Part shown: positions 1 to 64,000 of the stretch, piece after piece
Numbering within the stretch: position 1 is the stretch's first letter
Layout of the letters: each line of letters begins with the position of its first letter
Assembly: GCF_026344005.1 (NCBI RefSeq)
Contig: NZ_JAPKNH010000004.1
Coordinates: 62,001-126,000, forward strand
Length of the DNA: 64,000 bases
Reading direction: 5' to 3'
Source: Kaistia terrae
Lineage (GTDB): Bacteria; Pseudomonadota; Alphaproteobacteria; Rhizobiales; Kaistiaceae
Position numbers and translations under genes: made by a program
Notes under the pieces: model-generated
Told to the model about the DNA's origin: nothing
The model's database searches: none
The model's input: only the letters and a program-made list of their open reading frames with translations

Positions 1-581
<581 letters not shown>

Positions 582-584
582 TGG

Positions 585-2252
585 ATGAGTGAAGTTGTTT
601 CCGGCGGCGGGATCGCCTCGCACGCCGCCGATGCAGACTGGTGGCGCGGCGCGGTGATCTACCAGATCTATCCGCGCTCGTTCCAGGACACGGACGGCGA
701 CGGCGTTGGCGACCTGAAGGGCATTGCCGGTCGGCTCGACCACATCGCCTCGCTCGACGTCGATGCGATATGGATTTCGCCTTTCTTCCAGTCGCCGATG
801 AAGGACTTTGGCTACGACGTCTCGGACTATTGCGCCGTCGACCCGCTGTTCGGCACGCTTGCGGATTTCGACCACCTGATCGCCGAAGCGCACGCGCGCA
901 ACATCAAGGTCACGATCGACCAGGTGCTGTCGCACACCTCCGACCAGCACGCCTGGTTCAAGGAAAGCCGCTCTTCCAAGACCAATGCCAAGGCGGACTG
1001 GTATGTCTGGGCCGATGCCAAGCCGGACGGCACGCCGCCCAACAACTGGCTGTCGATCTTCGGCGGTTCGGCCTGGGAATGGGACACCACCCGCTGCCAG
1101 TATTTCCTGCACAACTTCCTGACCTCGCAGCCGGACATCAACTTCCACTCGCAGGCGGCGCAGGACGCGTTGCTCGACTCGGTCGAGTTCTGGCTGAAGC
1201 GCGGCGTTGACGGTTTCCGGCTCGATACCGTGAACTTCTATGTCCACTCGCAGGGGCTGGAGAACAATCCGCCCGCTTCGCTGGAAGACCGCAGTTCGCC
1301 CGAGGCGCCGGCCGTCAATCCGTATAACTGGCAGGACCATATCCACGACAAGAGCCAGCCGGAAAACCTAGAATTCCTGAAGCGCCTGCGCGCGTTGCTC
1401 GACCGCTATCCGGCCAAGACGACCGTCGGTGAGATCGGCGACGGTCCGCGCTCGCTGAAGACGATGGCGGCCTATACGTCCGGCGGCGACAAGCTGCACA
1501 TGTCCTACACTTTCGACTTCCTCAGCCCGATCTTCTCGAAGGCGCATTTCGTCCAGCGGGTGAAGGCGTTCGAGGCAATCGTTGGCGATGGCTGGCCATG
1601 CTGGGCGTTTTCCAACCACGATGTCGTGCGCCATGTCTCGCGCTGGACCAGCGATGGCGACTTTGACGGGGTCGCGAAGATCGCCGCCGGCATCCTGCTT
1701 TCGCTGCGCGGCTCGGTCTGCCTCTATCAGGGCGAAGAACTGGGATTGACCGAGGCCGACGTCGCCTATGAGGATCTGCAGGATCCCTACGGCATTCGCT
1801 TCTGGCCGGAATATAAGGGTCGCGACGGCTGTCGCACGCCGATGGTCTGGGAATCGAACGGCGCCTATGCCGGTTTCTCGTCGGCCAAGCCGTGGTTGCC
1901 GGTACCGCCGGAACACATTGCCAAGGCCGTCAATCGCGAGACGTCGGACCGGTCGTCGGTCCTGGCTCAATACCGCCAGATGATCGCCTTCCGACGCGCC
2001 CATCCGGCGTTGCGCGATGGTTCGATTGAATTTGTCGATGCGCCTGGCGATGTGCTGGCCTTCGTGCGCGAAGACGGCGGCGAGAAAATCCTTTGCGTTT
2101 TCAATCTCGGCAGTTCCGGCGCCAGCTTCGCGGTGCCGGCTGGCATGAAACTCACGGCGCTCGACGGGCATGGCTTCAAGGCCGGGCTCGACGCGGCGGG
2201 TCGGACCGTCAGCCTCGGCGGACGCGACGCATTCTTCGGCAAGATCGCCTGA
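585..2252 (+). CDS. aglA: Alpha-glucosidase, glycoside hydrolase family 13
   Basis: A 555-residue cytoplasmic GH13 enzyme that hydrolyses imported alpha-glucosides. The N-terminal WWRGAVIYQIYPRSF block is typical of oligo-1,6-glucosidase/alpha-glucosidase members. The catalytic triad can be read as Asp in GFRLDTVNFY, Glu in TTVGEIGD and Asp in FSNHDVVRH. No signal peptide is visible, which agrees with intracellular hydrolysis after ABC uptake. It starts 3 bases after the permease stop, so it is almost surely co-transcribed and perhaps translationally coupled. The gene order permease-glucosidase-ATPase matches the aglFGAK arrangement known in Sinorhizobium. Exact substrate range cannot be read from sequence. 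Confidence 0.92.
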   Translation: MSEVVSGGGIASHAADADWWRGAVIYQIYPRSFQDTDGDGVGDLKGIAGRLDHIASLDVDAIWISPFFQSPMKDFGYDVSDYCAVDPLFGTLADFDHLIAEAHARNIKVTIDQVLSHTSDQHAWFKESRSSKTNAKADWYVWADAKPDGTPPNNWLSIFGGSAWEWDTTRCQYFLHNFLTSQPDINFHSQAAQDALLDSVEFWLKRGVDGFRLDTVNFYVHSQGLENNPPASLEDRSSPEAPAVNPYNWQDHIHDKSQPENLEFLKRLRALLDRYPAKTTVGEIGDGPRSLKTMAAYTSGGDKLHMSYTFDFLSPIFSKAHFVQRVKAFEAIVGDGWPCWAFSNHDVVRHVSRWTSDGDFDGVAKIAAGILLSLRGSVCLYQGEELGLTEADVAYEDLQDPYGIRFWPEYKGRDGCRTPMVWESNGAYAGFSSAKPWLPVPPEHIAKAVNRETSDRSSVLAQYRQMIAFRRAHPALRDGSIEFVDAPGDVLAFVREDGGEKILCVFNLGSSGASFAVPAGMKLTALDGHGFKAGLDAAGRTVSLGGRDAFFGKIA

Positions 2253-2282
2253 AACAAGAAACGGGCACGGGAAGGAAACCAT

Positions 2283-3371
<1,089 letters not shown>

Positions 3372-3456
3372 TCGGCGCGCCAACGCATGCCAATTCTATG
3401 GCCCGTCGATCGGCCTGCCGGTCGGTCGACGGGAGTAACGAGATAGCGAGGTTGCC

Positions 3457-4104
3457 ATGACGCTTACGCTCTACATGCATCCGCTCGCGTCCTACTGCCA
3501 CAAGGCGCTGATCGCGTTCTACGAGAACGATACGCCTTTCAAGACCCATTTCCTCGATCTCGGCGACCCGACGGTTCGGGCGGAATTCAACGCGCTCTGG
3601 CCGATCGGCAAGATGCCGGTGCTGCTGGACCAGGTCCGCGGCCAGACGGTGCCCGAGGCGACCATCATCATCGAATACCTCGCGACCTATTACCCGGGGC
3701 CGACGAAATTCATCCCGGAAGATCCGGAACGCGCCTGGCAGACCCGGCTCACCGACCGCTTCTATGATCTCTACGTGCATGAGCCGATGCAGAAGATTGT
3801 CGTCGACCGATTGCGCCCGGACGCAAGCAAGGATCCGTTCGGCGTCGAGGCGGCGAGAACGACGTTGCTCACATCTTACGACATCCTCGAAAAGCAGATG
3901 GACCAGCGTTTCTGGGCGATGGGCGAGGACTTTTCCCTCGCCGATTGCGCCGCCGCGCCGGCTCTCTTCTATGCCGACAAGGTGCAGCCCTTCGGCGAGA
4001 CACATCCAGCCCTTGCCGGCTATTTCGGCCGGCTGCTGGACAGGCCCTCCTACGCCCGCGTGCTGGAAGAGGCGAAGCCCTACTTCGACATGTTCCCCGG
4101 CTAG
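3457..4104 (+). CDS. Glutathione S-transferase family protein
   Basis: A 215-residue soluble protein with the two-domain glutathione transferase layout: an N-terminal thioredoxin-like half (MTLTLYMHPLASYCHKALIAF, then the cis-Pro region GKMPVLLDQ followed by PEATIIIEYLATY) and an all-helical C-terminal half (FSLADCAAAPALFYAD is the usual N-capping box). These enzymes conjugate or reduce with glutathione; the substrate is unknown. The ribosome site GAGG lies 6 bases before the start. It stands alone, convergent with the RES toxin gene 8 bases downstream. Confidence 0.88.
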   Translation: MTLTLYMHPLASYCHKALIAFYENDTPFKTHFLDLGDPTVRAEFNALWPIGKMPVLLDQVRGQTVPEATIIIEYLATYYPGPTKFIPEDPERAWQTRLTDRFYDLYVHEPMQKIVVDRLRPDASKDPFGVEAARTTLLTSYDILEKQMDQRFWAMGEDFSLADCAAAPALFYADKVQPFGETHPALAGYFGRLLDRPSYARVLEEAKPYFDMFPG

Positions 4105-4112
4105 TAGACGCT

Positions 4113-4787
4113 CTAGGCAAGCCGCCGGGCGACAATCTTGCCTTCCGTGCGCAGGGTCAGTTCGATATGGCCGGCCTGGGTGACGTCCTGCACCTTGCTG
4201 GGTCGATAGGCGCAGAGATTGGTACCGCCGCGATGGCGCAGGCTGTCGAACAGGACGCCATCGCCCCCCTCGGCCCGGATCGCCTCGCCAAATGCCTGCG
4301 CGCTGGCATAGTCGCTGCGTGAATAGAGGTGCGGCCGCTCGTTCTGCCGGTTTCGGATGTCGCAATAGGCGCCGTCGATGCGGGCGGTATAAGCGCGATA
4401 GGTGGTGACGAAACGCTCCGCGCCGCTACGCAGCATCTCGCGTCGCAGATGATGGGCCACTTCGGCGATACAGGTCTCGACCGCTAACGCGCCATACCAC
4501 GCCCCGAGCGCCCCGCCGGAAAAGCGCAGGCCCGATGGCGGCGTGTGCAGGAAGGACGCCATGATGACGCTGGCGTTCGGTCGGCCATAGGCCCATTCGG
4601 ATCGCGGCAGGCGGGCGGCGCGCTCGGCCACCAGCCGGTCATTGGTCCAGCCTTCCAGTTCCATCACATCCGCGAGGTCGTCGGCCGATGCGACGTCCTC
4701 GAAGGCGGCGACGGGCGGAAAACGCGAGGGAATCAGCCGATGCGTCGGCTGGTCGATCGCAACCTGCGGGAATTCGGATGACGTCAT
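4113..4787 (-). CDS. RES-domain toxin (NAD+-targeting, toxin-antitoxin)
   Basis: A 224-residue RES-domain protein. The family is named for conserved Arg, Glu and Ser, which can be placed here at the N-terminal THRLIPSRFPP, in LAVETCIAEVAHH and in GVLFDSLRHRGG. Characterised members (MbcT, ParT, Res) deplete NAD+ or ADP-ribosylate targets and so arrest growth. Its ATG overlaps the stop of the upstream antitoxin by 4 bases (ATGA), the usual coupling of antitoxin-first modules. Function in this strain is inferred from family and partner; the toxin could be inactive, but no frame damage is visible. Confidence 0.88.
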   Translation of the reverse strand: MTSSEFPQVAIDQPTHRLIPSRFPPVAAFEDVASADDLADVMELEGWTNDRLVAERAARLPRSEWAYGRPNASVIMASFLHTPPSGLRFSGGALGAWYGALAVETCIAEVAHHLRREMLRSGAERFVTTYRAYTARIDGAYCDIRNRQNERPHLYSRSDYASAQAFGEAIRAEGGDGVLFDSLRHRGGTNLCAYRPSKVQDVTQAGHIELTLRTEGKIVARRLA

Positions 4788-5305
4788 GCCCAGACGATGT
4801 CGCTCGTCTCGATCGGGTCGATATCATCGAAACCGGGCAGGGGAGCGGAGAACAACCCACCGCGCCAGGCGTCGAGATGGCGGCGCACCAGCATCAGCCC
4901 GTCCTGCGTTCCGGCCGTGATCAGCGCCAGCGGCGACTGGCCGCCGAACAGCGGTCCGCTGTTACCGGCTGTTAACCATCTGTTAGCCTCAACGTCACTT
5001 TGGAAGACGATTTTCAGCGCCTTGTAGATGCCGAGGATGGCCGAGATGCGAAGCAGCGTATCGACGGGCAGGGTGAGGTCGACACCAGCCCGCGTTTTGG
5101 CGAGCCAACCAAAATAGGTCGAGCGTCCGGGCTGGCCGAGCACGCGCATCCGCTCGGCCTCGGTCAGGCCCCATGTGTCGGCGATGGCGCTGAAGGTTCG
5201 CAACCCGGGGCCGCTCATCCGGCGGCGGGCAGCCGCGCTGTAGCGATCCGCCACCATCGGCGCGGGCTGAGTCAGGGCGTTCGACGTTCGCGCGAGGCGG
5301 GTCAT
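4784..5305 (-). CDS. Xre/MbcA/ParS-type antitoxin (DUF2384)
   Basis: A 173-residue antitoxin partner of the RES toxin. The N-terminal half looks like an Xre-type helix-turn-helix (TWGLTEAERMRVLGQPGRST) and the C-terminal half like the MbcA/ParS toxin-binding domain (DUF2384), including ILGIYKALKIVF and PLFGGQSPLALI, where the conserved glycine-rich loop occludes the toxin active site in known complexes. AAGGAG sits 8 bases before the ATG. The promoter upstream carries helically phased inverted repeats, consistent with autorepression by the antitoxin or the complex. Confidence 0.88.
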   Translation of the reverse strand: MTRLARTSNALTQPAPMVADRYSAAARRRMSGPGLRTFSAIADTWGLTEAERMRVLGQPGRSTYFGWLAKTRAGVDLTLPVDTLLRISAILGIYKALKIVFQSDVEANRWLTAGNSGPLFGGQSPLALITAGTQDGLMLVRRHLDAWRGGLFSAPLPGFDDIDPIETSDIVWA

Positions 5306-5317
5306 GACAAGCTCCTT

Positions 5318-5359
5318 ATCCAGTTAAGGACAATATAGTCCGGATCTGGACAAGCGCAA
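5318..5359 (-). promoter_or_regulatory. Promoter and phased operator of the RES/Xre pair
   Basis: On the minus strand a candidate -35 TTGCGC (5354-5359) and -10 TATATT (5332-5337) are 16 bases apart, about 27 bases before the antitoxin ATG. Over them lie half-sites with strict 10-base spacing: ATCC (5318), GGAC (5328), GTCC (5338), GGAC (5348). A perfect 6-base inverted repeat TCCTTA/TAAGGA (5313-5330) overlaps the downstream end. This fits cooperative binding of a multimeric antitoxin on one DNA face. The repeats are directly seen; the binding is inferred. Confidence 0.6.
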
Positions 5360-5424
5360 GGCTTTGTACGCAAGGCGGGCGACAGGAGCACGGTCTGGTC
5401 CGGTCGGCTTCTAGCCGCGCCGGA

Positions 5425-6021
5425 TCATTGTGCGAACGGGGCGAGGGCGCTTTGGCAGCGGGGTGAGAGCGAGGCGGCGTTTGCCTTCAGGCAGGCGATG
5501 ACGTTACCGCCACCAATCGGAACGCCACGGCAATGAGTGCGAAAGTCCCGGCTGCAGGATTGGCGGATCAATGCCGCCTCCTGGCGTGGAGCCAGATTGA
5601 CGGCCGGCGGCGTTGCCGCTGCAGCGGCCGGTGGTGTCTTGGCGGCTGCCGCAGGCGCTTTGGTGGCAGGTGCGGCGCCGGTGGTCTTTGCGGCCGGCTT
5701 TGTGGCGTCTCCGGCCGGTGCCGTCGCGTCTGCCGGTTGCGTGGCTGGTGCCGCGGCGCTGCCGCCAACCGCCTGCACCGCCGTACGGCAGGCGTCCGAC
5801 AGCTTGGCGACGTTCTGTTGCAGGCAATTCAGCGCGGGCATGCCGCCGGGCGGTACGCTGGCGCAGTAGGTGCGATAATCGGTGGGGCAGGCGGATCGGA
5901 TCGCGGATTGCTGCGCCTTGCTCGGCGTTTGCGCCATCACGGGCAAGAGGCCGAAACCGAGGATGACGGCGAAGGCCGCCGAAGCGAAGACCTGCAAGAA
6001 ACGCGAAATGGGTCGAGCCAT
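5425..6021 (-). CDS. Exported protein with two cysteine-rich repeats
   Basis: A 198-residue secreted or periplasmic protein of unknown function. The chosen ATG at 6021 has a strong ribosome site (GGGAGGA) and is followed by a signal peptide ending near VMAQT; an earlier in-frame Met lacks this. Two homologous units (residues about 36-84 and 145-198) each carry four cysteines with identical spacing (45/53/66/78 and 156/164/177/189). They resemble the GLG1-type 'cysteine rich repeat' family. Between them is an Ala/Pro/Lys/Thr linker of about 60 residues, probably disordered. The identical spacing suggests two disulfides per unit and an internal duplication. Confidence 0.75.
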   Translation of the reverse strand: MARPISRFLQVFASAAFAVILGFGLLPVMAQTPSKAQQSAIRSACPTDYRTYCASVPPGGMPALNCLQQNVAKLSDACRTAVQAVGGSAAAPATQPADATAPAGDATKPAAKTTGAAPATKAPAAAAKTPPAAAAATPPAVNLAPRQEAALIRQSCSRDFRTHCRGVPIGGGNVIACLKANAASLSPRCQSALAPFAQ

Positions 6022-6123
6022 GAAGTCCTCCCAAAAGGGGAGTTTCTTACCATGAGGCTTCCGTAGCGGCAATTTGCCCGCAATCGACGCCTGGCAGCAT
6101 GGATTGCCCTATCGAAACAGAGA

Positions 6124-6510
6124 TTATTTCGTTGCGATGCCGGGACCATCCTTCGGTTCTAGGAATTCCAGCCGGTTGCCGAACGGGTCGCTGGCATAGA
6201 AGCGGTCGTAGCCGGCGAGCGGCTCGTCATCCTGGAGTGCGTGGCCATTCGCGAGCAGGCGTTGGCGGAGTTCGGCGAGGTCGTGGACGAGAAAGGCCGG
6301 ATGCGCCTTTTTCGCCGGACGGAAGTCCGCCTCGACGCCGAGATGAAGCTGGCGCGACCCTGCCTGGAACCAGACGCCGCCGCGCCGGGCCAGATTGGCC
6401 GGCTTGGCAAGCTCGGCCAGGCCGAGCAGGTCGCCATAAAAGCCGCGCGCCGCGTTCTCGCAACCCGCCGGCATGGCGAGTTGTACATGGTCGATGTCGA
6501 CGATCGGCAT
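6124..6510 (-). CDS. VOC family protein (glyoxalase/bleomycin-resistance fold)
   Basis: A 128-residue single-domain vicinal-oxygen-chelate protein. The N-terminal IDHVQLAMP contributes the usual first metal-ligand histidine and the C-terminal YDRFYASDPFGNRLEFLE contains the second half-site with its terminal glutamate. Members bind a divalent metal and act as glyoxalases, dioxygenases or resistance proteins; the reaction here cannot be assigned. A GGAGAG ribosome site precedes the ATG. It lies downstream of and on the same strand as the SMP-30 gene, but a strong hairpin separates them. Confidence 0.85.
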   Translation of the reverse strand: MPIVDIDHVQLAMPAGCENAARGFYGDLLGLAELAKPANLARRGGVWFQAGSRQLHLGVEADFRPAKKAHPAFLVHDLAELRQRLLANGHALQDDEPLAGYDRFYASDPFGNRLEFLEPKDGPGIATK

Positions 6511-6537
6511 TCGTCGCTCTCCGATAGGCTGGAAATA

Positions 6538-6562
6538 TCCGGGGCGCGGGCTGCGCCCCGGA
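6538..6562 (-). terminator. Hairpin between the SMP-30 and VOC genes
   Basis: Perfect 10-base stem TCCGGGGCGC / GCGCCCCGGA with a 5-base loop, directly after the SMP-30 stop in its direction of transcription and before the VOC start. The stem is followed on the minus strand by an AT-rich stretch but not a clean T-run, so it may terminate or only attenuate read-through. Confidence 0.6.
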
Positions 6563-6572
6563 AATTCCGTCT

Positions 6573-7475
6573 TCAGCCGTCGATCTTGAACACGTTTTCC
6601 GCCACGCCCGCGACGTCGAGCTCGACGGCGAACAGGCCGCCGGCCAGGCGCTCGAGCGGGCCGTCGCCGCCCTGGGCGGTGGTGATGTAGAGCGTCTTCA
6701 AATCCGCGCCGCCAAAGGTGCAGTTGGTGATGTTGGAGACCGGCATGTCGAGAACGCGGTCGACCTTGCCCTCGGGCGAGATGCGGACGATGCAGCCGCC
6801 ATGATAGCGGCAGTTCCAGACATAGCCTTCGCTGTCGATCTGCGAACCGTCGGGCGAGCCGCGCTCAAAACCCGAAAACCAGACGGTCTCACCGGAAACC
6901 GCGCCCGTCGCCGGGTCATAGTCGAACGACCAAAGCTCGTTCTTCATGGTGTCGCCGGTGTAGAAGCGGTTGCGTGACAAGTCCCAGCACATGGTGTTGG
7001 AAATGCCGATATCCGACTGGATCGTTTCGCTGGCGCCATCCTTGGTCACGCGGTAGAGGCCGCCCAGCGCCGGGCCGGTGATGTCGACGCCCGAACCATC
7101 CGGCGCGACATTGTTGAACATCGAGCCGACGACGAGATTGCCGAACGGATCCGGCCTGCCGTCATTCAGCCGTGCTTTCGGTGTGTTTTTCTCCGGAAAG
7201 GCGAAGTCGGCGCGCGCGTCATTGGCGGGCTGCCAGAGAATTACCTTCGAGCCGAGCGCGAGAATCAGCGTATCCGCCCGGTCGGTCAGGCCGATGGTGG
7301 TGACGGGCTCGTCGAACAGCCAATTCTGCGTCGTTTTGGTCGCAGGATCGTAGCGATGAACGAGGAAACGATTGATATCGGTCCAATACACAACCTGTTC
7401 GGCGGCGCTCCACACCACACCTTCGCCGCAACGATCGCCCGCGGGCACAACGCAAACCGGATCCGCCATCGACAT
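6573..7475 (-). CDS. SMP-30/gluconolactonase family protein
   Basis: A 300-residue six-bladed beta-propeller of the SMP-30/gluconolaconase/regucalcin family. Typical family elements include the N-terminal GEGVVWSAAEQVVYWTDI (metal-ligand Glu), LNDGRPDPFGNLVVGSM (Asn/Asp metal region), ISNTMCWD and GSPDGSQIDSEGYVWNC (Asp-containing). Members hydrolyse aldonolactones with Ca2+ or Zn2+. It is transcribed divergently from zwf, so it may open the sugar lactone made by glucose or glucose-6-phosphate oxidation, though other sugar lactones are equally possible. GGGGAA precedes the ATG. Confidence 0.85.
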   Translation of the reverse strand: MSMADPVCVVPAGDRCGEGVVWSAAEQVVYWTDINRFLVHRYDPATKTTQNWLFDEPVTTIGLTDRADTLILALGSKVILWQPANDARADFAFPEKNTPKARLNDGRPDPFGNLVVGSMFNNVAPDGSGVDITGPALGGLYRVTKDGASETIQSDIGISNTMCWDLSRNRFYTGDTMKNELWSFDYDPATGAVSGETVWFSGFERGSPDGSQIDSEGYVWNCRYHGGCIVRISPEGKVDRVLDMPVSNITNCTFGGADLKTLYITTAQGGDGPLERLAGGLFAVELDVAGVAENVFKIDG

Positions 7476-7674
7476 TTCCCCTTTACCCCGCCGGAGCGGG
7501 CCTCGTCCAACTCACTGAAATCGCATAGCGTGGCGCGAACACCACCACACGCGAATCTTGTCGCAAAGTTTTTATTTCGATGCTCTAATTTTTTCCCTCA
7601 ACTTATGTAGCGGAATTGATTAGGACACAGGGCAGACCAGTTGAGGTCCGGCTGACACCGGAAAGAGGGATTTC

Positions 7675-9156
7675 ATGACCAGTCGTATCATCGCCGTCGA
7701 CCCCTTCGATCTCGTCGTCTTCGGCGCTACCGGCGATCTCGCTTATCGCAAGCTTATGCCGGCGCTCTACCACCGCCATCGTGACGAGCAGATTCCTTCC
7801 GTCGCGCGCATCATCGGCGTTTCGCGCCGACCGATGAGCGACGACGAATACCGGAAGCTGACCGAAGCGGCGCTGGAGAAGTTCGTGCCGGTCGAGGAGC
7901 GTGAGCCGGAGCAGGTCGCCTCGTTCCTGAAGCGCATCACCTATGTCTCCGTCGACGCCACCGCGGAAAAGGCCGGCTGGCCCGATCTCGCCAAGGCGCT
8001 GGAAGGCGGCAAGGATCGTATCCGCGCCTTCTATCTCGCCGTGGCGCCGGATCTGTTCGGCATCATCTGCGAAGGCCTCGGTGCGCATCACCTCGTGACG
8101 CCGAAGACCCGCGTCATCATCGAGAAGCCGATCGGCAAGAGCCTTGCCTCCGCCAACGAGTTGAACGACTCGATCGGCAAGGTGTTCAAGGAGAGCCAGA
8201 TCTACCGCATCGACCATTACCTCGGTAAGGAGACGGTGCAGAACCTGATGGCGCTCCGCTTCGCCAACGCTCTGTTCGAGCCGCTCTGGAACGCCAACCA
8301 CATCGACCACGTGCAGATCACCGTCGCCGAGAGCCTCGGCGTCGAAGGTCGTGCCGGCTATTACGACACTGCCGGCGCGCTGCGCGACATGGTGCAGAAC
8401 CACATCCTTCAGCTCGTCTGCCTCGTGGCCATGGAGCCGCCCAGCCGCTTCGACGCCGACGCGCTGCGCGACGAGAAGCTGAAGGTGCTGCGCGCGCTCA
8501 AGCCGATCGTCGATGGCGATGTCGAGACCGTCACCGTGCGCGGCCAGTACAAGGCCGGCGCTTCGGCAGGCGGCCCGGTTCCGGGTTATCTGGAAGAACT
8601 CGGCAATGATGGATCCAACACCGAGACATTCGTCGCGGTGAAGGCGGAGATCGAGAACTGGCGCTGGGCTGGCGTCCCGTTCTATATCCGCACCGGCAAG
8701 CGCCTGCCGTCGCGCCTTTCCGAGATCGTCGTCAACTTCAAGTCGATCCCGCATTCGATCTTCGAAGGCGCCGCCGGCCAGCTCGCTTCCAACCAGCTGA
8801 TCATGCGGTTGCAGCCCGACGAGGGCGTGCGTCTCTGGCTGATGATCAAGGATCCGGGCCCGGGCGGCATGCGCCTTCGCCATGTTCCGCTCGACATGAG
8901 CTTCGCCGAGACCTTCAAGATCCGCAGCCCCGAAGCCTATGAGCGGCTGATCATGGACGTCATCCGCGGCAACGCCACGCTGTTCATGCGGCGCGACGAA
9001 GTCGAGGCGGCGTGGAAGTGGATCGACCCGATCCTCGACGGCTGGGCCAATTCGCGCGAGGCGCCGAAGGCCTATACGGCCGGAACATGGGGACCGTCCT
9101 CGTCGATCGCCTTGATCGAGCGCGACGGGCGCACCTGGCACGAAGAAGGCGCCTGA
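7675..9156 (+). CDS. zwf: Glucose-6-phosphate 1-dehydrogenase
   Basis: A 493-residue cytoplasmic enzyme that oxidises glucose-6-phosphate to 6-phosphogluconolactone with NADP+ (or NAD+). The dinucleotide-binding motif [11 protein letters not shown] is at about residues 17-27 and the active-site signature [13 protein letters not shown] at about 178-190, with the catalytic His and substrate Lys. Length is normal for bacterial Zwf. The start has GAGGG 7-11 bases upstream. It is followed after 164 bases by edd on the same strand; pgl, which in Sinorhizobium lies between zwf and edd, is absent. Confidence 0.97.
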
Positions 9157-9213
9157 GGATCGCGCCGCTCGCCTCCAAAACCGGCGAGCGGCCCATACTC
9201 AAAAAAATCGACC

Positions 9214-9236
9214 GAGCGGGAATCCCTCTCCCGCTC
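9214..9236 (+). other. Small inverted repeat in the zwf-edd spacer
   Basis: GAGCGGG (9214-9220) and CCCGCTC (9230-9236) form a perfect 7-base stem with a 9-base loop in the 164-base zwf-edd gap. It is preceded by an A-run and lacks a T-run, so it could be a processing or attenuation site rather than a terminator. No gene fits in the spacer. Confidence 0.4.
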
Positions 9237-9320
9237 CCGGAGGGGTTCCGTTGAGGGGTTTGGAGTGAGCAGGCGCCACCCTGCTTCTCGCCCGTTCGGA
9301 CGTCCAGGAGACACCACATC

Positions 9321-11135
9321 ATGACCATTCACCCCAAGGTCCTCGAAGTGACCGATCGGATCCGGGCTCGCAGCGAACAGACGCGCGGGCTTTATCTCGA
9401 TCGCCTGGCCGCCGCCAAGGAAGCCGGACCGCGTCGTGCGGCGCTCGCCTGCGGTAACCAGGCTCACGGCTTCGCCGCCTGCGGCCCGTCCGACAAGGCT
9501 GTGCTGAAGGGCGACGTCTCGCCCAATCTGGGCATCATCACGTCCTACAACGACATGCTCTCGGCGCATCAGCCTTACGAGACCTATCCCGAGCTGATCC
9601 GCCAGGCGGCCCGCGAAGTCGGCGGCGTGGCGCAGGTTGCCGGCGGCGTCCCGGCCATGTGCGACGGCGTCACCCAGGGCCAGACCGGCATGGAGCTGTC
9701 GCTGTTTTCGCGCGACGCCATCGCCATGTCGGCGGCGATCGGCCTGTCGCACAACACCTATGACGCCGCCGTCTATCTCGGCATTTGCGACAAGATTGTT
9801 CCCGGCCTGCTGATCGCGGCGCTGACCTTCGGCCACCTGCCGGCGGTGTTCATTCCGGCCGGACCGATGACCTCTGGCCTGCCGAACAGCGAAAAGGCCC
9901 GCATCCGCCAGCTTTATGCCGAAGGCAAGGCGACCCGCGCCGACCTGCTCGAAGCCGAGAGCGCTTCCTATCATGGCCCCGGCACCTGCACCTTCTACGG
10001 CACTGCCAATACCAACCAGATGCTGATGGAGATCATGGGCCTGCATCTGCCGGGCTCGTCCTTCGTCAATCCGAACACCCCGCTGCGCGACGCGCTGACC
10101 AAGGCCGCCGCCAAGCGCGCGCTGGCGATCACCGCGCTCGGCAACGAGTTCACGCCGATCGGCGAGATCATCGACGAGAAGGCGGTTGTGAACGGCGTCG
10201 TCGGCCTCAACGCCACCGGCGGCTCGACCAACCACACCATGCACCTCGTCGCCATGGCCAAGGCTGCCGGCATCCAGCTGACCTGGGACGACTTCTCCGA
10301 CCTTTCCGACGTCGTGCCGCTGCTGACGCGCGTCTATCCGAACGGCCTTGCCGACGTGAACCATTTCCACGCGGCAGGCGGCATGAGCTTCCTCATCCGC
10401 GAGCTGTTGCAGGCGGGTCTGGTGCACGAAGACGTCAAGACCGTCTGGGGCCCCGGCCTCTCGAGCTACACCGTCGAGCCGAAGGTCAACGAGGCGGGCG
10501 TCATCGAGTGGCAGGAAGGGGCGAAGGTTAGCCTCGACGAGAAGGTGCTGGCTCCGGTATCCAAGGCCTTCCAAGCATCGGGCGGCCTCAAGGTGCTGGA
10601 GGGCAATCTCGGCCGCTCCGTCATCAAGGTCTCGGCCGTGAAGCCGGATCGCCACGTCATCGAAGCGCCGGCTCGGGTGTTCCACACCCAGGACGCGCTG
10701 ATCGACGCGTTCAAGGCCGGCGAGCTGACGCATGATTTCATCGCCGTCATCCGCTTCCAGGGTCCGCGCGCCAACGGCATGCCGGAACTGCACAAGCTGA
10801 CGCCGACGCTCGCCGTGCTGCAGGATCGCGGCCTCAAGGTGGCGCTGGTCACCGATGGCCGCATGTCGGGCGCATCCGGCAAGGTGCCGGCGGCGATCCA
10901 CGTCACGCCGGAAGCGGCGGCCGGCGGCGCCATCGGCAAGGTGCATGATGGCGACATCGTGCGGGTCGATGCGGTGGCGGGAACGCTGGAAGTCCTGGTC
11001 GACGCCGAGACTTTCGCGGCACGCGAGCTTGCGGTGGTGGATCTTGCCGGCAACGAGTTCGGCATTGGCCGAGAGCTCTTCGCCATGTTCCGCGCCAACG
11101 CTGCCCCGGCCGAGCTGGGCGCTGGCGTATTCTAG
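9321..11135 (+). CDS. edd: Phosphogluconate dehydratase (Entner-Doudoroff)
   Basis: A 604-residue IlvD/Edd-family dehydratase converting 6-phosphogluconate to 2-keto-3-deoxy-6-phosphogluconate. The three cysteines expected to bind its 4Fe-4S cluster can be seen in [27 protein letters not shown] and [16 protein letters not shown]. The C-terminal [16 protein letters not shown] is the conserved substrate loop. The length and the [18 protein letters not shown] start region favour Edd over dihydroxy-acid dehydratase. Together with zwf it commits glucose to the Entner-Doudoroff route; eda is not in the window. Confidence 0.96.
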
Positions 11136-11192
11136 GGGCGCGCAGGCGGTGTCTCGATAAAGGCGATAAGGTAAGTCGTGTATTCGTGATCA

Positions 11193-11248
11193 ACGTCTTG
11201 ATCTCATCGTTGCGAGATCAAGACGTCATTCGCGCCAAGGGGCGCGAA
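11193..11248 (+). terminator. Two consecutive perfect hairpins after edd
   Basis: First hairpin: a 13-base perfect stem (ACGTCTTGATCTC, 11193-11205, with GAGATCAAGACGT, 11214-11226) and 8-base loop. Second: TTCGCGCC / GGCGCGAA (11229-11248) with a 4-base loop, starting 3 bases later. No T-run follows. They may terminate edd transcription, or form part of a leader for the cys operon. The remainder of the gene-free stretch 11136-11446 shows only short inverted repeats. Confidence 0.55.
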
Positions 11249-11312
11249 ATCTGAAGTTCTGCAATCGGCCCACTCGAAATACGCACGCACCGCTGTGTGT
11301 ACGGGCAACAGT

Positions 11313-11347
11313 GGAATGTTTTTCCGCCGTACTTCCAGAGATTGGAA
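11313..11347 (+). promoter_or_regulatory. Candidate regulator sites before cysG
   Basis: Two inverted repeats with the same 5-base spacing: GGAA-N5-TTCC (11313-11325) and TTCCA-N5-TGGAA (11333-11347), about 100 bases before the cysG start. Their arrangement could suit a LysR-type sulfur regulator, but I recognise no defined consensus. Weak evidence. Confidence 0.3.
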
Positions 11348-11446
11348 TGCGTGCCGTCGTCTTCCGTCGGGCAAGTCTCTACAAAGTCTGCAATCGTTCC
11401 AGACTTCGCGTGGTCCTTTCTTCGGACCGCGCTCAGGGAGAGACGG

Positions 11447-12889
11447 ATGGCCCCGATCCATCGTTCGGTTCAGCGCAAGCTCGGCACGTTTCCCGCCTTT
11501 CACAAGGTCGAGGGTCGTCGGGTCGTGATCGTCGGTGGCGGTGGCGAAGCGGCGGCCAAGATTCGCCTGCTTTCCGAGACGAGCGCCGATCTCGTCGTCT
11601 TCGCAGTCGAGCTGGAGGCTGAAGCACAGCGCGATCTCGAAGCCGCTGGCGCAACGCTGGAGCGCCGGGTGCCTGTCGCTGCCGATCTCGCCGATGCGGC
11701 GCTCGTCTTTGCCGCGACCGGCGAACTGCAAGCGGACCGCGCCGTGCGCGATCTCGCCAAGTCTGTCGGCGTACCGGTCAATGTCGTCGATCGCCCCGAT
11801 CTCTGCGATTTCTACACGCCCGCGCTGGTCAATCGCGCACCGCTGTCGATTGCCATCTCGACGGAAGGTGCGGCCCCGGTTCTGGCGCGGCATGTGCGCG
11901 CCCGCATCGAGGCGATGCTGTCGCCGCGCCTTGGCGATCTCGCCGATCTGGCCGAACGCCTGCGGGGGCAGGTTGCGGCGAAGATCGGCACAGGCGAGGG
12001 GCGCCGTCGCTTCTGGGCGCATTTCTTCACCGGTCCGACCGCTGCCAAGGTTCTGGCCGGCCAGATCGAAGACGGCGCAACGGATGCGATCGCGGATATT
12101 GATCGCGCAGCCGAGACGTCGAAAACAACCAGCGTCGGCCATGTCAGCCTTGTCGGTGCGGGGCCGGGCGCGGAAGACCTGCTGACGCTGCGCGCGCAGC
12201 GCCTGCTGCAGGAAGCCGACGTCATCGTCTATGACAAGCTGGTGCCGGACGCGATCGTCGCCATGGGCCGCCGCGATGCGCTCAGGATCTATGTCGGCAA
12301 GGCCAAGGGCGCGCATGCCGCCAGCCAGGACGAGATCAACGCCATCCTCGTTCGCGAAGCCTCGGACGGCCGCCGCGTCGTGCGGCTGAAGTCGGGCGAC
12401 CCGCTGATCTTCGGTCGCGCCGGCGAGGAGATGGCAGCTTTGCGCGCCGCCGGTATCCCGTTCGATATCGTCCCGGGCATCACCGCCGCCTTCGCTGCCG
12501 CCGCCGAGAACGAAATTCCGCTGACGCTGCGCGACGTCGCCTCCAGCCTGGTGGTCGCCACCGGCCACGACATGCGCGGCGATACGCTGCCGGATTGGGC
12601 TGGCCTGGCGCTCTCGGGCGCCACCGTCGCCGTCTATATGGGCCGCAGCGTCGCCACCAAGGTGGCGGGCAAGCTGATCGAGAACGGCCTGTCGCCGTCG
12701 ACGCCGATCGCCGTCATCGAAAACGCCTCGCGCGCCGATCGCCGTGCCTATGCCGGCCGGCTCGACGAACTGGCTCAAATCGCCGACCGCCCGGAACTCG
12801 ACGGCCCCGTCGTCATCATCGTCGGCCGCGTGGTCGCCGAGAGCGCATTGGGCGTTTCGCCGCTGCCGCTCGTGGCGATGGCGGCGTGA
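11447..12889 (+). CDS. cysG: Siroheme synthase (dehydrogenase/ferrochelatase plus methyltransferase)
   Basis: A 480-residue fusion enzyme making siroheme for sulfite reductase. The first ~200 residues are the precorrin-2 dehydrogenase/ferrochelatase module with a Rossmann motif VVIVGGGGEAAAKIRLL and the VNVVDRPDLCDFYTPA block. From about residue 218 is the uroporphyrinogen-III C-methyltransferase (GHVSLVGAGPGAEDLLTLRA, VVRLKSGDPLIFGRAGEE, VPGITAA). The ATG at 11447 is chosen because GGGAGA precedes it; the frame is open a further 50 codons upstream without family similarity. First gene of the cys operon; 22 bases to the next gene. Confidence 0.93.
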   Translation: MAPIHRSVQRKLGTFPAFHKVEGRRVVIVGGGGEAAAKIRLLSETSADLVVFAVELEAEAQRDLEAAGATLERRVPVAADLADAALVFAATGELQADRAVRDLAKSVGVPVNVVDRPDLCDFYTPALVNRAPLSIAISTEGAAPVLARHVRARIEAMLSPRLGDLADLAERLRGQVAAKIGTGEGRRRFWAHFFTGPTAAKVLAGQIEDGATDAIADIDRAAETSKTTSVGHVSLVGAGPGAEDLLTLRAQRLLQEADVIVYDKLVPDAIVAMGRRDALRIYVGKAKGAHAASQDEINAILVREASDGRRVVRLKSGDPLIFGRAGEEMAALRAAGIPFDIVPGITAAFAAAAENEIPLTLRDVASSLVVATGHDMRGDTLPDWAGLALSGATVAVYMGRSVATKVAGKLIENGLSPSTPIAVIENASRADRRAYAGRLDELAQIADRPELDGPVVIIVGRVVAESALGVSPLPLVAMAA

Positions 12890-12911
12890 AGCAAAGCATC
12901 TGGAAAGCGCC

Positions 12912-13232
12912 ATGACCGACAAGCTCATCACAGCGAACCATCTCGGCGACGGGCTCGTCGTGTTCCTGACCGCCAAGGGCGGCTGGTCCTACAAGCTCGC
13001 CGAGGCCCGCGTCATTCCCGAGGCCGAGCTGGAGGCTGCTCTCGCGGTCGCCAAGAGCCAGCACGAGGCCGGCATCGTCGTCGACCCCTACGAGATCGAG
13101 ACGACTGTCGTCGAGGGCATTCCTGTCCCGGTACGCCTGCGCGAGCGCATCCGTGCTGCCGGCGGTCCGACCGTCACCTATGGCGAGGCCGAGATCGCCG
13201 AACGCGCCGCCACTTTGAAGCATGCAGGTTGA
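12912..13232 (+). CDS. DUF2849 protein of sulfite reductase operons
   Basis: A 106-residue soluble protein, MTDKLITANHLGDGLVVFLT onward, matching the DUF2849 family that accompanies cysG and cysI in alphaproteobacteria. No catalytic motif is evident. Position between siroheme synthase and the siroheme-dependent reductase suggests an accessory role such as assembly or electron-transfer interaction, but this is only context. The stop overlaps or abuts the cysI start region. Confidence 0.8.
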   Translation: MTDKLITANHLGDGLVVFLTAKGGWSYKLAEARVIPEAELEAALAVAKSQHEAGIVVDPYEIETTVVEGIPVPVRLRERIRAAGGPTVTYGEAEIAERAATLKHAG

Positions 13233-13235
13233 GTG

Positions 13236-14894
13236 ATGTATCGCTACGACGAGTTCGACCATGAGTTCGTGACCGCCCGCGTCGCGCAGTTCCGCGATCA
13301 GGTCGGTAGGCGCGTTTCCGGCGAGTTGACGGAAGACCAGTTCAAGCCGCTCCGGCTGATGAACGGCGTCTATCTGCAGCTGCACGCCTACATGCTGCGC
13401 GTCGCCGTGCCCTATGGCACGCTGAACAGCGAGCAGATGCGGATGCTGGCGCATGTCGCGCGGAAGTATGACCGCGGCTACGGCCATTTCACCACCCGCC
13501 AGAACATCCAGTACAACTGGCCGAAGCTCTCCGAGATCCCTGATGCGCTGGCCGAGCTTGCCTCGGTCGAGATGCACGCGATCCAGACGTCTGGCAATTG
13601 CATCCGCAATGTCACGGCCGACCATTTCGCCGGCGCCGCCGAGGACGAGGTCGCCGATCCGCGCCCCTATGCCGAGATCCTGCGCCAGTGGTCGTCGCTG
13701 CACCCGGAATTCGTCTTCCTGCCGCGCAAGTTCAAGGTTGCCGTCACCGGCGCCGAGCGCGACCGCGCTGCGATCCAGGTGCATGACATCGGCCTGCACC
13801 TGAAGAAGGATGCCGAGGGCCGGCTGGGCTTCGCCGTCTATATCGGCGGTGGCCAGGGCCGCACGCCGATGGTCGCCAAGAAGATCCGCGACTTCCTGCC
13901 GGAAGAGGACCTGCTCTCCTATTCGGAGGCGATTCTGCGCGTCTACAATCTGAACGGCCGTCGCGATAATAAGTACAAGGCGCGTATCAAGATCCTCGTC
14001 CACGAGACCGGCGCCGACGAGATTGCGCGCCAGGTCGAGGAAGAGTGGGAGCGCATCCGCCACGGCGCGCTCAAGCTGCCGCAGGGCGAAGTCGAGCGCA
14101 TCCGTGAATATTTCGCCGCTCCCGACACACTGACGGCGCTGCCGCCGAGCCCGGCGCTGGCGATCGAGCGGGCGCGCGATCCCGAATTCGACGCCTGGGT
14201 CGAGCGCAACACCCATCCGCACCGCATCGCCGGCCATGTCTCGGTGACGATCTCGCTGAAGCCCATCGGCGGCACGCCGGGCGACGCGACGGCCGACCAG
14301 ATGGACCTCGTGGCCGATCTTGCCAAGCGCCTCGCCTTTGATGAGATCCGCGTCAGCCATGAGCAGAACCTGATCCTGCCGCATGTCGCCAAGAGCGACC
14401 TGAAGGCGATCTATGACGAGCTGGTCGTGGCGGGCCTTGCCACCGCCAATGCCGGCCTCGTCACCGACATCATCGCCTGCCCGGGCCTCGATTATTGCGC
14501 GCTCGCCAATGCCCGCTCGATCCCGGTCGCCCAGCGCATCTCGCAGCGCTTCGGCGACATGGAACGCCAGCGCGACATCGGCGATCTGAAGATCAAGATC
14601 TCCGGCTGCATCAATGCCTGCGGCCACCACCATGTCGGCCATATCGGCATTCTGGGCGTCGAGAAGAAGGGCGAGGAATTCTACCAGATCTCGCTCGGCG
14701 GCTCCGGCGACGAGAATTCGTCAATCGGCGAGATCATCGGACGCGGCTTCTCGACCGAAGAGATCGTCGATGCGATCGAGACGGTGGTCGACACCTATAT
14801 CGCCAAGCGCGAAAGCCACGACGAGACCTTCCTTGCCGCCTATCGCCGCCTTGGCCAGGCACCCTTCAAGGAAGCTCTCTATGGGACGGCTTGA
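13236..14894 (+). CDS. cysI: Sulfite reductase hemoprotein (nitrite/sulfite reductase family)
   Basis: A 552-residue siroheme and 4Fe-4S enzyme reducing sulfite to sulfide. The cluster/siroheme cysteines are present as C-x5-C (CPGLDYC) and C-x3-C (GCINAC), the latter followed by GHHHVGHIGI. Repeated ferredoxin-like halves are visible (YGHFTTRQNIQYNWP early, FDEIRVSHEQNLILPHV later). GTG at 13233 is an alternative start; ATG at 13236 is preferred. No CysJ flavoprotein is nearby, and a 2Fe-2S ferredoxin ends the operon, so it is probably ferredoxin-dependent. The 3' end overlaps cysH by 14 bases. Confidence 0.93.
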   Translation: MYRYDEFDHEFVTARVAQFRDQVGRRVSGELTEDQFKPLRLMNGVYLQLHAYMLRVAVPYGTLNSEQMRMLAHVARKYDRGYGHFTTRQNIQYNWPKLSEIPDALAELASVEMHAIQTSGNCIRNVTADHFAGAAEDEVADPRPYAEILRQWSSLHPEFVFLPRKFKVAVTGAERDRAAIQVHDIGLHLKKDAEGRLGFAVYIGGGQGRTPMVAKKIRDFLPEEDLLSYSEAILRVYNLNGRRDNKYKARIKILVHETGADEIARQVEEEWERIRHGALKLPQGEVERIREYFAAPDTLTALPPSPALAIERARDPEFDAWVERNTHPHRIAGHVSVTISLKPIGGTPGDATADQMDLVADLAKRLAFDEIRVSHEQNLILPHVAKSDLKAIYDELVVAGLATANAGLVTDIIACPGLDYCALANARSIPVAQRISQRFGDMERQRDIGDLKIKISGCINACGHHHVGHIGILGVEKKGEEFYQISLGGSGDENSSIGEIIGRGFSTEEIVDAIETVVDTYIAKRESHDETFLAAYRRLGQAPFKEALYGTA

Positions 14895-15633
14895 ACCGGT
14901 AGCCTTCGGCTTCGACCATGAAAGCGCGGGGCTGCAGGAAGCGGCCATTCTGAATGCGCGCTTTTCCGGCCTGACCGCGCAGCAACTCGTCGCGCGCTCG
15001 CTCGACGAGATCTTTCCGGGCCGCATCGCGCTGGTTTCCAGCTTCGGCGCGGAATCGGCGGTGCTGCTGCATCTGGTCGCCTCGATCGACCGGCACGTGC
15101 CGGTCGTGTTCGTCGACACGCGGCGCCTGTTTCCCGAGACGCTTGCCTATCGTGATGCGCTGGCCGAGAAACTGAAGCTCACCGACATGCGCACCATTGC
15201 GCCGGACGCGGAAAAGCTTGCCGCGGCCGATCCCTACAAGGCGTTGTGGATGACGGACGCGGACGCCTGCTGCCATATCCGCAAGACGGAGCCGCTGGCG
15301 CGCGCCATGGAAGGTTTTGATGCCTGGTTCACCGGGCGCAAGCGTTTCCAGGCGGCGACGCGCGCGGCGATCCAGTCGTTCGAACAGGACGGCGCGCGGA
15401 TCAAGGTCAATCCGCTGGCCTCCTGGGGCGTGGACGAGCTCAAGGCCTATATGGCCGAGCACGATCTGCCGCCGCATCCGCTGGTGGCGCAGGGTTACCC
15501 GTCGATCGGTTGCCAGCCCTGCACGTCGAAGGTAAAGCCCGGCGAGGATGCGCGGGCGGGACGCTGGCGGGGTCTGGAAAAGACCGAGTGCGGCATCCAT
15601 CTAGGTCTTGAGAACGACGGAAGCGGCATCTGA
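14881..15633 (+). CDS. cysH: Adenylylsulfate (APS) reductase, 4Fe-4S type
   Basis: A 250-residue thioredoxin-linked reductase converting APS to sulfite. The PP-loop is SSFGAESAVLLHL. The cysteine pairs that bind a 4Fe-4S cluster (CCHIRKTEPL and GCQPCT) plus the catalytic ECGIH near the C-terminus mark it as APS reductase rather than the cluster-free PAPS reductase. The ATG at 14881 overlaps the end of cysI, giving a normal family length; the frame is open further upstream inside cysI but that part is not CysH-like. Using APS means no APS kinase is strictly required for assimilation. Confidence 0.93.
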   Translation: MGRLEPVAFGFDHESAGLQEAAILNARFSGLTAQQLVARSLDEIFPGRIALVSSFGAESAVLLHLVASIDRHVPVVFVDTRRLFPETLAYRDALAEKLKLTDMRTIAPDAEKLAAADPYKALWMTDADACCHIRKTEPLARAMEGFDAWFTGRKRFQAATRAAIQSFEQDGARIKVNPLASWGVDELKAYMAEHDLPPHPLVAQGYPSIGCQPCTSKVKPGEDARAGRWRGLEKTECGIHLGLENDGSGI

Positions 15634-15634
15634 C

Positions 15635-16156
15635 ATGAGCCTTTGGAAGAACGGATCTTTTGTCCTGGACGTGTTTCGGCGCGTCGCAGACGACGAGGCG
15701 ATTGGCGCGGACGAAGCGGTGATCGTCACGCTGGGGCGTTTTCGCGCCGAGAGAGCGGAATTGCTGGCTCGCAGCGCGCCGCTTGGCGTGGTGATCGAGC
15801 CGGGCGCGGACTGGTCGGATATCGTCGATGACTTGCCGCGTCTCGCGGTGGTGGCGGCGGACCTGCCGAAGTTTGCCGATGGCCGGGCCTTTTCCATCGG
15901 CCGTCTGCTGCGCGACCGGGATGGCTTCACGGGGGAGCTGCGCGCTGTCGGCGCGTTTTTCCTCGACCAGATCCCGTTCCTGAAGCGCGTCGGCTTCGAC
16001 GCCTTCTCGACCGAGGACCCGCTTGTGCTAAAGGGACTTCGCGAAGGCCGTTGGCCGGAAGTGACCGAGTATTTGCAGCCGATCGCCGATCATGGCGAAG
16101 TGCCGGCCGGAACCCGCCCCTGGGCGCGCCGGCCTTCGGCACCGGCTGTTGAGTAA
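15635..16156 (+). CDS. DUF934 protein of the cys operon
   Basis: A 173-residue soluble protein (MSLWKNGSFVLDVFRRVADD) of the DUF934 family, which in alphaproteobacteria is regularly found directly after cysH. It contains FADGRAFSIGRLLRDR and FLKRVGFDAFSTED, conserved blocks of the family. Function is unknown; it is proposed here only as a sulfate-assimilation accessory protein. It begins one base after the cysH stop, so translation is probably coupled. Confidence 0.82.
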   Translation: MSLWKNGSFVLDVFRRVADDEAIGADEAVIVTLGRFRAERAELLARSAPLGVVIEPGADWSDIVDDLPRLAVVAADLPKFADGRAFSIGRLLRDRDGFTGELRAVGAFFLDQIPFLKRVGFDAFSTEDPLVLKGLREGRWPEVTEYLQPIADHGEVPAGTRPWARRPSAPAVE

Positions 16157-16168
16157 GGAACGCGTTTC

Positions 16169-16501
16169 ATGAAGATCTTCGTCACCGATCATGCCGGCGA
16201 GGAGCACGAGCTGGAAGCCCTCGAAGGCTGGCGGGTGATGGAAGTTATCCGCGACTGGAACGTCGGCATCAAGGCGGAATGCGGCGGCGCCTGCGCCTGC
16301 GCGACCTGCCATGTCTATGTCGACGCCGACTGGGTCGACCGGCTCATCCCGATGACGGACGAGGAAGAAGAGCGGCTGGACGACGCGATGGCGGTCAAGT
16401 CGAACTCGCGCCTGTCGTGCCAGCTGCTGATGTCCGACGAACTGGATGGTCTTCGCGTTCGCTTGGCTCCCGGCAGCGAGCCGGAAGAGCTGGCGGCGTA
16501 G
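16169..16501 (+). CDS. 2Fe-2S ferredoxin, adrenodoxin-type
   Basis: A 110-residue ferredoxin. The cluster cysteines lie in GIKAECGGACACATCHVYV (C-x5-C-x2-C pattern) and SRLSCQLL, the pattern of the adrenodoxin/FdxB class, with the acidic TDEEEERLDDAM helix typical of partner docking. It follows DUF934 by 12 bases in the same direction and lies at the end of the cys operon, making it the best candidate electron donor for the sulfite reductase. It could also serve other oxygenases. Confidence 0.88.
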   Translation: MKIFVTDHAGEEHELEALEGWRVMEVIRDWNVGIKAECGGACACATCHVYVDADWVDRLIPMTDEEEERLDDAMAVKSNSRLSCQLLMSDELDGLRVRLAPGSEPEELAA

Positions 16502-16553
16502 AGGCAGCCCGGTCGCCTATTTTCCTGAGATTCGGATGCCCGCCCTACGCTCG

Positions 16554-16636
16554 CCGTCATCCCTGCGAAAGCAGGGATCCATTCGGCATTCGGCGGAAGG
16601 CGGCTGTATGGATCCCTGCTTTCGCAGGGATGACGG
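16554..16636. repeat. Palindromic intergenic element, GTCATCC family, copy 1
   Basis: 83 bases framed by CCGTCATCC ... GGATGACGG. Each arm is itself a hairpin: CCCTGC-GAAA-GCAGGG on the left and CCCTGC-TTTC-GCAGGG on the right, joined to GGATCCAT/ATGGATCC, so the element can fold as two hairpins or as one long cruciform. Other copies are at 42128-42227 and 58806-58900. Confidence 0.85.
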
Positions 16637-16710
16637 CCCGTAGGTTGGCGGGTACGCCTGTCCGCTCGCTTGCTGCAACCCCCACAGCCATCATCAACCC
16701 CCACCCACGG

Positions 16711-16874
16711 CCATCATCCTGAGGTGCCCGGCGCAGCCGGGCCTCGAAGGAGGGTCCAGATGTCGTCCGTCTGGTTGGCAGCAAGCCTATGATCCGGCGC
16801 GCACAGGGAGGTTCCGGAGTTTCGCTGGACCCTCCTTCGAGGCTTCGCTGCGCGAAGCACCTCAGGATGATGGG
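16711..16874. repeat. Palindromic intergenic element, CTGAGG family, copy 1
   Basis: 164 bases with terminal inverted repeats of about 48 bases: CCATCATCCTGAGGTGC at the left end, its complement at 16858-16874. Inside each arm is a hairpin with a GCA loop whose stem differs (CCCGGC/GCCGGG left; CTTCGC/GCGAAG when the right arm is read in the same sense). Then follows CCTCGAAGGAGGGTCCAG in both arms. A relative is at 24070-24206. Confidence 0.8.
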
Positions 16875-17204
16875 CGGGGGAAGCGGGAAGCGGGAAGCGG
16901 GAAGCGGCAGGAAGTCAGTCTCCATCGATCGATCTGCTTCGAGAAACCTTTTGCGGTCGAAATCCGGTGTCTGAAACGTGCCTTTCTCTCCAAAATTCCC
17001 TCGCGGGATCTTGATATTTAGGTCAGGCTCCGTTACCTATTTCCCTGTCGAAAAACGTTAGCCGGTGTGGTTATCCCGGCTGCCGCGAAAGCGGTTGAGT
17101 CGCTTCCCAGCGAACCCACGGCGCCTTTGATCCGGAATCCGGGTGGCGCTGTGGAACGAAATGTCTTCGTCCGCTCCACCCATTTTTATGCATGGAGCCC
17201 CCAC

Positions 17205-17429
17205 TTGAATCCCAAGACCATTGTTATCGCGCAGTTCTTCATTTCGGGCATGATGGCCTTCATAATGACGGGCTTTTTCGGCTTCCTCCATCTCGGTCTG
17301 ACCTCCGAGTGGCTGCACGAATGGGCTGGGTCCTTCGTCATCGCGTGGCCCGTCGCCTTCGTCCTCTCGCTCGGGGTCGGCAAGCTGGGATTCCTGATTG
17401 CGACCCGGATTACCGGCGAGACTGCCTGA
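17205..17429 (+). CDS. DUF2798 small membrane protein
   Basis: About 74 residues with two hydrophobic segments (IVIAQFFISGMMAFIMTGFF and FVIAWPVAFVLSLGVGKLGF), matching the DUF2798 pattern in which AWPxAF lies in the second segment. The proposed start is TTG at 17205, preceded by GGAG; the frame stays open to 17067 but the extra N-terminus is not membrane-like. Function unknown. It is alone, convergent with the export operon. Confidence 0.7.
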   Translation: MNPKTIVIAQFFISGMMAFIMTGFFGFLHLGLTSEWLHEWAGSFVIAWPVAFVLSLGVGKLGFLIATRITGETA

Positions 17430-17499
17430 GATCTGGCCGTGGCCGGTTCCATGGATCTAGGCCGCAGCTGTCATGGCTGCGGCTTTTCCATGCCGCCGT

Positions 17500-18636
17500 T
17501 TAGTCCAGCGTCCTGCGATAGCGGAACAGCGCCAGCGTGCCGACCGCGAGCCAGAAGGCAATCAGCGGCCAGACCTCGTTGACGAGATCCGTGGGACCGC
17601 TGCCCTTCAGCATGATGCCGCGCACAGAGCGGATGTAATGCGTGATCGGCAGGGCGCTGCCGATGACCTGGGCCCAGTCCGGCATGCCGCGAAACGGGAA
17701 CATGAAGCCGGAAAGCAGGATCGACGGCAGGAACCAGAAGAAGGTCATCTGCATCGCCTGCATCTGGTTGCGGGCGATCGTCGAGAAGGTGTAGCCGAGC
17801 GTCACGTTGCAGCCGATGAACAGGAAGGTTACGCCGAGCAGCACGGCGAACGAGCCCATCATCGGCACATGGAACAGGATCTGCGCGCAGACCAGGATCA
17901 CCGCGACCTGCACCAGCCCGAAGCCGATATAGGGCACGATCTTGCCGATCATGATTTCGAGCGGCGTCGCCGGCATCGCCATCAGGTTTTCCATCGTGCC
18001 GCGCTCGATCTCGCGCGTCAGGGCCAGCGCCGTCATCAGGATGGTCGTCATGGTCAAAATGGTGCCGAGCAGGCCGGGCACGATGTTGTAAGCGGTGATC
18101 CCTTCCGGGTTGTAGCGGCGCTGGATGACGAGATCGACCGCGGGCGGCAGTCTTTCCTGCGTCGCAAGCGGGCCGGTCAGTTCGCGCGCGAGCGCGCTGG
18201 AGAGTATCTGGGGCAGGGCGCCCAGTGCGTTCGAGGTCGCGGCCGGATCGGTGGCGTCCGCCTCAACCAGCAATTGCGGCCGTGTCCCACGCACGAGATC
18301 GCGTTCGAAGCCGGGTGGCAAGGTGATGACATAGCTGGCCGAGCCATCGATCAGCGCCTCGTTCGCCTGCGCCTCGCTGGCCAGGCCCGGCGCGATGGAA
18401 AAATAGCCCGACGCCTCCATCGCCGCGACGATGGTGCGTGTCGCCGGGCCGCTTTCGGCCGCCACCATCAGCGTCGGCAACCGCTTGGGGTCGAGATTGA
18501 TGGCGTAGCCGAACAGGACCAGCTGGATGATCGGAATGCCGATGATCATGGCGAAGGTCAGCCGGTCGCGTCGCATCTGGATGAATTCCTTCACCATCAG
18601 CGCGACGATCCGGGAAAGCGAGAAGCCGGCGCTCAT
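17500..18636 (-). CDS. ABC-2 type transporter permease (YhhJ/YbhR-like)
   Basis: A 378-residue inner-membrane exporter subunit. One membrane segment near the N-terminus (LTFAMIIGIPIIQLVLFGYA), a large periplasmic region (residues about 45-180), then five hydrophobic segments and the ABC-2 signature region (MPATPLEIMIGKIVPYIGFG). It overlaps the ATPase stop by 4 bases (ATGA) and ends the operon. With HlyD-type and ATPase partners it probably exports a drug or other hydrophobic compound. Only one permease is present, where E. coli ybhFSR has two. Confidence 0.9.
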   Translation of the reverse strand: MSAGFSLSRIVALMVKEFIQMRRDRLTFAMIIGIPIIQLVLFGYAINLDPKRLPTLMVAAESGPATRTIVAAMEASGYFSIAPGLASEAQANEALIDGSASYVITLPPGFERDLVRGTRPQLLVEADATDPAATSNALGALPQILSSALARELTGPLATQERLPPAVDLVIQRRYNPEGITAYNIVPGLLGTILTMTTILMTALALTREIERGTMENLMAMPATPLEIMIGKIVPYIGFGLVQVAVILVCAQILFHVPMMGSFAVLLGVTFLFIGCNVTLGYTFSTIARNQMQAMQMTFFWFLPSILLSGFMFPFRGMPDWAQVIGSALPITHYIRSVRGIMLKGSGPTDLVNEVWPLIAFWLAVGTLALFRYRRTLD

Positions 18637-19598
18637 GATGCCTTGCCGTTCGCAGATCTATCGGCGGCCTGCGCCGTCTGCATCAGGCGGATGAACACGT
18701 CCTCGAGGCTGGTTTCGCCCGGTTCGGCGACGGCGTCGGAGCCGGCCTCGGCCAGCGCCGAGTCGACAGCCTGCTTCAGCGCGGCGGGATCGGGCCCGAC
18801 GACATGCAGGTCATTGCCGAACGGCGCCGCCTGTTCGACGCCCGGCTTTTCCCGCACCGCCTTGGCGATCACGCCGACATCGCTGCCGCTGACCACAATG
18901 GTGGAAAGCCCCGAACTCTCGATCACCTCGGCGACGGTGCCGCGCGCAACAATCTTGCCATAGGCGATGTAGATGATGCGGTGGCAGCGCTCGGCCTCGT
19001 CCATGTAGTGGGTCGAGACGAGCACGGTCAGTCCGTCGCTGGCGAGGTCATGGATTTCGTCCCAGAATTCGCGCCGCGCCTGCGGGTCGACGCCGGCCGT
19101 CGGCTCGTCCAGCAGCAGCAGTTTCGGCTGGTGCATGACCGAGGCTGCCAGCGCCAGCCGCTGCTTCCAGCCGCCGGAAAGCGACCCCGCCAGCTGGTCG
19201 CGGCGTTCATAGAGGCCGAGCCGTTCCAGCGTCCTGTTCACGGTCGCAGCGCGATCGGACAGGTCGTAGATCCGCGCCACGAAATCGAGGTTTTCGCGGA
19301 TGGTCAGATCTTCGTAGAGCGAGAAGCGCTGCGTCATGTAGCCGACCTGCCGCTTGATCCTGTCGGCATCCCTGAGGATGTCCATGCCGAGGCAGGTGCC
19401 GTTGCCGCCATCGGGACGGAGCAGGCCGCAGATCATGCGGATCGTCGTCGTCTTGCCGGAGCCGTTCGGGCCGAGGAAGCCGACGATCTCGCCGCGCCGG
19501 ACATCGAGCGAGACATCGTCGACGACGGTCTTGTTGCCGAAGCGCTTGGTCAGGCCGTGAATGTCGATAACGACGCTTTCGGGCCTGTCGGACGCCAT
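18633..19598 (-). CDS. ABC transporter ATP-binding protein (YbhF-like, single domain)
   Basis: A 321-residue ATPase with Walker A GPNGSGKTTTIRMI, signature LSGGWKQRLALAASV, Walker B LLLLDEPTAGVD and switch His in STHYMDEAERC. A C-terminal ~90-residue extension (VVSGSDVGVIAKAVREKPG) is typical of ABC-2 export ATPases. E. coli YbhF is a tandem two-domain protein; this one has a single nucleotide-binding domain and presumably dimerises. It begins 2 bases after the HlyD-family stop. Confidence 0.93.
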   Translation of the reverse strand: MASDRPESVVIDIHGLTKRFGNKTVVDDVSLDVRRGEIVGFLGPNGSGKTTTIRMICGLLRPDGGNGTCLGMDILRDADRIKRQVGYMTQRFSLYEDLTIRENLDFVARIYDLSDRAATVNRTLERLGLYERRDQLAGSLSGGWKQRLALAASVMHQPKLLLLDEPTAGVDPQARREFWDEIHDLASDGLTVLVSTHYMDEAERCHRIIYIAYGKIVARGTVAEVIESSGLSTIVVSGSDVGVIAKAVREKPGVEQAAPFGNDLHVVGPDPAALKQAVDSALAEAGSDAVAEPGETSLEDVFIRLMQTAQAADRSANGKAS

Positions 19599-19599
19599 C

Positions 19600-20562
19600 C
19601 TATTGCTCCGCCGCCATCAGCCGGACATCGACGGGCTGGCCGGGATCGAGCCGCCGGGCCTCGCCCTCGGGCTTGGCCTCGACGCGCAAGACCAGCTTGG
19701 CGCGGCTCTCCTTCGAATAGATCACCGGCGGGGTGAACTCGGCCTCGGTGGCAATGCTTGCAACGGTGGCGCTCAGGCCGTCGGCGCAGCCGTCGCAGAG
19801 GATCTTTACCCGCTGGCCGGGATGCACGGAGGAGCGCGTTGCTTCCGGCACGTAGAACAGGATTTTTCGCGCCCCCTCGGGCAGGAGGGAGACGACGGCC
19901 TGGCCCGCCGGCACGAGCTCGCCGATCTGGTAGAAGACCTCCTCAATACGGCCGGAGGCGGTGGCGGCCTGCTTCCGCCGCGCCAATTTCGTCTCGGCGG
20001 TGGTCACGGCGGCGGCGAGGGCTGCGACCTGCTGCTCGGCCGCGACGATCAAGTCGGGCCGGGCCGGCAGGTTGGCGACGGACCGGTTCTCCTGCGCCAC
20101 GCGCACACGGGCGGCGGCGGAATCGAGATCGGCTTTCGACTGGTCGAGCGTCGCGACCGCGACGACGGCTCGCTTCGAGAGGTCGCGATTGCGATCATAG
20201 GACTTCTGCGCGACCGTCAGCGTCGCCTCGGCATCGGCAAGCTGCGCGTCGAGCACCCGGATCTCTTCCGGCCGCTTGCCGGTCAGGAGATCGGCGAGGC
20301 TCGCCTTGGCCTGGGCGAGTTGCGCCTTGGCCTCGGCGAGGGCCGAGGTCTCGTCGCGATCGTCGAGCGTGAAGAGCGTGGCGCCGGCCTTGACCGGGTC
20401 GCCGCGCTTGACCGCAAGCGTGGTCAGCCGGCCTGATGCTTCCGCCCCGACCAGCACATAATCGGCATCGACATAGCCATGCAGCAACGGGTCACGCGCG
20501 CTGTCGCCGCAGCCGGCCAGGAGCAGCAGCGCGACGATCCAGGGCGCATGGCCTGCCCGCAT
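19600..20562 (-). CDS. HlyD-family periplasmic adaptor lipoprotein (YbhG-like)
   Basis: A 320-residue membrane-fusion protein. The N-terminus WIVALLLLAGCGDS has a lipobox (LAGC), so it is probably lipidated at Cys18. Order of parts: biotinyl-lipoyl half motif (GRLTTLAVKRGDPVKAGATL), a long Ala/Leu/Lys-rich coiled-coil hairpin (about residues 65-200), then the second lipoyl half and beta-barrel (IGELVPAGQAVVSLLPEG). It would link the ABC-2 permease to an outer-membrane channel not encoded here. It starts one base after the regulator gene ends. Confidence 0.92.
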   Translation of the reverse strand: MRAGHAPWIVALLLLAGCGDSARDPLLHGYVDADYVLVGAEASGRLTTLAVKRGDPVKAGATLFTLDDRDETSALAEAKAQLAQAKASLADLLTGKRPEEIRVLDAQLADAEATLTVAQKSYDRNRDLSKRAVVAVATLDQSKADLDSAAARVRVAQENRSVANLPARPDLIVAAEQQVAALAAAVTTAETKLARRKQAATASGRIEEVFYQIGELVPAGQAVVSLLPEGARKILFYVPEATRSSVHPGQRVKILCDGCADGLSATVASIATEAEFTPPVIYSKESRAKLVLRVEAKPEGEARRLDPGQPVDVRLMAAEQ

Positions 20563-20563
20563 G

Positions 20564-21349
20564 TCATCCCTCGTTGATCAGCGTCTCTCCGACCAGCAGA
20601 TCGATGTGCTCGGCGACGACGCGGCGAATCTGATCGCGGTCGCCGCAGGCCAGCGTATCGCGTCCGAGCTTCTTCGCCACCATGGGGCGGGCGACACAGA
20701 AGATCACGAACTGGCCCGAGATCGCAAAGGAGCGGAACGTCGCTTCTTCCGAGTGGGGATCGAGGTTCAGCAGGAACGCGATCAGCTCCGTCGTCGTGCT
20801 TTGGCACTTCATCATGAAGTCGTAGATGACGTCGAAGGTGGAGGAGGGCTCCATCTGCTCGCGCATGATGAAACGGCCCCAGAGTTCGGCCTCGGCCTCC
20901 CCCAGCATGGAATCGATATGGACGTCGATGATCCCCTGCAGCAGGCTCCGCGCGGTCGGACGGTCAATCGATCCGGTCAGCGCTTTCGCGGCTCGGTCGA
21001 TGCTGTCGCCGATGCGCGATTCCATCTGCTCGACGACATATTCGGCGACGGCCTTGTGCAGCGCGTCCTTGCTGCCGAAGTGATAGACGATGGCCGCGAG
21101 ATTGGCGCCGGCGCGCTTGGCGATGTCGCGGGTAGCCGCGCCTTCGAAGCCATAGCGACCAAACACGTCGAGCGCGGCGATCAGCAGGTTGTGGCGCGTC
21201 TCGGCGCCGCGATCCTGGCGGGCGCGACGGTAGTGTCGCGAGGCGGGTAGTGCCGGCTCTTCGGCGCGTTCGAGCCCGTCGAAGACAATTGCTTCGATCG
21301 GGCTCGCGTCGAATTCCGATCGTTCCATCGTGACCGCTTCCGCATTCAT
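20564..21349 (-). CDS. TetR-family regulator (CecR/YbiH-like)
   Basis: A 261-residue repressor. The helix-turn-helix is near residues 45-90 (NLLIAALDVFGRYGFEGAAT, then KRAGANLAAIVYHFGSKDAL), followed by a ligand-binding domain resembling that of CecR/YbiH (SMLGEAEAELWGRFIMREQM). First gene of the operon that continues with adaptor, ATPase and permease, as in E. coli cecR-ybhGFSR, so it probably represses its own operon and responds to a transported compound. A long N-terminal arm of about 40 residues precedes the DNA-binding domain. Confidence 0.9.
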   Translation of the reverse strand: MNAEAVTMERSEFDASPIEAIVFDGLERAEEPALPASRHYRRARQDRGAETRHNLLIAALDVFGRYGFEGAATRDIAKRAGANLAAIVYHFGSKDALHKAVAEYVVEQMESRIGDSIDRAAKALTGSIDRPTARSLLQGIIDVHIDSMLGEAEAELWGRFIMREQMEPSSTFDVIYDFMMKCQSTTTELIAFLLNLDPHSEEATFRSFAISGQFVIFCVARPMVAKKLGRDTLACGDRDQIRRVVAEHIDLLVGETLINEG

Positions 21350-21672
21350 CCTGGCATGACTCCGATTTATTCCGCCCCGCTAGCAAAATCATGCAACCGG
21401 GCGGCGTAGTCAATCGATCGAATGAATTTATGCCAGACTATAAATTTTTGCGAAGGCCTTGCGCGACGACTCCTGCCTCACCAAGGGAAACAGAGCGAAA
21501 CAGCGGGAAACATTGAGCAACAAATGACGACGCGCAAAAGCGGTTTGCGCGCCGGTCGTGGCTGCCCCGTTCGAAATGGCGTCCAGCCGTTGGCGATCGG
21601 AGCGCCTGTCGGTTGTGTCGGTGGCTCCGGAAGCCGGGCCGCGAAAGCCTTCGCAACCCGGCGTTCGCGGCT
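21350..21672. other. Intergenic region upstream of the TetR operon
   Basis: 323 bases with no gene: it contains the promoter side of the TetR-led operon and the 3' side of the epimerase gene. The only structure I can support is the AT-rich palindrome at 21425-21446. Confidence 0.5.
21425..21446. promoter_or_regulatory. Candidate TetR operator
   Basis: Perfect inverted repeat AATTTAT-N8-ATAAATT, 76-97 bases before the TetR start codon, in an AT-rich patch of an otherwise GC-rich sequence. Size and position suit a TetR-family operator, but no consensus is known to me. Confidence 0.4.
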
Positions 21673-22632
21673 TCAGCTGGTGGTGACGATTCCCTTGGCG
21701 ACCAGCCAGTCGACAGACTCGCGCACCGCCTCGAAGGACGAGTAGCGCGGCTGGTAGTCGAGGTGGCGCTTTGCCTTGTCGATGCTGCAGTTCGGGCTGC
21801 GCGAGATGTGGTCGAGCGTCTGCTCGACGATCTCCGCGCTATGGACCTGCTTCCATTGGTCCCAAGGCAAATAGGCGAGCTTCGCCTCGTGGCCGAACCA
21901 CGACGACACCGTCTCGGCATAGCCGCGCAAGGTGACCGCCTGCGACGAGACCGTGTGAAACGCCTCGCCGACCGCCATACTCCAATTGCCGATAGCCTTC
22001 ATGAACATCTGCGCCACGTCGTCGGCATGGACGTGATGCACTGTCTCGAGCCCGAAATTCGGCAGCACCAGTTCCTTGCCTTGCGCCAGCGTCGAGAACA
22101 CGGCCGGATCGAAATGGCCGGCCGGGTTGAGTGGCGCCCAGCCGGGGCCGACGATGTGGCCCGGATGCACGATCGTGGCCGGAAAGTCGTTCCGCTGCGC
22201 CTCGTGCATCAGATAGGCTTCGATCGCTGCCTTCTGGGTTCCGTATTCGCCGAAGGGACGGCGCGCGACGGTCTCGGGCGTCGGCACCGCGACGCTTGGA
22301 CCATGCACCCAGATCGTGCCGGTATGGAGGAAATGCTCGACCCGACCGCGCAGCGCATCGACCAGCAGTTGCGCGCTCGGTAGGGTGAAGCAGATCATGT
22401 CGATGACGATATCGGGCCGGAGATCGCTGATCTTGGCCCCAAAGGTTCCGGCGCGGTCTTCCGCCTCGCGGTCGAGCGTTACCGTCTCGACCTGCGACCA
22501 GGCGGCGTTTGGCTTGTAGGCCTCGCGCTGGCCGCGCGCGACGTTGACGACCTCGAAACCTGCCGCGACGAGTCTCGGCACCAGATAGGTGCCGACATGG
22601 CCGCTGCCCCCGATCACGATCACGCGCGTCAT
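21673..22632 (-). CDS. NAD-dependent epimerase/reductase family protein
   Basis: A 319-residue extended short-chain dehydrogenase-like protein. Rossmann motif VIVIGGSGHVGTYLVPRL at the N-terminus and HTGTIWVHGP further on. The expected Tyr-x3-Lys is seen as YGTQKAAIEAYL. Substrate-binding residues follow (IVHPGHIVGPGW). It belongs to the broad sugar-nucleotide epimerase/reductase superfamily; substrate unknown. The ATG at 22632 starts the Rossmann strand directly; the frame extends 25 codons upstream without support. Divergent from the nitronate monooxygenase gene. Confidence 0.82.
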   Translation of the reverse strand: MTRVIVIGGSGHVGTYLVPRLVAAGFEVVNVARGQREAYKPNAAWSQVETVTLDREAEDRAGTFGAKISDLRPDIVIDMICFTLPSAQLLVDALRGRVEHFLHTGTIWVHGPSVAVPTPETVARRPFGEYGTQKAAIEAYLMHEAQRNDFPATIVHPGHIVGPGWAPLNPAGHFDPAVFSTLAQGKELVLPNFGLETVHHVHADDVAQMFMKAIGNWSMAVGEAFHTVSSQAVTLRGYAETVSSWFGHEAKLAYLPWDQWKQVHSAEIVEQTLDHISRSPNCSIDKAKRHLDYQPRYSSFEAVRESVDWLVAKGIVTTS

Positions 22633-22782
22633 TCTTGTCTCCCCGGATTTGGTTGCCCTGATGTTAGCGTAAGCGCCTTGGCGCGCCAGAGGGCCTGCGC
22701 GCCCCAAAAGGGTTGTCGGCCTGTTTATGTGGGGGTGTCGCGGGTGCTATCGTTTCGGTTCCGCCGTCCGTAGGAGTTCCAC

Positions 22783-23853
22783 ATGACCGCTTGGCCCGAT
22801 CGACGCATTCTGGACCTGTTCGGGATCGAGCATCCAATCCTGCTGGCGCCAATGGCGGGCCCTGGCACGGCGGAACTGGCGATCGCCGTGGCGGAAGCGG
22901 GCGGGCTCGGGGCGCTGCCCTGCGCGACGATCACGCCGGAACAGGCGCGCAGCGCCCTCGACGCATTTCGCGCTGCGACGTCCAGGCCGGTCAATCTGAA
23001 CTTCTTCTGTCATCGCAAGCCGGAGGACGATCCGCAGCGCGAGGCCGCCTGGCGGGCGCGCCTGGCGCCCTATTACCGCGAACTCGGCCTCGACCCGGCG
23101 ATGCCGGTGGCGCCGTCCAACCGCGCGCCGTTCGACGATGCTTTTTGCGAGGTGGTCGAGGCCTACAGGCCGGAGATCGTCAGCTTCCATTTCGGCCTTC
23201 CGGAGCCGCGGCTGCTCGACCGGGTCAAGGCGACCGGCGCGAAGGTGATCGCCTCGGCAACGACGGTGCGCGAGGCGCGGCATCTGGAGGCCGAGGGCTG
23301 CGACGCCATCATCGCCCAGGGATTCGAGGCGGGCGGCCATCGCGGCATGTTCCTGACCGCCGATGTCTCAAGCCAGATCGGCACCTTCGCCTTGGTGCCG
23401 CAGGTGGTGGATGCGGTTGGCGTTCCGGTCATCGCGGCCGGCGGCATCGCCGATGCGCGCGGTGTCGTCGCGGCGCTGGCGCTCGGCGCGTCGGCGGTGC
23501 AGATCGGCACGGCCTTCCTGCTGTCGCCGGAAGCAAAAATTCCGTCGCAGCATCGCCGTGCGCTGGAAACGGCCGAAGCCGACGAGACGGCTATCACCAA
23601 TATCTTCACCGGCCGTCCGGCGCGCGGCATCATCAACCGGCTGATGAGCGAGCTTGGGCGACTGGCCCCCGACGCACCGGCGTTTCCACTCGCCGGCGGC
23701 GCGCTGGCGCCGTTGCGCGCCGAGACGGAGCCGGTCGGCTCGCGCGATTTTATGTCGCTCTGGTCCGGCCAGGCAGCGCGTCTCGCCAAGCCGATGCCGG
23801 CGGGCGATTTCGTCAGGACGCTGGCGGCCGAGGTGCTGGCGAAGGTCCGGTGA
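22783..23853 (+). CDS. Nitronate monooxygenase family flavoprotein
   Basis: A 356-residue FMN-dependent TIM barrel of the nitronate monooxygenase/2-nitropropane dioxygenase family. N-terminal IEHPILLAPMAGPGTAELAI, phosphate-binding VPVIAAGGIADARGVVAALALGASAVQIGTAFL, and QGFEAGGHRGMF with the histidine expected near the flavin. Known members detoxify propionate-3-nitronate. GGAG precedes the ATG. Its 3' side runs into a repeat-rich spacer. Confidence 0.88.
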   Translation: MTAWPDRRILDLFGIEHPILLAPMAGPGTAELAIAVAEAGGLGALPCATITPEQARSALDAFRAATSRPVNLNFFCHRKPEDDPQREAAWRARLAPYYRELGLDPAMPVAPSNRAPFDDAFCEVVEAYRPEIVSFHFGLPEPRLLDRVKATGAKVIASATTVREARHLEAEGCDAIIAQGFEAGGHRGMFLTADVSSQIGTFALVPQVVDAVGVPVIAAGGIADARGVVAALALGASAVQIGTAFLLSPEAKIPSQHRRALETAEADETAITNIFTGRPARGIINRLMSELGRLAPDAPAFPLAGGALAPLRAETEPVGSRDFMSLWSGQAARLAKPMPAGDFVRTLAAEVLAKVR

Positions 23854-23887
23854 GGCCAGAGCGAGATCGATCTTCTTTGGAGCATCC

Positions 23888-24012
23888 TCACCTCTCCCTG
23901 AGGGAGAGGTCGACGGCCGCAGGTCGGCGGGTGAGGGTTTACGGTCTCACCGGATGGTTCCCTAAACCCTCTCCCGGCTCTTCGAGCCGACCTCTCCCTC
24001 AGGGAGAGGTGA
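23888..24012. repeat. 125-base palindromic element, copy 1
   Basis: Exactly 125 bases, from TCACCTCTCCCTGAGGGAGA to the mirrored end. Each end carries a near-self-complementary CCTCTCCCTGAGGGAGAGG. Internally it has GTGAGGGTTTA ... TAAACCCTCTC (one mismatch in the stem) and a small hairpin GGCTC-TTC-GAGCC. Copies with the same length are at 47844-47968 (same orientation) and 57671-57795 (reverse orientation). Confidence 0.9.
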
Positions 24013-24069
24013 AAGGTCGGAATCGACCCAGATGGAACTTGCTCTAGTTCTCGCTCTCCCTCGGAGGCA

Positions 24070-24206
24070 CCACCCTCGACATGCTGAGGAGGCCCGGAGG
24101 GCCGTCTCGAAGCACGCACTGAAGTGCAAGACCGAAGCGCCGCGCTGCATTGCCCCTGTGCGTCCTTCGAGACGGCTTTCTACGAAAGCCTCCTCAGGAT
24201 GATGGG
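24070..24206. repeat. Palindromic intergenic element, CTGAGG family, copy 2
   Basis: About 137 bases with inverted arms sharing CTGAGGAGGC and GCCGTCTCGAAG. Between these the left arm has GGCCC-GGA-GGGCC and the right arm (read in the same sense) GGCTTTC-GTA-GAAAGCC, so the stem changes while pairing is kept. Related to the element at 16711-16874. Confidence 0.75.
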
Positions 24207-24275
24207 AATGGGTGTCTGGCAGTGTGGCCGGCAGCCCCTGAACTGGCTCATCCAAGCCCAAGAGCCATAGAGGAC

Positions 24276-24300
24276 AAAAAGGGCGGACGAAGCCGCCCTT
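24276..24300 (-). terminator. Rho-independent terminator of the sugar ABC operon
   Basis: Stem AAGGGCGG / CCGCCCTT with a 6-base loop; on the minus strand it is followed by a run of five T. It lies just after the ATPase gene that ends the operon. Confidence 0.8.
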
Positions 24301-24323
24301 GCGTGGCGTGAAGTGCCAAACCC

Positions 24324-25109
24324 TCAGTGCGTGTTCGGCCCGAGTGCGTGCGCCAGTTCCTCGTCGGACATGCCGGTAATAACCCGCTCGACCGCCTCGA
24401 CCGTCGTCTTCTTCGGGTCGATGTCATCGGCCACCACCTTGCCGCGTCGCATCACGACGATGCGGTCGACGACCTGGAAGACGTGGTGGATGTTGTGGGC
24501 GATGAAGATGCAGGAGTGGCCCGAATCCCGCGCCCCGCGCACGAAGCGCAGCACGCCCTGCGTTTCCGCGACGCCGAGATTGTTGGTCGGCTCGTCGAGG
24601 ATGATCAGGTCGCTTTCGAAATGCATGGCGCGGGCGATCGCCACCGCCTGCCGCTCGCCACCCGACAGGGAGCCGATCGGCGTTTCGGGCGGGATGTTCT
24701 TGCTGATGCCGACCTGCTTGAGCAGGTCGCGGGCGACCTGGTTCATCATCTCGTCGTCCATCCGGTTCAGGAAGCGCGGGCCCTTGATCGGCTCGCGCCC
24801 GAGGAACAGGTTTCTCGCGATCGAGAGCTGCGTCACCAGCGCCGAGTCCTGGTAGATCGTCTCGATGCCGGCGGCGATGGCGTCGGTCGTCGACTTCATC
24901 TCGACCTTCTTGCCGCGCACATAGATCGAACCGCTTGTGAGCGGCACGGCGCCCGAAAGCACCTTGATCAGCGTCGACTTGCCGGCGCCATTGTCGCCGA
25001 GCAGGCCGACGATCTCGCGCTCATTGACGGTGAAGGAGACATTTTCCAGGGCCTGGATGCGGCCATAGAACTTGCTGACATTGTCCATGCGGATGAGTGG
25101 TTCGCTCAT
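24324..25109 (-). CDS. Sugar ABC transporter ATPase (FrcA-like, single domain)
   Basis: A 261-residue ATPase with Walker A GDNGAGKSTLIKVL, signature SLSGGERQAVAIARA, Walker B LIILDEPTNNLG and IAHNIHHVF. It has one nucleotide-binding domain, like FrcA of the Sinorhizobium fructose importer and unlike the fused two-domain RbsA. The ATG at 25109 follows the permease stop by 4 bases. It energises the CUT2-type importer encoded with the two genes upstream. Substrate undetermined. Confidence 0.92.
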   Translation of the reverse strand: MSEPLIRMDNVSKFYGRIQALENVSFTVNEREIVGLLGDNGAGKSTLIKVLSGAVPLTSGSIYVRGKKVEMKSTTDAIAAGIETIYQDSALVTQLSIARNLFLGREPIKGPRFLNRMDDEMMNQVARDLLKQVGISKNIPPETPIGSLSGGERQAVAIARAMHFESDLIILDEPTNNLGVAETQGVLRFVRGARDSGHSCIFIAHNIHHVFQVVDRIVVMRRGKVVADDIDPKKTTVEAVERVITGMSDEELAHALGPNTH

Positions 25110-25113
25110 GATC

Positions 25114-26085
25114 TCATGTCCCCGCGTGGTGGCGGCGTTCAAGCCACGAATGCAGGGCCATCATGCCCAGGATGATGGCGCCGATGAAGATGTTGTAGGC
25201 GAGGCCCGGCACGCCGATCAGCACGATGCCGTTGCGCATGACGCGCAGGATGAAGATGCCGAGCACGGTGCCGATGATGGTGCCGCGACCGCCTGTGAGC
25301 GCCGTGCCGCCGATGACGACCATGGCGATGACTTCCAACTCGTAGCCCATGCCGCTGTTCGGATTGGCGGCGGAGGTGCGTACCGACGAGATGATGCCGG
25401 CGAAGCCTGCGAGCGTCGAGCAGAGGATGAACAGCGCCACCTTGGTGCGGTCGACCTTGACGCCGCGCGCCCTTGCGGCGCCCGGATTGCCGCCGGCGGC
25501 CTGGATCCAGTTGCCGACGCGGGTGCGGTTCAGCACATAGCCGAGGATGATGACGGCGGCGATGAACCAGAACAGCGACATGTAGATCCGGAACGGGCCG
25601 ACATAGAAATCACCGACCAGCACCTCGGCCAGCCAGTGACCGCCCGCGTCCCATGTGCGCTGCGGGAAACCGTTGGTGATGAACAGCGCCGTTCCGCGCA
25701 CGACCAGCAGCATGCCGAGCGTGACGAGGAAGGATGGAATCTTGAGCTTGGTGACGAACCAGCCATTGACCAGGCCGATCAGCGCCGCCGTGACGATGGC
25801 GATGATGAAACCGATCTCCATCGGCATCATGCCGCCATTGACGAAAGTCCACATCAGCACCGGCGTGAAGCCGAACACCGAACCGACGGAAAGGTCGAAT
25901 TCGCCCGAGGTCATCAGCAGCGTCATGGCGAGCGCGATGAGGCCGAGTTCGACGGTGAAGGCGAGCGTGTTGCCGATGTTGAGCGGCGACAGGAACTCGG
26001 GATTGATCGCCCAGAAGACGAAGAGTTCGAGGGCAAGAAGAATGAAAGGGCCGAATTCGGGCCTGGCGATCAGGCGTCGCAGCAT
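25114..26085 (-). CDS. Sugar ABC transporter permease (RbsC/FrcC family)
   Basis: A 323-residue integral membrane protein with eight to ten hydrophobic segments (for example FILLALELFVFWAI, VELGLIALAMTLLMTSGEFD). Family signature regions include SGEFDLSVGSVFGF and GGTALTGGRGTIIGTVLG, which contains the ATPase-coupling loop. It forms the membrane channel of a monosaccharide importer. It is separated from the binding-protein gene by 157 bases that hold a strong hairpin. Confidence 0.92.
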   Translation of the reverse strand: MLRRLIARPEFGPFILLALELFVFWAINPEFLSPLNIGNTLAFTVELGLIALAMTLLMTSGEFDLSVGSVFGFTPVLMWTFVNGGMMPMEIGFIIAIVTAALIGLVNGWFVTKLKIPSFLVTLGMLLVVRGTALFITNGFPQRTWDAGGHWLAEVLVGDFYVGPFRIYMSLFWFIAAVIILGYVLNRTRVGNWIQAAGGNPGAARARGVKVDRTKVALFILCSTLAGFAGIISSVRTSAANPNSGMGYELEVIAMVVIGGTALTGGRGTIIGTVLGIFILRVMRNGIVLIGVPGLAYNIFIGAIILGMMALHSWLERRHHAGT

Positions 26086-26196
26086 CGGGGATTTCCTTGA
26101 GGCTCAGACCGTCGATGCCGCGGAGGCGTCGGATGTCACACGCTAGGGAGCCGCGCACGCGAGATCGCGGCGGCAGCAGCTCATGCGGAAGGATAA

Positions 26197-26229
26197 GGGC
26201 ATTCGCGACGGATGCCGTCGCGAATGCCC
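26197..26229 (-). terminator. Perfect hairpin between binding protein and permease genes
   Basis: A 14-base perfect stem, GGGCATTCGCGACG / CGTCGCGAATGCCC, with a 5-base loop, lying 14 bases after the binding-protein stop. No T-run follows, so it more likely stabilises the upstream mRNA end or partly attenuates transcription. This would let the binding protein be made in excess over the membrane parts. Confidence 0.65.
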
Positions 26230-26242
26230 AGGATGCGGGAGC

Positions 26243-27175
26243 CTACTTGCCCGAGAGGATGTCGTCGTAGATCTGCGCGGTGTCCTTTTCGTAGAGGGCG
26301 CCGGTGATCACGTTGAAGCCGGGAGGAATGCCGCCGGCTGCCATGTTGGCGAGCGAGAGGGCGACATAGGAGGTCGCCTGCGGGTCCTGCCACTGGGCGG
26401 CGTTCACATAGCCCTGCAGCACTTCCTGGGTGGTGTCGAGCGAGTTGCCCCAGCCGACGACCGGGATTTCGCCGGCCTTGACGCCGACCTGGTCGAACAC
26501 GCGCTTGATCGAGCCATTGACCAGATCGCCCATGCCGATGATCGCCTTGATCTTGGCGCGGTTTGTGGTCAGGTAATCCGACATGCGGGTGATGATTTCG
26601 CCCTGGTCGAGCGTCGTGTCGGTGACTTCCCAGGTGATGCCGAGCGGCTTGAAGACGGAGGCGATGCCTTCTTCTTCCTGCACGCCATAGGTGGCGCCGG
26701 GAACTTCAACCGGCATCCAGACGAAGTCGCCTGACTTCACATGGCCCTTGTCGACCAGATACTGCGCCCAGGCCTTGCCGAACACGACGTTGTCGCCGCC
26801 GACATAGGCGTCGAACGAAGCCTTCGGGTCGGGGGTGTTGAAGTTGATGATCGGGATCTTGGCGGCGTTGGCTTCCTTGGCGATCTCGACGAGGCTGCCC
26901 GGATCGGGGCTCGACGTGACGATGCCGTCGGCCTTGGCGGCGATGGCGGCGCGCAGGGCTTCCTGCTGCGAGGGCACGTCATTGCCATGGAACGAGGTAT
27001 TGACGGTGTTGCCCGTATCCTTCGCCCACTGCTGCGCACCGGCGAGGAAGTAGGTCCAGACCGGATCGGCCGGCGTGCCATGCGAGACCCAGTAGAAGGT
27101 CTTCGCCTGGGCTGCGGCCGGAATGGCCAAAGCGAGCATCGCGCCCGACAGAAGTATCGTCAGCTTTTTGAACAT
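26243..27175 (-). CDS. Sugar ABC transporter substrate-binding protein (RbsB family)
   Basis: A 310-residue periplasmic protein. The ATG at 27175 has GGGAGGA upstream and begins a clear signal peptide (MFKKLTILLSGAMLALAIPA, cleavage near AAAQA-K). The mature part is a type I periplasmic-binding fold (AAIAAKADGIVTSSPDPGSL, PIINFNTPDP, VVGWGNSLDTTQEVLQGYV). The frame is open for 79 codons further upstream, not protein-like. First gene of the operon; the ligand is probably a monosaccharide or polyol but I cannot name it. Confidence 0.92.
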   Translation of the reverse strand: MFKKLTILLSGAMLALAIPAAAQAKTFYWVSHGTPADPVWTYFLAGAQQWAKDTGNTVNTSFHGNDVPSQQEALRAAIAAKADGIVTSSPDPGSLVEIAKEANAAKIPIINFNTPDPKASFDAYVGGDNVVFGKAWAQYLVDKGHVKSGDFVWMPVEVPGATYGVQEEEGIASVFKPLGITWEVTDTTLDQGEIITRMSDYLTTNRAKIKAIIGMGDLVNGSIKRVFDQVGVKAGEIPVVGWGNSLDTTQEVLQGYVNAAQWQDPQATSYVALSLANMAAGGIPPGFNVITGALYEKDTAQIYDDILSGK

Positions 27176-27439
27176 GGTCGTCCTCCCGTTGAACTTTTTC
27201 GTTCGTGGACCACGGCTATGGCTGCCGCTTCGCCGCTTTGCACGGCGCGCTTGCGGCCCGGTCGAGAGGGTTTCTCGCCATGGCCGCAGCGGTCTCGGAG
27301 TGGAGACTGACACAACTAACGCAGGCGTCAACCGGCGCTGCGACAGATTGTCCAAAGAAATGACATCGCTGTCATCGGCAGGGCGCAAAGGTTTTTTTGG
27401 CCAGCCCGCCAAGAGCGGCAGCCCATGCGGCCTGAGATC

Positions 27440-28717
27440 TCAGATCCTGTCGCGCAGGGCGTACCAGCTCATGCCGGCGACCAGCGCCGGCCAGCGCAAA
27501 AGCTTGCCGCCCGGGAAGCGCGGGCAGGGCAGGGAGGCGAAGGCGTCGAGCTTGCCGGGGTTGCCGAGAATCGCTTCGGCGAGGATTTTGCCGCCGAATG
27601 GCGCCAGCGCGACGCCCTGGCCGGAATAGCCGGATGCCGCGTAGACGCCGCTGCGCACCTTGCGCAGGAAGGGCAGGCGGTTGACCGTGACGGCGAGCGT
27701 GCCGCCCCAGGCGTGGTCGATCCGCGTCCGCTCCAGCTGCGGATAGATTTTCAGCAGATGCCGCCGCACGAAGGCGAAGATGTCGGCCGGATCGGAGCGC
27801 GAATAGGTCTCGCCGCCGCCGAACAGGATGCGGCCGTCCGGCGTCGGTCGCCAGTAATAGACGACGAAGCGCGAGTCCGAGACGGCCTCGCCGCCGGGGA
27901 TCAGGCCACCCGGCCCGCCGGCGCCGATCGGCTCGGTGGTGAGGATGAAGTTCTTGATCGGCATCGCCCGGGTTTCGACCTCCTGGTCGATGCCGTCGAG
28001 CAGGCCGTTGCCGGCGAGAATGATGGTTTCGGCCTTGATCCGCCCGCGCAGCGTTTCGATCACCGGCGTCTCGCCGTCGACGAGCTTTGTCGCCGCCGTG
28101 CCTTCATGGATGCGCGCGCCCGCCTTGGCGGCGGCGCGGGCGAGCCCCTGTGCGAATTTGAGCGGGTGCAGATGACCGGCCGTGCGATCGAGCCGGCCGC
28201 CGAAATAGCTGTCCGTGCCGATCATCGGCGCCAACTGCTCGCGGTCGATCCATTCGGCCGGGGCATAGCCATAGTCGCGGTTCAGCTTTTCGACATAGTG
28301 GCGCTCTTCGTCGACGAGGCGCGGCTTGTGAACCGTCTCGATCAGGCCGGGCCGCCATTCGGCGTCGATCTGGTGCTTGTCGATCAACTGATGGACGAGC
28401 GCCTTCGCTTCTTCGGCAAGGCCCCACAGTTCATGCGCCGCCGGTTTGCCGAGGCGCTTTTCCAGAAAATCCTGGTCGCGGCGCTGGCCGGTATGCAACT
28501 GGCCGCCATTGCGCCCCGAGGCGCCCCAGCCGATTTTTTCGGCCTCGATCAGGACGGTGTCGATGCCCGCTTCGGCCAGATGCAGCGCCGCCGACAGGCC
28601 GGTATAGCCGCCGCCGACGATGACGACATCGGCGCGCGTATCGCCGTCGAGCGGCGGAAAGGCGAGCGTCTGGTCGGCGGTATCCGCATACCAGGAAGGG
28701 GCGTGCGGCTGGCTCAT
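27440..28717 (-). CDS. puuB: FAD-dependent oxidoreductase, gamma-glutamylputrescine oxidase type
   Basis: A 425-residue DAO-family flavoenzyme. FAD-binding motif ADVVIVGGGYTGLSAALHLAEAG at about residues 28-50, then GWGASGRNGGQLHTGQR, characteristic of PuuB/glycine-oxidase-like members. PuuB oxidises gamma-glutamylputrescine to the aldehyde. It follows a putrescine aminotransferase by 7 bases and a PuuA-like synthetase upstream, supporting a role in polyamine breakdown. The sequence alone would also allow another amine substrate. Confidence 0.85.
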   Translation of the reverse strand: MSQPHAPSWYADTADQTLAFPPLDGDTRADVVIVGGGYTGLSAALHLAEAGIDTVLIEAEKIGWGASGRNGGQLHTGQRRDQDFLEKRLGKPAAHELWGLAEEAKALVHQLIDKHQIDAEWRPGLIETVHKPRLVDEERHYVEKLNRDYGYAPAEWIDREQLAPMIGTDSYFGGRLDRTAGHLHPLKFAQGLARAAAKAGARIHEGTAATKLVDGETPVIETLRGRIKAETIILAGNGLLDGIDQEVETRAMPIKNFILTTEPIGAGGPGGLIPGGEAVSDSRFVVYYWRPTPDGRILFGGGETYSRSDPADIFAFVRRHLLKIYPQLERTRIDHAWGGTLAVTVNRLPFLRKVRSGVYAASGYSGQGVALAPFGGKILAEAILGNPGKLDAFASLPCPRFPGGKLLRWPALVAGMSWYALRDRI

Positions 28718-28724
28718 GCGCGCC

Positions 28725-30107
28725 TCACAGCAGGCCGAGCCGCTTCAACTCGGCTTGCGTATCGTCGAGCGTCTTGCGGGCCGAGGTGATCAGCTGATCG
28801 GCCTCGTCATGGGAGAGCGTCAGCGGCGGCGCGATGATCAGGCTGTCGCGCACGGCGCGCATGACGAGATTGTTGCGAAGCGAGATGTCGCGCGCCAGCG
28901 TGCCGACCCTTCCGGTATCGGCGAACTTTTGTCCCCGCGAGCGCTTGTCGGGCACCAGTTCGATGGCGCCCATCAGCCCGGTCATGCGGGCTTCGCCGAC
29001 CAGCGGATGGTCGGCGAGCGATTGCCAGCGGCTTTGCAGATAGGGGCCGATATCGTCGCGCACCCGCTCGACCAGCTTCTCGTCCTCGAGGATGCGGAGG
29101 TTTTCGAGTGCTGCGGCGGCCGTGACGGGATGGGCCGAATAGGTGAAGCCGTGGTGGAACTCGCCCGAGGCTTCGAGGACGTTGCCGACCTTGTCGGAGA
29201 CCATGACGCCGCCGATCGGCAGGTAGCCCGACGAAATGCCCTTGGCGATCGACATCAGATCCGGCTCGATGCCGAAAGTCTCGGAGCCGAACCAGTTGCC
29301 GGTGCGGCCGAAGCCGGTGATGACCTCGTCGGCGACCAGCAGGATGTCGCGCTGATCGAGGATGCGCTTCACTTCCGGCCAGTAGGTGGCGGGCGGGATG
29401 ATGACGCCGCCGGCGCCCTGGATCGGCTCGGCGACGAAGGCGGCGATCTTGTCTTCGCCGATGGCGTCGATCGCCTTCTCCAGCTCGCGCGCGGCAAAGA
29501 TACCGAATTCGTCCTGGCTCATCTCGCCGCCCTCGCCGAACCAGTAGGGCTGGGCGATATGGTGGATGCCGGGGATGGGCAGGCCGCCCTGGCTGTGGAT
29601 CGACGTCATGCCGCCGAGGCTGCCGCCGCCCATGGTCGAGCCGTGATAGGCGTTTTTCCGCGCGATCAGGACCGTCTTGTCCGGCTTGCCGAGGCTCGCC
29701 CAATAGTGGCGGACCATGCGGATGACGGTGTCGTTGGCCTCCGAGCCCGAGCCGACGAAGAAGACGCGGTTGAACTGCGGCGGCGTGATCGCGGCGAGCT
29801 TTTCGGCGAGCGCGATTGCCGGCGGGTGGGTGGTCTTGAAGAAGGTGTTGTAGAAGGAAAGCTCGCTCATCTGCCGCTGGACGGCGTCGGCGATTTCCTT
29901 GCGGCCATGGCCGATATTGACGCACCAGAGACCGGACATGCCGTCGAGGATGCGGTTGCCCTCGGAATCCCAGATCCAGGAGCCCTCGGCCCGGACGATG
30001 ACCCGGCTGCCCTCGGCGTTCAGGCTCTTCATGTCGGAGAAGGCATGGATGTGGTGCGCCGCGTCGCGGGCGCGATAGTCGGCGGTGACGTTGGATGGCT
30101 TCGTCAT
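28725..30107 (-). CDS. spuC: Class III aminotransferase, putrescine/polyamine:pyruvate type
   Basis: A 460-residue PLP enzyme. The glycine-rich cofactor loop is VGSGSEANDTVIRMV; the PLP contacts include AYHGSTMGG and LLVADEVITGFGRTG; the Schiff-base lysine lies in SIAKGISSGYLPIGG. These match the SpuC/omega-transaminase group. It would convert putrescine to 4-aminobutyraldehyde with pyruvate. Start chosen at MTKPSN (30107); an upstream ATG at 30137 is also possible. It lies between PuuA and PuuB homologues. Confidence 0.85.
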   Translation of the reverse strand: MTKPSNVTADYRARDAAHHIHAFSDMKSLNAEGSRVIVRAEGSWIWDSEGNRILDGMSGLWCVNIGHGRKEIADAVQRQMSELSFYNTFFKTTHPPAIALAEKLAAITPPQFNRVFFVGSGSEANDTVIRMVRHYWASLGKPDKTVLIARKNAYHGSTMGGGSLGGMTSIHSQGGLPIPGIHHIAQPYWFGEGGEMSQDEFGIFAARELEKAIDAIGEDKIAAFVAEPIQGAGGVIIPPATYWPEVKRILDQRDILLVADEVITGFGRTGNWFGSETFGIEPDLMSIAKGISSGYLPIGGVMVSDKVGNVLEASGEFHHGFTYSAHPVTAAAALENLRILEDEKLVERVRDDIGPYLQSRWQSLADHPLVGEARMTGLMGAIELVPDKRSRGQKFADTGRVGTLARDISLRNNLVMRAVRDSLIIAPPLTLSHDEADQLITSARKTLDDTQAELKRLGLL

Positions 30108-30190
30108 GAGCGGGTCCGGTTGCGGTATTCCCAACATCGCCGCCCGGGCTTTCGGCTCGGGCAGCGCAGGCGCGGCAAGCTGCGGAAGTA

Positions 30191-31666
30191 CTAGACGTTC
30201 AGCAGCAGGAACTCGCGCTCCCACGGGCTGATCACCTGCATGAACGTCTCGTATTCCGCTCGCTTGATCGCGCCATAGGTGGCGACGAAGCGCTCGCCGA
30301 AGATCTCCGCCAGCTCGTCCTGTTCCTCGAACAGGGCGACGGCCTCAAGCAGCCCGCGCGGCAGGTCGATTTCGTTCGAGTTGGCCGAGCCGGTGACCGG
30401 ATCGCCGACCTTCAGCCCTTCCATCAGGCCGAGATAACCGCAGGCAAGCGACGCGGCGATGGCGAGATAGGGGTTGGCATCGGAGGAGGGCAGGCGGTTT
30501 TCTAGCCGCCGGCCGGCGGGGTTGGAGTTCGGCACGCGCAGGCCGACGGTGCGGTTGTCATAGCCCCATTGCGTGTTGACCGGGGCCGAGGACGAACGCA
30601 CCAGCCGGCGATACGAGTTCACATAGGGCGCCAGCATGCAAAGCACGGCCGGCAGGTATTTCTGCGAGCCGCCGATGAAGGCGAAGAACTTCGACGTCGG
30701 GTCGCCGTCCGCGTCGGAGAAGATGTTCTTGCCCGTCTCGACGTCGAGTACCGACTGATGGATATGCATGGCCGAGCCCGGCTCGCGCGACATCGGCTTG
30801 GCCATGAAGGTGGCATACATGTCGTGGCGAAGCGCCGCCTCGCGGATCGTCCGCTTGAACAGGAATACCTGATCGGCAAGCGCCAGCGGGTCGCCATGCA
30901 GGAGATTGATCTCCATCTGCGCGGCGCCTTCCTCGTGGATCAGCGTGTCGATCTCCAGGCCCTGCTGCTCGGAGAAGTCGTAGATATCGTCGAACAGGTC
31001 GTCGAACTCGTTGATCGCGGCGATCGAATAGGACTGCCGCGCTGCTTCCGGCCGGCCGGAGCGCCCGGTCGGCGGTTCGAGCTGGTAATCGGGATCGGTG
31101 TTCGGCTTGACCAGGTAGAATTCGAGCTCCGGCGCCACCACGGGCTGCCAGCCCTGATGCGCATAGAGCTCGACGATGCGGCGCAGAACCTGGCGCGGCG
31201 CGGTTTCCACCGAGCGACCGTCACGATGATAGCCGTCATGGATGACCTGGGCCGTCGGATCGGCCTCCCATGGCACGACGCAAAGCGTCGACAGGTCCGG
31301 TTCGAACATGATGTCCTGGTCGGCGGCGTCGCTTTCGAAGCGGTCGTCGTCGTCAGGATAGTCGCCCGTGATGGTCTGGGTCAGGATCGATCCCGGCATC
31401 GACATGGTCGGGCCGGCGAGGAACTTCTGCACCGGCATCATCTTGCCGCGCGCAACGCCTGCCTGATCGGGCACGACGCACTCGATATCCTCGATTCCGC
31501 GCGCCTTCAGCCAGTCCCGAGCTTCATCCAGCGACTTTACGCCACGAACGCCGCCCTCGATTGGCTTGGCGCCCTTCTTCCGTTTTGCCACGATATTTCC
31601 CCGGCTTTCACGCGACTGCCCATGGAGTGTCGCCATGGCTGAACCGAAGTCAACTTGGACGGACAT
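30191..31666 (-). CDS. puuA: Gamma-glutamylpolyamine synthetase (glutamine synthetase family)
   Basis: A 491-residue glutamine-synthetase-like ligase. Catalytic-domain motifs are PELEFYLVKPN, EEGAAQMEINL (metal glutamates), PGSAMHIHQSV and NRLPSSDANPYLAIAASLACG. The N-terminal beta-grasp is preceded by a Lys-rich segment. PuuA/PauA/SpuB-type enzymes join glutamate to putrescine or other polyamines. Position divergent from a polyamine importer and ahead of an aminotransferase and PuuB-like oxidase supports this over true glutamine synthetase. GGAAG lies 9 bases before the chosen ATG. Confidence 0.87.
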   Translation of the reverse strand: MSVQVDFGSAMATLHGQSRESRGNIVAKRKKGAKPIEGGVRGVKSLDEARDWLKARGIEDIECVVPDQAGVARGKMMPVQKFLAGPTMSMPGSILTQTITGDYPDDDDRFESDAADQDIMFEPDLSTLCVVPWEADPTAQVIHDGYHRDGRSVETAPRQVLRRIVELYAHQGWQPVVAPELEFYLVKPNTDPDYQLEPPTGRSGRPEAARQSYSIAAINEFDDLFDDIYDFSEQQGLEIDTLIHEEGAAQMEINLLHGDPLALADQVFLFKRTIREAALRHDMYATFMAKPMSREPGSAMHIHQSVLDVETGKNIFSDADGDPTSKFFAFIGGSQKYLPAVLCMLAPYVNSYRRLVRSSSAPVNTQWGYDNRTVGLRVPNSNPAGRRLENRLPSSDANPYLAIAASLACGYLGLMEGLKVGDPVTGSANSNEIDLPRGLLEAVALFEEQDELAEIFGERFVATYGAIKRAEYETFMQVISPWEREFLLLNV

Positions 31667-31683
31667 CCATGCGACTTCCGGTC

Positions 31684-31701
31684 CCTGCGAATGCTCGCAG
31701 G
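31684..31701. promoter_or_regulatory. Palindrome in the divergent polyamine promoter region
   Basis: Perfect inverted repeat CCTGCGA-ATGC-TCGCAGG, 18 bases before the puuA-like start and about 100 bases before potF, within the only intergenic region (31667-31802) that could control both operons. A regulator operator is likely; an RNA hairpin in the puuA leader is the alternative. Confidence 0.5.
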
Positions 31702-31802
31702 AAACGGTTGAGGTAGCCGAAAAAGCCTTCTAACGTCTGAATCTTAGGACGGGTTTGTGGTCGGGCCGATCAGGATTGGCACGGCTGTACCAGGGGAAAT
31801 GC

Positions 31803-32903
31803 ATGATCAAGAATGCCTTCAGTGGCGTCGCCCTTTCCGCGATGCTGACCGTCGGAGCCGTCAGCGGCGCCAATGCCGCCGACAAGGAACTCCATATCTT
31901 CAACTGGTCCGACTATATCGACACGTCGATCATCGAGGATTTCACCAAGGAAACCGGCATCAAGGTCGTCTACGACGTCTATGATTCCATGGAAATCCTG
32001 GAAACGAAGATGCTGGCAGGCGGTTCGGGCTACGACATCGTCGTGCCGACGGATCGCAATCTGAAGCGCATGATCGACGTCGGCGTGTTCCAGGACCTCG
32101 ACAAGTCGAAGATCCCGAACCTCTCCCACATGTGGGACGAGATCACGACCCGCCTCGCCACCTATGATCCCGGCAACAAGATCGCCGTGAATTACATGTG
32201 GGGCACCACCGGCATCGGCTACAATGTCGAGAAGATCAAGGCGATCATGCCGGATGCGCCGGTCGACTCGATGGACATGTTCTTCAATCCGGAAGTCGTT
32301 TCGAAGTTCAAGGATTGCGGCGTCTATCTGCTGGATTCGCCTGACGACGTCATCCCGGCCGCGCTGAACTATCTCGGCCTGCCGCCCGACTCGAAAGACC
32401 CGGCCGAGATCGCCAAGGCTGGCGAGCTGCTCGACAAGATCCGGCCGTTCATCCGCAAGTTCCACTCGTCGGAATACATCCAGGGCCTCGCCAATGGCGA
32501 TATCTGCCTGGCCTTCGGCTATTCGGGCGATGTGATCCAGGCCCGCGCCCGCGCGATCGAAGCCAACAACAAGGTTGAAGTCGGCTACGCCATTCCGAAG
32601 GAGGGCGGCCTGCTCTGGATGGATTCGATGGCAATCCCGAAGGATGCCCCGAACCCCGAGGCGGCGCTCGCCTTCATCAACTACATCCAGAAGCCGGAAG
32701 TGATCGCCAAGGCGACCAACTACGTCTCCTACGCCAATGGCAACAAGGATTCGCAGTCCTTCGTCGACAAGGCGATCCTCGACGATCCGACGATCTACCC
32801 GCCGGCGGACGTGATGAAGAAGCTCTACACGACGACGCCGAACGATCCGAAGGTCCAACGCGTCGTGACGCGGCTCTGGACGAAGATCAAGAGCGGCACC
32901 TGA
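31803..32903 (+). CDS. potF: Putrescine/spermidine-binding periplasmic protein
   Basis: A 366-residue polyamine-binding protein. Signal peptide MIKNAFSGVALSAMLTVGAV with cleavage near ANAADK, followed by ELHIFNWSDYIDTSIIEDF, the hallmark of PotD/PotF proteins. Later landmarks: GYDIVVPTDRNLKRM, NYMWGTTGIGYN and GLLWMDSMAIPKDAPNP (ligand-binding Trp/Asp). GGGGAAA precedes the ATG at 31803. First gene of potFGHI, divergent from the catabolic genes. A rho-independent terminator follows directly, so this gene is probably expressed in excess. Confidence 0.94.
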   Translation: MIKNAFSGVALSAMLTVGAVSGANAADKELHIFNWSDYIDTSIIEDFTKETGIKVVYDVYDSMEILETKMLAGGSGYDIVVPTDRNLKRMIDVGVFQDLDKSKIPNLSHMWDEITTRLATYDPGNKIAVNYMWGTTGIGYNVEKIKAIMPDAPVDSMDMFFNPEVVSKFKDCGVYLLDSPDDVIPAALNYLGLPPDSKDPAEIAKAGELLDKIRPFIRKFHSSEYIQGLANGDICLAFGYSGDVIQARARAIEANNKVEVGYAIPKEGGLLWMDSMAIPKDAPNPEAALAFINYIQKPEVIAKATNYVSYANGNKDSQSFVDKAILDDPTIYPPADVMKKLYTTTPNDPKVQRVVTRLWTKIKSGT

Positions 32904-32913
32904 TCAATGGACA

Positions 32914-32946
32914 AAAGAGGCCCGGTCTTGTACCGGGCCTTTTCTT
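32914..32946 (+). terminator. Terminator/attenuator after potF
   Basis: Stem AGGCCCGGT / ACCGGGCCT with a 5-base loop, extended by AAAAG/CTTTT pairing and followed by TTTCTT. It lies between potF and potG and would lower transcription of the membrane subunits relative to the binding protein. Confidence 0.85.
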
Positions 32947-32974
32947 GACGGCATGGAACACGGGGTGAGGGCTC

Positions 32975-34144
32975 ATGGCTGGAAAGTCGCTATCGGCAGG
33001 CAAGTCGCTTGGGCCGATCCGCAGGGCCTTCGCGCCCTGGAATGATCCGGCCGCGAAGCCGTTCATCCAGTTCCAGAACGTCACCAAGAATTTTGGTGAT
33101 TTCACCGCCGTCGACGACCTTTCGCTCAACATCTACGAGCGCGAGTTTTTTGCGCTGCTCGGGCCTTCGGGCTGCGGCAAGACCACCTTGATGCGGATGA
33201 TCGCCGGCTTCGAGGAGCCGACCAGCGGCCATGTCATGCTCGACGGTCAGGATCTGGTCGGCGTCCCGCCCTATCGCCGCCCGACCAACATGATGTTCCA
33301 GTCCTACGCGTTGTTCCCGCATATGAACGTCTGGGACAACATCGCCTTCGGCCTGAAGCAGGACGGCATGCCGAAGCCGGAGATCGCCGCGCGCGTCGAC
33401 GAGATGCTGGCGCTGGTGAAGCTGGAGAAATTCGCCAAACGAAAGCCGCACCAGCTTTCCGGCGGCCAGAAACAGCGCGTCGCACTCGCCCGTTCGCTCG
33501 CCAAGAAACCGAAGGTTCTGCTGCTCGATGAACCGCTCGGCGCGCTCGACAAGAAGCTGCGCGAAGAGACCCAGTTCGAGCTGATCGACCTGCAGGTCAA
33601 GCTCGGCATGACCTTCGTCATCGTCACGCATGACCAGGAAGAGGCGATGACTGTCGCCGACCGCATCGCCGTGATGGACCAGGGCAAGATCGTCCAGATC
33701 GCCACGCCGGCCGAAATCTACGAACAGCCGAATTCGCGCTATGTCGCGGACTTCATCGGCGACATCAACCTGCTCGAAGGCCATATCAGCTCGACCGAGG
33801 GTGGCGTCGCGACGCTCGATTGCGTCGGCACCGGCGCCAAGGTGCAGGTGATCCAGGATGGCGGCGCCAAGCTTGGCGACCACGCCTGGTTCGCCGTCCG
33901 GCCGGAAAAGGTCACCATCTCGCTGACGCCGCCTGCCGACCCCAGCATCAATGCCGTCACCGGCGAGGTCTGGGACATCGCCTATCTCGGCGACGTCTCG
34001 ATCTACCATGTGCGGCTCGCGACCGGCGCCACCGTCAAGGCGACCATCACCAACACCACCCGTCTCGTCGAGCGGCCGATCACGTGGGATGACAAGGTCT
34101 GGCTGACCTGGTCCCGCGACGGCGGCGTCGTGTTGACGAGGTAG
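32975..34144 (+). CDS. potG: Polyamine ABC transporter ATP-binding protein
   Basis: A 389-residue ATPase of the PotA/PotG family. Walker A GPSGCGKTTLMRMI, signature LSGGQKQRVALARSL, Walker B VLLLDEPLGALD, switch His VTHDQEEAMTVAD. The C-terminal TOBE domain (FAVRPEKVTISL) and the QSYALFPHM Q-loop are normal. An N-terminal extension of about 25 residues precedes the ABC core, as is common in PotG. Three bases separate it from potH. Confidence 0.95.
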   Translation: MAGKSLSAGKSLGPIRRAFAPWNDPAAKPFIQFQNVTKNFGDFTAVDDLSLNIYEREFFALLGPSGCGKTTLMRMIAGFEEPTSGHVMLDGQDLVGVPPYRRPTNMMFQSYALFPHMNVWDNIAFGLKQDGMPKPEIAARVDEMLALVKLEKFAKRKPHQLSGGQKQRVALARSLAKKPKVLLLDEPLGALDKKLREETQFELIDLQVKLGMTFVIVTHDQEEAMTVADRIAVMDQGKIVQIATPAEIYEQPNSRYVADFIGDINLLEGHISSTEGGVATLDCVGTGAKVQVIQDGGAKLGDHAWFAVRPEKVTISLTPPADPSINAVTGEVWDIAYLGDVSIYHVRLATGATVKATITNTTRLVERPITWDDKVWLTWSRDGGVVLTR

Positions 34145-34147
34145 GCG

Positions 34148-35062
34148 ATGGCCCTGACAGACCGCTCTTCCGGACATTCCCGCCTGCGCTGGCTTGTTGT
34201 CGCGATCCCCTATTTGTGGCTGATCCTGCTCTTCCTGGCGCCGTTCCTGATCGTCGTGAAGATCTCCCTGTCGACGTCGGCGATCGCCATGCCGCCCTAT
34301 ACGCCGGCGCTCGATTTTACGGCGGGGCTCGGCGCGCTGTGGGAGCAGATCAAGGAATTCACCTTCGATAACTACGTCTTCCTGACGGAGGATGCGCTCT
34401 ACTGGGAATCCTACCTTTCCAGCCTGAAGATCGCTGTCATCTCGACCTTCCTGGTCCTGCTGATCGGCTATCCGATCGCCTATGGCATGGCGCGTGCCCG
34501 CAAGGAGTGGCGGACGACGCTGCTGATGCTGGTGATCCTGCCGTTCTGGACCTCGTTCCTGATCCGCGTCTACGCCTGGATCGGCATCCTGAAGCCCGAG
34601 GGGCTGCTGAACCAGTTGCTGCTCTATCTGGGTGTCATCAGCGAGCCGCTCAACATCATGCCGTCGACGCTCGCCGTCTATATCGGCATCGTCTATTCCT
34701 ACCTGCCCTTCATGATCCTGCCGCTCTACGCGACGCTGGAAAAGCTCGACGAAACGCTGCTGGAGGCCGCCGCCGATCTCGGCTGCCCGCCGACCCAGGC
34801 GTTCTGGAAGATCACCTTCCCGCTGTCGCTGCCGGGCGTCATCGCCGGCTGTTTCCTCGTCTTCATCCCGGCCATGGGCGAGTTCGTCATCCCCGACCTG
34901 CTCGGCGGTTCCGACACGCTGATGATCGGCAAGACGCTCTGGGCCGAGTTCTTCTCCAACCGGGACTGGCCGGTCTCCTCGGCGGTCGCCGTCGTGCTGC
35001 TGGCGATCCTCGTCGTGCCAATCATGCTCTTCCAGAGAGCCCAGAAGAAAGCGGCGGAGTAG
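34148..35062 (+). CDS. potH: Polyamine ABC transporter permease
   Basis: A 304-residue inner-membrane permease with six hydrophobic segments (first: WLVVAIPYLWLILLFLAPFL) and the coupling loop DETLLEAAADLGCPPTQAFW. The insertion PPYTPALDFTAGLGALWEQI between segments 1 and 2 is usual for PotH. Starts 3 bases after potG. Pairs with PotI to form the polyamine channel. Confidence 0.94.
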   Translation: MALTDRSSGHSRLRWLVVAIPYLWLILLFLAPFLIVVKISLSTSAIAMPPYTPALDFTAGLGALWEQIKEFTFDNYVFLTEDALYWESYLSSLKIAVISTFLVLLIGYPIAYGMARARKEWRTTLLMLVILPFWTSFLIRVYAWIGILKPEGLLNQLLLYLGVISEPLNIMPSTLAVYIGIVYSYLPFMILPLYATLEKLDETLLEAAADLGCPPTQAFWKITFPLSLPGVIAGCFLVFIPAMGEFVIPDLLGGSDTLMIGKTLWAEFFSNRDWPVSSAVAVVLLAILVVPIMLFQRAQKKAAE

Positions 35063-35140
35063 GCACATGCGGGCAAGCATTGCGCGGGCAAGATTGGTTC
35101 GGTGCGGCCGTTCGGCGGCCGTCATGCGGGGAGCGGCACG

Positions 35141-35962
35141 ATGAGACGCGGCGGTTCCTGGTTCAATGTCACGGCGATCACGCTCGGTTTCGCCTTTCTC
35201 TATCTGCCGATCGTGCTGCTGGTCGTCTATTCGTTCAACGCCTCCAAGCTGGTGACGGTCTGGGGCGGGTTTTCGACCAAGTGGTATGTATCGCTCCTGA
35301 GCAATCAGGGCCTGCTCGACGCCGCCTGGGTGACCATCCGCGTCGCGCTGCTTTCGGCGACGCTGGCGACCGTGCTTGGCACGCTGGCGGCGATCGCGCT
35401 GGTGCGCTTCGGACGGTTTCCAGGCGGCACGCTGTTCTCCGGCATGGTCTACGCGCCGCTCGTCATGCCCGAGGTCATTACCGGCCTCGCCATGCTGCTG
35501 CTCTTCGTCGCCATCGGCTTCGCCCGGGGGTTCTGGACGCTGACACTGGCGCACATCACCTTCTCCATGTGCTTCGTCGCCGTGGTCGTGCAATCGCGGC
35601 TGGTCACCTTCGATCGCAGTCTGGAGGAAGCGGCGCTGGATCTCGGCTGCCCGCCTTTCCGCACCTTCTTCACCATCACGCTGCCGCTGATCCTGCCGGC
35701 CGTTGTCGCCGGATGGATGCTTGCCTTCACCCTGTCGCTCGACGATCTGGTGATCTCGAGCTTCACCACGGGGCCGGGCGCCACGACGCTGCCGATGAAG
35801 ATCTACAGCCAGGTTCGTCTCGGCGTGACGCCGGAAATCAATGCGATCTGTACGATCCTGATCGCCATCGTCGCGACCGGCGTCATCATCGCCTCGATTG
35901 TCACCAAGCGCCGCGAAGTCGAACGGCAGCGCGCGGAACGACTGGCCATCCAGGGCGTTTGA
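35141..35962 (+). CDS. potI: Polyamine ABC transporter permease
   Basis: A 273-residue permease with six membrane segments and the coupling loop DRSLEEAALDLGCPPFRTFF. YSFNASKLVTVWGGFSTKWY at the N-terminal side is a PotI/PotC signature. The ATG at 35141 is preceded by GGGAG; the frame is open 13 codons further. Last gene of the potFGHI operon, 78 bases after potH. Confidence 0.94.
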   Translation: MRRGGSWFNVTAITLGFAFLYLPIVLLVVYSFNASKLVTVWGGFSTKWYVSLLSNQGLLDAAWVTIRVALLSATLATVLGTLAAIALVRFGRFPGGTLFSGMVYAPLVMPEVITGLAMLLLFVAIGFARGFWTLTLAHITFSMCFVAVVVQSRLVTFDRSLEEAALDLGCPPFRTFFTITLPLILPAVVAGWMLAFTLSLDDLVISSFTTGPGATTLPMKIYSQVRLGVTPEINAICTILIAIVATGVIIASIVTKRREVERQRAERLAIQGV

Positions 35963-35980
35963 TAGGGGTGAAACAAAAAT

Positions 35981-36020
35981 TATCCGGGTAATATTGACGA
36001 TGCTGATTATATCCGGGTAA
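35981..36020. promoter_or_regulatory. Tandem near-palindromic operator candidate before DUF2239
   Basis: TATCCGGGTAA occurs twice, at 35981-35991 and 36010-36020, 29 bases apart (close to three helical turns). With its preceding base each copy is a near-palindrome around CCGG (TTATCCGGGTAA in the first). Both lie within 70 bases of the downstream start, in AT-rich surroundings. I do not recognise the regulator. Confidence 0.55.
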
Positions 36021-36050
36021 AATGCGCGTCTGTTTGAAAAGGACGTGACG

Positions 36051-36659
36051 ATGAGTCTGCCCCAGCAAATCTACTGCACCGCGTTCCAGGGCATCCGTCG
36101 CATCGCGACGGGGCTGCTGCCGGATGTCGCGCTGAAAACCAAGCAGGCGCTCGAGCAGGGCGGCGAGCCGGTTCTGCTGTTCGACGACGAGACCAGCCGT
36201 CCGATCGAGGTCGATTTTCGCGGCTCGTATGACGATGTGCTCTCCCGGCTCTCGGACGGCACGCCTCTGGCTCCGGCCGCACCGGTCGAGCCGGCGGAAG
36301 AAGCGGCGCCGCGCGGCCCCGGTCGACCCAAGCTCGGCGTCGTGGCGCGCGAGGTCACGCTGTTGCCCCGGCATTGGGAATGGTTGAACGGCCAGCCGGG
36401 CGGGGCGTCCGTCGCGCTGCGAACACTGGTCGAGGAAGCCCGCCGGGTGCATGAGGGTCGCGACCGGGCCAGGCGCGCGCAGGAATCGACGCTGCGTTTC
36501 ATGACCGCGATGGCAGGCGACCAGCCGGGCTATGAGGAGGCCAGTCGCGCCCTGTTCGCCGGCGATGGCGCGCGCTTCCGCCAGATGATCGACAACTGGC
36601 CCGTCGATATCAAGGAACATACCGGCAAGCTCGCTGGTCCCGCCTTCGAAGAGGCCTGA
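36051..36659 (+). CDS. DUF2239 family protein
   Basis: A 202-residue soluble protein matching DUF2239 (SLPQQIYCTAFQGIRRIATG; PIEVDFRGS; GPGRPKLGVVAREVTLLPRHWEWL). The central GRPKLGVVAREVTLLPRHWEWLNGQPGGASVALRTLVEEAR looks like a ribbon-helix-helix or similar small DNA-binding segment, in a region rich in Arg and Glu. ATG at 36051 is chosen because AAAAGGA lies 7 bases upstream; a GTG at 36045 is too close. Function unknown; possible autoregulation through the tandem sites upstream is speculative. Confidence 0.75.
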   Translation: MSLPQQIYCTAFQGIRRIATGLLPDVALKTKQALEQGGEPVLLFDDETSRPIEVDFRGSYDDVLSRLSDGTPLAPAAPVEPAEEAAPRGPGRPKLGVVAREVTLLPRHWEWLNGQPGGASVALRTLVEEARRVHEGRDRARRAQESTLRFMTAMAGDQPGYEEASRALFAGDGARFRQMIDNWPVDIKEHTGKLAGPAFEEA

Positions 36660-36737
36660 TCCGTCGAGTCTTGTCTCGTCGCGGCTTCTTCACGCGAACC
36701 GCCGCGCATTTCGTCCGAGAAAGTTCGGAGATCATCG

Positions 36738-38084
36738 ATGTCCCTGCCGCCGCTCTGGAGGACCTTCCTCGTCTTCCTCGGGCCGATGATCCTGAGCAAC
36801 ATTCTCCAGGCTCTGTCGGGCACCCTCAACAACATCTATCTGGGCCAGATGCTGGGCGTCGGCGCGCTTGCTGCCGTTGCCGCCTTCTTCCCGATCCTGT
36901 TCCTGTTCATCTCCTTCTCGATTGGGCTGGGCGCGGGCGCTTCCGTGCTGATCGGCCAGGCCTATGGCGCGCAGAAGCTGGAGACGGTGAAGGCGGTGGC
37001 CGGCACAACGCTGACCATGGCGTTCCTGTTCGGCCTGGTGGTGGCGATCTTCGGCGGCGCTTTCACCGCGCCCCTGCTGAAGGCGGTCGGGACGCCGGCC
37101 GATATTCTGCCCGACGCCATCGCCTATGCCCGCATCATGCTGATCGCGATGCCGGGGCTGTTCATCTTCCTGCTGATGACGTCGATGATGCGCGGCGTCG
37201 GCGACACGGTGACACCGCTCTATGCGCTCACCCTTTCCACGGTTACCGGCTTGATCCTGACACCGGCGCTGATCAAGGGCTGGTTCGGCCTGCCACAGTT
37301 CGGCATCGTCAGCGGCGCCTATGCCTCGATTGTTTCGTTCCTGGTCGCGCTGGTCTGGCTGTTCTTCTACATGCGCCGCCGCAAGCACCCGCTGGCGCCT
37401 GACGCCGTGCTGATCCGGCATCTGCGCATTGACTGGAAGCTGCTGCGTTCGGTGCTGAAGATCGGCATTCCCTCGGGCGTACAGTTGATCCTCGTCTCGG
37501 TGGCCGAAATCGCCGTGCTGGCGTTGGTGAACTCGTTCGGCTCGGATGCGACGGCGGCCTATGGCACCGTCAACATGGTGGTCAACTACGTGCAGTTTCC
37601 GGCGATCTCGATTGCCATCACGACGTCGATCCTGGGCGCGCAGGCGATCGGCGCCGGTCGCCAGGCGACGCTGGGCGTGATCACCCGCACCGGTATCCTG
37701 CTGAGCCTGATGATAACCGGGGGCCTGGTCGCGATCTGCTATCTGTTCTCGCGCACCTTGATCGGCTTCTTCATCACCAGCGATCCGGTGATCGAACTGG
37801 CGCAGACGCTGCTGCACATCGTGCTCTGGGGCTATATCATCTTCGGCGTTTCGAGCGTGCTGGCCGGCGTCATGCGGGCCAGCGGCACGGTGCTGATGCC
37901 GACCGCGATCTCCGTCCTGGCGATCCTCGGCGTCGAGGTGCCGGTTGCCTATTGGCTGTCGGGACATTTCGGCATCAACGGCGTCTGGGCTGCCTATCCG
38001 ATCGCCTATATCGCCATGCTGGCCATGCAGGCGAGCTATTACCAGTTCGTCTGGCGCAGGAAGCCGATCAAGCGGATGGTCTGA
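36738..38084 (+). CDS. MATE family multidrug efflux transporter
   Basis: A 448-residue inner-membrane antiporter with about twelve hydrophobic segments in two similar halves. N-terminal FLVFLGPMILSNILQALSGT and the middle SVLKIGIPSGVQLILVSVAE are typical for the NorM/DinF superfamily. Exports cationic drugs in exchange for Na+ or H+; substrate unknown. GGAG lies upstream of the ATG. Convergent with the AsmA gene, 10 bases apart. Confidence 0.92.
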   Translation: MSLPPLWRTFLVFLGPMILSNILQALSGTLNNIYLGQMLGVGALAAVAAFFPILFLFISFSIGLGAGASVLIGQAYGAQKLETVKAVAGTTLTMAFLFGLVVAIFGGAFTAPLLKAVGTPADILPDAIAYARIMLIAMPGLFIFLLMTSMMRGVGDTVTPLYALTLSTVTGLILTPALIKGWFGLPQFGIVSGAYASIVSFLVALVWLFFYMRRRKHPLAPDAVLIRHLRIDWKLLRSVLKIGIPSGVQLILVSVAEIAVLALVNSFGSDATAAYGTVNMVVNYVQFPAISIAITTSILGAQAIGAGRQATLGVITRTGILLSLMITGGLVAICYLFSRTLIGFFITSDPVIELAQTLLHIVLWGYIIFGVSSVLAGVMRASGTVLMPTAISVLAILGVEVPVAYWLSGHFGINGVWAAYPIAYIAMLAMQASYYQFVWRRKPIKRMV

Positions 38085-38094
38085 GGCCGCCGTT

Positions 38095-39903
38095 CTACGG
38101 CAGCAGGGAGCGGGCGAAGCTCCGGATCGGGCCGACGGCCGGAACGGCGTCCTGCTGGCTGCGGCGCGAAAGGCCGCTGAAGTCCGGCACCAGCGTCGGG
38201 TGTTGCCAATTGCCACCAATGATGAAGGGGACGTGGACCGGCGTGCTGGTCGTGCCGCTGGCCCGGTCGATCTTCAGCTCGCCGCGTGCGCTCAGCGTCG
38301 GGGATTGCAGCGGCGCTTCGCCGGACAGCGTGATCGTGTAGCCCGACCCCGTCACGAGGATCGATGGCGCCGCGATCCGGTCGGCGTCGATGGTGAAGGT
38401 GCCGTCGGCCTGGCGGAATTTCGTCGAGCCGCCGAGCAGGTTGCCGCTCATCGTGCCGTCCGACGTGATCGCTTGTGAAAGGGCGCCAATGTTGACGCCG
38501 TCGAAGGTGCCGTCGGCGATCGTCGCCTTGCCGCTGCCGGAGAGCGAGCCAATCAACCCGTTCCAGTTGGTGCCATGCGCCGACAGGCTGACCGTGCCGG
38601 AGCCGATGCCGTCGATCTGGCCGATGCCGAACAGGTCGGAGAGTGCGGCGCGCACGGGCAGGCCGTCGATGCGGCCCTGCAGCGAGCCCGAGGCCGCTTC
38701 GTCCCGCAGCGAGGCCGAGAGGCTGGCGGAAAGGCGGCCGCCATAGAGCTGGGCCTCGCCGACCGAAAGATCCAGCCGCTCGTCGCGGATCGTGGCCGAT
38801 GCCGCCGTGCGCCCGAGCCGGGCGCTGCCAAGCAGCACCTGGGCTGCCGAGATGCGCAGGTCGAGATCGTTGCTGTCGAGACCGGCGAGCGGCAAGGGCA
38901 GGTCGGGCGTGGCGCGCGCCTCCGCGACAAGGCTGGCCAGCGCCTCGGCATAGGCGGAAAGATCGAGGCTTTCGAAGGCAAGCGTGCCTTGGACGGACGG
39001 CCGGTGGCCGGTGAAGTCAATCGATAGCGCGCCTTCGCTCTCATTGCCATCGACGCTGATCTTGGCGTCGGCGAAGGTCAGGGTGTTGGACGCGAGGCTG
39101 GCATGGGATTCGATTGAAGCGCTGCCCAGTGTCGAGCCTTCGCCCATCGGCATGTCGAAGATGCCGGCGAGACGACGGATCGAGGGCGTCGTGACGGTCA
39201 GCTCGCCTTCGCCCTGCAACTGGATGAGATTGGCGACCGTGCCGGTAAACGAGGCGCGCAGCGGCGTCGAGGCAATGGCGAAGCGCAGCGCCGTCTCGCG
39301 GCCGCTGACGAGATCGAGCGGCGCGCCGATCGAGCCGTTGAAATCAAACGCCTCGCTCTGCCAGGTCGCGCTGCCCTTGATGCTGGCGGTGGCCGCGGGA
39401 TCCGGCCAGTCCAGCCGGGCATCGACACCGGTCAGCAGCAACTCTTTCCGGTCCTGGCCGACATAATGCAGGGTTCCCGAGCGGATGACGAGGCGTCCGA
39501 GTTCTGAATCGCCGCGCAGCGCCCGCGGCAGCGTCCAGTTCGGCTGGCCCTTTGCATTGACCCCGAAGCGGAACACCGGCTTGTCGAGTTCCAGCACCGA
39601 GGGGCGGACGCGCCCGATAATCAGCGGCAGGAATCCGAGCTCCGCCGAAAGCGACTCCATCTCGACGAGCGGCTGCGGGTCCTTGTCCGAGCTGATGCGG
39701 ACCTTGGCGAAGGTGACGGTCGGATAGGGGTTGAAGGCGACGGTCGGCGTGCCCTCATAGGTAAGCGCGCGTCCGCTCCAGCCCGCAACTTCGCGCGTGA
39801 GCGATCGGCGGACGGCTTCGATGGTGACCAACTGGGGCGCCAGAAGGACAAAAGCGCCGCAAAGAATCAGAATCACTGCGAGGGCGGATAGGATTTTTTT
39901 CAT
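38095..39903 (-). CDS. AsmA family protein
   Basis: A 602-residue envelope protein with one N-terminal membrane anchor (ILSALAVILILCGAFVLLAP) and a large periplasmic part rich in beta-structure. N-terminal AsmA region: RSLTREVAGWSGRALTYEGT and ELGFLPLIIGRVRPSVLELD; C-terminal AsmA_2-like part: GNLLGGSTKFRQADGTFTID. AsmA-like proteins are implicated in lipid transport between membranes and outer-membrane assembly. The protein is shorter than TamB/YhdP types. Divergent from acetoacetyl-CoA synthetase. Confidence 0.87.
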   Translation of the reverse strand: MKKILSALAVILILCGAFVLLAPQLVTIEAVRRSLTREVAGWSGRALTYEGTPTVAFNPYPTVTFAKVRISSDKDPQPLVEMESLSAELGFLPLIIGRVRPSVLELDKPVFRFGVNAKGQPNWTLPRALRGDSELGRLVIRSGTLHYVGQDRKELLLTGVDARLDWPDPAATASIKGSATWQSEAFDFNGSIGAPLDLVSGRETALRFAIASTPLRASFTGTVANLIQLQGEGELTVTTPSIRRLAGIFDMPMGEGSTLGSASIESHASLASNTLTFADAKISVDGNESEGALSIDFTGHRPSVQGTLAFESLDLSAYAEALASLVAEARATPDLPLPLAGLDSNDLDLRISAAQVLLGSARLGRTAASATIRDERLDLSVGEAQLYGGRLSASLSASLRDEAASGSLQGRIDGLPVRAALSDLFGIGQIDGIGSGTVSLSAHGTNWNGLIGSLSGSGKATIADGTFDGVNIGALSQAITSDGTMSGNLLGGSTKFRQADGTFTIDADRIAAPSILVTGSGYTITLSGEAPLQSPTLSARGELKIDRASGTTSTPVHVPFIIGGNWQHPTLVPDFSGLSRRSQQDAVPAVGPIRSFARSLLP

Positions 39904-40109
39904 GTCACCCGGTGACGGTTGCCCCTAACGTATCGGCAGGTGCCACGACCGAATGGTTCCCCGATAGGCAGAATTCCGTTATTTCGCAAGGCTTTTCTCG
40001 TCAAAGCCGGCAAGGTTTCCCGCGTGACTTGGCGGCAGGCTGCGGATATCCATGGCACGTCAGCGCATTTTTGCCGCACTGCAACCTTTTCGGAGAGGCC
40101 GTTTCCGTC

Positions 40110-42086
40110 ATGACGCCTGCGATCGCTTCGTTCCCTTCCGAGCAGCCCTTGTGGACGCCGTCAGCGGCGCGTCTCGCCGATCATCCGATGACGCATTTTC
40201 GCGCAGCGGCGGCGGAACGGTCCGGATTGTCGCTTCCTGACCATGATGCCTTGCATCGGTGGTCGATCGACGACCGGGCGACGTTCTGGGATCTGGTCTG
40301 GGATTTTTGCGGTGTCGAAGGCGACAAGGGCGAGCGGCTGCTGATCGATGGCGACCGCATGCCGGGGGCGCAGTTCTTTCCCGATGCGACGCTGAATTTC
40401 GCCGAAAACCTGCTCAAGGTTTCGGGCGATGACGACGCGCTCGTCTTCTGGGGCGAAGAGCGGGTCAAGCGACGGCTAAGCTGGGACGAACTTCACGCGC
40501 TCGTCTCCCGGCTGCAGCAGGCACTGGAAGCTGCCGGCGTCAAGGCTGGCGACCGCGTCGCCGCCATGATGCCCAACATGCCGGAAACGATTGCCGCCAT
40601 GCTGGCGACCGCCTCGATTGGCGCTGTGTGGTCGTCCTGCTCGCCGGATTTCGGCCCGAATGGTGTTCTCGATCGCTTCGGCCAGATCGAACCGACCGTC
40701 TTCTTCGCCTGCGACGGCTATTACTATGGCGGCAAGACCATCGATATCGCGGCGAAACTGGCCGAGATCGTGCCGGGTCTGCCGACGGTGCGAAAAACCG
40801 TCATCGTGCCCTATATCGGCACGGCGGAAGCGACGGCGTCGACGCTGGCCAACGGCGTTTCGCTCGACGGCTTCTTTTCGCCCTTTTTGGCGCGGCCGGT
40901 CGAGTTCGCCGCCATGCCCTTCGCCCATCCGCTCTACATCCTGTTTTCGTCGGGGACGACGGGCGTGCCGAAATGCATCGTCCATTCGGCCGGCGGCACG
41001 CTGTTGCAGCATCTGAAGGAGATCCATCTCCATTCCGGCATCGGCGAGGAAGACCGGCTTTTCTATTTCAGTACCTGCGGCTGGATGATGTGGAACTGGC
41101 TCGCTTCCGGCCTCGCCACCGGCGCGACTCTGCTGCTCTATGATGGCTCGCCCTTTCATCCGAACGGCAACATCCTGTTCGACTATGCCGATGCCGAGCA
41201 GATGACCTTCTTCGGCACCTCGGCCAAGTTCATTGATGCTCTCCACAAGTCCGGCCTGAAGCCGATCGAGACGCATGATCTGGGCTCGCTGAAGATGATG
41301 AGCTCGACCGGCTCGCCGCTGGCGCCGGAAAGCTTTTCCTTCGTCTATGAGAGCATCAAGCACGACATCCATCTCGCTTCGATCTCCGGCGGCACCGACA
41401 TCGTTTCCTGCTTCGTGCTCGGCATTCCGGGCAAGCCGGTCTGGAAGGGCGAGATCCAGGGACCGGGCCTCGGCCTTGCCGTCGATGTCTGGGACGAGGA
41501 CGGCAAGTCGCTCGCCAGCGGCAAGGGCGAGCTGGTCTGCTGCAAGGCGTTCCCCGCCATGCCGATCGGCTTTTTCAAAGATGCGGACGGCAGCCGCTAT
41601 CACGCGGCCTATTTCGACCGCTTCGACAATGTCTGGTGCCATGGCGATTTTGCCGAATGGACGGCGCATGGCGGGCTGATCATCCATGGCCGTTCGGATG
41701 CGACGCTCAATCCCGGTGGCGTGCGCATCGGCACCGCCGAGATCTACAACCAGGTTGAACAGGTTGCCGACGTGCTGGAGGCGCTGGCCATCGGCCAGGA
41801 TTGGGACAGCGACGTTCGTGTGGTGCTGTTCGTGCGCCTGCGCGAGGGCGTGGCTCTCGATGCGGCGCTGGAAAAACAGATCCGTGACAAGATCCGCACC
41901 GGCGCTTCGCCGCGCCATGTTCCGGCGAAGATCATCGCCGTCACCGACATACCGCGCACAAAGTCCGGCAAGATCGTCGAACTGGCGGTGCGCGAGATCG
42001 TGCATGGCCGTCCGGTGAAAAACCAGGAAGCGCTGGCAAACCCGGAAGCGTTGGCGCTGTTCCGCGATTTGCCTGAGTTGGCGTGA
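40110..42086 (+). CDS. Acetoacetyl-CoA synthetase
   Basis: A 658-residue adenylate-forming enzyme activating acetoacetate, linked to ketone-body or polyhydroxybutyrate reuse. AMP-binding signature YILFSSGTTGVPKCIVHSAG; GGTDIVSCF; C-terminal lysine in RTKSGKIVELAVREIVHGR. Full-length similarity features (WSIDDRATFWDLVWDFCGVE; RMPGAQFFPDATLNFAENLL) distinguish it from acetyl-CoA synthetase. The ATG at 40110 with GGAGAGG upstream gives the family length; the frame is open 66 codons earlier but without similarity. Confidence 0.93.
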   Translation: MTPAIASFPSEQPLWTPSAARLADHPMTHFRAAAAERSGLSLPDHDALHRWSIDDRATFWDLVWDFCGVEGDKGERLLIDGDRMPGAQFFPDATLNFAENLLKVSGDDDALVFWGEERVKRRLSWDELHALVSRLQQALEAAGVKAGDRVAAMMPNMPETIAAMLATASIGAVWSSCSPDFGPNGVLDRFGQIEPTVFFACDGYYYGGKTIDIAAKLAEIVPGLPTVRKTVIVPYIGTAEATASTLANGVSLDGFFSPFLARPVEFAAMPFAHPLYILFSSGTTGVPKCIVHSAGGTLLQHLKEIHLHSGIGEEDRLFYFSTCGWMMWNWLASGLATGATLLLYDGSPFHPNGNILFDYADAEQMTFFGTSAKFIDALHKSGLKPIETHDLGSLKMMSSTGSPLAPESFSFVYESIKHDIHLASISGGTDIVSCFVLGIPGKPVWKGEIQGPGLGLAVDVWDEDGKSLASGKGELVCCKAFPAMPIGFFKDADGSRYHAAYFDRFDNVWCHGDFAEWTAHGGLIIHGRSDATLNPGGVRIGTAEIYNQVEQVADVLEALAIGQDWDSDVRVVLFVRLREGVALDAALEKQIRDKIRTGASPRHVPAKIIAVTDIPRTKSGKIVELAVREIVHGRPVKNQEALANPEALALFRDLPELA

Positions 42087-42127
42087 GGGGGGCGGTCGCT
42101 CCAGGAGCAGCGACTGCCACCCACTGT

Positions 42128-42227
42128 CCGTCATCCTCGCGTAGGCGAGGATCCATGCAGCCGTGGTTTAGGGAGTCTCGCACTTCAACCCGGCTGAATG
42201 GATCCCGGGTCTTCGCCCGGGATGACG
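42128..42227. repeat. Palindromic intergenic element, GTCATCC family, copy 2
   Basis: 100 bases between acetoacetyl-CoA synthetase and xseA. Left arm hairpin CCTCGC-GTAG-GCGAGG, right arm CCCGGG-TCTTCG-CCCGGG, joined to GGATCCAT and ATGGATCC and framed by CCGTCATCC ... GGATGACG. May serve both converging genes as a terminator. Confidence 0.85.
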
Positions 42228-42327
42228 CCGAGTTTGGGGCTGGCCGCGGCGCTTCGGTGCCACGACAAGCCGCCCTTTTGATAGTTTCGACCTTCACGTC
42301 TCCCGTTGGGGAGTGGATTCGTCCGAA

Positions 42328-43878
42328 CTAGAACAGGCTCTCCTGCGTCGACGGCTTGGGCTTGGCGGCCTTTTTCGGACGGGGTTCGGCAGCGCCGCCG
42401 GCGGCAATCGCGCCGATCTTGCCGTCCTGGAACTCGATCGTCAGCGCGTCGCCGCTGGCAACCTTCGAGGCCGTGCGCACGGTCTTGCCCTCGGCATCCG
42501 TCACCAGCGCGAAGCCGCGCGCCAGGACGCTACGATAGGAGAGTGTTTCGGCCAGCCGCCAGGCGCGGTCGAGCCGGTCTCGGTTCTTCTCGACGATGCG
42601 GATGAAGGCGCGATTGCCCCGGCTGTCGATCTCGGTGATCTGTACCGCGCCGCGCGAAAGCCGTTGCGCGATAGGCTCGATGCGGAGGCGGCCGGCGATG
42701 CGGGCAAAGCCGGCGCGCTTGCGCTCGGCATGAACCTCTAAGGCACGCCCCTGACGCTCGCCCAGTGCGTTCAAACGATCGCGGGCGCGAAGGGTAAGGC
42801 GGTCAAGCGAGGCGGGCGACAGTCGACCTGCGCTGCGCTCCAGCTTGCCGCGGTGCGCCAGCGTGTTGGCGCCGAGCGCGCGGCCGATCCGGGCGGCCAG
42901 TTCGTCAAAGGCGCGGCGCGGAATGGCGAGCAGATCGTCGAGGCGCGGCAGCGCACGAGTGGCGGCGCGAAGCTCGCGGCGGCGGCCTTCGACATGGCGC
43001 AGCATCGCGCCATCAAGCCTGCGGCCGAGATCGCCGACCGAGCCGATCAGTTCCGAACGAACCGGCACGGCCATTTCGGCAGCACCCGTCGGCGTTGGCG
43101 CGCGCAGATCCGAGACGAAATCGATCAGCGTCGTGTCGGTCTCGTGGCCGACGGCGGAGATCAGCGGGATCGTCGAGGCGGCGACGGCGCGCACGACGAT
43201 TTCCTCGTTAAAGCCCCACAGGTCCTCGAGGCTGCCACCACCGCGTGCAACAATCAGCAAATCGGGGCGCGGGATGGCGCCGCCGGGCGTCAGCGCGTTG
43301 AAGCCGGCGATGGCCGCGGCCACTTCGGCGGCCGAGGTTTCGCCCTGCACGCGCACCGGCCAGACCAAAACCTGGACCGGAAAACGGTCGGCGAGGCGGT
43401 GCAGGATGTCGCGGATGACCGCGCCGGTCGGCGAGGTGACGACGCCGATGACGCGCGGCAGATAGGGGATCGGCCGCTTGCGGTCGGAATCGAACACGCC
43501 TTCGGCGGCCAGCTTGCGGCGGCGTTCCTCAAGCAGCGCCATCAGCGCGCCGACACCGGCAGGCTCCAGCGACTCGATGACGATCTGGTACTTTGAAGAG
43601 CCCGGGAAGGTGGTCAGCTTGCCGGTGGCGATGACCTCCATGCCCTCTTCTGGCCGGAAACGCAGCTTGCCAAAACTTCCCTTCCAGATCACCGCCTCGA
43701 TCTTCGAGCGATCGTCCTTCAGCGCGAAATAGGCGTGGCCAGAGGAGTGCGGCCCGCGATAGCCCGAAATCTCGCCGCGCACGCGCACGAAGCCGAAAGC
43801 GTCCTCGACGGTGCGCTTCAGCGCCATCGAGATTTCGGAGACGGAGTATTCGCCGGCGTTGTGGACGGGATCGGTCAA
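42328..43878 (-). CDS. xseA: Exodeoxyribonuclease VII large subunit
   Basis: A 516-residue nuclease subunit degrading single-stranded DNA, with XseB (not in the window). N-terminal OB-fold ([37 protein letters not shown]) and catalytic domain ([59 protein letters not shown]). A long Arg/Ala-rich helical segment follows. The start codon is TTG at 43878; no ATG is available without losing the conserved N-terminus. A Lys/Pro-rich tail ends the protein. Confidence 0.94.
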
Positions 43879-44015
43879 GAAGTCGCGGCCTTGCTTGATT
43901 CCGCACGATGGCGGCGGGAGGGCGATCCGCCCTGAATGCCCCCGTCCTCCGCGCCGGTCAAGCCGGGCGACGACGCCACCTTGCGGCGCGACGGCGCTTT
44001 GCGTAATCGAAGCGT

Positions 44016-44771
44016 ATGTCCCGCTATGATTTCTCCACCCAACGCCTGTTCATCGACGCCCCGCTTAACGAGGGCGCCCGCATCGTCATGGACAAGGGCC
44101 AGACCAATTATCTGGTCAATGTGCTCCGCATGCGCGAGGGCGACCCGGTCTTGATCTTCAATGGCCGCGACGGCGAGTGGCAGGCCACCCTGGCCGAGGC
44201 CGGTCGCAAGGGCGCGGTGCTGACGGCGGATGCGCTGTCGCGCGAGCAGACGCCGGCTTCGTCGCTGCATTACCTGTTCGCGCCGATCAAGCAGGCGCGG
44301 CTGGACTATATGGTGCAGAAGGCGGTCGAGATGGGCGTTGGTCATATCCGCCCCGTCATCACCCGCCGCACGCAAGTGGCGCGGCTGAACGACGACCGGC
44401 TGCGCGCCAACGCCATCGAGGCGGCGGAACAATGCGGCGTGCTGTCGATCCCCGAAATCGAAGCGCCGGAACAACTCGCAAGCCTGCTCGCCCGCTGGCC
44501 GAAGGATGAGCCGGAGCGGCGGATCATCTTTTGCGATGAGGACGAGACAGGCGCCGATCCGATCTCGATTCTTCGCGCGCTGCCCCGTGGACCACTTGCC
44601 GTACTGATCGGCCCGGAAGGCGGCTTCTCGCCGGAGGAACGCGAGACGCTGCACGCGCTGCCCTTCGTCACGGCGATCCCGCTCGGACCCCGGATCCTGC
44701 GCGCCGACACCGCTGCCGTGGCGGCGCTGGCGCTGGTACAGGCCGTTGCCGGCGACTGGGTCGAGAGCTGA
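44016..44771 (+). CDS. rsmE: 16S rRNA (uracil-1498-N3)-methyltransferase
   Basis: A 251-residue SPOUT methyltransferase acting on U1498 of 16S rRNA. N-terminal PUA-like domain ([40 protein letters not shown]) and C-terminal knotted domain with AdoMet-binding [14 protein letters not shown] and [18 protein letters not shown]. Divergent from xseA. Length is normal. Confidence 0.94.
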
Positions 44772-44783
44772 CCGACTGCCGCC

Positions 44784-44819
44784 TGTATAGTTTTCTATAC
44801 ACAGTTCACGAAATCGTGA
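44784..44819. other. Two short perfect palindromes after rsmE
   Basis: TGTATAG-TTTT-CTATACA (44784-44801) and TCACGA-AA-TCGTGA (44806-44819) follow each other 12 bases after the rsmE stop. The first may be a weak terminator; the second looks more like a protein site. They lie at the start of the 265-base spacer ahead of the iron operon. Confidence 0.4.
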
Positions 44820-44898
44820 CTGGAAGGGTATGTGACAGTGATGCGTGGGGGGATCTTGCTCCGCCAAGAGAAGCGCGCGTCGTTTAGATTCATTCCAT

Positions 44899-44915
44899 AT
44901 TAGAACTCATCTAAT
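44899..44915. promoter_or_regulatory. Irr-box-like sequence before fbpA
   Basis: ATTAGAACTCATCTAAT is a 17-base sequence with perfect 6-base arms (ATTAGA/TCTAAT). It agrees with the rhizobial iron control element TTTAGAA-N3-TTCTAAA, as I recall it, at most positions. It lies 122 bases before the FbpA start in a markedly AT-rich patch (44881-44930), where a promoter is expected. Iron regulation is an inference. Confidence 0.5.
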
Positions 44916-45036
44916 CTATAGAATAAATCGAACGTGGCCGGTTGACCTCTATTCGCGATGATGGGATGGACCCAGCAGAAGTCGCCGATACATGACGGCG
45001 ACCAGGGTTCCGCCCCCTCAATGAACGGAGTTCACT

Positions 45037-46071
45037 ATGCTTAGCCTGACCCGCCTGATCCAGGGCGCCGCCGCAGCAACGCTGCTGGCGACGACCGCGC
45101 TTCCCGCATTTGCGGCCGGCGAAGTGAATGTCTACACGACCCGTGAACCAGGGCTGATCCAGCCGCTGCTGGACACCTTCTCCAAGGACACCGGCATCAA
45201 GGCCAACGTGATTTTCGTCAAGGAAGGCCTTGCCGAGCGCGTCGCCACCGAGGGCGCGAATTCGCCCGCCGACCTGCTTTCCGTCGTTGATTTCGGCAAT
45301 CTGATCGAGCTTTCCGAGCGCGGCCTGACCCAGCCGATCCAGTCGACCGTGCTGGAAGAAGCGATCCCCGCCAATCTGCGCGATGCCGACGGCCAGTGGT
45401 TCGGCCTTTCGATGCGCGCCCGCGTCATCTACGCCTCGAAGGAGCGCTTCAAGGACGAGACGCTGACCTATGAGGACCTGGCCGACCCGCGCTTCAAGGG
45501 CAAGGTCTGCATCCGTTCGGGCCAGCACCCCTACAACACCTCGCTGATCGCGGCCGTGATCGCCAAGGACGGCGCCGATGCCACCAAGACCTGGCTGACC
45601 GGCGTCAAGGACAACCTCGCCCGCAAGGCAGGCGGCGGCGACCGTGACGTCGCGCGCGACATCCTCGCCAATCTCTGCGATGTCGGCATCGCCAATTCCT
45701 ACTATGTCGGCCTGATGCGGTCCGGCAAGGGCGGCCCCGAGCAGGTCGAATGGAGCAACGCGATCCGCGTCATCCTGCCGACCTTCAAGGACAAGGCTGG
45801 CACGCATGTGAACGTTTCGGGCGCCGCTGTCGCCAAGAACGCCCCGAACAAGGAAAATGCCGTCAAGCTGCTGGAATTCCTCGCTTCCCAGGAAGCGCAG
45901 GAAATCTACGCCAAGGCGAACTTTGAATACCCGGTTCGCGCCGGTGTCGCGCCCGATCCGATCATCGCCGAATTCGGCACGCTGACGGTCGACCCGACGC
46001 CGCTGACGGCGATTGCCAAGGACCGCAAGCAGGCCAGCGAACTGGTCGACGTGGTCGGCTTCGACGGCTGA
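45037..46071 (+). CDS. fbpA: Ferric iron ABC transporter substrate-binding protein
   Basis: A 344-residue periplasmic iron-binding protein of the FbpA/FutA/AfuA group. Signal peptide MLSLTRLIQGAAAATLLATT with cleavage near AFA-AGE. Mature start EVNVYTTREPGLIQPLLDTF and the adjacent tyrosines in IANSYYVGLMRSG, which bind Fe3+ in characterised members. GGAG precedes the ATG. It is followed by an FbpB-type permease; a stem-loop covers the junction. A strongly AT-rich region with an Irr-like box lies upstream. Confidence 0.93.
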   Translation: MLSLTRLIQGAAAATLLATTALPAFAAGEVNVYTTREPGLIQPLLDTFSKDTGIKANVIFVKEGLAERVATEGANSPADLLSVVDFGNLIELSERGLTQPIQSTVLEEAIPANLRDADGQWFGLSMRARVIYASKERFKDETLTYEDLADPRFKGKVCIRSGQHPYNTSLIAAVIAKDGADATKTWLTGVKDNLARKAGGGDRDVARDILANLCDVGIANSYYVGLMRSGKGGPEQVEWSNAIRVILPTFKDKAGTHVNVSGAAVAKNAPNKENAVKLLEFLASQEAQEIYAKANFEYPVRAGVAPDPIIAEFGTLTVDPTPLTAIAKDRKQASELVDVVGFDG

Positions 46072-46114
46072 TTGTTTTCGATGCGCCGATATACCGGCCC
46101 GAACGATGAAATCT

Positions 46115-46139
46115 CATGTCCCGGCACGTCCGGGACATG
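46115..46139 (+). promoter_or_regulatory. Perfect stem-loop over the fbpB start
   Basis: CATGTCCCGG / CCGGGACATG, a 10-base perfect stem with a 5-base loop, contains both candidate ATG codons (46116 and 46137) of the permease gene and the GGGA before the second. In mRNA it would hide the translation start, lowering permease synthesis relative to the binding protein, or make it conditional. Confidence 0.6.
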
Positions 46140-47831
46140 AGCGATTCTGCGATTACCCCGCCGCTGATCGCATCGCGACCTGCGCGTCCGGATCGCCTCT
46201 GGCGGTTTGGCTCCGCGTTGATCGCCCTTCTGGCCCTAGCGCCCATTGGCGGGCTCGTCTTCTTCGCCTCGCGCGGTTCCGGTGAACTCTGGCCGCACTT
46301 GATCGCCAATGTCCTGCCCGTCGCGGCGCGTACGACCGCGCTGCTGCTCGTTGGCGTCGGCATCCTCGTCACCGTTCTGGGCATCGGCACGGCCTGGCTG
46401 GTGACGGCCTGCCGCTTTCCCGGCCGTCGCGTGTTCGAATGGGCGCTGCTGCTGCCGCTTTCGGTGCCGAGCTACGTCATGGCCTTCGCCTATCTCGACG
46501 TGGTGCATCCGGTCGGCCCGCTGCAAACCAGCCTGCGCAACCTGTTCGGCATCACCGATCCGCGTGGCCTGCCGTTTCCAGAAATCCGCTCGCTCGGCGG
46601 CGCGATCCTGCTGCTCGGCCTGATCCTCTACCCTTACGTCTATCTGCCTGTGCGGGCGCTGTTCGTCATGCAGTCGGCCTCGATGCTGGAAGCCTCGCGC
46701 ACGCTGGGCGCTGGCCGCTTTCGCGCCTTCTGCACGGTCGCGCTGCCGCTGGCGCGTCCCGCCGTCGCGGTCGGCGTCAGCCTGGCGCTGATGGAGGCGC
46801 TGAATGATATCGGCGCGTCGGAATTCTTGGGCGTTCGCACGTTGACGGTGGCGATCTACACGACCTGGGTGACGCGCTCGTCGATTGAAGGCGCAGCGCA
46901 GATTGCGCTCGTCATGCTGGCGATCGTCTTCGCGCTGGTGCTGCTGGAACGCCTCGGCCGACGCGGCATGAACTATTCCGCCCCGCGCGGAAATAGCCAG
47001 GCCATGGCGCAACCGCTGAAGGGCGGTGCTGCCCTGCTTGCAATGCTCGCCTGCGCGCTGCCCATCCTGCTCGGCTTCGTCGTGCCGGCGAGCTATCTCG
47101 TCGTCTCGGCGGCGCGGCGCATCCGCCTCGGCGGGCTGCCGGCCGATCTCTGGGTCTGGACCGGCAACAGCGTGTTCTTCGCCGCCATCGCCTCGATCCT
47201 GACGCTCGCCATCGGCCTGTTTCTCGCCACGGCCGGCCGCATGTCGCGGCGAAAATCGCTGCACGGGATGATCCGGCTTGCCGGCATCGGCTATGCTATT
47301 CCCGGCACGGTGCTGGCCGTCGGCCTGCTGGTGCCGATCGCCGGCCTCGACAACTGGATCGCCGATGCTGTGAAGAGCGTCTGGGGCCGCTCGCCGGGGC
47401 TGATCCTGATGAGTTCCGGCGCGGCGCTGATCCTCGCCTATTGCCTGCGTTTCCAGGCGATCTCGATTGGTGGCATCGAGGCTGGCTTCACGCGCATTTC
47501 GCCCTCGATCGACATGGCTGCGCGCAGCCTTGGCGCGGGCACGCCCCGGCTTTCGGGCGGCATTCATGTGCCGCTGCTTTCGCCGGCCATCGCCGCCGCC
47601 GGACTGCTCGTCTTTGTCGATTGCATGAAGGAATTGCCGGCCACGCTGCTGCTGCGCCCGTTCAATTTCGAGACGCTGGCGACCTACGTCTACGGCGAGG
47701 CGGCGCGCGGCACCTATGAGGACGGCGCGGTCGCCGCCCTTGTCATCGTCATCGTCGGCATGCTGCCTGTAGCGCTGCTGGCGCGGGCCGGAACCCGCGA
47801 GCGGCGACCGCCGTCGATCGGCGTCAGCTAG
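46116..47831 (+). CDS. fbpB: Ferric iron ABC transporter permease, fused double domain
   Basis: A 571-residue permease carrying two transmembrane domains in one chain, as in FbpB/SfuB. About twelve hydrophobic segments; coupling-loop regions at MLEASRTLGAGRFRAFCTVA in the first half and DMAARSLGAGTPRLSGGIHV in the second. Start is either ATG 46116 or ATG 46137; both lie within a perfect stem-loop. No FbpC ATPase follows; the next item is a repeat and a TPP enzyme on the other strand, so the ATPase must be elsewhere. Confidence 0.92.
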   Translation: MSRHVRDMSDSAITPPLIASRPARPDRLWRFGSALIALLALAPIGGLVFFASRGSGELWPHLIANVLPVAARTTALLLVGVGILVTVLGIGTAWLVTACRFPGRRVFEWALLLPLSVPSYVMAFAYLDVVHPVGPLQTSLRNLFGITDPRGLPFPEIRSLGGAILLLGLILYPYVYLPVRALFVMQSASMLEASRTLGAGRFRAFCTVALPLARPAVAVGVSLALMEALNDIGASEFLGVRTLTVAIYTTWVTRSSIEGAAQIALVMLAIVFALVLLERLGRRGMNYSAPRGNSQAMAQPLKGGAALLAMLACALPILLGFVVPASYLVVSAARRIRLGGLPADLWVWTGNSVFFAAIASILTLAIGLFLATAGRMSRRKSLHGMIRLAGIGYAIPGTVLAVGLLVPIAGLDNWIADAVKSVWGRSPGLILMSSGAALILAYCLRFQAISIGGIEAGFTRISPSIDMAARSLGAGTPRLSGGIHVPLLSPAIAAAGLLVFVDCMKELPATLLLRPFNFETLATYVYGEAARGTYEDGAVAALVIVIVGMLPVALLARAGTRERRPPSIGVS

Positions 47832-47843
47832 GCCCTGCCTTTT

Positions 47844-47968
47844 TCACCTCTCCCTGAGGGAGAGGTCGACGCACGCAGTGCGGCGGGTGAGGGTTTACGG
47901 CCTCACCGGATTGTTTCCTAAACCCTCACCCGGCTCTTCGAGCCGACCTCTCCCTCAGGGAGAGGTGA
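47844..47968. repeat. 125-base palindromic element, copy 2
   Basis: Identical in length and orientation to the copy at 23888. It carries GCAC-GCA-GTGC and GGCTC-TTC-GAGCC hairpins and a perfect 11-base inner stem GTGAGGGTTTA / TAAACCCTCAC. Located between the converging fbpB and TPP-enzyme genes. Confidence 0.92.
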
Positions 47969-47996
47969 AGGACGGAGCCTCAGGCGCTGGATCCAG

Positions 47997-49691
47997 TCAT
48001 CTGCGCGACACCGGCTTCACCTTCAGGCTCTTGCCCTTCAGTTCATCCAGGGTAGCGGAGGGAGAGATCGCCTGCGGATCGACCTTCACATGCACGATGG
48101 CCGGCTTTCCGCTTTCCTGCGCCCGCGCAAACGCCGGCCAGAAATCCTCGGTCCGCTCCACCGTCTCGCCGTGCCCGCCATAGGCGCGGGCAAAGTCGGC
48201 GAAGTCCGGATTGACCAGCTTGGTCGCCTCGACGCGGTCGGGATAGCTGCGCTCCTGATGGGCGCGGATGGTGCCATACATGCCGTTGTCGACGACGATC
48301 ACGAGGATTGCCGCACCGTCCTGCACGGCGGTGCCGAATTCGTTGCTCGTCATCTGGAAGCAGCCGTCGCCGGCAAAGGCGATCACCGTCCGTTCGGGAT
48401 AGCGCAGCTTGGCGGCGATCGCCGCCGGCACGCCGTAGCCCATTGAACCGGAGGTCGGCGCCAACTGGGTCTTCGATCCCTGGAAGCGGTGATAGCGATG
48501 CACCCAGTTGGCATAGTTACCCGCGCCATTGGTGAGGATCGCATCCTTCGGCAGGTTCTCACGCAGGGTCCGCATGACCGCGCCCATCTCCACGCCGCCG
48601 ACGTCGCGCGGCTTCGGGTCGGACCAGTCGCGATAGGACGCGTTGGCGGCGCGGGTCTCGGCGCTCCAGGGGATGGTCGCCGGCGGATGCACCGCTTCGA
48701 GTTGGGCGGCGAAGCCGTTTGGCGTGGCGTTGATGGCGAGCGTCGGGCGATAGACGCGGCCGAGTTCGTCCGATCCGCCATGCACATGCACCAGCGTCTG
48801 CTTCGGCTGCGGAATATCCAGCAGCGTATAGCCGGAGGAGGGCATTTCGCTCATTCGGCCGCCGACGAGGATGAGTAGATCGGCTTCCTTGACCCGCTTG
48901 GCCAGCGCCGGGTTGATAGCGATGCCGACCTCACCGGCGAAATTCGGATGTTCGTGGTCGAACAGGCCCTGGCGGCGCAGCGAAACGCCGACCGGCAGGT
49001 CGAAGCGCTCGGCAAAGCGCTGCATCGAGTTGATCGCCTGGTCGCTCCAGCGCGAGCCGCCGAGCACCAGAAGCGGCCGTTCGGCCTTCCAGAGCATCTT
49101 CTGCAATTGCGCCGTCTGGGTCAGGCCCGGATAGGTCTCGATCGGCTCCGACGCGCCGACGGAAGGAACGCTGGAAAGGTCACGCAGCATATCTTCCGGC
49201 AGCGCCAGCACGACCGGGCCGGGGCGGCCGGACGTGGCGACATGGAACGCGCGGGAGAGGAATTCCGGGATGCGCGACGCGTCGTCGATCTCCGCCACCC
49301 ATTTGACGACGTCGCCGAACATCCGCCGGTAGTCGATCTCCTGGAAGGCCTCGCGCTCCCGCATCTCGCGTCCGACCTGGCCGATGAACAGGATCATCGG
49401 CGTTGAATCCTGCATGGCGACATGCAGGCCGGCGGCGGCGTTGGTCGCGCCCGGTCCGCGCGTGACAAAGCAGATGCCGGGTTTTCCCGCCATCTTGCCC
49501 CAGGCTTCCGCCATCATCGCCGCGCCGCCCTCATGCCGGGCCACGGTCACGGGAATAGCCGAATCATGCAGCGCGTCGAGGACGTCGAGATAGCTTTCGC
49601 CGGGGACGCAGAAGACACGCTCGACACCATTGGCTTCCAGCGCCTCGACAATGAGATGGCCGCCGGTGCGGGAAGGGAGGACGTCTGACAT
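47997..49691 (-). CDS. Thiamine-diphosphate-dependent enzyme, acetolactate synthase-like
   Basis: A 564-residue TPP enzyme. N-terminal VEALEANGVERVFCVPGESY and the catalytic glutamate in VARHEGGAAMMAEAWGKM; TPP/Mg motif GDGCFQMTSNEFGTAVQDGA...DNGMYG near the C-terminus. Members include acetolactate synthase, benzoylformate decarboxylase, sulfoacetaldehyde acetyltransferase and oxalyl-CoA decarboxylase. No regulatory subunit or branched-chain gene is adjacent, so a catabolic role is more likely. Exact substrate unknown. Confidence 0.87.
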   Translation of the reverse strand: MSDVLPSRTGGHLIVEALEANGVERVFCVPGESYLDVLDALHDSAIPVTVARHEGGAAMMAEAWGKMAGKPGICFVTRGPGATNAAAGLHVAMQDSTPMILFIGQVGREMREREAFQEIDYRRMFGDVVKWVAEIDDASRIPEFLSRAFHVATSGRPGPVVLALPEDMLRDLSSVPSVGASEPIETYPGLTQTAQLQKMLWKAERPLLVLGGSRWSDQAINSMQRFAERFDLPVGVSLRRQGLFDHEHPNFAGEVGIAINPALAKRVKEADLLILVGGRMSEMPSSGYTLLDIPQPKQTLVHVHGGSDELGRVYRPTLAINATPNGFAAQLEAVHPPATIPWSAETRAANASYRDWSDPKPRDVGGVEMGAVMRTLRENLPKDAILTNGAGNYANWVHRYHRFQGSKTQLAPTSGSMGYGVPAAIAAKLRYPERTVIAFAGDGCFQMTSNEFGTAVQDGAAILVIVVDNGMYGTIRAHQERSYPDRVEATKLVNPDFADFARAYGGHGETVERTEDFWPAFARAQESGKPAIVHVKVDPQAISPSATLDELKGKSLKVKPVSRR

Positions 49692-49841
49692 GGAATGGAA
49701 AATCCTTGCGAGAGGCGAGCTTCCGACCGTCCGGAGTGGATCCGGAGAGTCGCGAAAGAGGGGATGGTGGCATCAACTTCTGTTCGGCGGAAGCCGGGGC
49801 CGCTAGACTGTCGCGACGGGGCCAGTTCAGGGACGGAAAAA

Positions 49842-50771
49842 GTGCATAGCGGAACCTTTGTCTGGCGGGCGAGCCATAGCTGCATCGCCTTCGCGGCGGC
49901 CATGATGTTGTCGTCCACCGTGCTTCTGGCCCAATCTGAAGACGCCGACGCGGACAAGCCGATGTTTCCGACGACCGAACTGGCCGAGGGCGCGAAGGAC
50001 GCGACCCTTACCGATTCGGGCGTCACCGCACGGATCTTCCAGGAGCGGCGGCCGCAGGTCGATCCGGATGATGATGTGCCGGTTCTGCAGGTCATTGTCG
50101 GCGGCAAGACGGTGCTGGAGCATGTCGGCGCCGCCTCGGGCATGTCCGTGCCGGCGATGAGTGTGTCGATCGCCAACATCGACACGACCAACAAGAGCCC
50201 GGAAGTCTATTTCAGCAGCTACACCGGCGGGGCGCATTGCTGCTCCGACATCGTGGTGGCGACCGAGACCGACAAGGGCTGGGTGGCCGTGCCGATCGGC
50301 GCCTTCGATGGCGACGGCGATTATCTGCAGGATCTGAACGACGATGGCGAAGCCGAGATCGTCACCGTCGACAATTCGTTCCTCTACACTTTCGATTGCT
50401 ATGCCTGCAGTGCCGCGCCGCTCGTCATCAAGACGGTGCGCGATGGCAAGGCGGTCGACATCACCACCGAACCGCGCTTCGCCAAGGCACATCGCGATTG
50501 GCTGAAGCAGTTGGAGGATGATTCCGATCCGGTTGCGCGCTGGAAGTCGCCGGGTTTCCTGGCCGGCTGGGTCGCGGCCAGTATCCGCGCCGGCGAGGGC
50601 GAGCAGGCCTTCAAGGCGTTGAACAAGCGCTGGGACCTTGCCTCCGACCCTGGCGAGGAGGCCTGCACGACCGGCGCCGATATCGACACTTGTCCGGCCG
50701 GCGACCGGAAAGTGTTGAAGTTTCCCGAGCGGTTGAAGCTCTTTCTCGACCGAAACGGCTACCGCTTCTGA
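49842..50771 (+). CDS. Exported protein of unknown function
   Basis: A 309-residue protein with a signal peptide (FAAAMMLSSTVLLAQSEDAD). GTG at 49842 is chosen since GGA-rich sequence lies upstream and it places the signal near the N-terminus; the frame is open to 49695 without similarity. Features: GGAHCCSDIVVA, acidic DGDGDYLQDLNDDGEAEIVT (possible calcium-binding or FG-GAP-like loop), FDCYACSAAPLV and CTTGADIDTCPAG, suggesting disulfides. I do not recognise a family with confidence. Confidence 0.65.
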   Translation: MHSGTFVWRASHSCIAFAAAMMLSSTVLLAQSEDADADKPMFPTTELAEGAKDATLTDSGVTARIFQERRPQVDPDDDVPVLQVIVGGKTVLEHVGAASGMSVPAMSVSIANIDTTNKSPEVYFSSYTGGAHCCSDIVVATETDKGWVAVPIGAFDGDGDYLQDLNDDGEAEIVTVDNSFLYTFDCYACSAAPLVIKTVRDGKAVDITTEPRFAKAHRDWLKQLEDDSDPVARWKSPGFLAGWVAASIRAGEGEQAFKALNKRWDLASDPGEEACTTGADIDTCPAGDRKVLKFPERLKLFLDRNGYRF

Positions 50772-50874
50772 TTTTTTTCATTTCGAGGCAACGGAAACTG
50801 CCTCCTGATGCGTTGAAGCCTATGCGGGTGGCTCAGGACGCGATGCGTCCTCAATCGGATGGGATGGACGAATT

Positions 50875-51198
50875 ATGCTCTCTCGACGTTCTTTGCTGGC
50901 TGGACTGCTGGCCGCAGCCGTCGCCGCGCCCTTGGCAACCATGGTTCCGGACGAGGCGGAAGCTCAACAGTGGGGTCCCAACCCGAACCGCAGGCCGCCG
51001 CCACCCCGTCGTGAGCGGATTCCGCCGCCGCGTCGTGGTTATGTCTGGGTGGGCGGGCACTGGGACTGGCGTCGCGGGCGCTATGTCTGGGTGAGCGGTG
51101 GCTGGAGGCGCGCGCGTCCGGGCTTCCGTCACCGGCCGCCGACCTGGGTCTGGCGCAATGGTCGCTGGGTGCTCGTCCAGGGTGGCTGGTACCGCTAG
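50875..51198 (+). CDS. YXWGXW repeat protein, Tat-type signal
   Basis: A 107-residue exported protein. MLSRRSLLAGLLAAAVAAPL has a twin-arginine start. The rest is Arg/Pro-rich and contains the short repeats YVWVGGHWDW, YVWVSGGWRR and WVLVQGGWYR of the YXWGXW family (usually periplasmic, function unknown). The basic Pro/Arg stretch PNRRPPPPRRERIPPPRRG separates signal and repeats. A rho-independent terminator follows. Confidence 0.8.
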   Translation: MLSRRSLLAGLLAAAVAAPLATMVPDEAEAQQWGPNPNRRPPPPRRERIPPPRRGYVWVGGHWDWRRGRYVWVSGGWRRARPGFRHRPPTWVWRNGRWVLVQGGWYR

Positions 51199-51216
51199 GG
51201 CTAGCGCAAGAATCGG

Positions 51217-51249
51217 AAACGGCGCGGATTCTCTCCGCGCCGTTTTCGT
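51217..51249 (+). terminator. Terminator after the YXWGXW gene
   Basis: Stem AAACGGCGCGGA / TCCGCGCCGTTT (perfect, 12 bases) with a 5-base loop followed by a short T-rich end. It lies 18 bases after the stop and faces the beta-mannosidase gene from the other side, so it may act in both directions. Confidence 0.8.
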
Positions 51250-51278
51250 TTGTGGGCCTCGCCGTGCCGGGATGGCGT

Positions 51279-53717
51279 TTACCGGTAGGTCTCACCCAGA
51301 TGATGGATGGTGAGATCAGCGGCGGTCGGCATGCGCTGGCCGGGCTCCGCCTTGAAGGTGACGATGCGGGGCTCGCCGGGCAGCAGCAGGAAGCTCGCAT
51401 CGTCGAAATGGCCGGGAATGCCTTCCGCCTCGGCCCGGACATGGAAGGCGGGTGCTTCCGACGACAGCAGGAAGCGGCCGGGGCCGACGTCCTGGACCGA
51501 AACCTCCGTTGCCGGCAGCTCGAACCGCTTTGGCACGTCCGGGAAGACCACGACCTGCCGCTCCGGCGACGCCACGCCGTCGACAACCGCGTCGATGACA
51601 TAGAACCGATCCTGCGCCGTGGGGGCGGGGATGGTCATCACCTCGATGGCGCGGTCGGCCGGCACGTTGGCCTTGGCATGGCGTTCGGCAATCAGCGTGC
51701 CGTCGAGATCGAAGCTGCGCAGCCGCGTCTCCAGCGCCACGGTCTCGTGGCGGTCGTTGATGGCGCGGACGACGAGCTTGCCGTCCAGCATGCGCGCCGC
51801 CAGAGCCACCGGCGCGAAAAACCGCTTGGCGTGGTAGTGCAGCGTCTTCCAGGCGAGCGAATGGTCGATCGACGACCACGACACCGCCGGCCAGACATCA
51901 TTCAGTTGCCAGTACAGCGCGCCCATCGAATGGGGCTTCTGGCTGCGCCAGTAGCGGACAGCCGTCTCGATGGCGAGCGCCTGCTGTAGCTGTGACAGAT
52001 AGACGAAACTCTCGAAGCCGGACGGCACGCGGAAATAGCGCGCCATCGTGTCGATGATGCGCGAATTGCCGGCGCCGTCGCGCTGATGGAATTCCATCAC
52101 CGGCGACGTCGCATTCCAGTTCTCGCGACCGCCCGCGAAGGCGCGGATGCCGGTCATCGACGGGAAAGACTGGAAGCCAAACTCCGAGCAGAAGCGCGGC
52201 TTGACCGTGTAGTAGTGGTCGAAATTCTTGTTCGAGTGCCAGACATCCCAGAAATGCAGATCGCCGGAGCTGTCGTCATGCCAGGCGTCGCCATAGTCCA
52301 TGTCGCCATTGCAGGGGCTGGACGGCCAGAAGCGGCGGTCAGGATCGGTATCCTGCACAGCCTGGTCGATGACCCGGTTGAAGCGATCGTAATTGACCAG
52401 GTAGCGGTCGCGGTTGTTGCGTGAGATCTCGAACCAGTTCAGCGAGCCGATCACCTCGTTGTCGCCGCACCAGAGCGCGATCGACGGCCGGCTGGAGAGA
52501 CGCTTGATCTGGTAGCGCAGTTCCAGGTCGATCTCGGCCAGGAAGTCCGGCGTCGAGGGATATTGCGAGCAGGAGAACATCATGTCCTGCCAGACCAGCA
52601 GGCCGAGCCGGTCGCAGGCGTCATAGAAGGCGTCGAACTCGTAGAAGCCGCCGCCCCAGACGCGGATCATGTTCATGTTGGCTTCGACGGCGGCCGTCAG
52701 CAGCGCGTCGATCCGTTCCGTCGTGATGGCCGAGGGCAGAGCGTCGGCCGGGATCCAGTTGGCGCCCTTGGAGAAGATGTCGATGCCGTTGACGCGGAAG
52801 AACATCGAGGCGCCAGCCTCATCCTTCTCCGTCACCACTTCCAGCGTGCGGAAGCCGATCTTTCGGCGGGCCGTGTCGCCCGGAATGGTGACGACGGCCT
52901 CATAGAGGGGCTGATCGCCATGGCCGGCCGGCCACCACAGCTCCGGCTTCCCGATGTCGAGCGACAAGGTCGCCTTGCCGCCATGCTCGGCCGAGATCTT
53001 TGCCTCGGCACGCACGGTTTTTCCGGCGAGCTCGAAGGCCACCGGAACGGTGATGTCGGCCTGCGCCAGAAGCTCGATCTCGGCGATTGCCGTCACCGTG
53101 CCGTCGGCATGGTGGCGCTGGCGGATCTGCACGGCTTCGATGCGCGCGGCGTCGTAGAAGTGCAGGACGGGCTCGGCATAGATGCCGGCCACCATCAGGC
53201 ACAGACCCCAGTCCCAGCCGCCATGCGACTGCGGCTTGCGGATCATGTTGAGGTCGGGAACCCTGTTGTTCGAGACGCTCCACGGGATCGGGAAAGGCTG
53301 TCGCTTCGCCCGGGCAATTGCCTCGGCGCCGGCAGGCGAGAAGCGGATGCGAAGCGTGTTGGCGCCCGGCCGTAGTGCTTCGGTGACGTCGATCCTATGG
53401 CGGATGAAGCAGGAACCCAGCTTCGCCAGCGACTGGTCGTTCACGAATACCTCGGCGAAGGTGTCGACGAATTCGAGTTCCAGGACGGCCCAGCGATTGG
53501 CCAGTGCCTCGGCCGAAACGTCGAATGTGCGGCCGATTTCCCAGCTTGCCTCGCCGACCCACTGCATGTCGGTCTCGTTCGTGCCCTCGTAGGGCGAGCC
53601 GATCCGGCCGAGCGCGATAAGCGCCGAATGGACGTCGCCGGGAATCGGGCAGGGGCCGACGGCCTCGCCTTTGGCGTCCGAAAGCTGCCACGAGCCTGCA
53701 AGCGATAGCTGGGTCAT
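51279..53717 (-). CDS. Beta-mannosidase, glycoside hydrolase family 2
   Basis: An 812-residue GH2 enzyme hydrolysing terminal beta-mannosides. Sugar-binding domain at the N-terminus (VNDQSLAKLGSCFIRHRIDV), immunoglobulin-like domain, then a TIM barrel with WGGGFYEFDAFYDACDRLG, acid/base Glu in WCGDNEVIGSLNW and the likely nucleophile Glu in FCSEFGFQSFP. No signal peptide, so it is cytoplasmic and acts on imported oligosaccharides. No transporter is directly adjacent. Start ATG has only a weak ribosome site. Confidence 0.9.
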   Translation of the reverse strand: MTQLSLAGSWQLSDAKGEAVGPCPIPGDVHSALIALGRIGSPYEGTNETDMQWVGEASWEIGRTFDVSAEALANRWAVLELEFVDTFAEVFVNDQSLAKLGSCFIRHRIDVTEALRPGANTLRIRFSPAGAEAIARAKRQPFPIPWSVSNNRVPDLNMIRKPQSHGGWDWGLCLMVAGIYAEPVLHFYDAARIEAVQIRQRHHADGTVTAIAEIELLAQADITVPVAFELAGKTVRAEAKISAEHGGKATLSLDIGKPELWWPAGHGDQPLYEAVVTIPGDTARRKIGFRTLEVVTEKDEAGASMFFRVNGIDIFSKGANWIPADALPSAITTERIDALLTAAVEANMNMIRVWGGGFYEFDAFYDACDRLGLLVWQDMMFSCSQYPSTPDFLAEIDLELRYQIKRLSSRPSIALWCGDNEVIGSLNWFEISRNNRDRYLVNYDRFNRVIDQAVQDTDPDRRFWPSSPCNGDMDYGDAWHDDSSGDLHFWDVWHSNKNFDHYYTVKPRFCSEFGFQSFPSMTGIRAFAGGRENWNATSPVMEFHQRDGAGNSRIIDTMARYFRVPSGFESFVYLSQLQQALAIETAVRYWRSQKPHSMGALYWQLNDVWPAVSWSSIDHSLAWKTLHYHAKRFFAPVALAARMLDGKLVVRAINDRHETVALETRLRSFDLDGTLIAERHAKANVPADRAIEVMTIPAPTAQDRFYVIDAVVDGVASPERQVVVFPDVPKRFELPATEVSVQDVGPGRFLLSSEAPAFHVRAEAEGIPGHFDDASFLLLPGEPRIVTFKAEPGQRMPTAADLTIHHLGETYR

Positions 53718-54080
53718 TCGATGTCTCTGGCCATCTGGTTGGGGTTAAGGGTCAGGCGCCGCCATGAGCCGGATCGGTTGCGACAGGAGCCGCCTCGGCA
53801 CGCGGCCGAAGTGTGCCGTTCTACCATGTCGGCGGCGCGGCTCAACCTCAGCGCGCCAGTGCGTGCGATCGGCGGCTACCCCAAGGATGTCGGCGGCGGG
53901 TACGAGGAAGGCATCCACGGCAATCTCGGCCTGTGCTTCACCTGGTAGGCGAAAGCCGCGGCGGAGAAGTCTTATATTTGACCTTCGAACCTATTTTCGC
54001 GCTTCCATTTGTCGGCGGCGATGCTCATATGCCAGGTACAAACGTGCGAGTGCGCGAACGTCAGCCTGGAGGAGAGTCAG
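53718..54080. other. Spacer between beta-mannosidase and transaldolase
   Basis: 363 bases between divergent genes. It must hold both promoters. A 40-codon open frame (53826-53948) encodes a Gly-rich peptide ending GNLGLCFTW, with no clear ribosome site; I do not call it a gene. Confidence 0.4.
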
Positions 54081-55052
54081 ATGACCTCGAAACTTGATCA
54101 GCTCAAAGCCATGACCGTTGTCGTTGCAGACACCGGCGATCTTGAAGCCATCAAGACCTATCGTCCGGTCGACTGCACGACGAATCCGTCGCTGGTGCTC
54201 AAAGCCGCCGAACTGCCGGCCTATCAGGACGTCATCGAGAGCGCGATCTCCTGGGGCCGCAAGCAGGGCGGTACGCAGGACGCCATCGCTGGTCATGTCG
54301 CCGATCGCCTGGCTGTCGCTTTCGGCGCCGAAATGTCGAAGCTCGTCCCGGGCCGCATCTCGACCGAAGTCGATGCCGACCTCTCCTTCGACGTCGAAGC
54401 CTCGGTCCAGCGCGCGCGCGACATCATCGCTGCCTATGACGCCCTCGGCGTTCCGCGCGAAAAGATCCTGGTCAAGCTCGCCTCGACCTGGGAAGGCATC
54501 CGCGCCGCCGCGATCCTTCAGAAGGAAGGCATCGACTGCAACCTGACGCTGCTGTTCTCGCTCGCCCAGGCCGCAGCCTGCGCCGAGGCCGGCGTGTTCC
54601 TGATTTCGCCCTTCGTCGGCCGCATCCTCGACTGGCACGTCAAGGCTTCCGGCAAGACGTTCGAGCCGGAAGAAGATCCGGGCGTCCTCTCGGTTCGCCA
54701 GATCTACAGCTACTACAAGCAGCGCGGCATCGAGACCGTCGTCATGGGCGCTTCGTTCCGCTCGACGGGCGAAATCGAAGCCCTGGCCGGTTGCGACCGC
54801 CTGACGATTGCTCCGGCTCTGCTCGAGAAGCTCGCGGCCGATAACGGCACGCTGGTGCGCAAGCTCGACGCAAGCAACACCGGCGAGAAGATCGCGACAA
54901 TTGCCTCGGACGAGAAGAGCTTCCGCTGGGCCATGAACGAAGACCAGATGGCGACCGAGAAGCTCTCGGAAGGCATCCGCATGTTCGCCAAGGACCTGCG
55001 CGCGCTCCGTACGCTGATCACCAAGCGCCTGGAGACCGGCGTCCCGGCCTGA
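54081..55052 (+). CDS. tal: Transaldolase
   Basis: A 323-residue pentose-phosphate enzyme exchanging dihydroxyacetone units (sedoheptulose-7-P plus glyceraldehyde-3-P). Catalytic lysine in [27 protein letters not shown] near the N-terminus and [20 protein letters not shown] in the C-terminal part identify the TalB class. GGAGGAG precedes the ATG. Monocistronic: a terminator follows 22 bases later. Confidence 0.96.
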
Positions 55053-55074
55053 TCGATCCTGGTTTGAAGACAGG

Positions 55075-55108
55075 AGGCCGGTCGCCCCGTGGGCGGCCGG
55101 CCTTTTTT
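55075..55108 (+). terminator. Rho-independent terminator of tal
   Basis: Stem AGGCCGGTCGCCC / GGGCGGCCGGCCT (one G-U pair) with a 3-base loop followed by six T. Confidence 0.9.
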
Positions 55109-55191
55109 GTTTCGCGGCGCAGGTATAGCGGAAGTGGGCTGACCCTTCCCCAAACGTCGGCTGCCCGCCCTGCGCAGCCTGAGGAGAGCGC

Positions 55192-56436
55192 ATGCGCATC
55201 GGCATTATCGGGTCGGGGATCGTCGGTGTCGCGACCGCCCATGCGCTGCTCGACGAGGGACACGTCGTCGACCTGATCGACCGCGAAGGCATCGCGGCCG
55301 GTATCTCCGCCGGCAATGCCGGATGGATCGCTCATCTCGACATCCTGCCGCTTGCCTCGCCAAAAGCCTGGCGCAACCTGCCGCGCTGGGCGCTCGACCC
55401 GCTTGGACCGCTGGCGATCCGGCCGGCCTATCTGCCGGCTCTGGCGCCCTGGCTCGCCCGCTTCGTCGCGGCGAGCCGCCCGTCGCGCATCGAAGCTTCG
55501 ACGCAGGCGATCGCGGCGCTGAATGGCCGGGCCTTGCCGGCCTGGCAGAAGCGGCTGGCGGCGCTCGGCCTCGATCATCACCTTCGGGAGAGGGGGCTGC
55601 TCTCCATCTGGGCCGATGCGCGCGGCTATCACGCCGCGTTGCCGCTGTTCGAGCGTCAGCGCAGCCTCGGCATGGAGGTCGAGACGCTCGATGCGGCGGC
55701 GCTGCATGCGCTGGAGCCGGCACTCGGCGCCCGCGCCGTGGCGGGCGCGCTGTATCCGACGGGTTGCCATGTTTCCGATCCGCTCGATTTTACCCGCGCA
55801 CTTGGCGAGGCAGCGATCGCCCGTGGTGCGCAGGAGCGAAAATTCGAGGCGGTCGAAATTCGCGCCGGCGGTGGCGAGGTGGCGATCCGCACCTCGTTCG
55901 ATTCGCTGGCGCTCTATGACCGCATCGTCGTGGCGACCGGCGCCTGGTCGAAGCCGCTCGCCGCATCGCTTGGCGACAAGATCCCGCTCGACACCGAGCG
56001 CGGCTACAATGTCACCCTGCCTTCCGGCAGCCTCGGCCTGACACGTCCCGTCATGTTCGAAGGCGAAGGTTTCGTCACCACGCCGCTCGATACCGGCGAC
56101 CGTGTCGGCGGCAGCGTCGAGTTCGCCGGACTGGAAGCCGCCCCCAATTTCAGGCGCGTCGATGCGATCCTCGGCAGGCTGAAGCGCTATCTGCCGGATG
56201 CCGATCTTTCCGGGGGCACGCGCTGGATGGGCTTTCGACCGTCGACGCCGGATTCGCTGCCTGTCATCGGTCGGGCGACGCGCGATCCGCGCATCGTCTA
56301 TGCCTTCGGCCATGCCCATCACGGCCTTACCCAGGCGGCGGCGACGGCGGAACTCGTCGCCGGCCTGATCGCCGACCGACGGCCGGAATTCGACCTCGCT
56401 CCCTATTCCCCCGAGCGCTTTGCAAAAAGGTTCTGA
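55192..56436 (+). CDS. FAD-dependent oxidoreductase, DadA-like
   Basis: A 414-residue DAO-family flavoenzyme. The FAD motif IGIIGSGIVGVATAHALLDE is at the N-terminus, and ISAGNAGWIAHLDILPLASP matches the D-amino acid dehydrogenase (DadA) subgroup; the C-terminal GRATRDPRIVYAFGHAHHGL completes the flavin site. Such enzymes oxidise D-amino acids via the respiratory chain. GGAGAG precedes the ATG. No alanine racemase gene is next to it, so the substrate is open. Confidence 0.87.
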   Translation: MRIGIIGSGIVGVATAHALLDEGHVVDLIDREGIAAGISAGNAGWIAHLDILPLASPKAWRNLPRWALDPLGPLAIRPAYLPALAPWLARFVAASRPSRIEASTQAIAALNGRALPAWQKRLAALGLDHHLRERGLLSIWADARGYHAALPLFERQRSLGMEVETLDAAALHALEPALGARAVAGALYPTGCHVSDPLDFTRALGEAAIARGAQERKFEAVEIRAGGGEVAIRTSFDSLALYDRIVVATGAWSKPLAASLGDKIPLDTERGYNVTLPSGSLGLTRPVMFEGEGFVTTPLDTGDRVGGSVEFAGLEAAPNFRRVDAILGRLKRYLPDADLSGGTRWMGFRPSTPDSLPVIGRATRDPRIVYAFGHAHHGLTQAAATAELVAGLIADRRPEFDLAPYSPERFAKRF

Positions 56437-56612
56437 GCTTCTTCTTCGATGGAGGATCGCGAGCCGTTCCGGACGAGCCTTCGGCTTGTGGACGGCGCGG
56501 GCCAAGCGCCTCAACTTGCAAAGAAGTGTGATGTCCGCGACATCGGACTCGTAGCGTGAGGGGCGCACCTCGGCTAGAATCGCCCTCCCGACGCCAATCT
56601 GGATCTGCCGCC

Positions 56613-57644
56613 ATGCGCGCCCTCGTTCTCGAAGAAAAGCTGAAGCTCTCGCTCCGTGATATCGACCTGCCGCTCGAGGTCGGTCCGCGCGACGTTCGCA
56701 TCGCCATCCACACGGTCGGCGTCTGCGGCTCGGACGTGCACTATTACACCTATGGCGGGATCGGCCCGTTCATCGTCAAGGAGCCGATGGTGCTGGGCCA
56801 TGAGGCCGCCGGCACGGTCGTCGAGATCGGTTCGGAAGTGAAGTCGCTCAAGGTCGGCGACCGCGTCTGCATGGAGCCGGGCGTTCCCGACCTGACCTCC
56901 AAGGCTTCCAAGCTCGGCATCTACAATGTCGATCCGAGCGTCACCTTCTGGGCGACGCCGCCGGTGCATGGCTGCCTGACGCCGGAAGTCGTTTTCCCGG
57001 AATCCTTCACCTACAAGCTGCCGGACAATGTCTCGTTTGCTGAAGGCGCGATGGTCGAGCCCTTCGCCATCGGCATGCAGGCGGCGACCAAGGCCAAGAT
57101 CGTGCCCGGCGACACGGCGCTGGTGATCGGCGCCGGCCCGATCGGCATCATGGTGGCGCTGGCGGCGCTGGCAGGCGGTTGCAGCCGCGTCTATATCTCC
57201 GATCTGGTCAACGAGAAGCTGGCGATTGCCGGCCGCTATGAAGGCGTCATTCCGGTCAATGTCCGCGAGCAGGACCTGAAGGCGAAGATCGCCGCCGAGA
57301 CGGAAAACTGGGGCGTCGATATCGTGTTCGAGGCTTCGGGCAGCCCGCGCGCCTATGACGGTATCTTCAACTTCGTTCGTCCCGGCGGCGCCATCGTCTT
57401 CGTCGGCCTGCCGGTCGAGCCGATCGCGCTCGACATCGTCTCGGCCTCGGCCAAGGAAGTGCGGATGGAGACGGTGTTCCGATATGCCAACGTCTTCGAT
57501 CGCGCGCTGGCACTGATCGCGTCCGGCAAGGTCGACCTGAAGCCGCTGATCACCGGCACTTACGATTTCGAGGAGTCGATCGCTGCGTTCGAGCGCGCCG
57601 CATCGGCCAACCCGAACGACGTGAAGCTGCAGATCACCCTCTGA
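56613..57644 (+). CDS. Polyol dehydrogenase, zinc-dependent (xylitol/sorbitol type)
   Basis: A 343-residue medium-chain dehydrogenase. Catalytic zinc ligands in [24 protein letters not shown] and [12 protein letters not shown]-binding [20 protein letters not shown]. The usual structural-zinc cysteine cluster is absent and replaced by [20 protein letters not shown], as in animal sorbitol dehydrogenase and bacterial xylitol dehydrogenase. It oxidises a polyol to a ketose. ATG 56613 begins the conserved MRALVLEEK; the frame is open 19 codons earlier without support. Confidence 0.9.
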
Positions 57645-57670
57645 TTTGTGCGTGGCACCCGCTGCGTGCT

Positions 57671-57795
57671 TCACCTCTCCCTGAGGGAGAGGTCGGAGCG
57701 AAGCTCCGGGTGAGGGTTTAGGAAACGATCCGGTGAGGCCGTAAACCCTCACCCGCCGCCCTTCGTGCGTCGACCTCTCCCTCAGGGAGAGGTGA
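57671..57795. repeat. 125-base palindromic element, copy 3 (reverse orientation)
   Basis: Same 125-base length as the other two, but inverted. Read in their sense, its hairpin is GGAGC-TTC-GCTCC instead of GGCTC-TTC-GAGCC: two base pairs changed with pairing preserved. The other small hairpin is GCAC-GAA-GGGC with one mismatch. It lies between the converging polyol dehydrogenase and PRC-barrel genes. Confidence 0.92.
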
Positions 57796-57818
57796 GTTCC
57801 GGCTCTGTCACCGCAAGC

Positions 57819-57849
57819 AAAAAAGGCCCCGGACTACTCCGGGGCCTTT
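57819..57849 (-). terminator. Terminator of the PRC-barrel gene
   Basis: Perfect 12-base stem AAAGGCCCCGGA / TCCGGGGCCTTT with a 4-base loop; on the minus strand it ends in a run of six T. It may also work in the plus direction. Confidence 0.85.
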
Positions 57850-57875
57850 CCTTTAGTCGGCTTAGAACTGCTGGA

Positions 57876-58244
57876 TTACATCATCCAGTAGGGCGGCATG
57901 CCGTAATAGTCATGCACCTTCTTCTCATAGTCGCGATCGCCCCAGGCGGGCTCGCTCCCCTCGTCATAGGTGGGGCCTCCCTCAAGCTGCTCCAGCGTGA
58001 GGCCGACAACATAACCACCCTGGTTCGTGTCGTATTTCAAAGTGTTCCACGGCAGCGGATGGTATTTCTCGCCGATGCCCAGAAAGCCGCCGAAGGACAT
58101 GATCGCATAAGCGACGCGGCCGGTCTGCTTGTCGATCATCACGTCGTGAATATCACCAAGGCGGTCGCCCTGCGTATTGTAGACGGCGGTGCCGTCAACC
58201 TTCGCTGCACCGATCAGGGAGCTGGTGGTGTGAACCTGTTCCAT
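57876..58244 (-). CDS. PRC-barrel domain protein
   Basis: A 122-residue soluble protein with one PRC-barrel (SLIGAAKVDGTAVYNTQGDR, LGDIHDVMIDKQTGRVAYAI, FLGIGEKYHPLPWNTLKYD). The C-terminus is acidic and aromatic (YEKKVHDYYGMPPYWMM). PRC-barrels act as adaptor or RNA-processing domains; stand-alone versions are common in rhizobia and often stress-related. ATG 58244 is chosen because GGAGGA precedes it. Confidence 0.88.
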   Translation of the reverse strand: MEQVHTTSSLIGAAKVDGTAVYNTQGDRLGDIHDVMIDKQTGRVAYAIMSFGGFLGIGEKYHPLPWNTLKYDTNQGGYVVGLTLEQLEGGPTYDEGSEPAWGDRDYEKKVHDYYGMPPYWMM

Positions 58245-58312
58245 CGTCTTCCTCCATGGTTGCTTGTCCATGGAGTGAAAACGTCGATCGCGGGCGATGG
58301 TTCCGAGCTATC

Positions 58313-58759
58313 TCAGACCGGCTTTTTCGCGACCAGATAGATGTGCTCGCAGGCAAGCACCGTTTCGCCGGTCTGCTTGGTGACGGTCACCAACTCGGAC
58401 ACGATGCCATGCGTCGCCCGCTTCGGGTGGTCGCGCTTGTCGACGATCTTGGCTTCGACGGTGATGGTATCGTTGATGAAGACGGGCTTCACGAACCGCA
58501 CCTTGTCATAGCCATAAGACATGGCGTGCGGATTGATCGTCGTCGCCGTCATGCCGACCGCGACCGAGAGGATCAGCGTGCCATGGGCGACGCGCTGCTT
58601 GAAGTCCTGCGTCGCGCACCATTCGGCGTCCATGTGGTGCGGGAAGAAATCGCCCGTCTGGCCGGCATGCAGGACAATGTCGGTCTCGGTGATCGTCCGG
58701 CCCATCGTGCGACGGGTGAAGCCGATTTCGTAGTCTTCGAAGTACTGCTCGACGATCAT
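58313..58759 (-). CDS. MaoC-family hydratase/dehydratase
   Basis: A 148-residue hot-dog-fold protein. The (R)-hydratase active-site segment reads [32 protein letters not shown] broken around the conserved Asp and His. Members hydrate enoyl-CoA, mesaconyl-CoA or similar substrates. It stands downstream of the sugar-acid genes on the same strand, but a repeat element separates them, so a link is unproven. Confidence 0.87.
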
Positions 58760-58805
58760 GGGTTTTCTCTTTCACGATCAGGCGCCGCGCCATACTCGAA
58801 TGGCT

Positions 58806-58900
58806 CCGTCATCCCGGGCCCCGACCCGGGATCCATTCAGCCGGAGTCGTCGACGGCAAGGCTTCGGCTGGATGGATCCCCGCTCTCGCGGGGATGACGG
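58806..58900. repeat. Palindromic intergenic element, GTCATCC family, copy 3
   Basis: 95 bases. Left hairpin CCCGGG-CCCCGA-CCCGGG, right hairpin CCCCGC-TCTC-GCGGGG, joined to GGATCCAT and ATGGATCC and framed by CCGTCATCC ... GGATGACGG. Same frame as the copies at 16554 and 42128 but with different stems. Confidence 0.85.
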
Positions 58901-58935
58901 CGGGGGCAGGGGAGCCGCCGCCGGCGGCAGAAAAT

Positions 58936-58975
58936 CCTCTCCCGCATCATCGGCGCATGCCGGAGGCGGGAGAGG
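58936..58975 (-). terminator. Nested hairpin after the SDR gene
   Basis: CCTCTCCCGC / GCGGGAGAGG with an inner CGGC-GCAT-GCCG hairpin, 23 bases after the SDR stop. Probably terminates the sugar-acid operon; it resembles the ends of the 125-base element and may be a relic of it. Confidence 0.5.
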
Positions 58976-58998
58976 GTAGGGTGAGGGACTTGCTGGTC

Positions 58999-59733
58999 TT
59001 AGTTGACCCAGCCGCCGTCGATGATGTGCATCTGGCCGGTGGTGTAGGTCGCCGTCGCCAGGTAGATGGCGAGGTCGGCGATTTCGCTCGGCTGGCCGAT
59101 GCGGCCGATCGGCTGACGGGCGATGAAAGCGGCGCGGGCCACTTCATAGTCGCCCTGGTCGCGCAGGCGCTGCTGCAGCGACGGGCTTTCGACCGTGCCG
59201 GGGCAAATGCCGTTGCAGCGGATGCCCTTGGTGACGTAGTCGGCGGCGATCGACTTGGTCAGGCCGACGGTGGCTGCCTTGGTCACGGCATAGGCGAAGC
59301 GGTTCGGCACGCCCTTGATCGAGCCGGCGACCGAGCAGATGTTGACGATCGAGCCGTCCTTCTGCGCCAGCATGCCCGGCAGCGCGGCGGAGATCGTGCG
59401 CCACATCGACTTGACGTTCAGATCGTAGGCGAAGTCGAGATCGGCCTCGGTGGCCTCTTCCAACGTGCCGGCATGGACGATGCCCGCGCAGTTGAACAGC
59501 ACGTCGATCGTGCCGATCTCGGCGATCAGCGCCTTCACGTCGTCGTTCGACAGCACGTTCAGCTTGCGCGTGGTGATGCCGTTGACGCCGTTCAACTCGG
59601 CCAGCGCCGTCTCGTTGATGTCGGTCGCCCAGACGATGGCGCCTTCGGCCGCGGCCTGTTCCGCGATCGCACGTCCGATACCCTGTGCCGCTGCCGTGAC
59701 CAGCGCGACCTTGCCTGCGAGCTTGCCGCCCAT
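58999..59733 (-). CDS. Short-chain dehydrogenase, 2-keto-3-deoxy-L-fuconate dehydrogenase-like
   Basis: A 244-residue SDR. Cofactor motif TAAAQGIGRAIAEQ, NCAGIVH, catalytic Ser in NICSVAGS and Tyr-x3-Lys in FAYAVTKAA. The segment CPGTVESPSLQQRLRDQGDY and the end GQMHIIDGGWVN closely follow the DHRS6/2-keto-3-deoxy-L-fuconate dehydrogenase subgroup. It is 29 bases after an enolase-superfamily dehydratase, which would supply a 2-keto-3-deoxy sugar acid. Confidence 0.87.
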   Translation of the reverse strand: MGGKLAGKVALVTAAAQGIGRAIAEQAAAEGAIVWATDINETALAELNGVNGITTRKLNVLSNDDVKALIAEIGTIDVLFNCAGIVHAGTLEEATEADLDFAYDLNVKSMWRTISAALPGMLAQKDGSIVNICSVAGSIKGVPNRFAYAVTKAATVGLTKSIAADYVTKGIRCNGICPGTVESPSLQQRLRDQGDYEVARAAFIARQPIGRIGQPSEIADLAIYLATATYTTGQMHIIDGGWVN

Positions 59734-59762
59734 GTCGTCAGTCCCTTCGGTTCGTCGTCAAA

Positions 59763-60869
59763 TCAAGTGGTCAGGAAGTTCGAACCTTCGACCGTCTGGC
59801 GGCCAATGGCGTCAAAATCCCACGCGATGCCGAGTCCGGCGTCGGCGCTCGGAATGGCATATCCGTCCGCGATCGTCATGCCCTTTGTCGTCAGGCTGTC
59901 GAGTTGCGGAATATATTCGACCCAACGCGCATTCGGCACGGCCGAGCAGAGCGCCACATGCAGTTCCATCAGGAAGTGCGGGCAGACCACGACGTTGAAC
60001 GTCTCGGCCAGGTGCGCGACCTTGAGCCAGGGCGTGATGCCGCCGATGCGGGCGACGTCGACCTGGACGATCGAGCAGGCGCGGCGCTGCAGGTAATCGC
60101 GGAAATGCAGGCTCGAATAGAGGCTTTCACCGACCGCGATCGGGATCGAGGTCGATTCGCAAAGCCGGATGTGGCCGTCGACATCGTCGGCCGTCAGCGG
60201 CTCTTCGAGCCAGCCGATATCGGCCGCCTCATAGTGGCGCGCGCGCCGGATCGCCTCGTCGACCGAGAAGGCCTGGTTGGCGTCGGTGAACAGCTCGAAG
60301 CCGGGGCCGACAGCCTCGCGCACGGCGTTGAGACGGGCGACATCCTCGTGGATCGGCCGGCCGACCTTCATCTTGGCGCCGCCAAAGCCGTTTTCCTTGG
60401 CCCGTAGCGTGTCCTCGATGATCGATTCGACCGGCAGGTGCAGCCAGCCGCCCTCGGTGGTGTAGAGGCGGATCTTCTCCTGCGCGCCGCCGGCCAGGAT
60501 ATGCACCGGAAGGTCGGCCTTGCGCGCCTTCAGGTCCCAGAGCGCCGTATCGATGGCGGCGAGCGCCAGCGAGGTGATGGCGCCGACGGAGGTGGCGTGC
60601 GTCATGAACAGGAGGTCGCGCCAGATCTGCTCGATCATGCCGGCTTCGCGGCCGATCAGGGCAGGGGCCAGCGTCTTCTCGATCAGCGACATGATCGCCG
60701 GGCCGCCGGTGCCGATCGTGTAGCTGTAGCCGGTGCCGACGACGCCATCGGCATCGGTGATGCGGATGATCGGCGTTTCCTGGCTGACGAAGGACTGGAT
60801 CGCATCGACCCGCTTCACCTTCGGCTTCAAATCGACCATCAGGCCTTCGACACGAACGATCTTTGCCAT
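59763..60869 (-). CDS. Enolase-superfamily sugar-acid dehydratase (mandelate racemase subgroup)
   Basis: A 368-residue enzyme of the mandelate racemase/muconate lactonising family. K-x-K in GAKMKVGRP, metal ligands Asp in FTDANQAF, Glu in WLEEPL and Glu in VGESLY, and a histidine in VVCPHFLMELH that could be the second base. This set fits acid-sugar dehydratases. The substrate cannot be read out; L-fuconate, L-rhamnonate or galactonate-like acids are the main options given its SDR neighbour. GGGGGAG precedes the ATG. Confidence 0.87.
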   Translation of the reverse strand: MAKIVRVEGLMVDLKPKVKRVDAIQSFVSQETPIIRITDADGVVGTGYSYTIGTGGPAIMSLIEKTLAPALIGREAGMIEQIWRDLLFMTHATSVGAITSLALAAIDTALWDLKARKADLPVHILAGGAQEKIRLYTTEGGWLHLPVESIIEDTLRAKENGFGGAKMKVGRPIHEDVARLNAVREAVGPGFELFTDANQAFSVDEAIRRARHYEAADIGWLEEPLTADDVDGHIRLCESTSIPIAVGESLYSSLHFRDYLQRRACSIVQVDVARIGGITPWLKVAHLAETFNVVVCPHFLMELHVALCSAVPNARWVEYIPQLDSLTTKGMTIADGYAIPSADAGLGIAWDFDAIGRQTVEGSNFLTT

Positions 60870-60892
60870 TTGTCTCCCCCGAATTCTCTTTT

Positions 60893-61996
60893 TTAGACCA
60901 GTACGCTCATGCCCGATGCCTTGTCGAAGACATGCAGGCGCGAGAGGTCGAGATTGAAGCTCAGTTGCTCGCCCGGCTTGACGACGCGCGGGTTCAGCAT
61001 CTTGCCCTGAACTTCCTTGCCGCCGAGCTCCGTGTAAAGCAGGGTTTCGGTGCCAAGCGGCTCCGGCAGGATGATCGTGCGCTCGATGGTGGCGACTTCG
61101 CTATCGCCGAACAGGCCGTAGCCGACCGGCGAGAACGCCTCGGCGCGGAAGCCGACCGTGATCGCCTGGCCATCCCTGACCTTTTCGGCAGCGGCGGCGG
61201 GGAGGGCCAGCGTCACGCCATCTGCGAGCTTGGCCACCTTGCGGCCGGCCTCGTCTGCCACCGTCGCGTCGAGCAGGTTCATCGGCGGCGAGCCGATGAA
61301 GGAGGCGACGAAGGTGTTCTTCGGCTTCTCGAACACTTCGGCCGGCGTGCCGACCTGCTCGATGTGGCCGTCCTTCATGATGACGATGCGGTCGGCGAGC
61401 GTCATCGCCTCGACCTGGTCATGCGTCACGTAGACGATCGTCGTCTTGACCTTCTGGTGCAGTTTCTTGATCTCGACGCGCATCTGCCCACGCAGCTTGG
61501 CGTCGAGGTTGGAAAGCGGCTCGTCGAACAGGAAGACGTCCGGGTGGCGCACGATGGAGCGACCCATGGCGACGCGCTGGCGCTGGCCGCCGGAGAGTTC
61601 GCCGGGCGTGCGTTCGAGCAGCGGCGTCAGGCCGAGGATCTCGGCTGCTTCCGCCACGCGGGCTTCGATGGTCGCCGCGTCCTGCTTGGCGATCTTCAGC
61701 GAGAAACCGAGGTTCTCCTTGACCGTCATATGCGGGTAGAGCGCGTAGTTCTGGAACACCATCGAGATGTTGCGCGCCCGCGGCGGCAGGTCGTTGACGA
61801 CCCGGTCGCCGATCGAGATCGTGCCTCCGGTGATGTCTTCGAGACCGGCGATCATCCGGAGCGTCGTCGACTTGCCGCAGCCCGAAGGCCCGACCAGCAC
61901 GACGAACTCATTATGCGCGATGGTGAGATCGATGCCGTGAACGACGCCAATCTTGCCGTAGCTCTTGACGAGCTTTTCGAGTCTGACCTCTGCCAT
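60893..61996 (-). CDS. Sugar ABC transporter ATPase, UgpC/MalK family
   Basis: A 367-residue ATPase with Walker [15 protein letters not shown], signature [15 protein letters not shown], Walker [27 protein letters not shown] and a C-terminal TOBE region ([13 protein letters not shown]). Follows the MalG-type permease by 6 bases. Energises the CUT1 transporter, probably for the sugar acid or parent oligosaccharide handled by the enzymes downstream. Confidence 0.93.
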
Positions 61997-62002
61997 ATCG
62001 AA

Positions 62003-62848
62003 TTATCCTTTGACGCCGCCGAAGGTGAGACCGGCGATCAGATGTTTCTGCACGATGAAGGTCAGGATGAGCGCCGGCACGATGATGATCACGGCCATGG
62101 CGCACATGCCGGTCCAGTCGACCGTGAACTGTGCGGTGAAATCCATCAGCCCGACCGGCAGCGTCTTCGACGCGGTGGTCCGGGTGAGCTGGGATGCGAG
62201 GGCGAATTCGTTCCACGAGGTCAGGAAGGCGAAGATGCCGGCCGACGCGATGCCGGATTTCGCCAGCGGGAACTCGATCTTCCAGAATGCCTGCCAGCGG
62301 GTGCAGCCATCGACCTGGGCGGCTTCCGAAAGCGACAGCGGGATCTGGCGGAAGAAGCCGTCGATCAGCCAGATCGTGAACGGGATGTTGAGCGCCAGAT
62401 AGACGAGAATGACGCCGATGCTGGTGTCGATCAGGCCGAGCCGGCTCCAGATGATGAAGACGGGCAGCGACAGGGAAATGCCCGGCACCGTGCGCGAAAG
62501 CATCAGCCAGAGGAAGGCGACGTTCTTGCCCTTGAAGCGGTAGCGGGCGAAGGCGTAGCCGCCCATCATGCCGATCAGCACCGCCAGAACCGTGCTCGTC
62601 ACCGAGATGACCAGCGAGTTCAGGAAGTAGCGGATGACCGGGATGCCCTGCTGGGTCTCGGACAGGCCCAGGATGGCGCGGAAGTTATCGAGCGTCCAGC
62701 GTTCGGGGATCCAGACCGGGGGACGGGCCATCACTTCGACATTGTCGCGGAAGGCCGTCATCACGATCCACAGACCGGGGATGCAGATGATCGCCATGAC
62801 GATGAAGATGCCGAAGCGGATCAGCCAGCGCTGCCAGGAGCGTTCCAT
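62003..62848 (-). CDS. Sugar ABC transporter permease, MalG type
   Basis: A 281-residue inner-membrane permease with six hydrophobic segments and coupling loop LSLSEAAQVDGCTRWQAFWK. C-terminal GLTFGGVKG is a family hallmark. Its ATG begins right after the MalF-type gene stop. Substrate unknown. Confidence 0.93.
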   Translation of the reverse strand: MERSWQRWLIRFGIFIVMAIICIPGLWIVMTAFRDNVEVMARPPVWIPERWTLDNFRAILGLSETQQGIPVIRYFLNSLVISVTSTVLAVLIGMMGGYAFARYRFKGKNVAFLWLMLSRTVPGISLSLPVFIIWSRLGLIDTSIGVILVYLALNIPFTIWLIDGFFRQIPLSLSEAAQVDGCTRWQAFWKIEFPLAKSGIASAGIFAFLTSWNEFALASQLTRTTASKTLPVGLMDFTAQFTVDWTGMCAMAVIIIVPALILTFIVQKHLIAGLTFGGVKG

Positions 62849-63751
62849 TTATTCGACTCCGCCCATGGTGCGTCGCGCCGCGGCGAGCTTCCGGAAGAAA
62901 TAGACGGTGAAATAGACCGACAGCAGGATCGAGGCGTAGGACATGGCGTTGGCCATGCCCATGCGGGCGTCCTGGTAGCCGGTGCGGGCGATCAGCGTCC
63001 AGAGCAGCTCGGTGCGGCCGGCCGGGCCGCCATTCGTCATGATCTTGACCGTGTCATAGGCGCGCGCCACGTCGAGCGAGCGGATGGCCATGGCGATGTA
63101 GACGAAGGGCATCAGGTAGGGCAGCGTGATGTGGCGGAAGACTTGCCACGGATTGCAGCCATCGACCTTGGCCGCCTCGACCGGATCTCGCGGCATGGCC
63201 ATCAGGCCCGCCAGCAGCAGGATCGCGAAGATCGGCGTCGACATCCAGACCTCGGCCATCAGGATGGCGAGGTTGGCGGTGACCGGGTTCACCAGCCACG
63301 GGATCGTCACGTTTTCCCAGCCGAGCGACTGGATCGCGTTGTTCACCAGGCCGACATTGTCGTTGAAGATGTACTTGAACTGGAAGCCGACCAGGATCGG
63401 CGAGAACATCATCGGGAACATCATGATGGTGCGGATGATGCGCTGGCCGGCGGTCAGCTTGTCGATCAGCAACGCGATGCCGAGACCCAGCACCAGTTCC
63501 AGATTGAGCGCGACCGTCAGGAAGACCAGCGTGCGGCCGAAGGCCCACCAGAAATCGACGTCGGTCAGCAGGCGCTGGTAATTGCGCAGGCCGACCCACT
63601 GCCAGAGCGAGGCCGGCTGCACCAGGCGATAGCCGGTGAAGCTCGTATAGAGCGAAAACAGGAGCGGCACGGCCACCACCAGCGTGATGATGACGAAGGC
63701 CGGCATCAGCAGCAGGATCGGAGGCGAGAGCCGGCTTCGGAAGAAACGCAT
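62849..63751 (-). CDS. Sugar ABC transporter permease, MalF type
   Basis: A 300-residue permease with six hydrophobic segments (first: PPILLLMPAFVIITLVVAVP) and coupling loop RDPVEAAKVDGCNPWQVFRH. ATG at 63751 gives a normal length and positive N-terminus (MRFFRSRLS); the frame is open for 33 codons upstream. Downstream of the binding-protein gene, separated by a strong terminator-like hairpin. Confidence 0.92.
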   Translation of the reverse strand: MRFFRSRLSPPILLLMPAFVIITLVVAVPLLFSLYTSFTGYRLVQPASLWQWVGLRNYQRLLTDVDFWWAFGRTLVFLTVALNLELVLGLGIALLIDKLTAGQRIIRTIMMFPMMFSPILVGFQFKYIFNDNVGLVNNAIQSLGWENVTIPWLVNPVTANLAILMAEVWMSTPIFAILLLAGLMAMPRDPVEAAKVDGCNPWQVFRHITLPYLMPFVYIAMAIRSLDVARAYDTVKIMTNGGPAGRTELLWTLIARTGYQDARMGMANAMSYASILLSVYFTVYFFRKLAAARRTMGGVE

Positions 63752-63870
63752 GAAAGGATTCCGTGAGCCGTTGAACTGGCCTGGACCTAACGGCCCGAGG
63801 TCTTTGTGCCCGCTCTCCGCGAGGAGGGCCGGGCGGGAATGCCGTCGCAATCGTGCGGCATCCCAGAAAC

Positions 63871-63899
63871 AAAACCTCGCCCGCGAGCGGGCGAGGTTT
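63871..63899 (-). terminator. Terminator/attenuator after the binding-protein gene
   Basis: Perfect stem AAACCTCGCCCGC / GCGGGCGAGGTTT with a very short loop; on the minus strand it runs into T-rich sequence. It sits 21 bases after the binding-protein stop and before the permease genes, so it would raise the binding-protein to permease ratio. Confidence 0.8.
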
Positions 63900-63919
63900 C
63901 AATCTTGGTCGGTCGATGC

Positions 63920-64000
63920 CTACTGGAGGACGCCGGCGTCTTCCATGATCTGCGTCGCCTTCTTGGCGGCCGTGTCGAGCGCCTCCTGGGCGGTCTTCTG
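63920..64000 (-). CDS. ABC transporter solute-binding protein (C-terminal end only)
   Basis: The last 26 codons of a reading frame that enters from the right edge: QKTAQEALDTAAKKATQIME then DAGVLQ and TAG. This matches the C-terminal helix of CUT1-type periplasmic sugar-binding proteins (AQEALD..A.....). It would be the first gene of the transporter operon followed by the permeases and ATPase. Too short for a substrate guess. Confidence 0.75.
   Translation of the reverse strand, partial: QKTAQEALDTAAKKATQIMEDAGVLQ

What the first reader, a model, noticed from the sequence alone, without database searches (positions are those of the whole stretch)
23888..57795. 125-base palindromic element in three copies of identical length, with compensatory stem changes
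Seen at 23888-24012, 47844-47968 and 57671-57795 (last one inverted). All are exactly 125 bases, between genes. Each end carries CCTCTCCCTGAGGGAGAGG, and inside lies GTGAGGGTTTA/TAAACCCTCAC. One small hairpin is GGCTC-TTC-GAGCC in two copies and GGAGC-TTC-GCTCC in the third: two base pairs swapped with pairing intact. Another hairpin varies as GGCC/GGTC, GCAC/GTGC, GCAC/GGGC, largely keeping pairing. This pattern indicates selection on a folded molecule, not mere copying. It resembles rhizobial mosaic elements in kind, but I cannot match it to a described one. Possible roles: 3' mRNA protection, bidirectional terminator, nucleoid-protein site, or a non-autonomous mobile element moved by a REP-type transposase.
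Basis: partly seen in the sequence, partly recalled or inferred. Interest (0 to 1): 0.72.

Follow-up and report, generated by a model that had tools for sequence, protein, structure and literature searches.

The report
Paired DNA-triplex repeat at gene ends
A short repeat scattered between the genes of a bacterium appears to be two mirror-matched pieces of DNA that can each fold into a three-stranded shape, and the way its letters change together across many bacteria suggests that this DNA fold, rather than an RNA fold, is what evolution preserves.

Summary
The three copies are real; all lie between convergent genes. The genome (taken to be a Kaistia) holds roughly 100 such elements (218 end hairpins; 183 half-modules of all loop kinds). 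The conserved unit is about 131 bp. Each half is a BoxC/PIT-type intrastrand-triplex motif: pyrimidine arm CCTCTCCC, purine arm GGGAGAGG, then GGTGAGGG, the mirror image of the purine arm. The novelty is loop 2: a mini-hairpin, usually with a GNA loop, the kind that makes unusually stable DNA hairpins. Stem changes are compensatory. Over 80 proteobacterial genomes the third strand changes together with the arm: 2543 and 728 matched, 21 and 3 unmatched; a second position agrees more weakly. RNA base pairing does not predict a mirror relation, so I favour a DNA triplex. A Y1 (REP-type) transposase was not found in 14 Kaistia genomes; how the element spreads is unresolved. Rfam's Whalefall-1 "RNA" has the same layout (below Rfam's cut-off). 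Main caveat: matched types may descend from few ancestors. Folding in cells was not tested.

The parts
23885..24015 (+). element copy 1, between convergent ORFs 22783-23853(+) and 24324-25142(-)
   Evidence: no complete copy at this site in G001, G004, G005, G007, G011, but short hairpin-like traces in G011 and perhaps G004 and G007
23891..23937 (+). left module: C-arm 23891-23898, loop 1 23899-23901, G-arm 23902-23909, mini-hairpin 23910-23929 (loop GCA), third strand 23930-23937
23967..24009 (-). right module: C-arm 24002-24009, G-arm 23991-23998, mini-hairpin 23975-23990 (loop GAA), third strand 23967-23974 (GGAGAGGG)
47841..47971 (+). element copy 2, between convergent ORFs 46116-47831(+) and 47997-49691(-); site empty in G004 and G005
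47847..47893 (+). left module: C-arm 47847-47854, G-arm 47858-47865, mini-hairpin 47866-47885 (loop GCA), third strand 47886-47893
47923..47965 (-). right module: C-arm 47958-47965, G-arm 47947-47954, mini-hairpin 47931-47946 (loop GAA), third strand 47923-47930
57668..57798 (-). element copy 3 (inverted), between convergent ORFs 56556-57644(+) and 57876-58271(-); full copy at the same site in G001, single-hairpin remnants in G004 and G005, weaker traces in G011 and perhaps G007
57674..57716 (+). module with the shorter mini-hairpin: C-arm 57674-57681, G-arm 57685-57692, mini-hairpin 57693-57708 (loop GAA), third strand 57709-57716
57746..57792 (-). module with the longer mini-hairpin: C-arm 57785-57792, G-arm 57774-57781, mini-hairpin 57754-57773 (loop GAA), third strand 57746-57753

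Best explanation
The element is a tail-to-tail (inverted) pair of intrastrand-triplex modules of the BoxC/PIT kind, joined by a short linker. In each module the pyrimidine arm pairs with the purine arm, a mini-hairpin (mostly with a GNA loop) turns the chain, and the GGTGAGGG strand lies back along the purine arm as the third strand (G*G-C, A*A-T, T*A-T triads, purine motif, antiparallel). The fold would form on the G-rich strand when the DNA is single-stranded, at replication or behind RNA polymerase. Shown here: the sequence anatomy; compensatory changes in the mini-hairpins; co-change of the third strand with the duplex arm; the GNA loop on the G-rich strand; halves that are not alike; position between genes; gain, loss and inversion between species. 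Inferred: that the triplex forms in the cell; that the fold is what keeps the family going, because it stalls polymerases and prompts template switching (which would explain solo hairpins and flipped linkers) or is the substrate of an unknown mobilising enzyme; that gaps between gene ends are where such a roadblock is best tolerated.
For: Module found 6 times in the window, 0 in shuffles. All 8 triads allowed in 245 of 292 Kaistia halves (146 copies; 7 of the 292 could not be parsed and count as misses). Arm/third-strand table over 80 genomes: GG-arm with GGT 2543, GG-arm with GAT 21, GA-arm with GAT 728, GA-arm with GGT 3, two of these 3 being run-ons into a second motif; 33 genomes in 15 family codes hold both matched types (tallied in 58). 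For the GA type the third strand differs from the purine arm at 1 of 9 positions read as mirror (the allowed T*A-T) and at 3 of 9 read as direct repeat. Second position: GGGGGAGG with GGTGGGGG 31, with GGTGAGGG 11; GGGAGAGG with GGTGGGGG 14. Mini-hairpin stems: 122/125 and 120/125 Watson-Crick against shuffled means 60.8 and 49.9; loop GNA in 221 of 267 parsed halves, all four N. GNA and GNNA loops make unusually stable DNA hairpins (PMC4686876, passages). Related BoxC motifs form triplexes in vitro by CD and NMR and gave a polymerase stop (PMC4666352 section 17). Decay to one hairpin, and opposite orientation at one orthologous site.
Against: K. hirudinis (G008) and G002 carry GGGGGAGG arms with GGAGAGGG third strands, an A*G-C mismatch; such cells are 27 of 334 at that position over all taxa, and GGGGGAGG arms are unmatched in 11 of 42. 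Matched types may be inherited as blocks, so the number of independent co-changes is unknown. The C-rich strand could form a pyrimidine-motif triplex instead, with one mismatch (read by eye). Published DMS probing of a BoxC site in E. coli cells gave no protection (PMC4666352 section 17). The whole element also folds well by Watson-Crick pairs alone, as DNA or RNA. The Caulobacter copies do not follow the GNA rule (0 of 12 halves).
Confidence: 0.7

Rival explanations
1. A structured RNA element in 3' UTRs: both strands are transcribed from the convergent genes, and the hairpins protect mRNA 3' ends or end transcription in both directions.
For: Own copies: 31 convergent, 19 tandem, 0 divergent, 7 without a gene on one side, 1 partial overlap, of 58; the window's gaps are 8 convergent, 31 tandem, 7 divergent. 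Strong predicted RNA fold, z -13.5. Compensatory stems.
Against: The mirror relation of third strand and purine arm is not predicted by RNA pairing, and purine-motif triplexes are stated not to form in RNA (PMC4666352 introduction, passage). GNA loops lie on the G-rich strand of both halves, so any transcript has one GNA and one UNC loop. Copies in other named Kaistia loci are mostly between tandem genes: 22 of 38, with 7 convergent. The DNA fold is equally significant, z -14.7.
Confidence: 0.2
2. Descent without a triplex: two or three module types arose once each and were copied widely; third strand and arm match only because the module is inherited as a block.
For: Only two positions were tested, and the second is matched in only 31 of 42. 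The nearest neighbour of a copy is in the same genome in 50.3 of 126, expected 28.2, so copies do multiply within lineages.
Against: Loop 1, loop 2 and even the loop-2 kind (a few bases or a hairpin) differ widely between families while the matched bases stay matched. Both types coexist in 33 genomes and are mixed within single elements (G033, G322), yet unmatched forms are 24 of 3295. At the T*A-T position T is replaced by A (31 cells, also an allowed triad) more than by C (4 cells).
Confidence: 0.2
3. Only a cruciform/palindrome or a G-quadruplex is selected; the third strand matters for neither.
For: The ends pair over about 26 bp in the predicted fold; G-runs are frequent.
Against: No Kaistia copy has the same inner hairpin twice (0 of 123 with both parsed), and left and right arms differ in loop or type in the Bradyrhizobium and many Caulobacter copies, which weakens end-to-end pairing but keeps each local hairpin. 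The GA/GAT type breaks the GGG runs needed for a quadruplex.
Confidence: 0.06
4. A REP/BIME moved by a REP-associated tyrosine transposase.
For: High copy number, palindromic, intergenic, decaying to single hairpins.
Against: No Y1_Tnp (PF01797) match at E 0.001 in the own genome or in any of 14 Kaistia genomes (the control search finds it in 5 of 14 known genomes). The end hairpins are flanked by TTCACC and TCG, not by GTAG.
Confidence: 0.04

Closest known systems
BoxC / PIT / TM_ECO intrastrand triplex motif (Hoyne 2000, known to me only through Holder et al. 2015, PMC4666352; of that paper I saw the abstract, found passages, sections 10, 16, 17 and part 1 of 4 of section 13)
   Same: Order pyrimidine arm - loop - purine arm - loop - third strand; nearly the same core letters; intergenic; E. 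coli has inverted pairs whose two members differ; small deletions that leave a hairpin are reported.
   Different: Loop 2 is a 16-20 nt mini-hairpin, outside the loop limits of the published searches (0-10 and 1-6 nt); 8-nt instead of 9-nt arms; fixed pairing into a 131-bp element; a GA/GAT sister type; co-change of third strand and arm.
Whalefall-1 RNA (Rfam RF01762; Weinberg et al. 2010, PMC2864571, passages only)
   Same: The halves of copies 1 and 2 align to all 56 model positions: arm-loop-arm, second hairpin, conserved unpaired tail like GGGUGAGG. In the printed consensus the tail mirrors the purine arm over 6 bases (read by eye).
   Different: 20-24 bits against a gathering score of 37, so not a member by Rfam's rule; described as certainly an RNA, found only in whale-fall metagenomes.
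Br-REP1 and Br-REP2 of Bradyrhizobium (PMC5082802: abstract, passages, section 15)
   Same: Repeats found in 3' UTRs; the printed Br-REP2 consensus contains the 15-mer CGGCTCTTCGAGCCG that forms one of the mini-hairpins here.
   Different: No CCTCTCCC/GGGAGAGG arms and no GGTGAGGG in the printed consensuses.
RIME (Rhizobium-specific intergenic mosaic elements, Osteras 1995; paper not held)
   Same: Rhizobial and intergenic (from passages of a citing paper).
   Different: Could not be compared: no sequence seen.
CGTC-tagged REPs (PMC3733652, passages)
   Same: Palindromic repeats common in alphaproteobacteria and not associated with transposase genes.
   Different: Different tag; no third strand mentioned in the passages seen.

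Membership tests
BoxC/PIT/TM intrastrand triplex motif | purine arm mirrored by a third strand with allowed R-motif triads, one mismatch allowed | tested here: met
   8 of 8 triads in 245 of 292 Kaistia halves; all six window halves fit
BoxC/PIT/TM intrastrand triplex motif | loop 2 of 3 nt (motif) or 1-6 / 0-10 nt (published searches) | tested here: not met
   loop 2 is 16 or 20 nt in the window; short-loop forms occur elsewhere in the same genome
BoxC/PIT/TM intrastrand triplex motif | CCCTCNCCC / GGGNGAGGG 9-nt arms | tested here: not met
   arms are 8 nt, flanked by A and T
BoxC/PIT/TM intrastrand triplex motif | forms a triplex in vitro | not testable with these tools
   shown for TM_ECO only (PMC4666352)
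REP/BIME with RAYT | REP-associated Y1 transposase in the genome | tested here: not met
   0 of 14 genomes at E 0.001
REP/BIME with RAYT | tetranucleotide GTAG tag at the hairpin foot | tested here: not met
   sequence shows TTCACC and TCG
MITE | target-site duplication | tested here: inconclusive
   direct repeats of 4 or more bases near the ends in 6 of 133 copies against 2.5 in shuffled pairs, 5 or more in 2 against 0.8; duplications of 2-3 bp could not be seen
MITE | matching ends on an autonomous element | not tested
   no search for transposons with these ends was made
Whalefall-1 RNA (RF01762) | covariance-model score at or above gathering (37 bits) | tested here: not met
   20-24 bits
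RIME | published RIME sequence | not testable with these tools
   paper not held

The most novel reading that the evidence does not exclude
Natural three-way covariation shows that an intrastrand DNA triple helix is kept by selection over much of the Proteobacteria; these modules form a large, mostly unrecognised class in which a GNA DNA mini-hairpin serves as the turn, organised as unequal inverted pairs, and at least one curated 'structured RNA' (Whalefall-1) is really such a DNA fold.
Probability: 0.5. Interest if true: 0.86.

Novelty: new variant of a known kind. Interest (0 to 1): 0.72.

Why it matters
Whether DNA triplexes matter in living cells has mostly been argued from biophysics. 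Co-change of all three strands across unrelated genomes would be the kind of comparative evidence that has long been used to prove RNA helices, now for a DNA triple helix, and it supplies thousands of natural variants to test. It also warns that covariation in a repeat does not by itself prove an RNA.

Tried and rejected
Rfam at gathering thresholds: no hit in the window. Weak miRNA hits taken as long-hairpin artefacts. Y1 transposase: none found. Target-site duplication: no clear one, a slight excess of 4-base repeats. A longer element with outer arms CTAGAGCAAGATCC...: motif on both sides in 11 of 58 own copies, on one side in 11, on neither in 36; treated as a neighbour or extension, not the unit, because most matches in relatives stop at the core. 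Empty-site comparison at copy 1 was not informative (the gap does not align). The string search found the end palindrome in one paper only, PMC4666352. The listings (0 papers) showed me no description of the hairpin-looped pair or of third-strand co-change; I opened few of the listed papers, and the library holds open-licence papers only.

A first gene-context pass used a cruder gene caller and gave 3 convergent, 22 tandem, 2 divergent and 7 overlaps for the 38 other Kaistia copies; one search replaced it. The codon model was trained on the window and applied to other genera too. In one search strings were copied by hand from the listings: duplicates and some further strings were dropped, and the rows of G322, G336, G152, G395, G180, G382 and G000 left out, so its loop counts (GNA 22 of 40 and 34 of 48 hairpins) are of a selected set. 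The listings themselves show only the first places of a genome and are cut short. The 80 genomes were picked by me from the 398, mostly carriers plus some non-carriers. One search set aside 23 hits covering fewer than 115 model positions and dropped exact duplicates. One search parsed 267 of 292 Kaistia halves.
Full report
What is in the window. The three copies are as described. A pattern for one half finds exactly six sites, two per copy, against none in 100 shuffles. Conservation over 133 Kaistia copies puts the edges at CTTCACC and GGTGAAG, about 131 bp. All three lie between convergent genes (ORFs called).

The family. The window belongs to a 5.6-Mb genome. The genome holds 218 end hairpins with at most two mismatches, reversed control 0, and 183 half-modules of all loop kinds (87 + 96). 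I collected 58 full copies from it and 88 from eight other Kaistia genomes, plus 27 from Bradyrhizobium, Caulobacter, Microvirga, other Hyphomicrobiales and a planctomycete record (source loci). Nine of 14 Kaistia genomes, the own one included, have copies that I fetched. G003 gave no match to the 2-kb query; for G006, G010, G012 and G013 only 2-7 matches were counted, and I did not separate gene from element.

Gain and loss. In the roughly 37 kb that align with five relatives: at copy 1 no relative has a complete element, though G011 has a short ACCTCTCCC hairpin there and G004 and G007 show possible traces (by eye). Copy 2 is absent in G004 and G005, where the two stop codons overlap; in G001, G007 and G011 an inversion breakpoint lies there. 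Copy 3 is complete and in the same orientation in G001, reduced to one hairpin in G004 and G005 and to weaker traces in G011 and perhaps G007. At window 30125-30190, which has no element, G004 and G005 carry one in opposite orientations. In several species the linker is inverted relative to the halves. Two identical cores lie at unrelated places (L005, L007). So the family has moved or recombined on the genus time scale. No clear target-site duplication is visible (6 of 133 with 4 or more repeated bases, 2.5 in shuffles), and no Y1 transposase was found in the 14 genomes.

Anatomy. Each half reads CCTCTCCC - 3 nt - GGGAGAGG - mini-hairpin - GGTGAGGG (GGAGAGGG in one) on its G-rich strand. This is the order and nearly the sequence of the BoxC/PIT/TM motif, which forms an intrastrand DNA triplex in vitro (PMC4666352). 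A Microvirga copy has a short loop in one half and a hairpin in the other (L106), which ties the two forms together.

Covariation of the mini-hairpins. In 125 right and 117 left Kaistia hairpins of standard length the four variable pairs are 122/125, 120/125, 111/117 and 112/117 Watson-Crick, against shuffled means of 60.8, 49.9, 66.8 and 79.4 and shuffled maxima of 78, 67, 78 and 91. One position of the left stem is an A.G mismatch in nearly all. Shuffling ignores relatedness. Other families have other complementary stems. The loop on the G-rich strand is GNA in 221 of 267 parsed halves, N being any base; the reverse form TNC is not among the 25 commonest loops printed and was seen once. Caulobacter copies are an exception (0 of 12), although many listed modules of family code f13 follow the rule. 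Passages in PMC4686876 describe GNA and GNNA loops as making extraordinarily stable DNA mini-hairpins.

Third strand. In 245 of 292 Kaistia halves all eight third-strand bases give allowed purine-motif triads. The telling case is a sister type, CTTCTCCC/GGGAGAAG with third strand GATGAGGG. Counts in 80 genomes: matched 2543 and 728, unmatched 21 and 3 (tally and Fisher test; the test treats copies as independent, which they are not). Thirty-three genomes in 15 family codes hold both types; in those the counts are 986 and 704 matched, 11 and 2 unmatched. A second position gives 31 matched and 11 unmatched for GGGGGAGG arms, and 14 unmatched for GGGAGAGG arms against the 2543: same direction, weaker. 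Against it stand K. hirudinis and G002, many of whose GGGGGAGG arms face an A.

Unequal pairs. Of 123 Kaistia copies with both inner hairpins parsed, none has the same hairpin twice. In G322 all five GG-type modules have a GA-type module facing them within about 110 bp, and in G033 six of seven (coordinates, read by eye). E. coli pairs are also reported as unequal (PMC4666352, passage). My inference: inequality avoids a long perfect palindrome.

Position. Own copies: 31 convergent, 19 tandem, 0 divergent, 7 without a gene on one side, 1 partial overlap with a called gene start (58 in all); window gaps 8, 31 and 7. Thirty-eight copies in other named Kaistia loci: 7 convergent, 22 tandem, 2 divergent, 4 unplaced, 3 partial overlaps. 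Sixteen from Bradyrhizobium and other Hyphomicrobiales: 10 convergent, 4 tandem, 2 unplaced. Ten from Caulobacter: 5 and 5 (all). So the convergent bias is clear in this genome and weak in the other Kaistia, while divergent gaps hold 2 of 105 placed copies. Gene calls are my own codon-model calls.

Spread. The GG-type module in its exact form occurs in 105 of 398 sampled genomes of the phylum, control 0.

Whalefall-1. The halves of copies 1 and 2 align over the full length of Rfam RF01762 at 20-24 bits, below the 37-bit rule. Its consensus has the same order of parts and an unpaired, conserved tail like GGGUGAGG. The authors list it as certainly an RNA, seen only in whale-fall sequence (PMC2864571, passages). 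I suggest, without having seen the seed alignment, that it is the same DNA module.

Judgement. Fold as DNA triplex modules: likely (0.7). Triplex formed and used in the cell: unproven. Spread by the fold: inferred. Host function: open; a polymerase roadblock tolerated at gene ends is my preferred reading.

Noticed in passing
window 42086-42328 and 47817-48020: The block between these two gaps is inverted in G001, G007 and G011 relative to the window, G004 and G005; one breakpoint is the site of copy 2, and G011 has BoxC-like motifs with short loops at a breakpoint.
   Followed up: partly
window 42120-42240: Two facing repeats of the GTCATCC...GGATCC kind, perhaps the CGTC-tagged palindromes known from alphaproteobacteria (likeness from memory).
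   Followed up: no
window 24080-24190: Another long palindromic repeat (CTGAGGAGGCCC...GCCTCCTCAGGATGATGG) next to copy 1; similar sequence lies in G011 at another site and beside L014.
   Followed up: no
flanks of own copies, e.g. L012, L014, L020: Outer inverted arms CTAGAGCAAGATCCATCT/AGATGGATCTTGCTCTAG within 75 bp of the core: both sides in 11, one side in 11 of 58 own copies; at random window positions one side in 29 of 2000, both in 0. The arm's TAG may supply the upstream gene's stop codon in places (by eye).
   Followed up: partly
G033 and G322: Elements built from one GG-type and one GA-type module facing each other, so the same element holds both third-strand variants.
   Followed up: partly
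L165:17292-17321, L167:17207-17236: Single-hairpin remnants at the site of copy 3, suggesting deletion between the two palindromic ends.
   Followed up: partly
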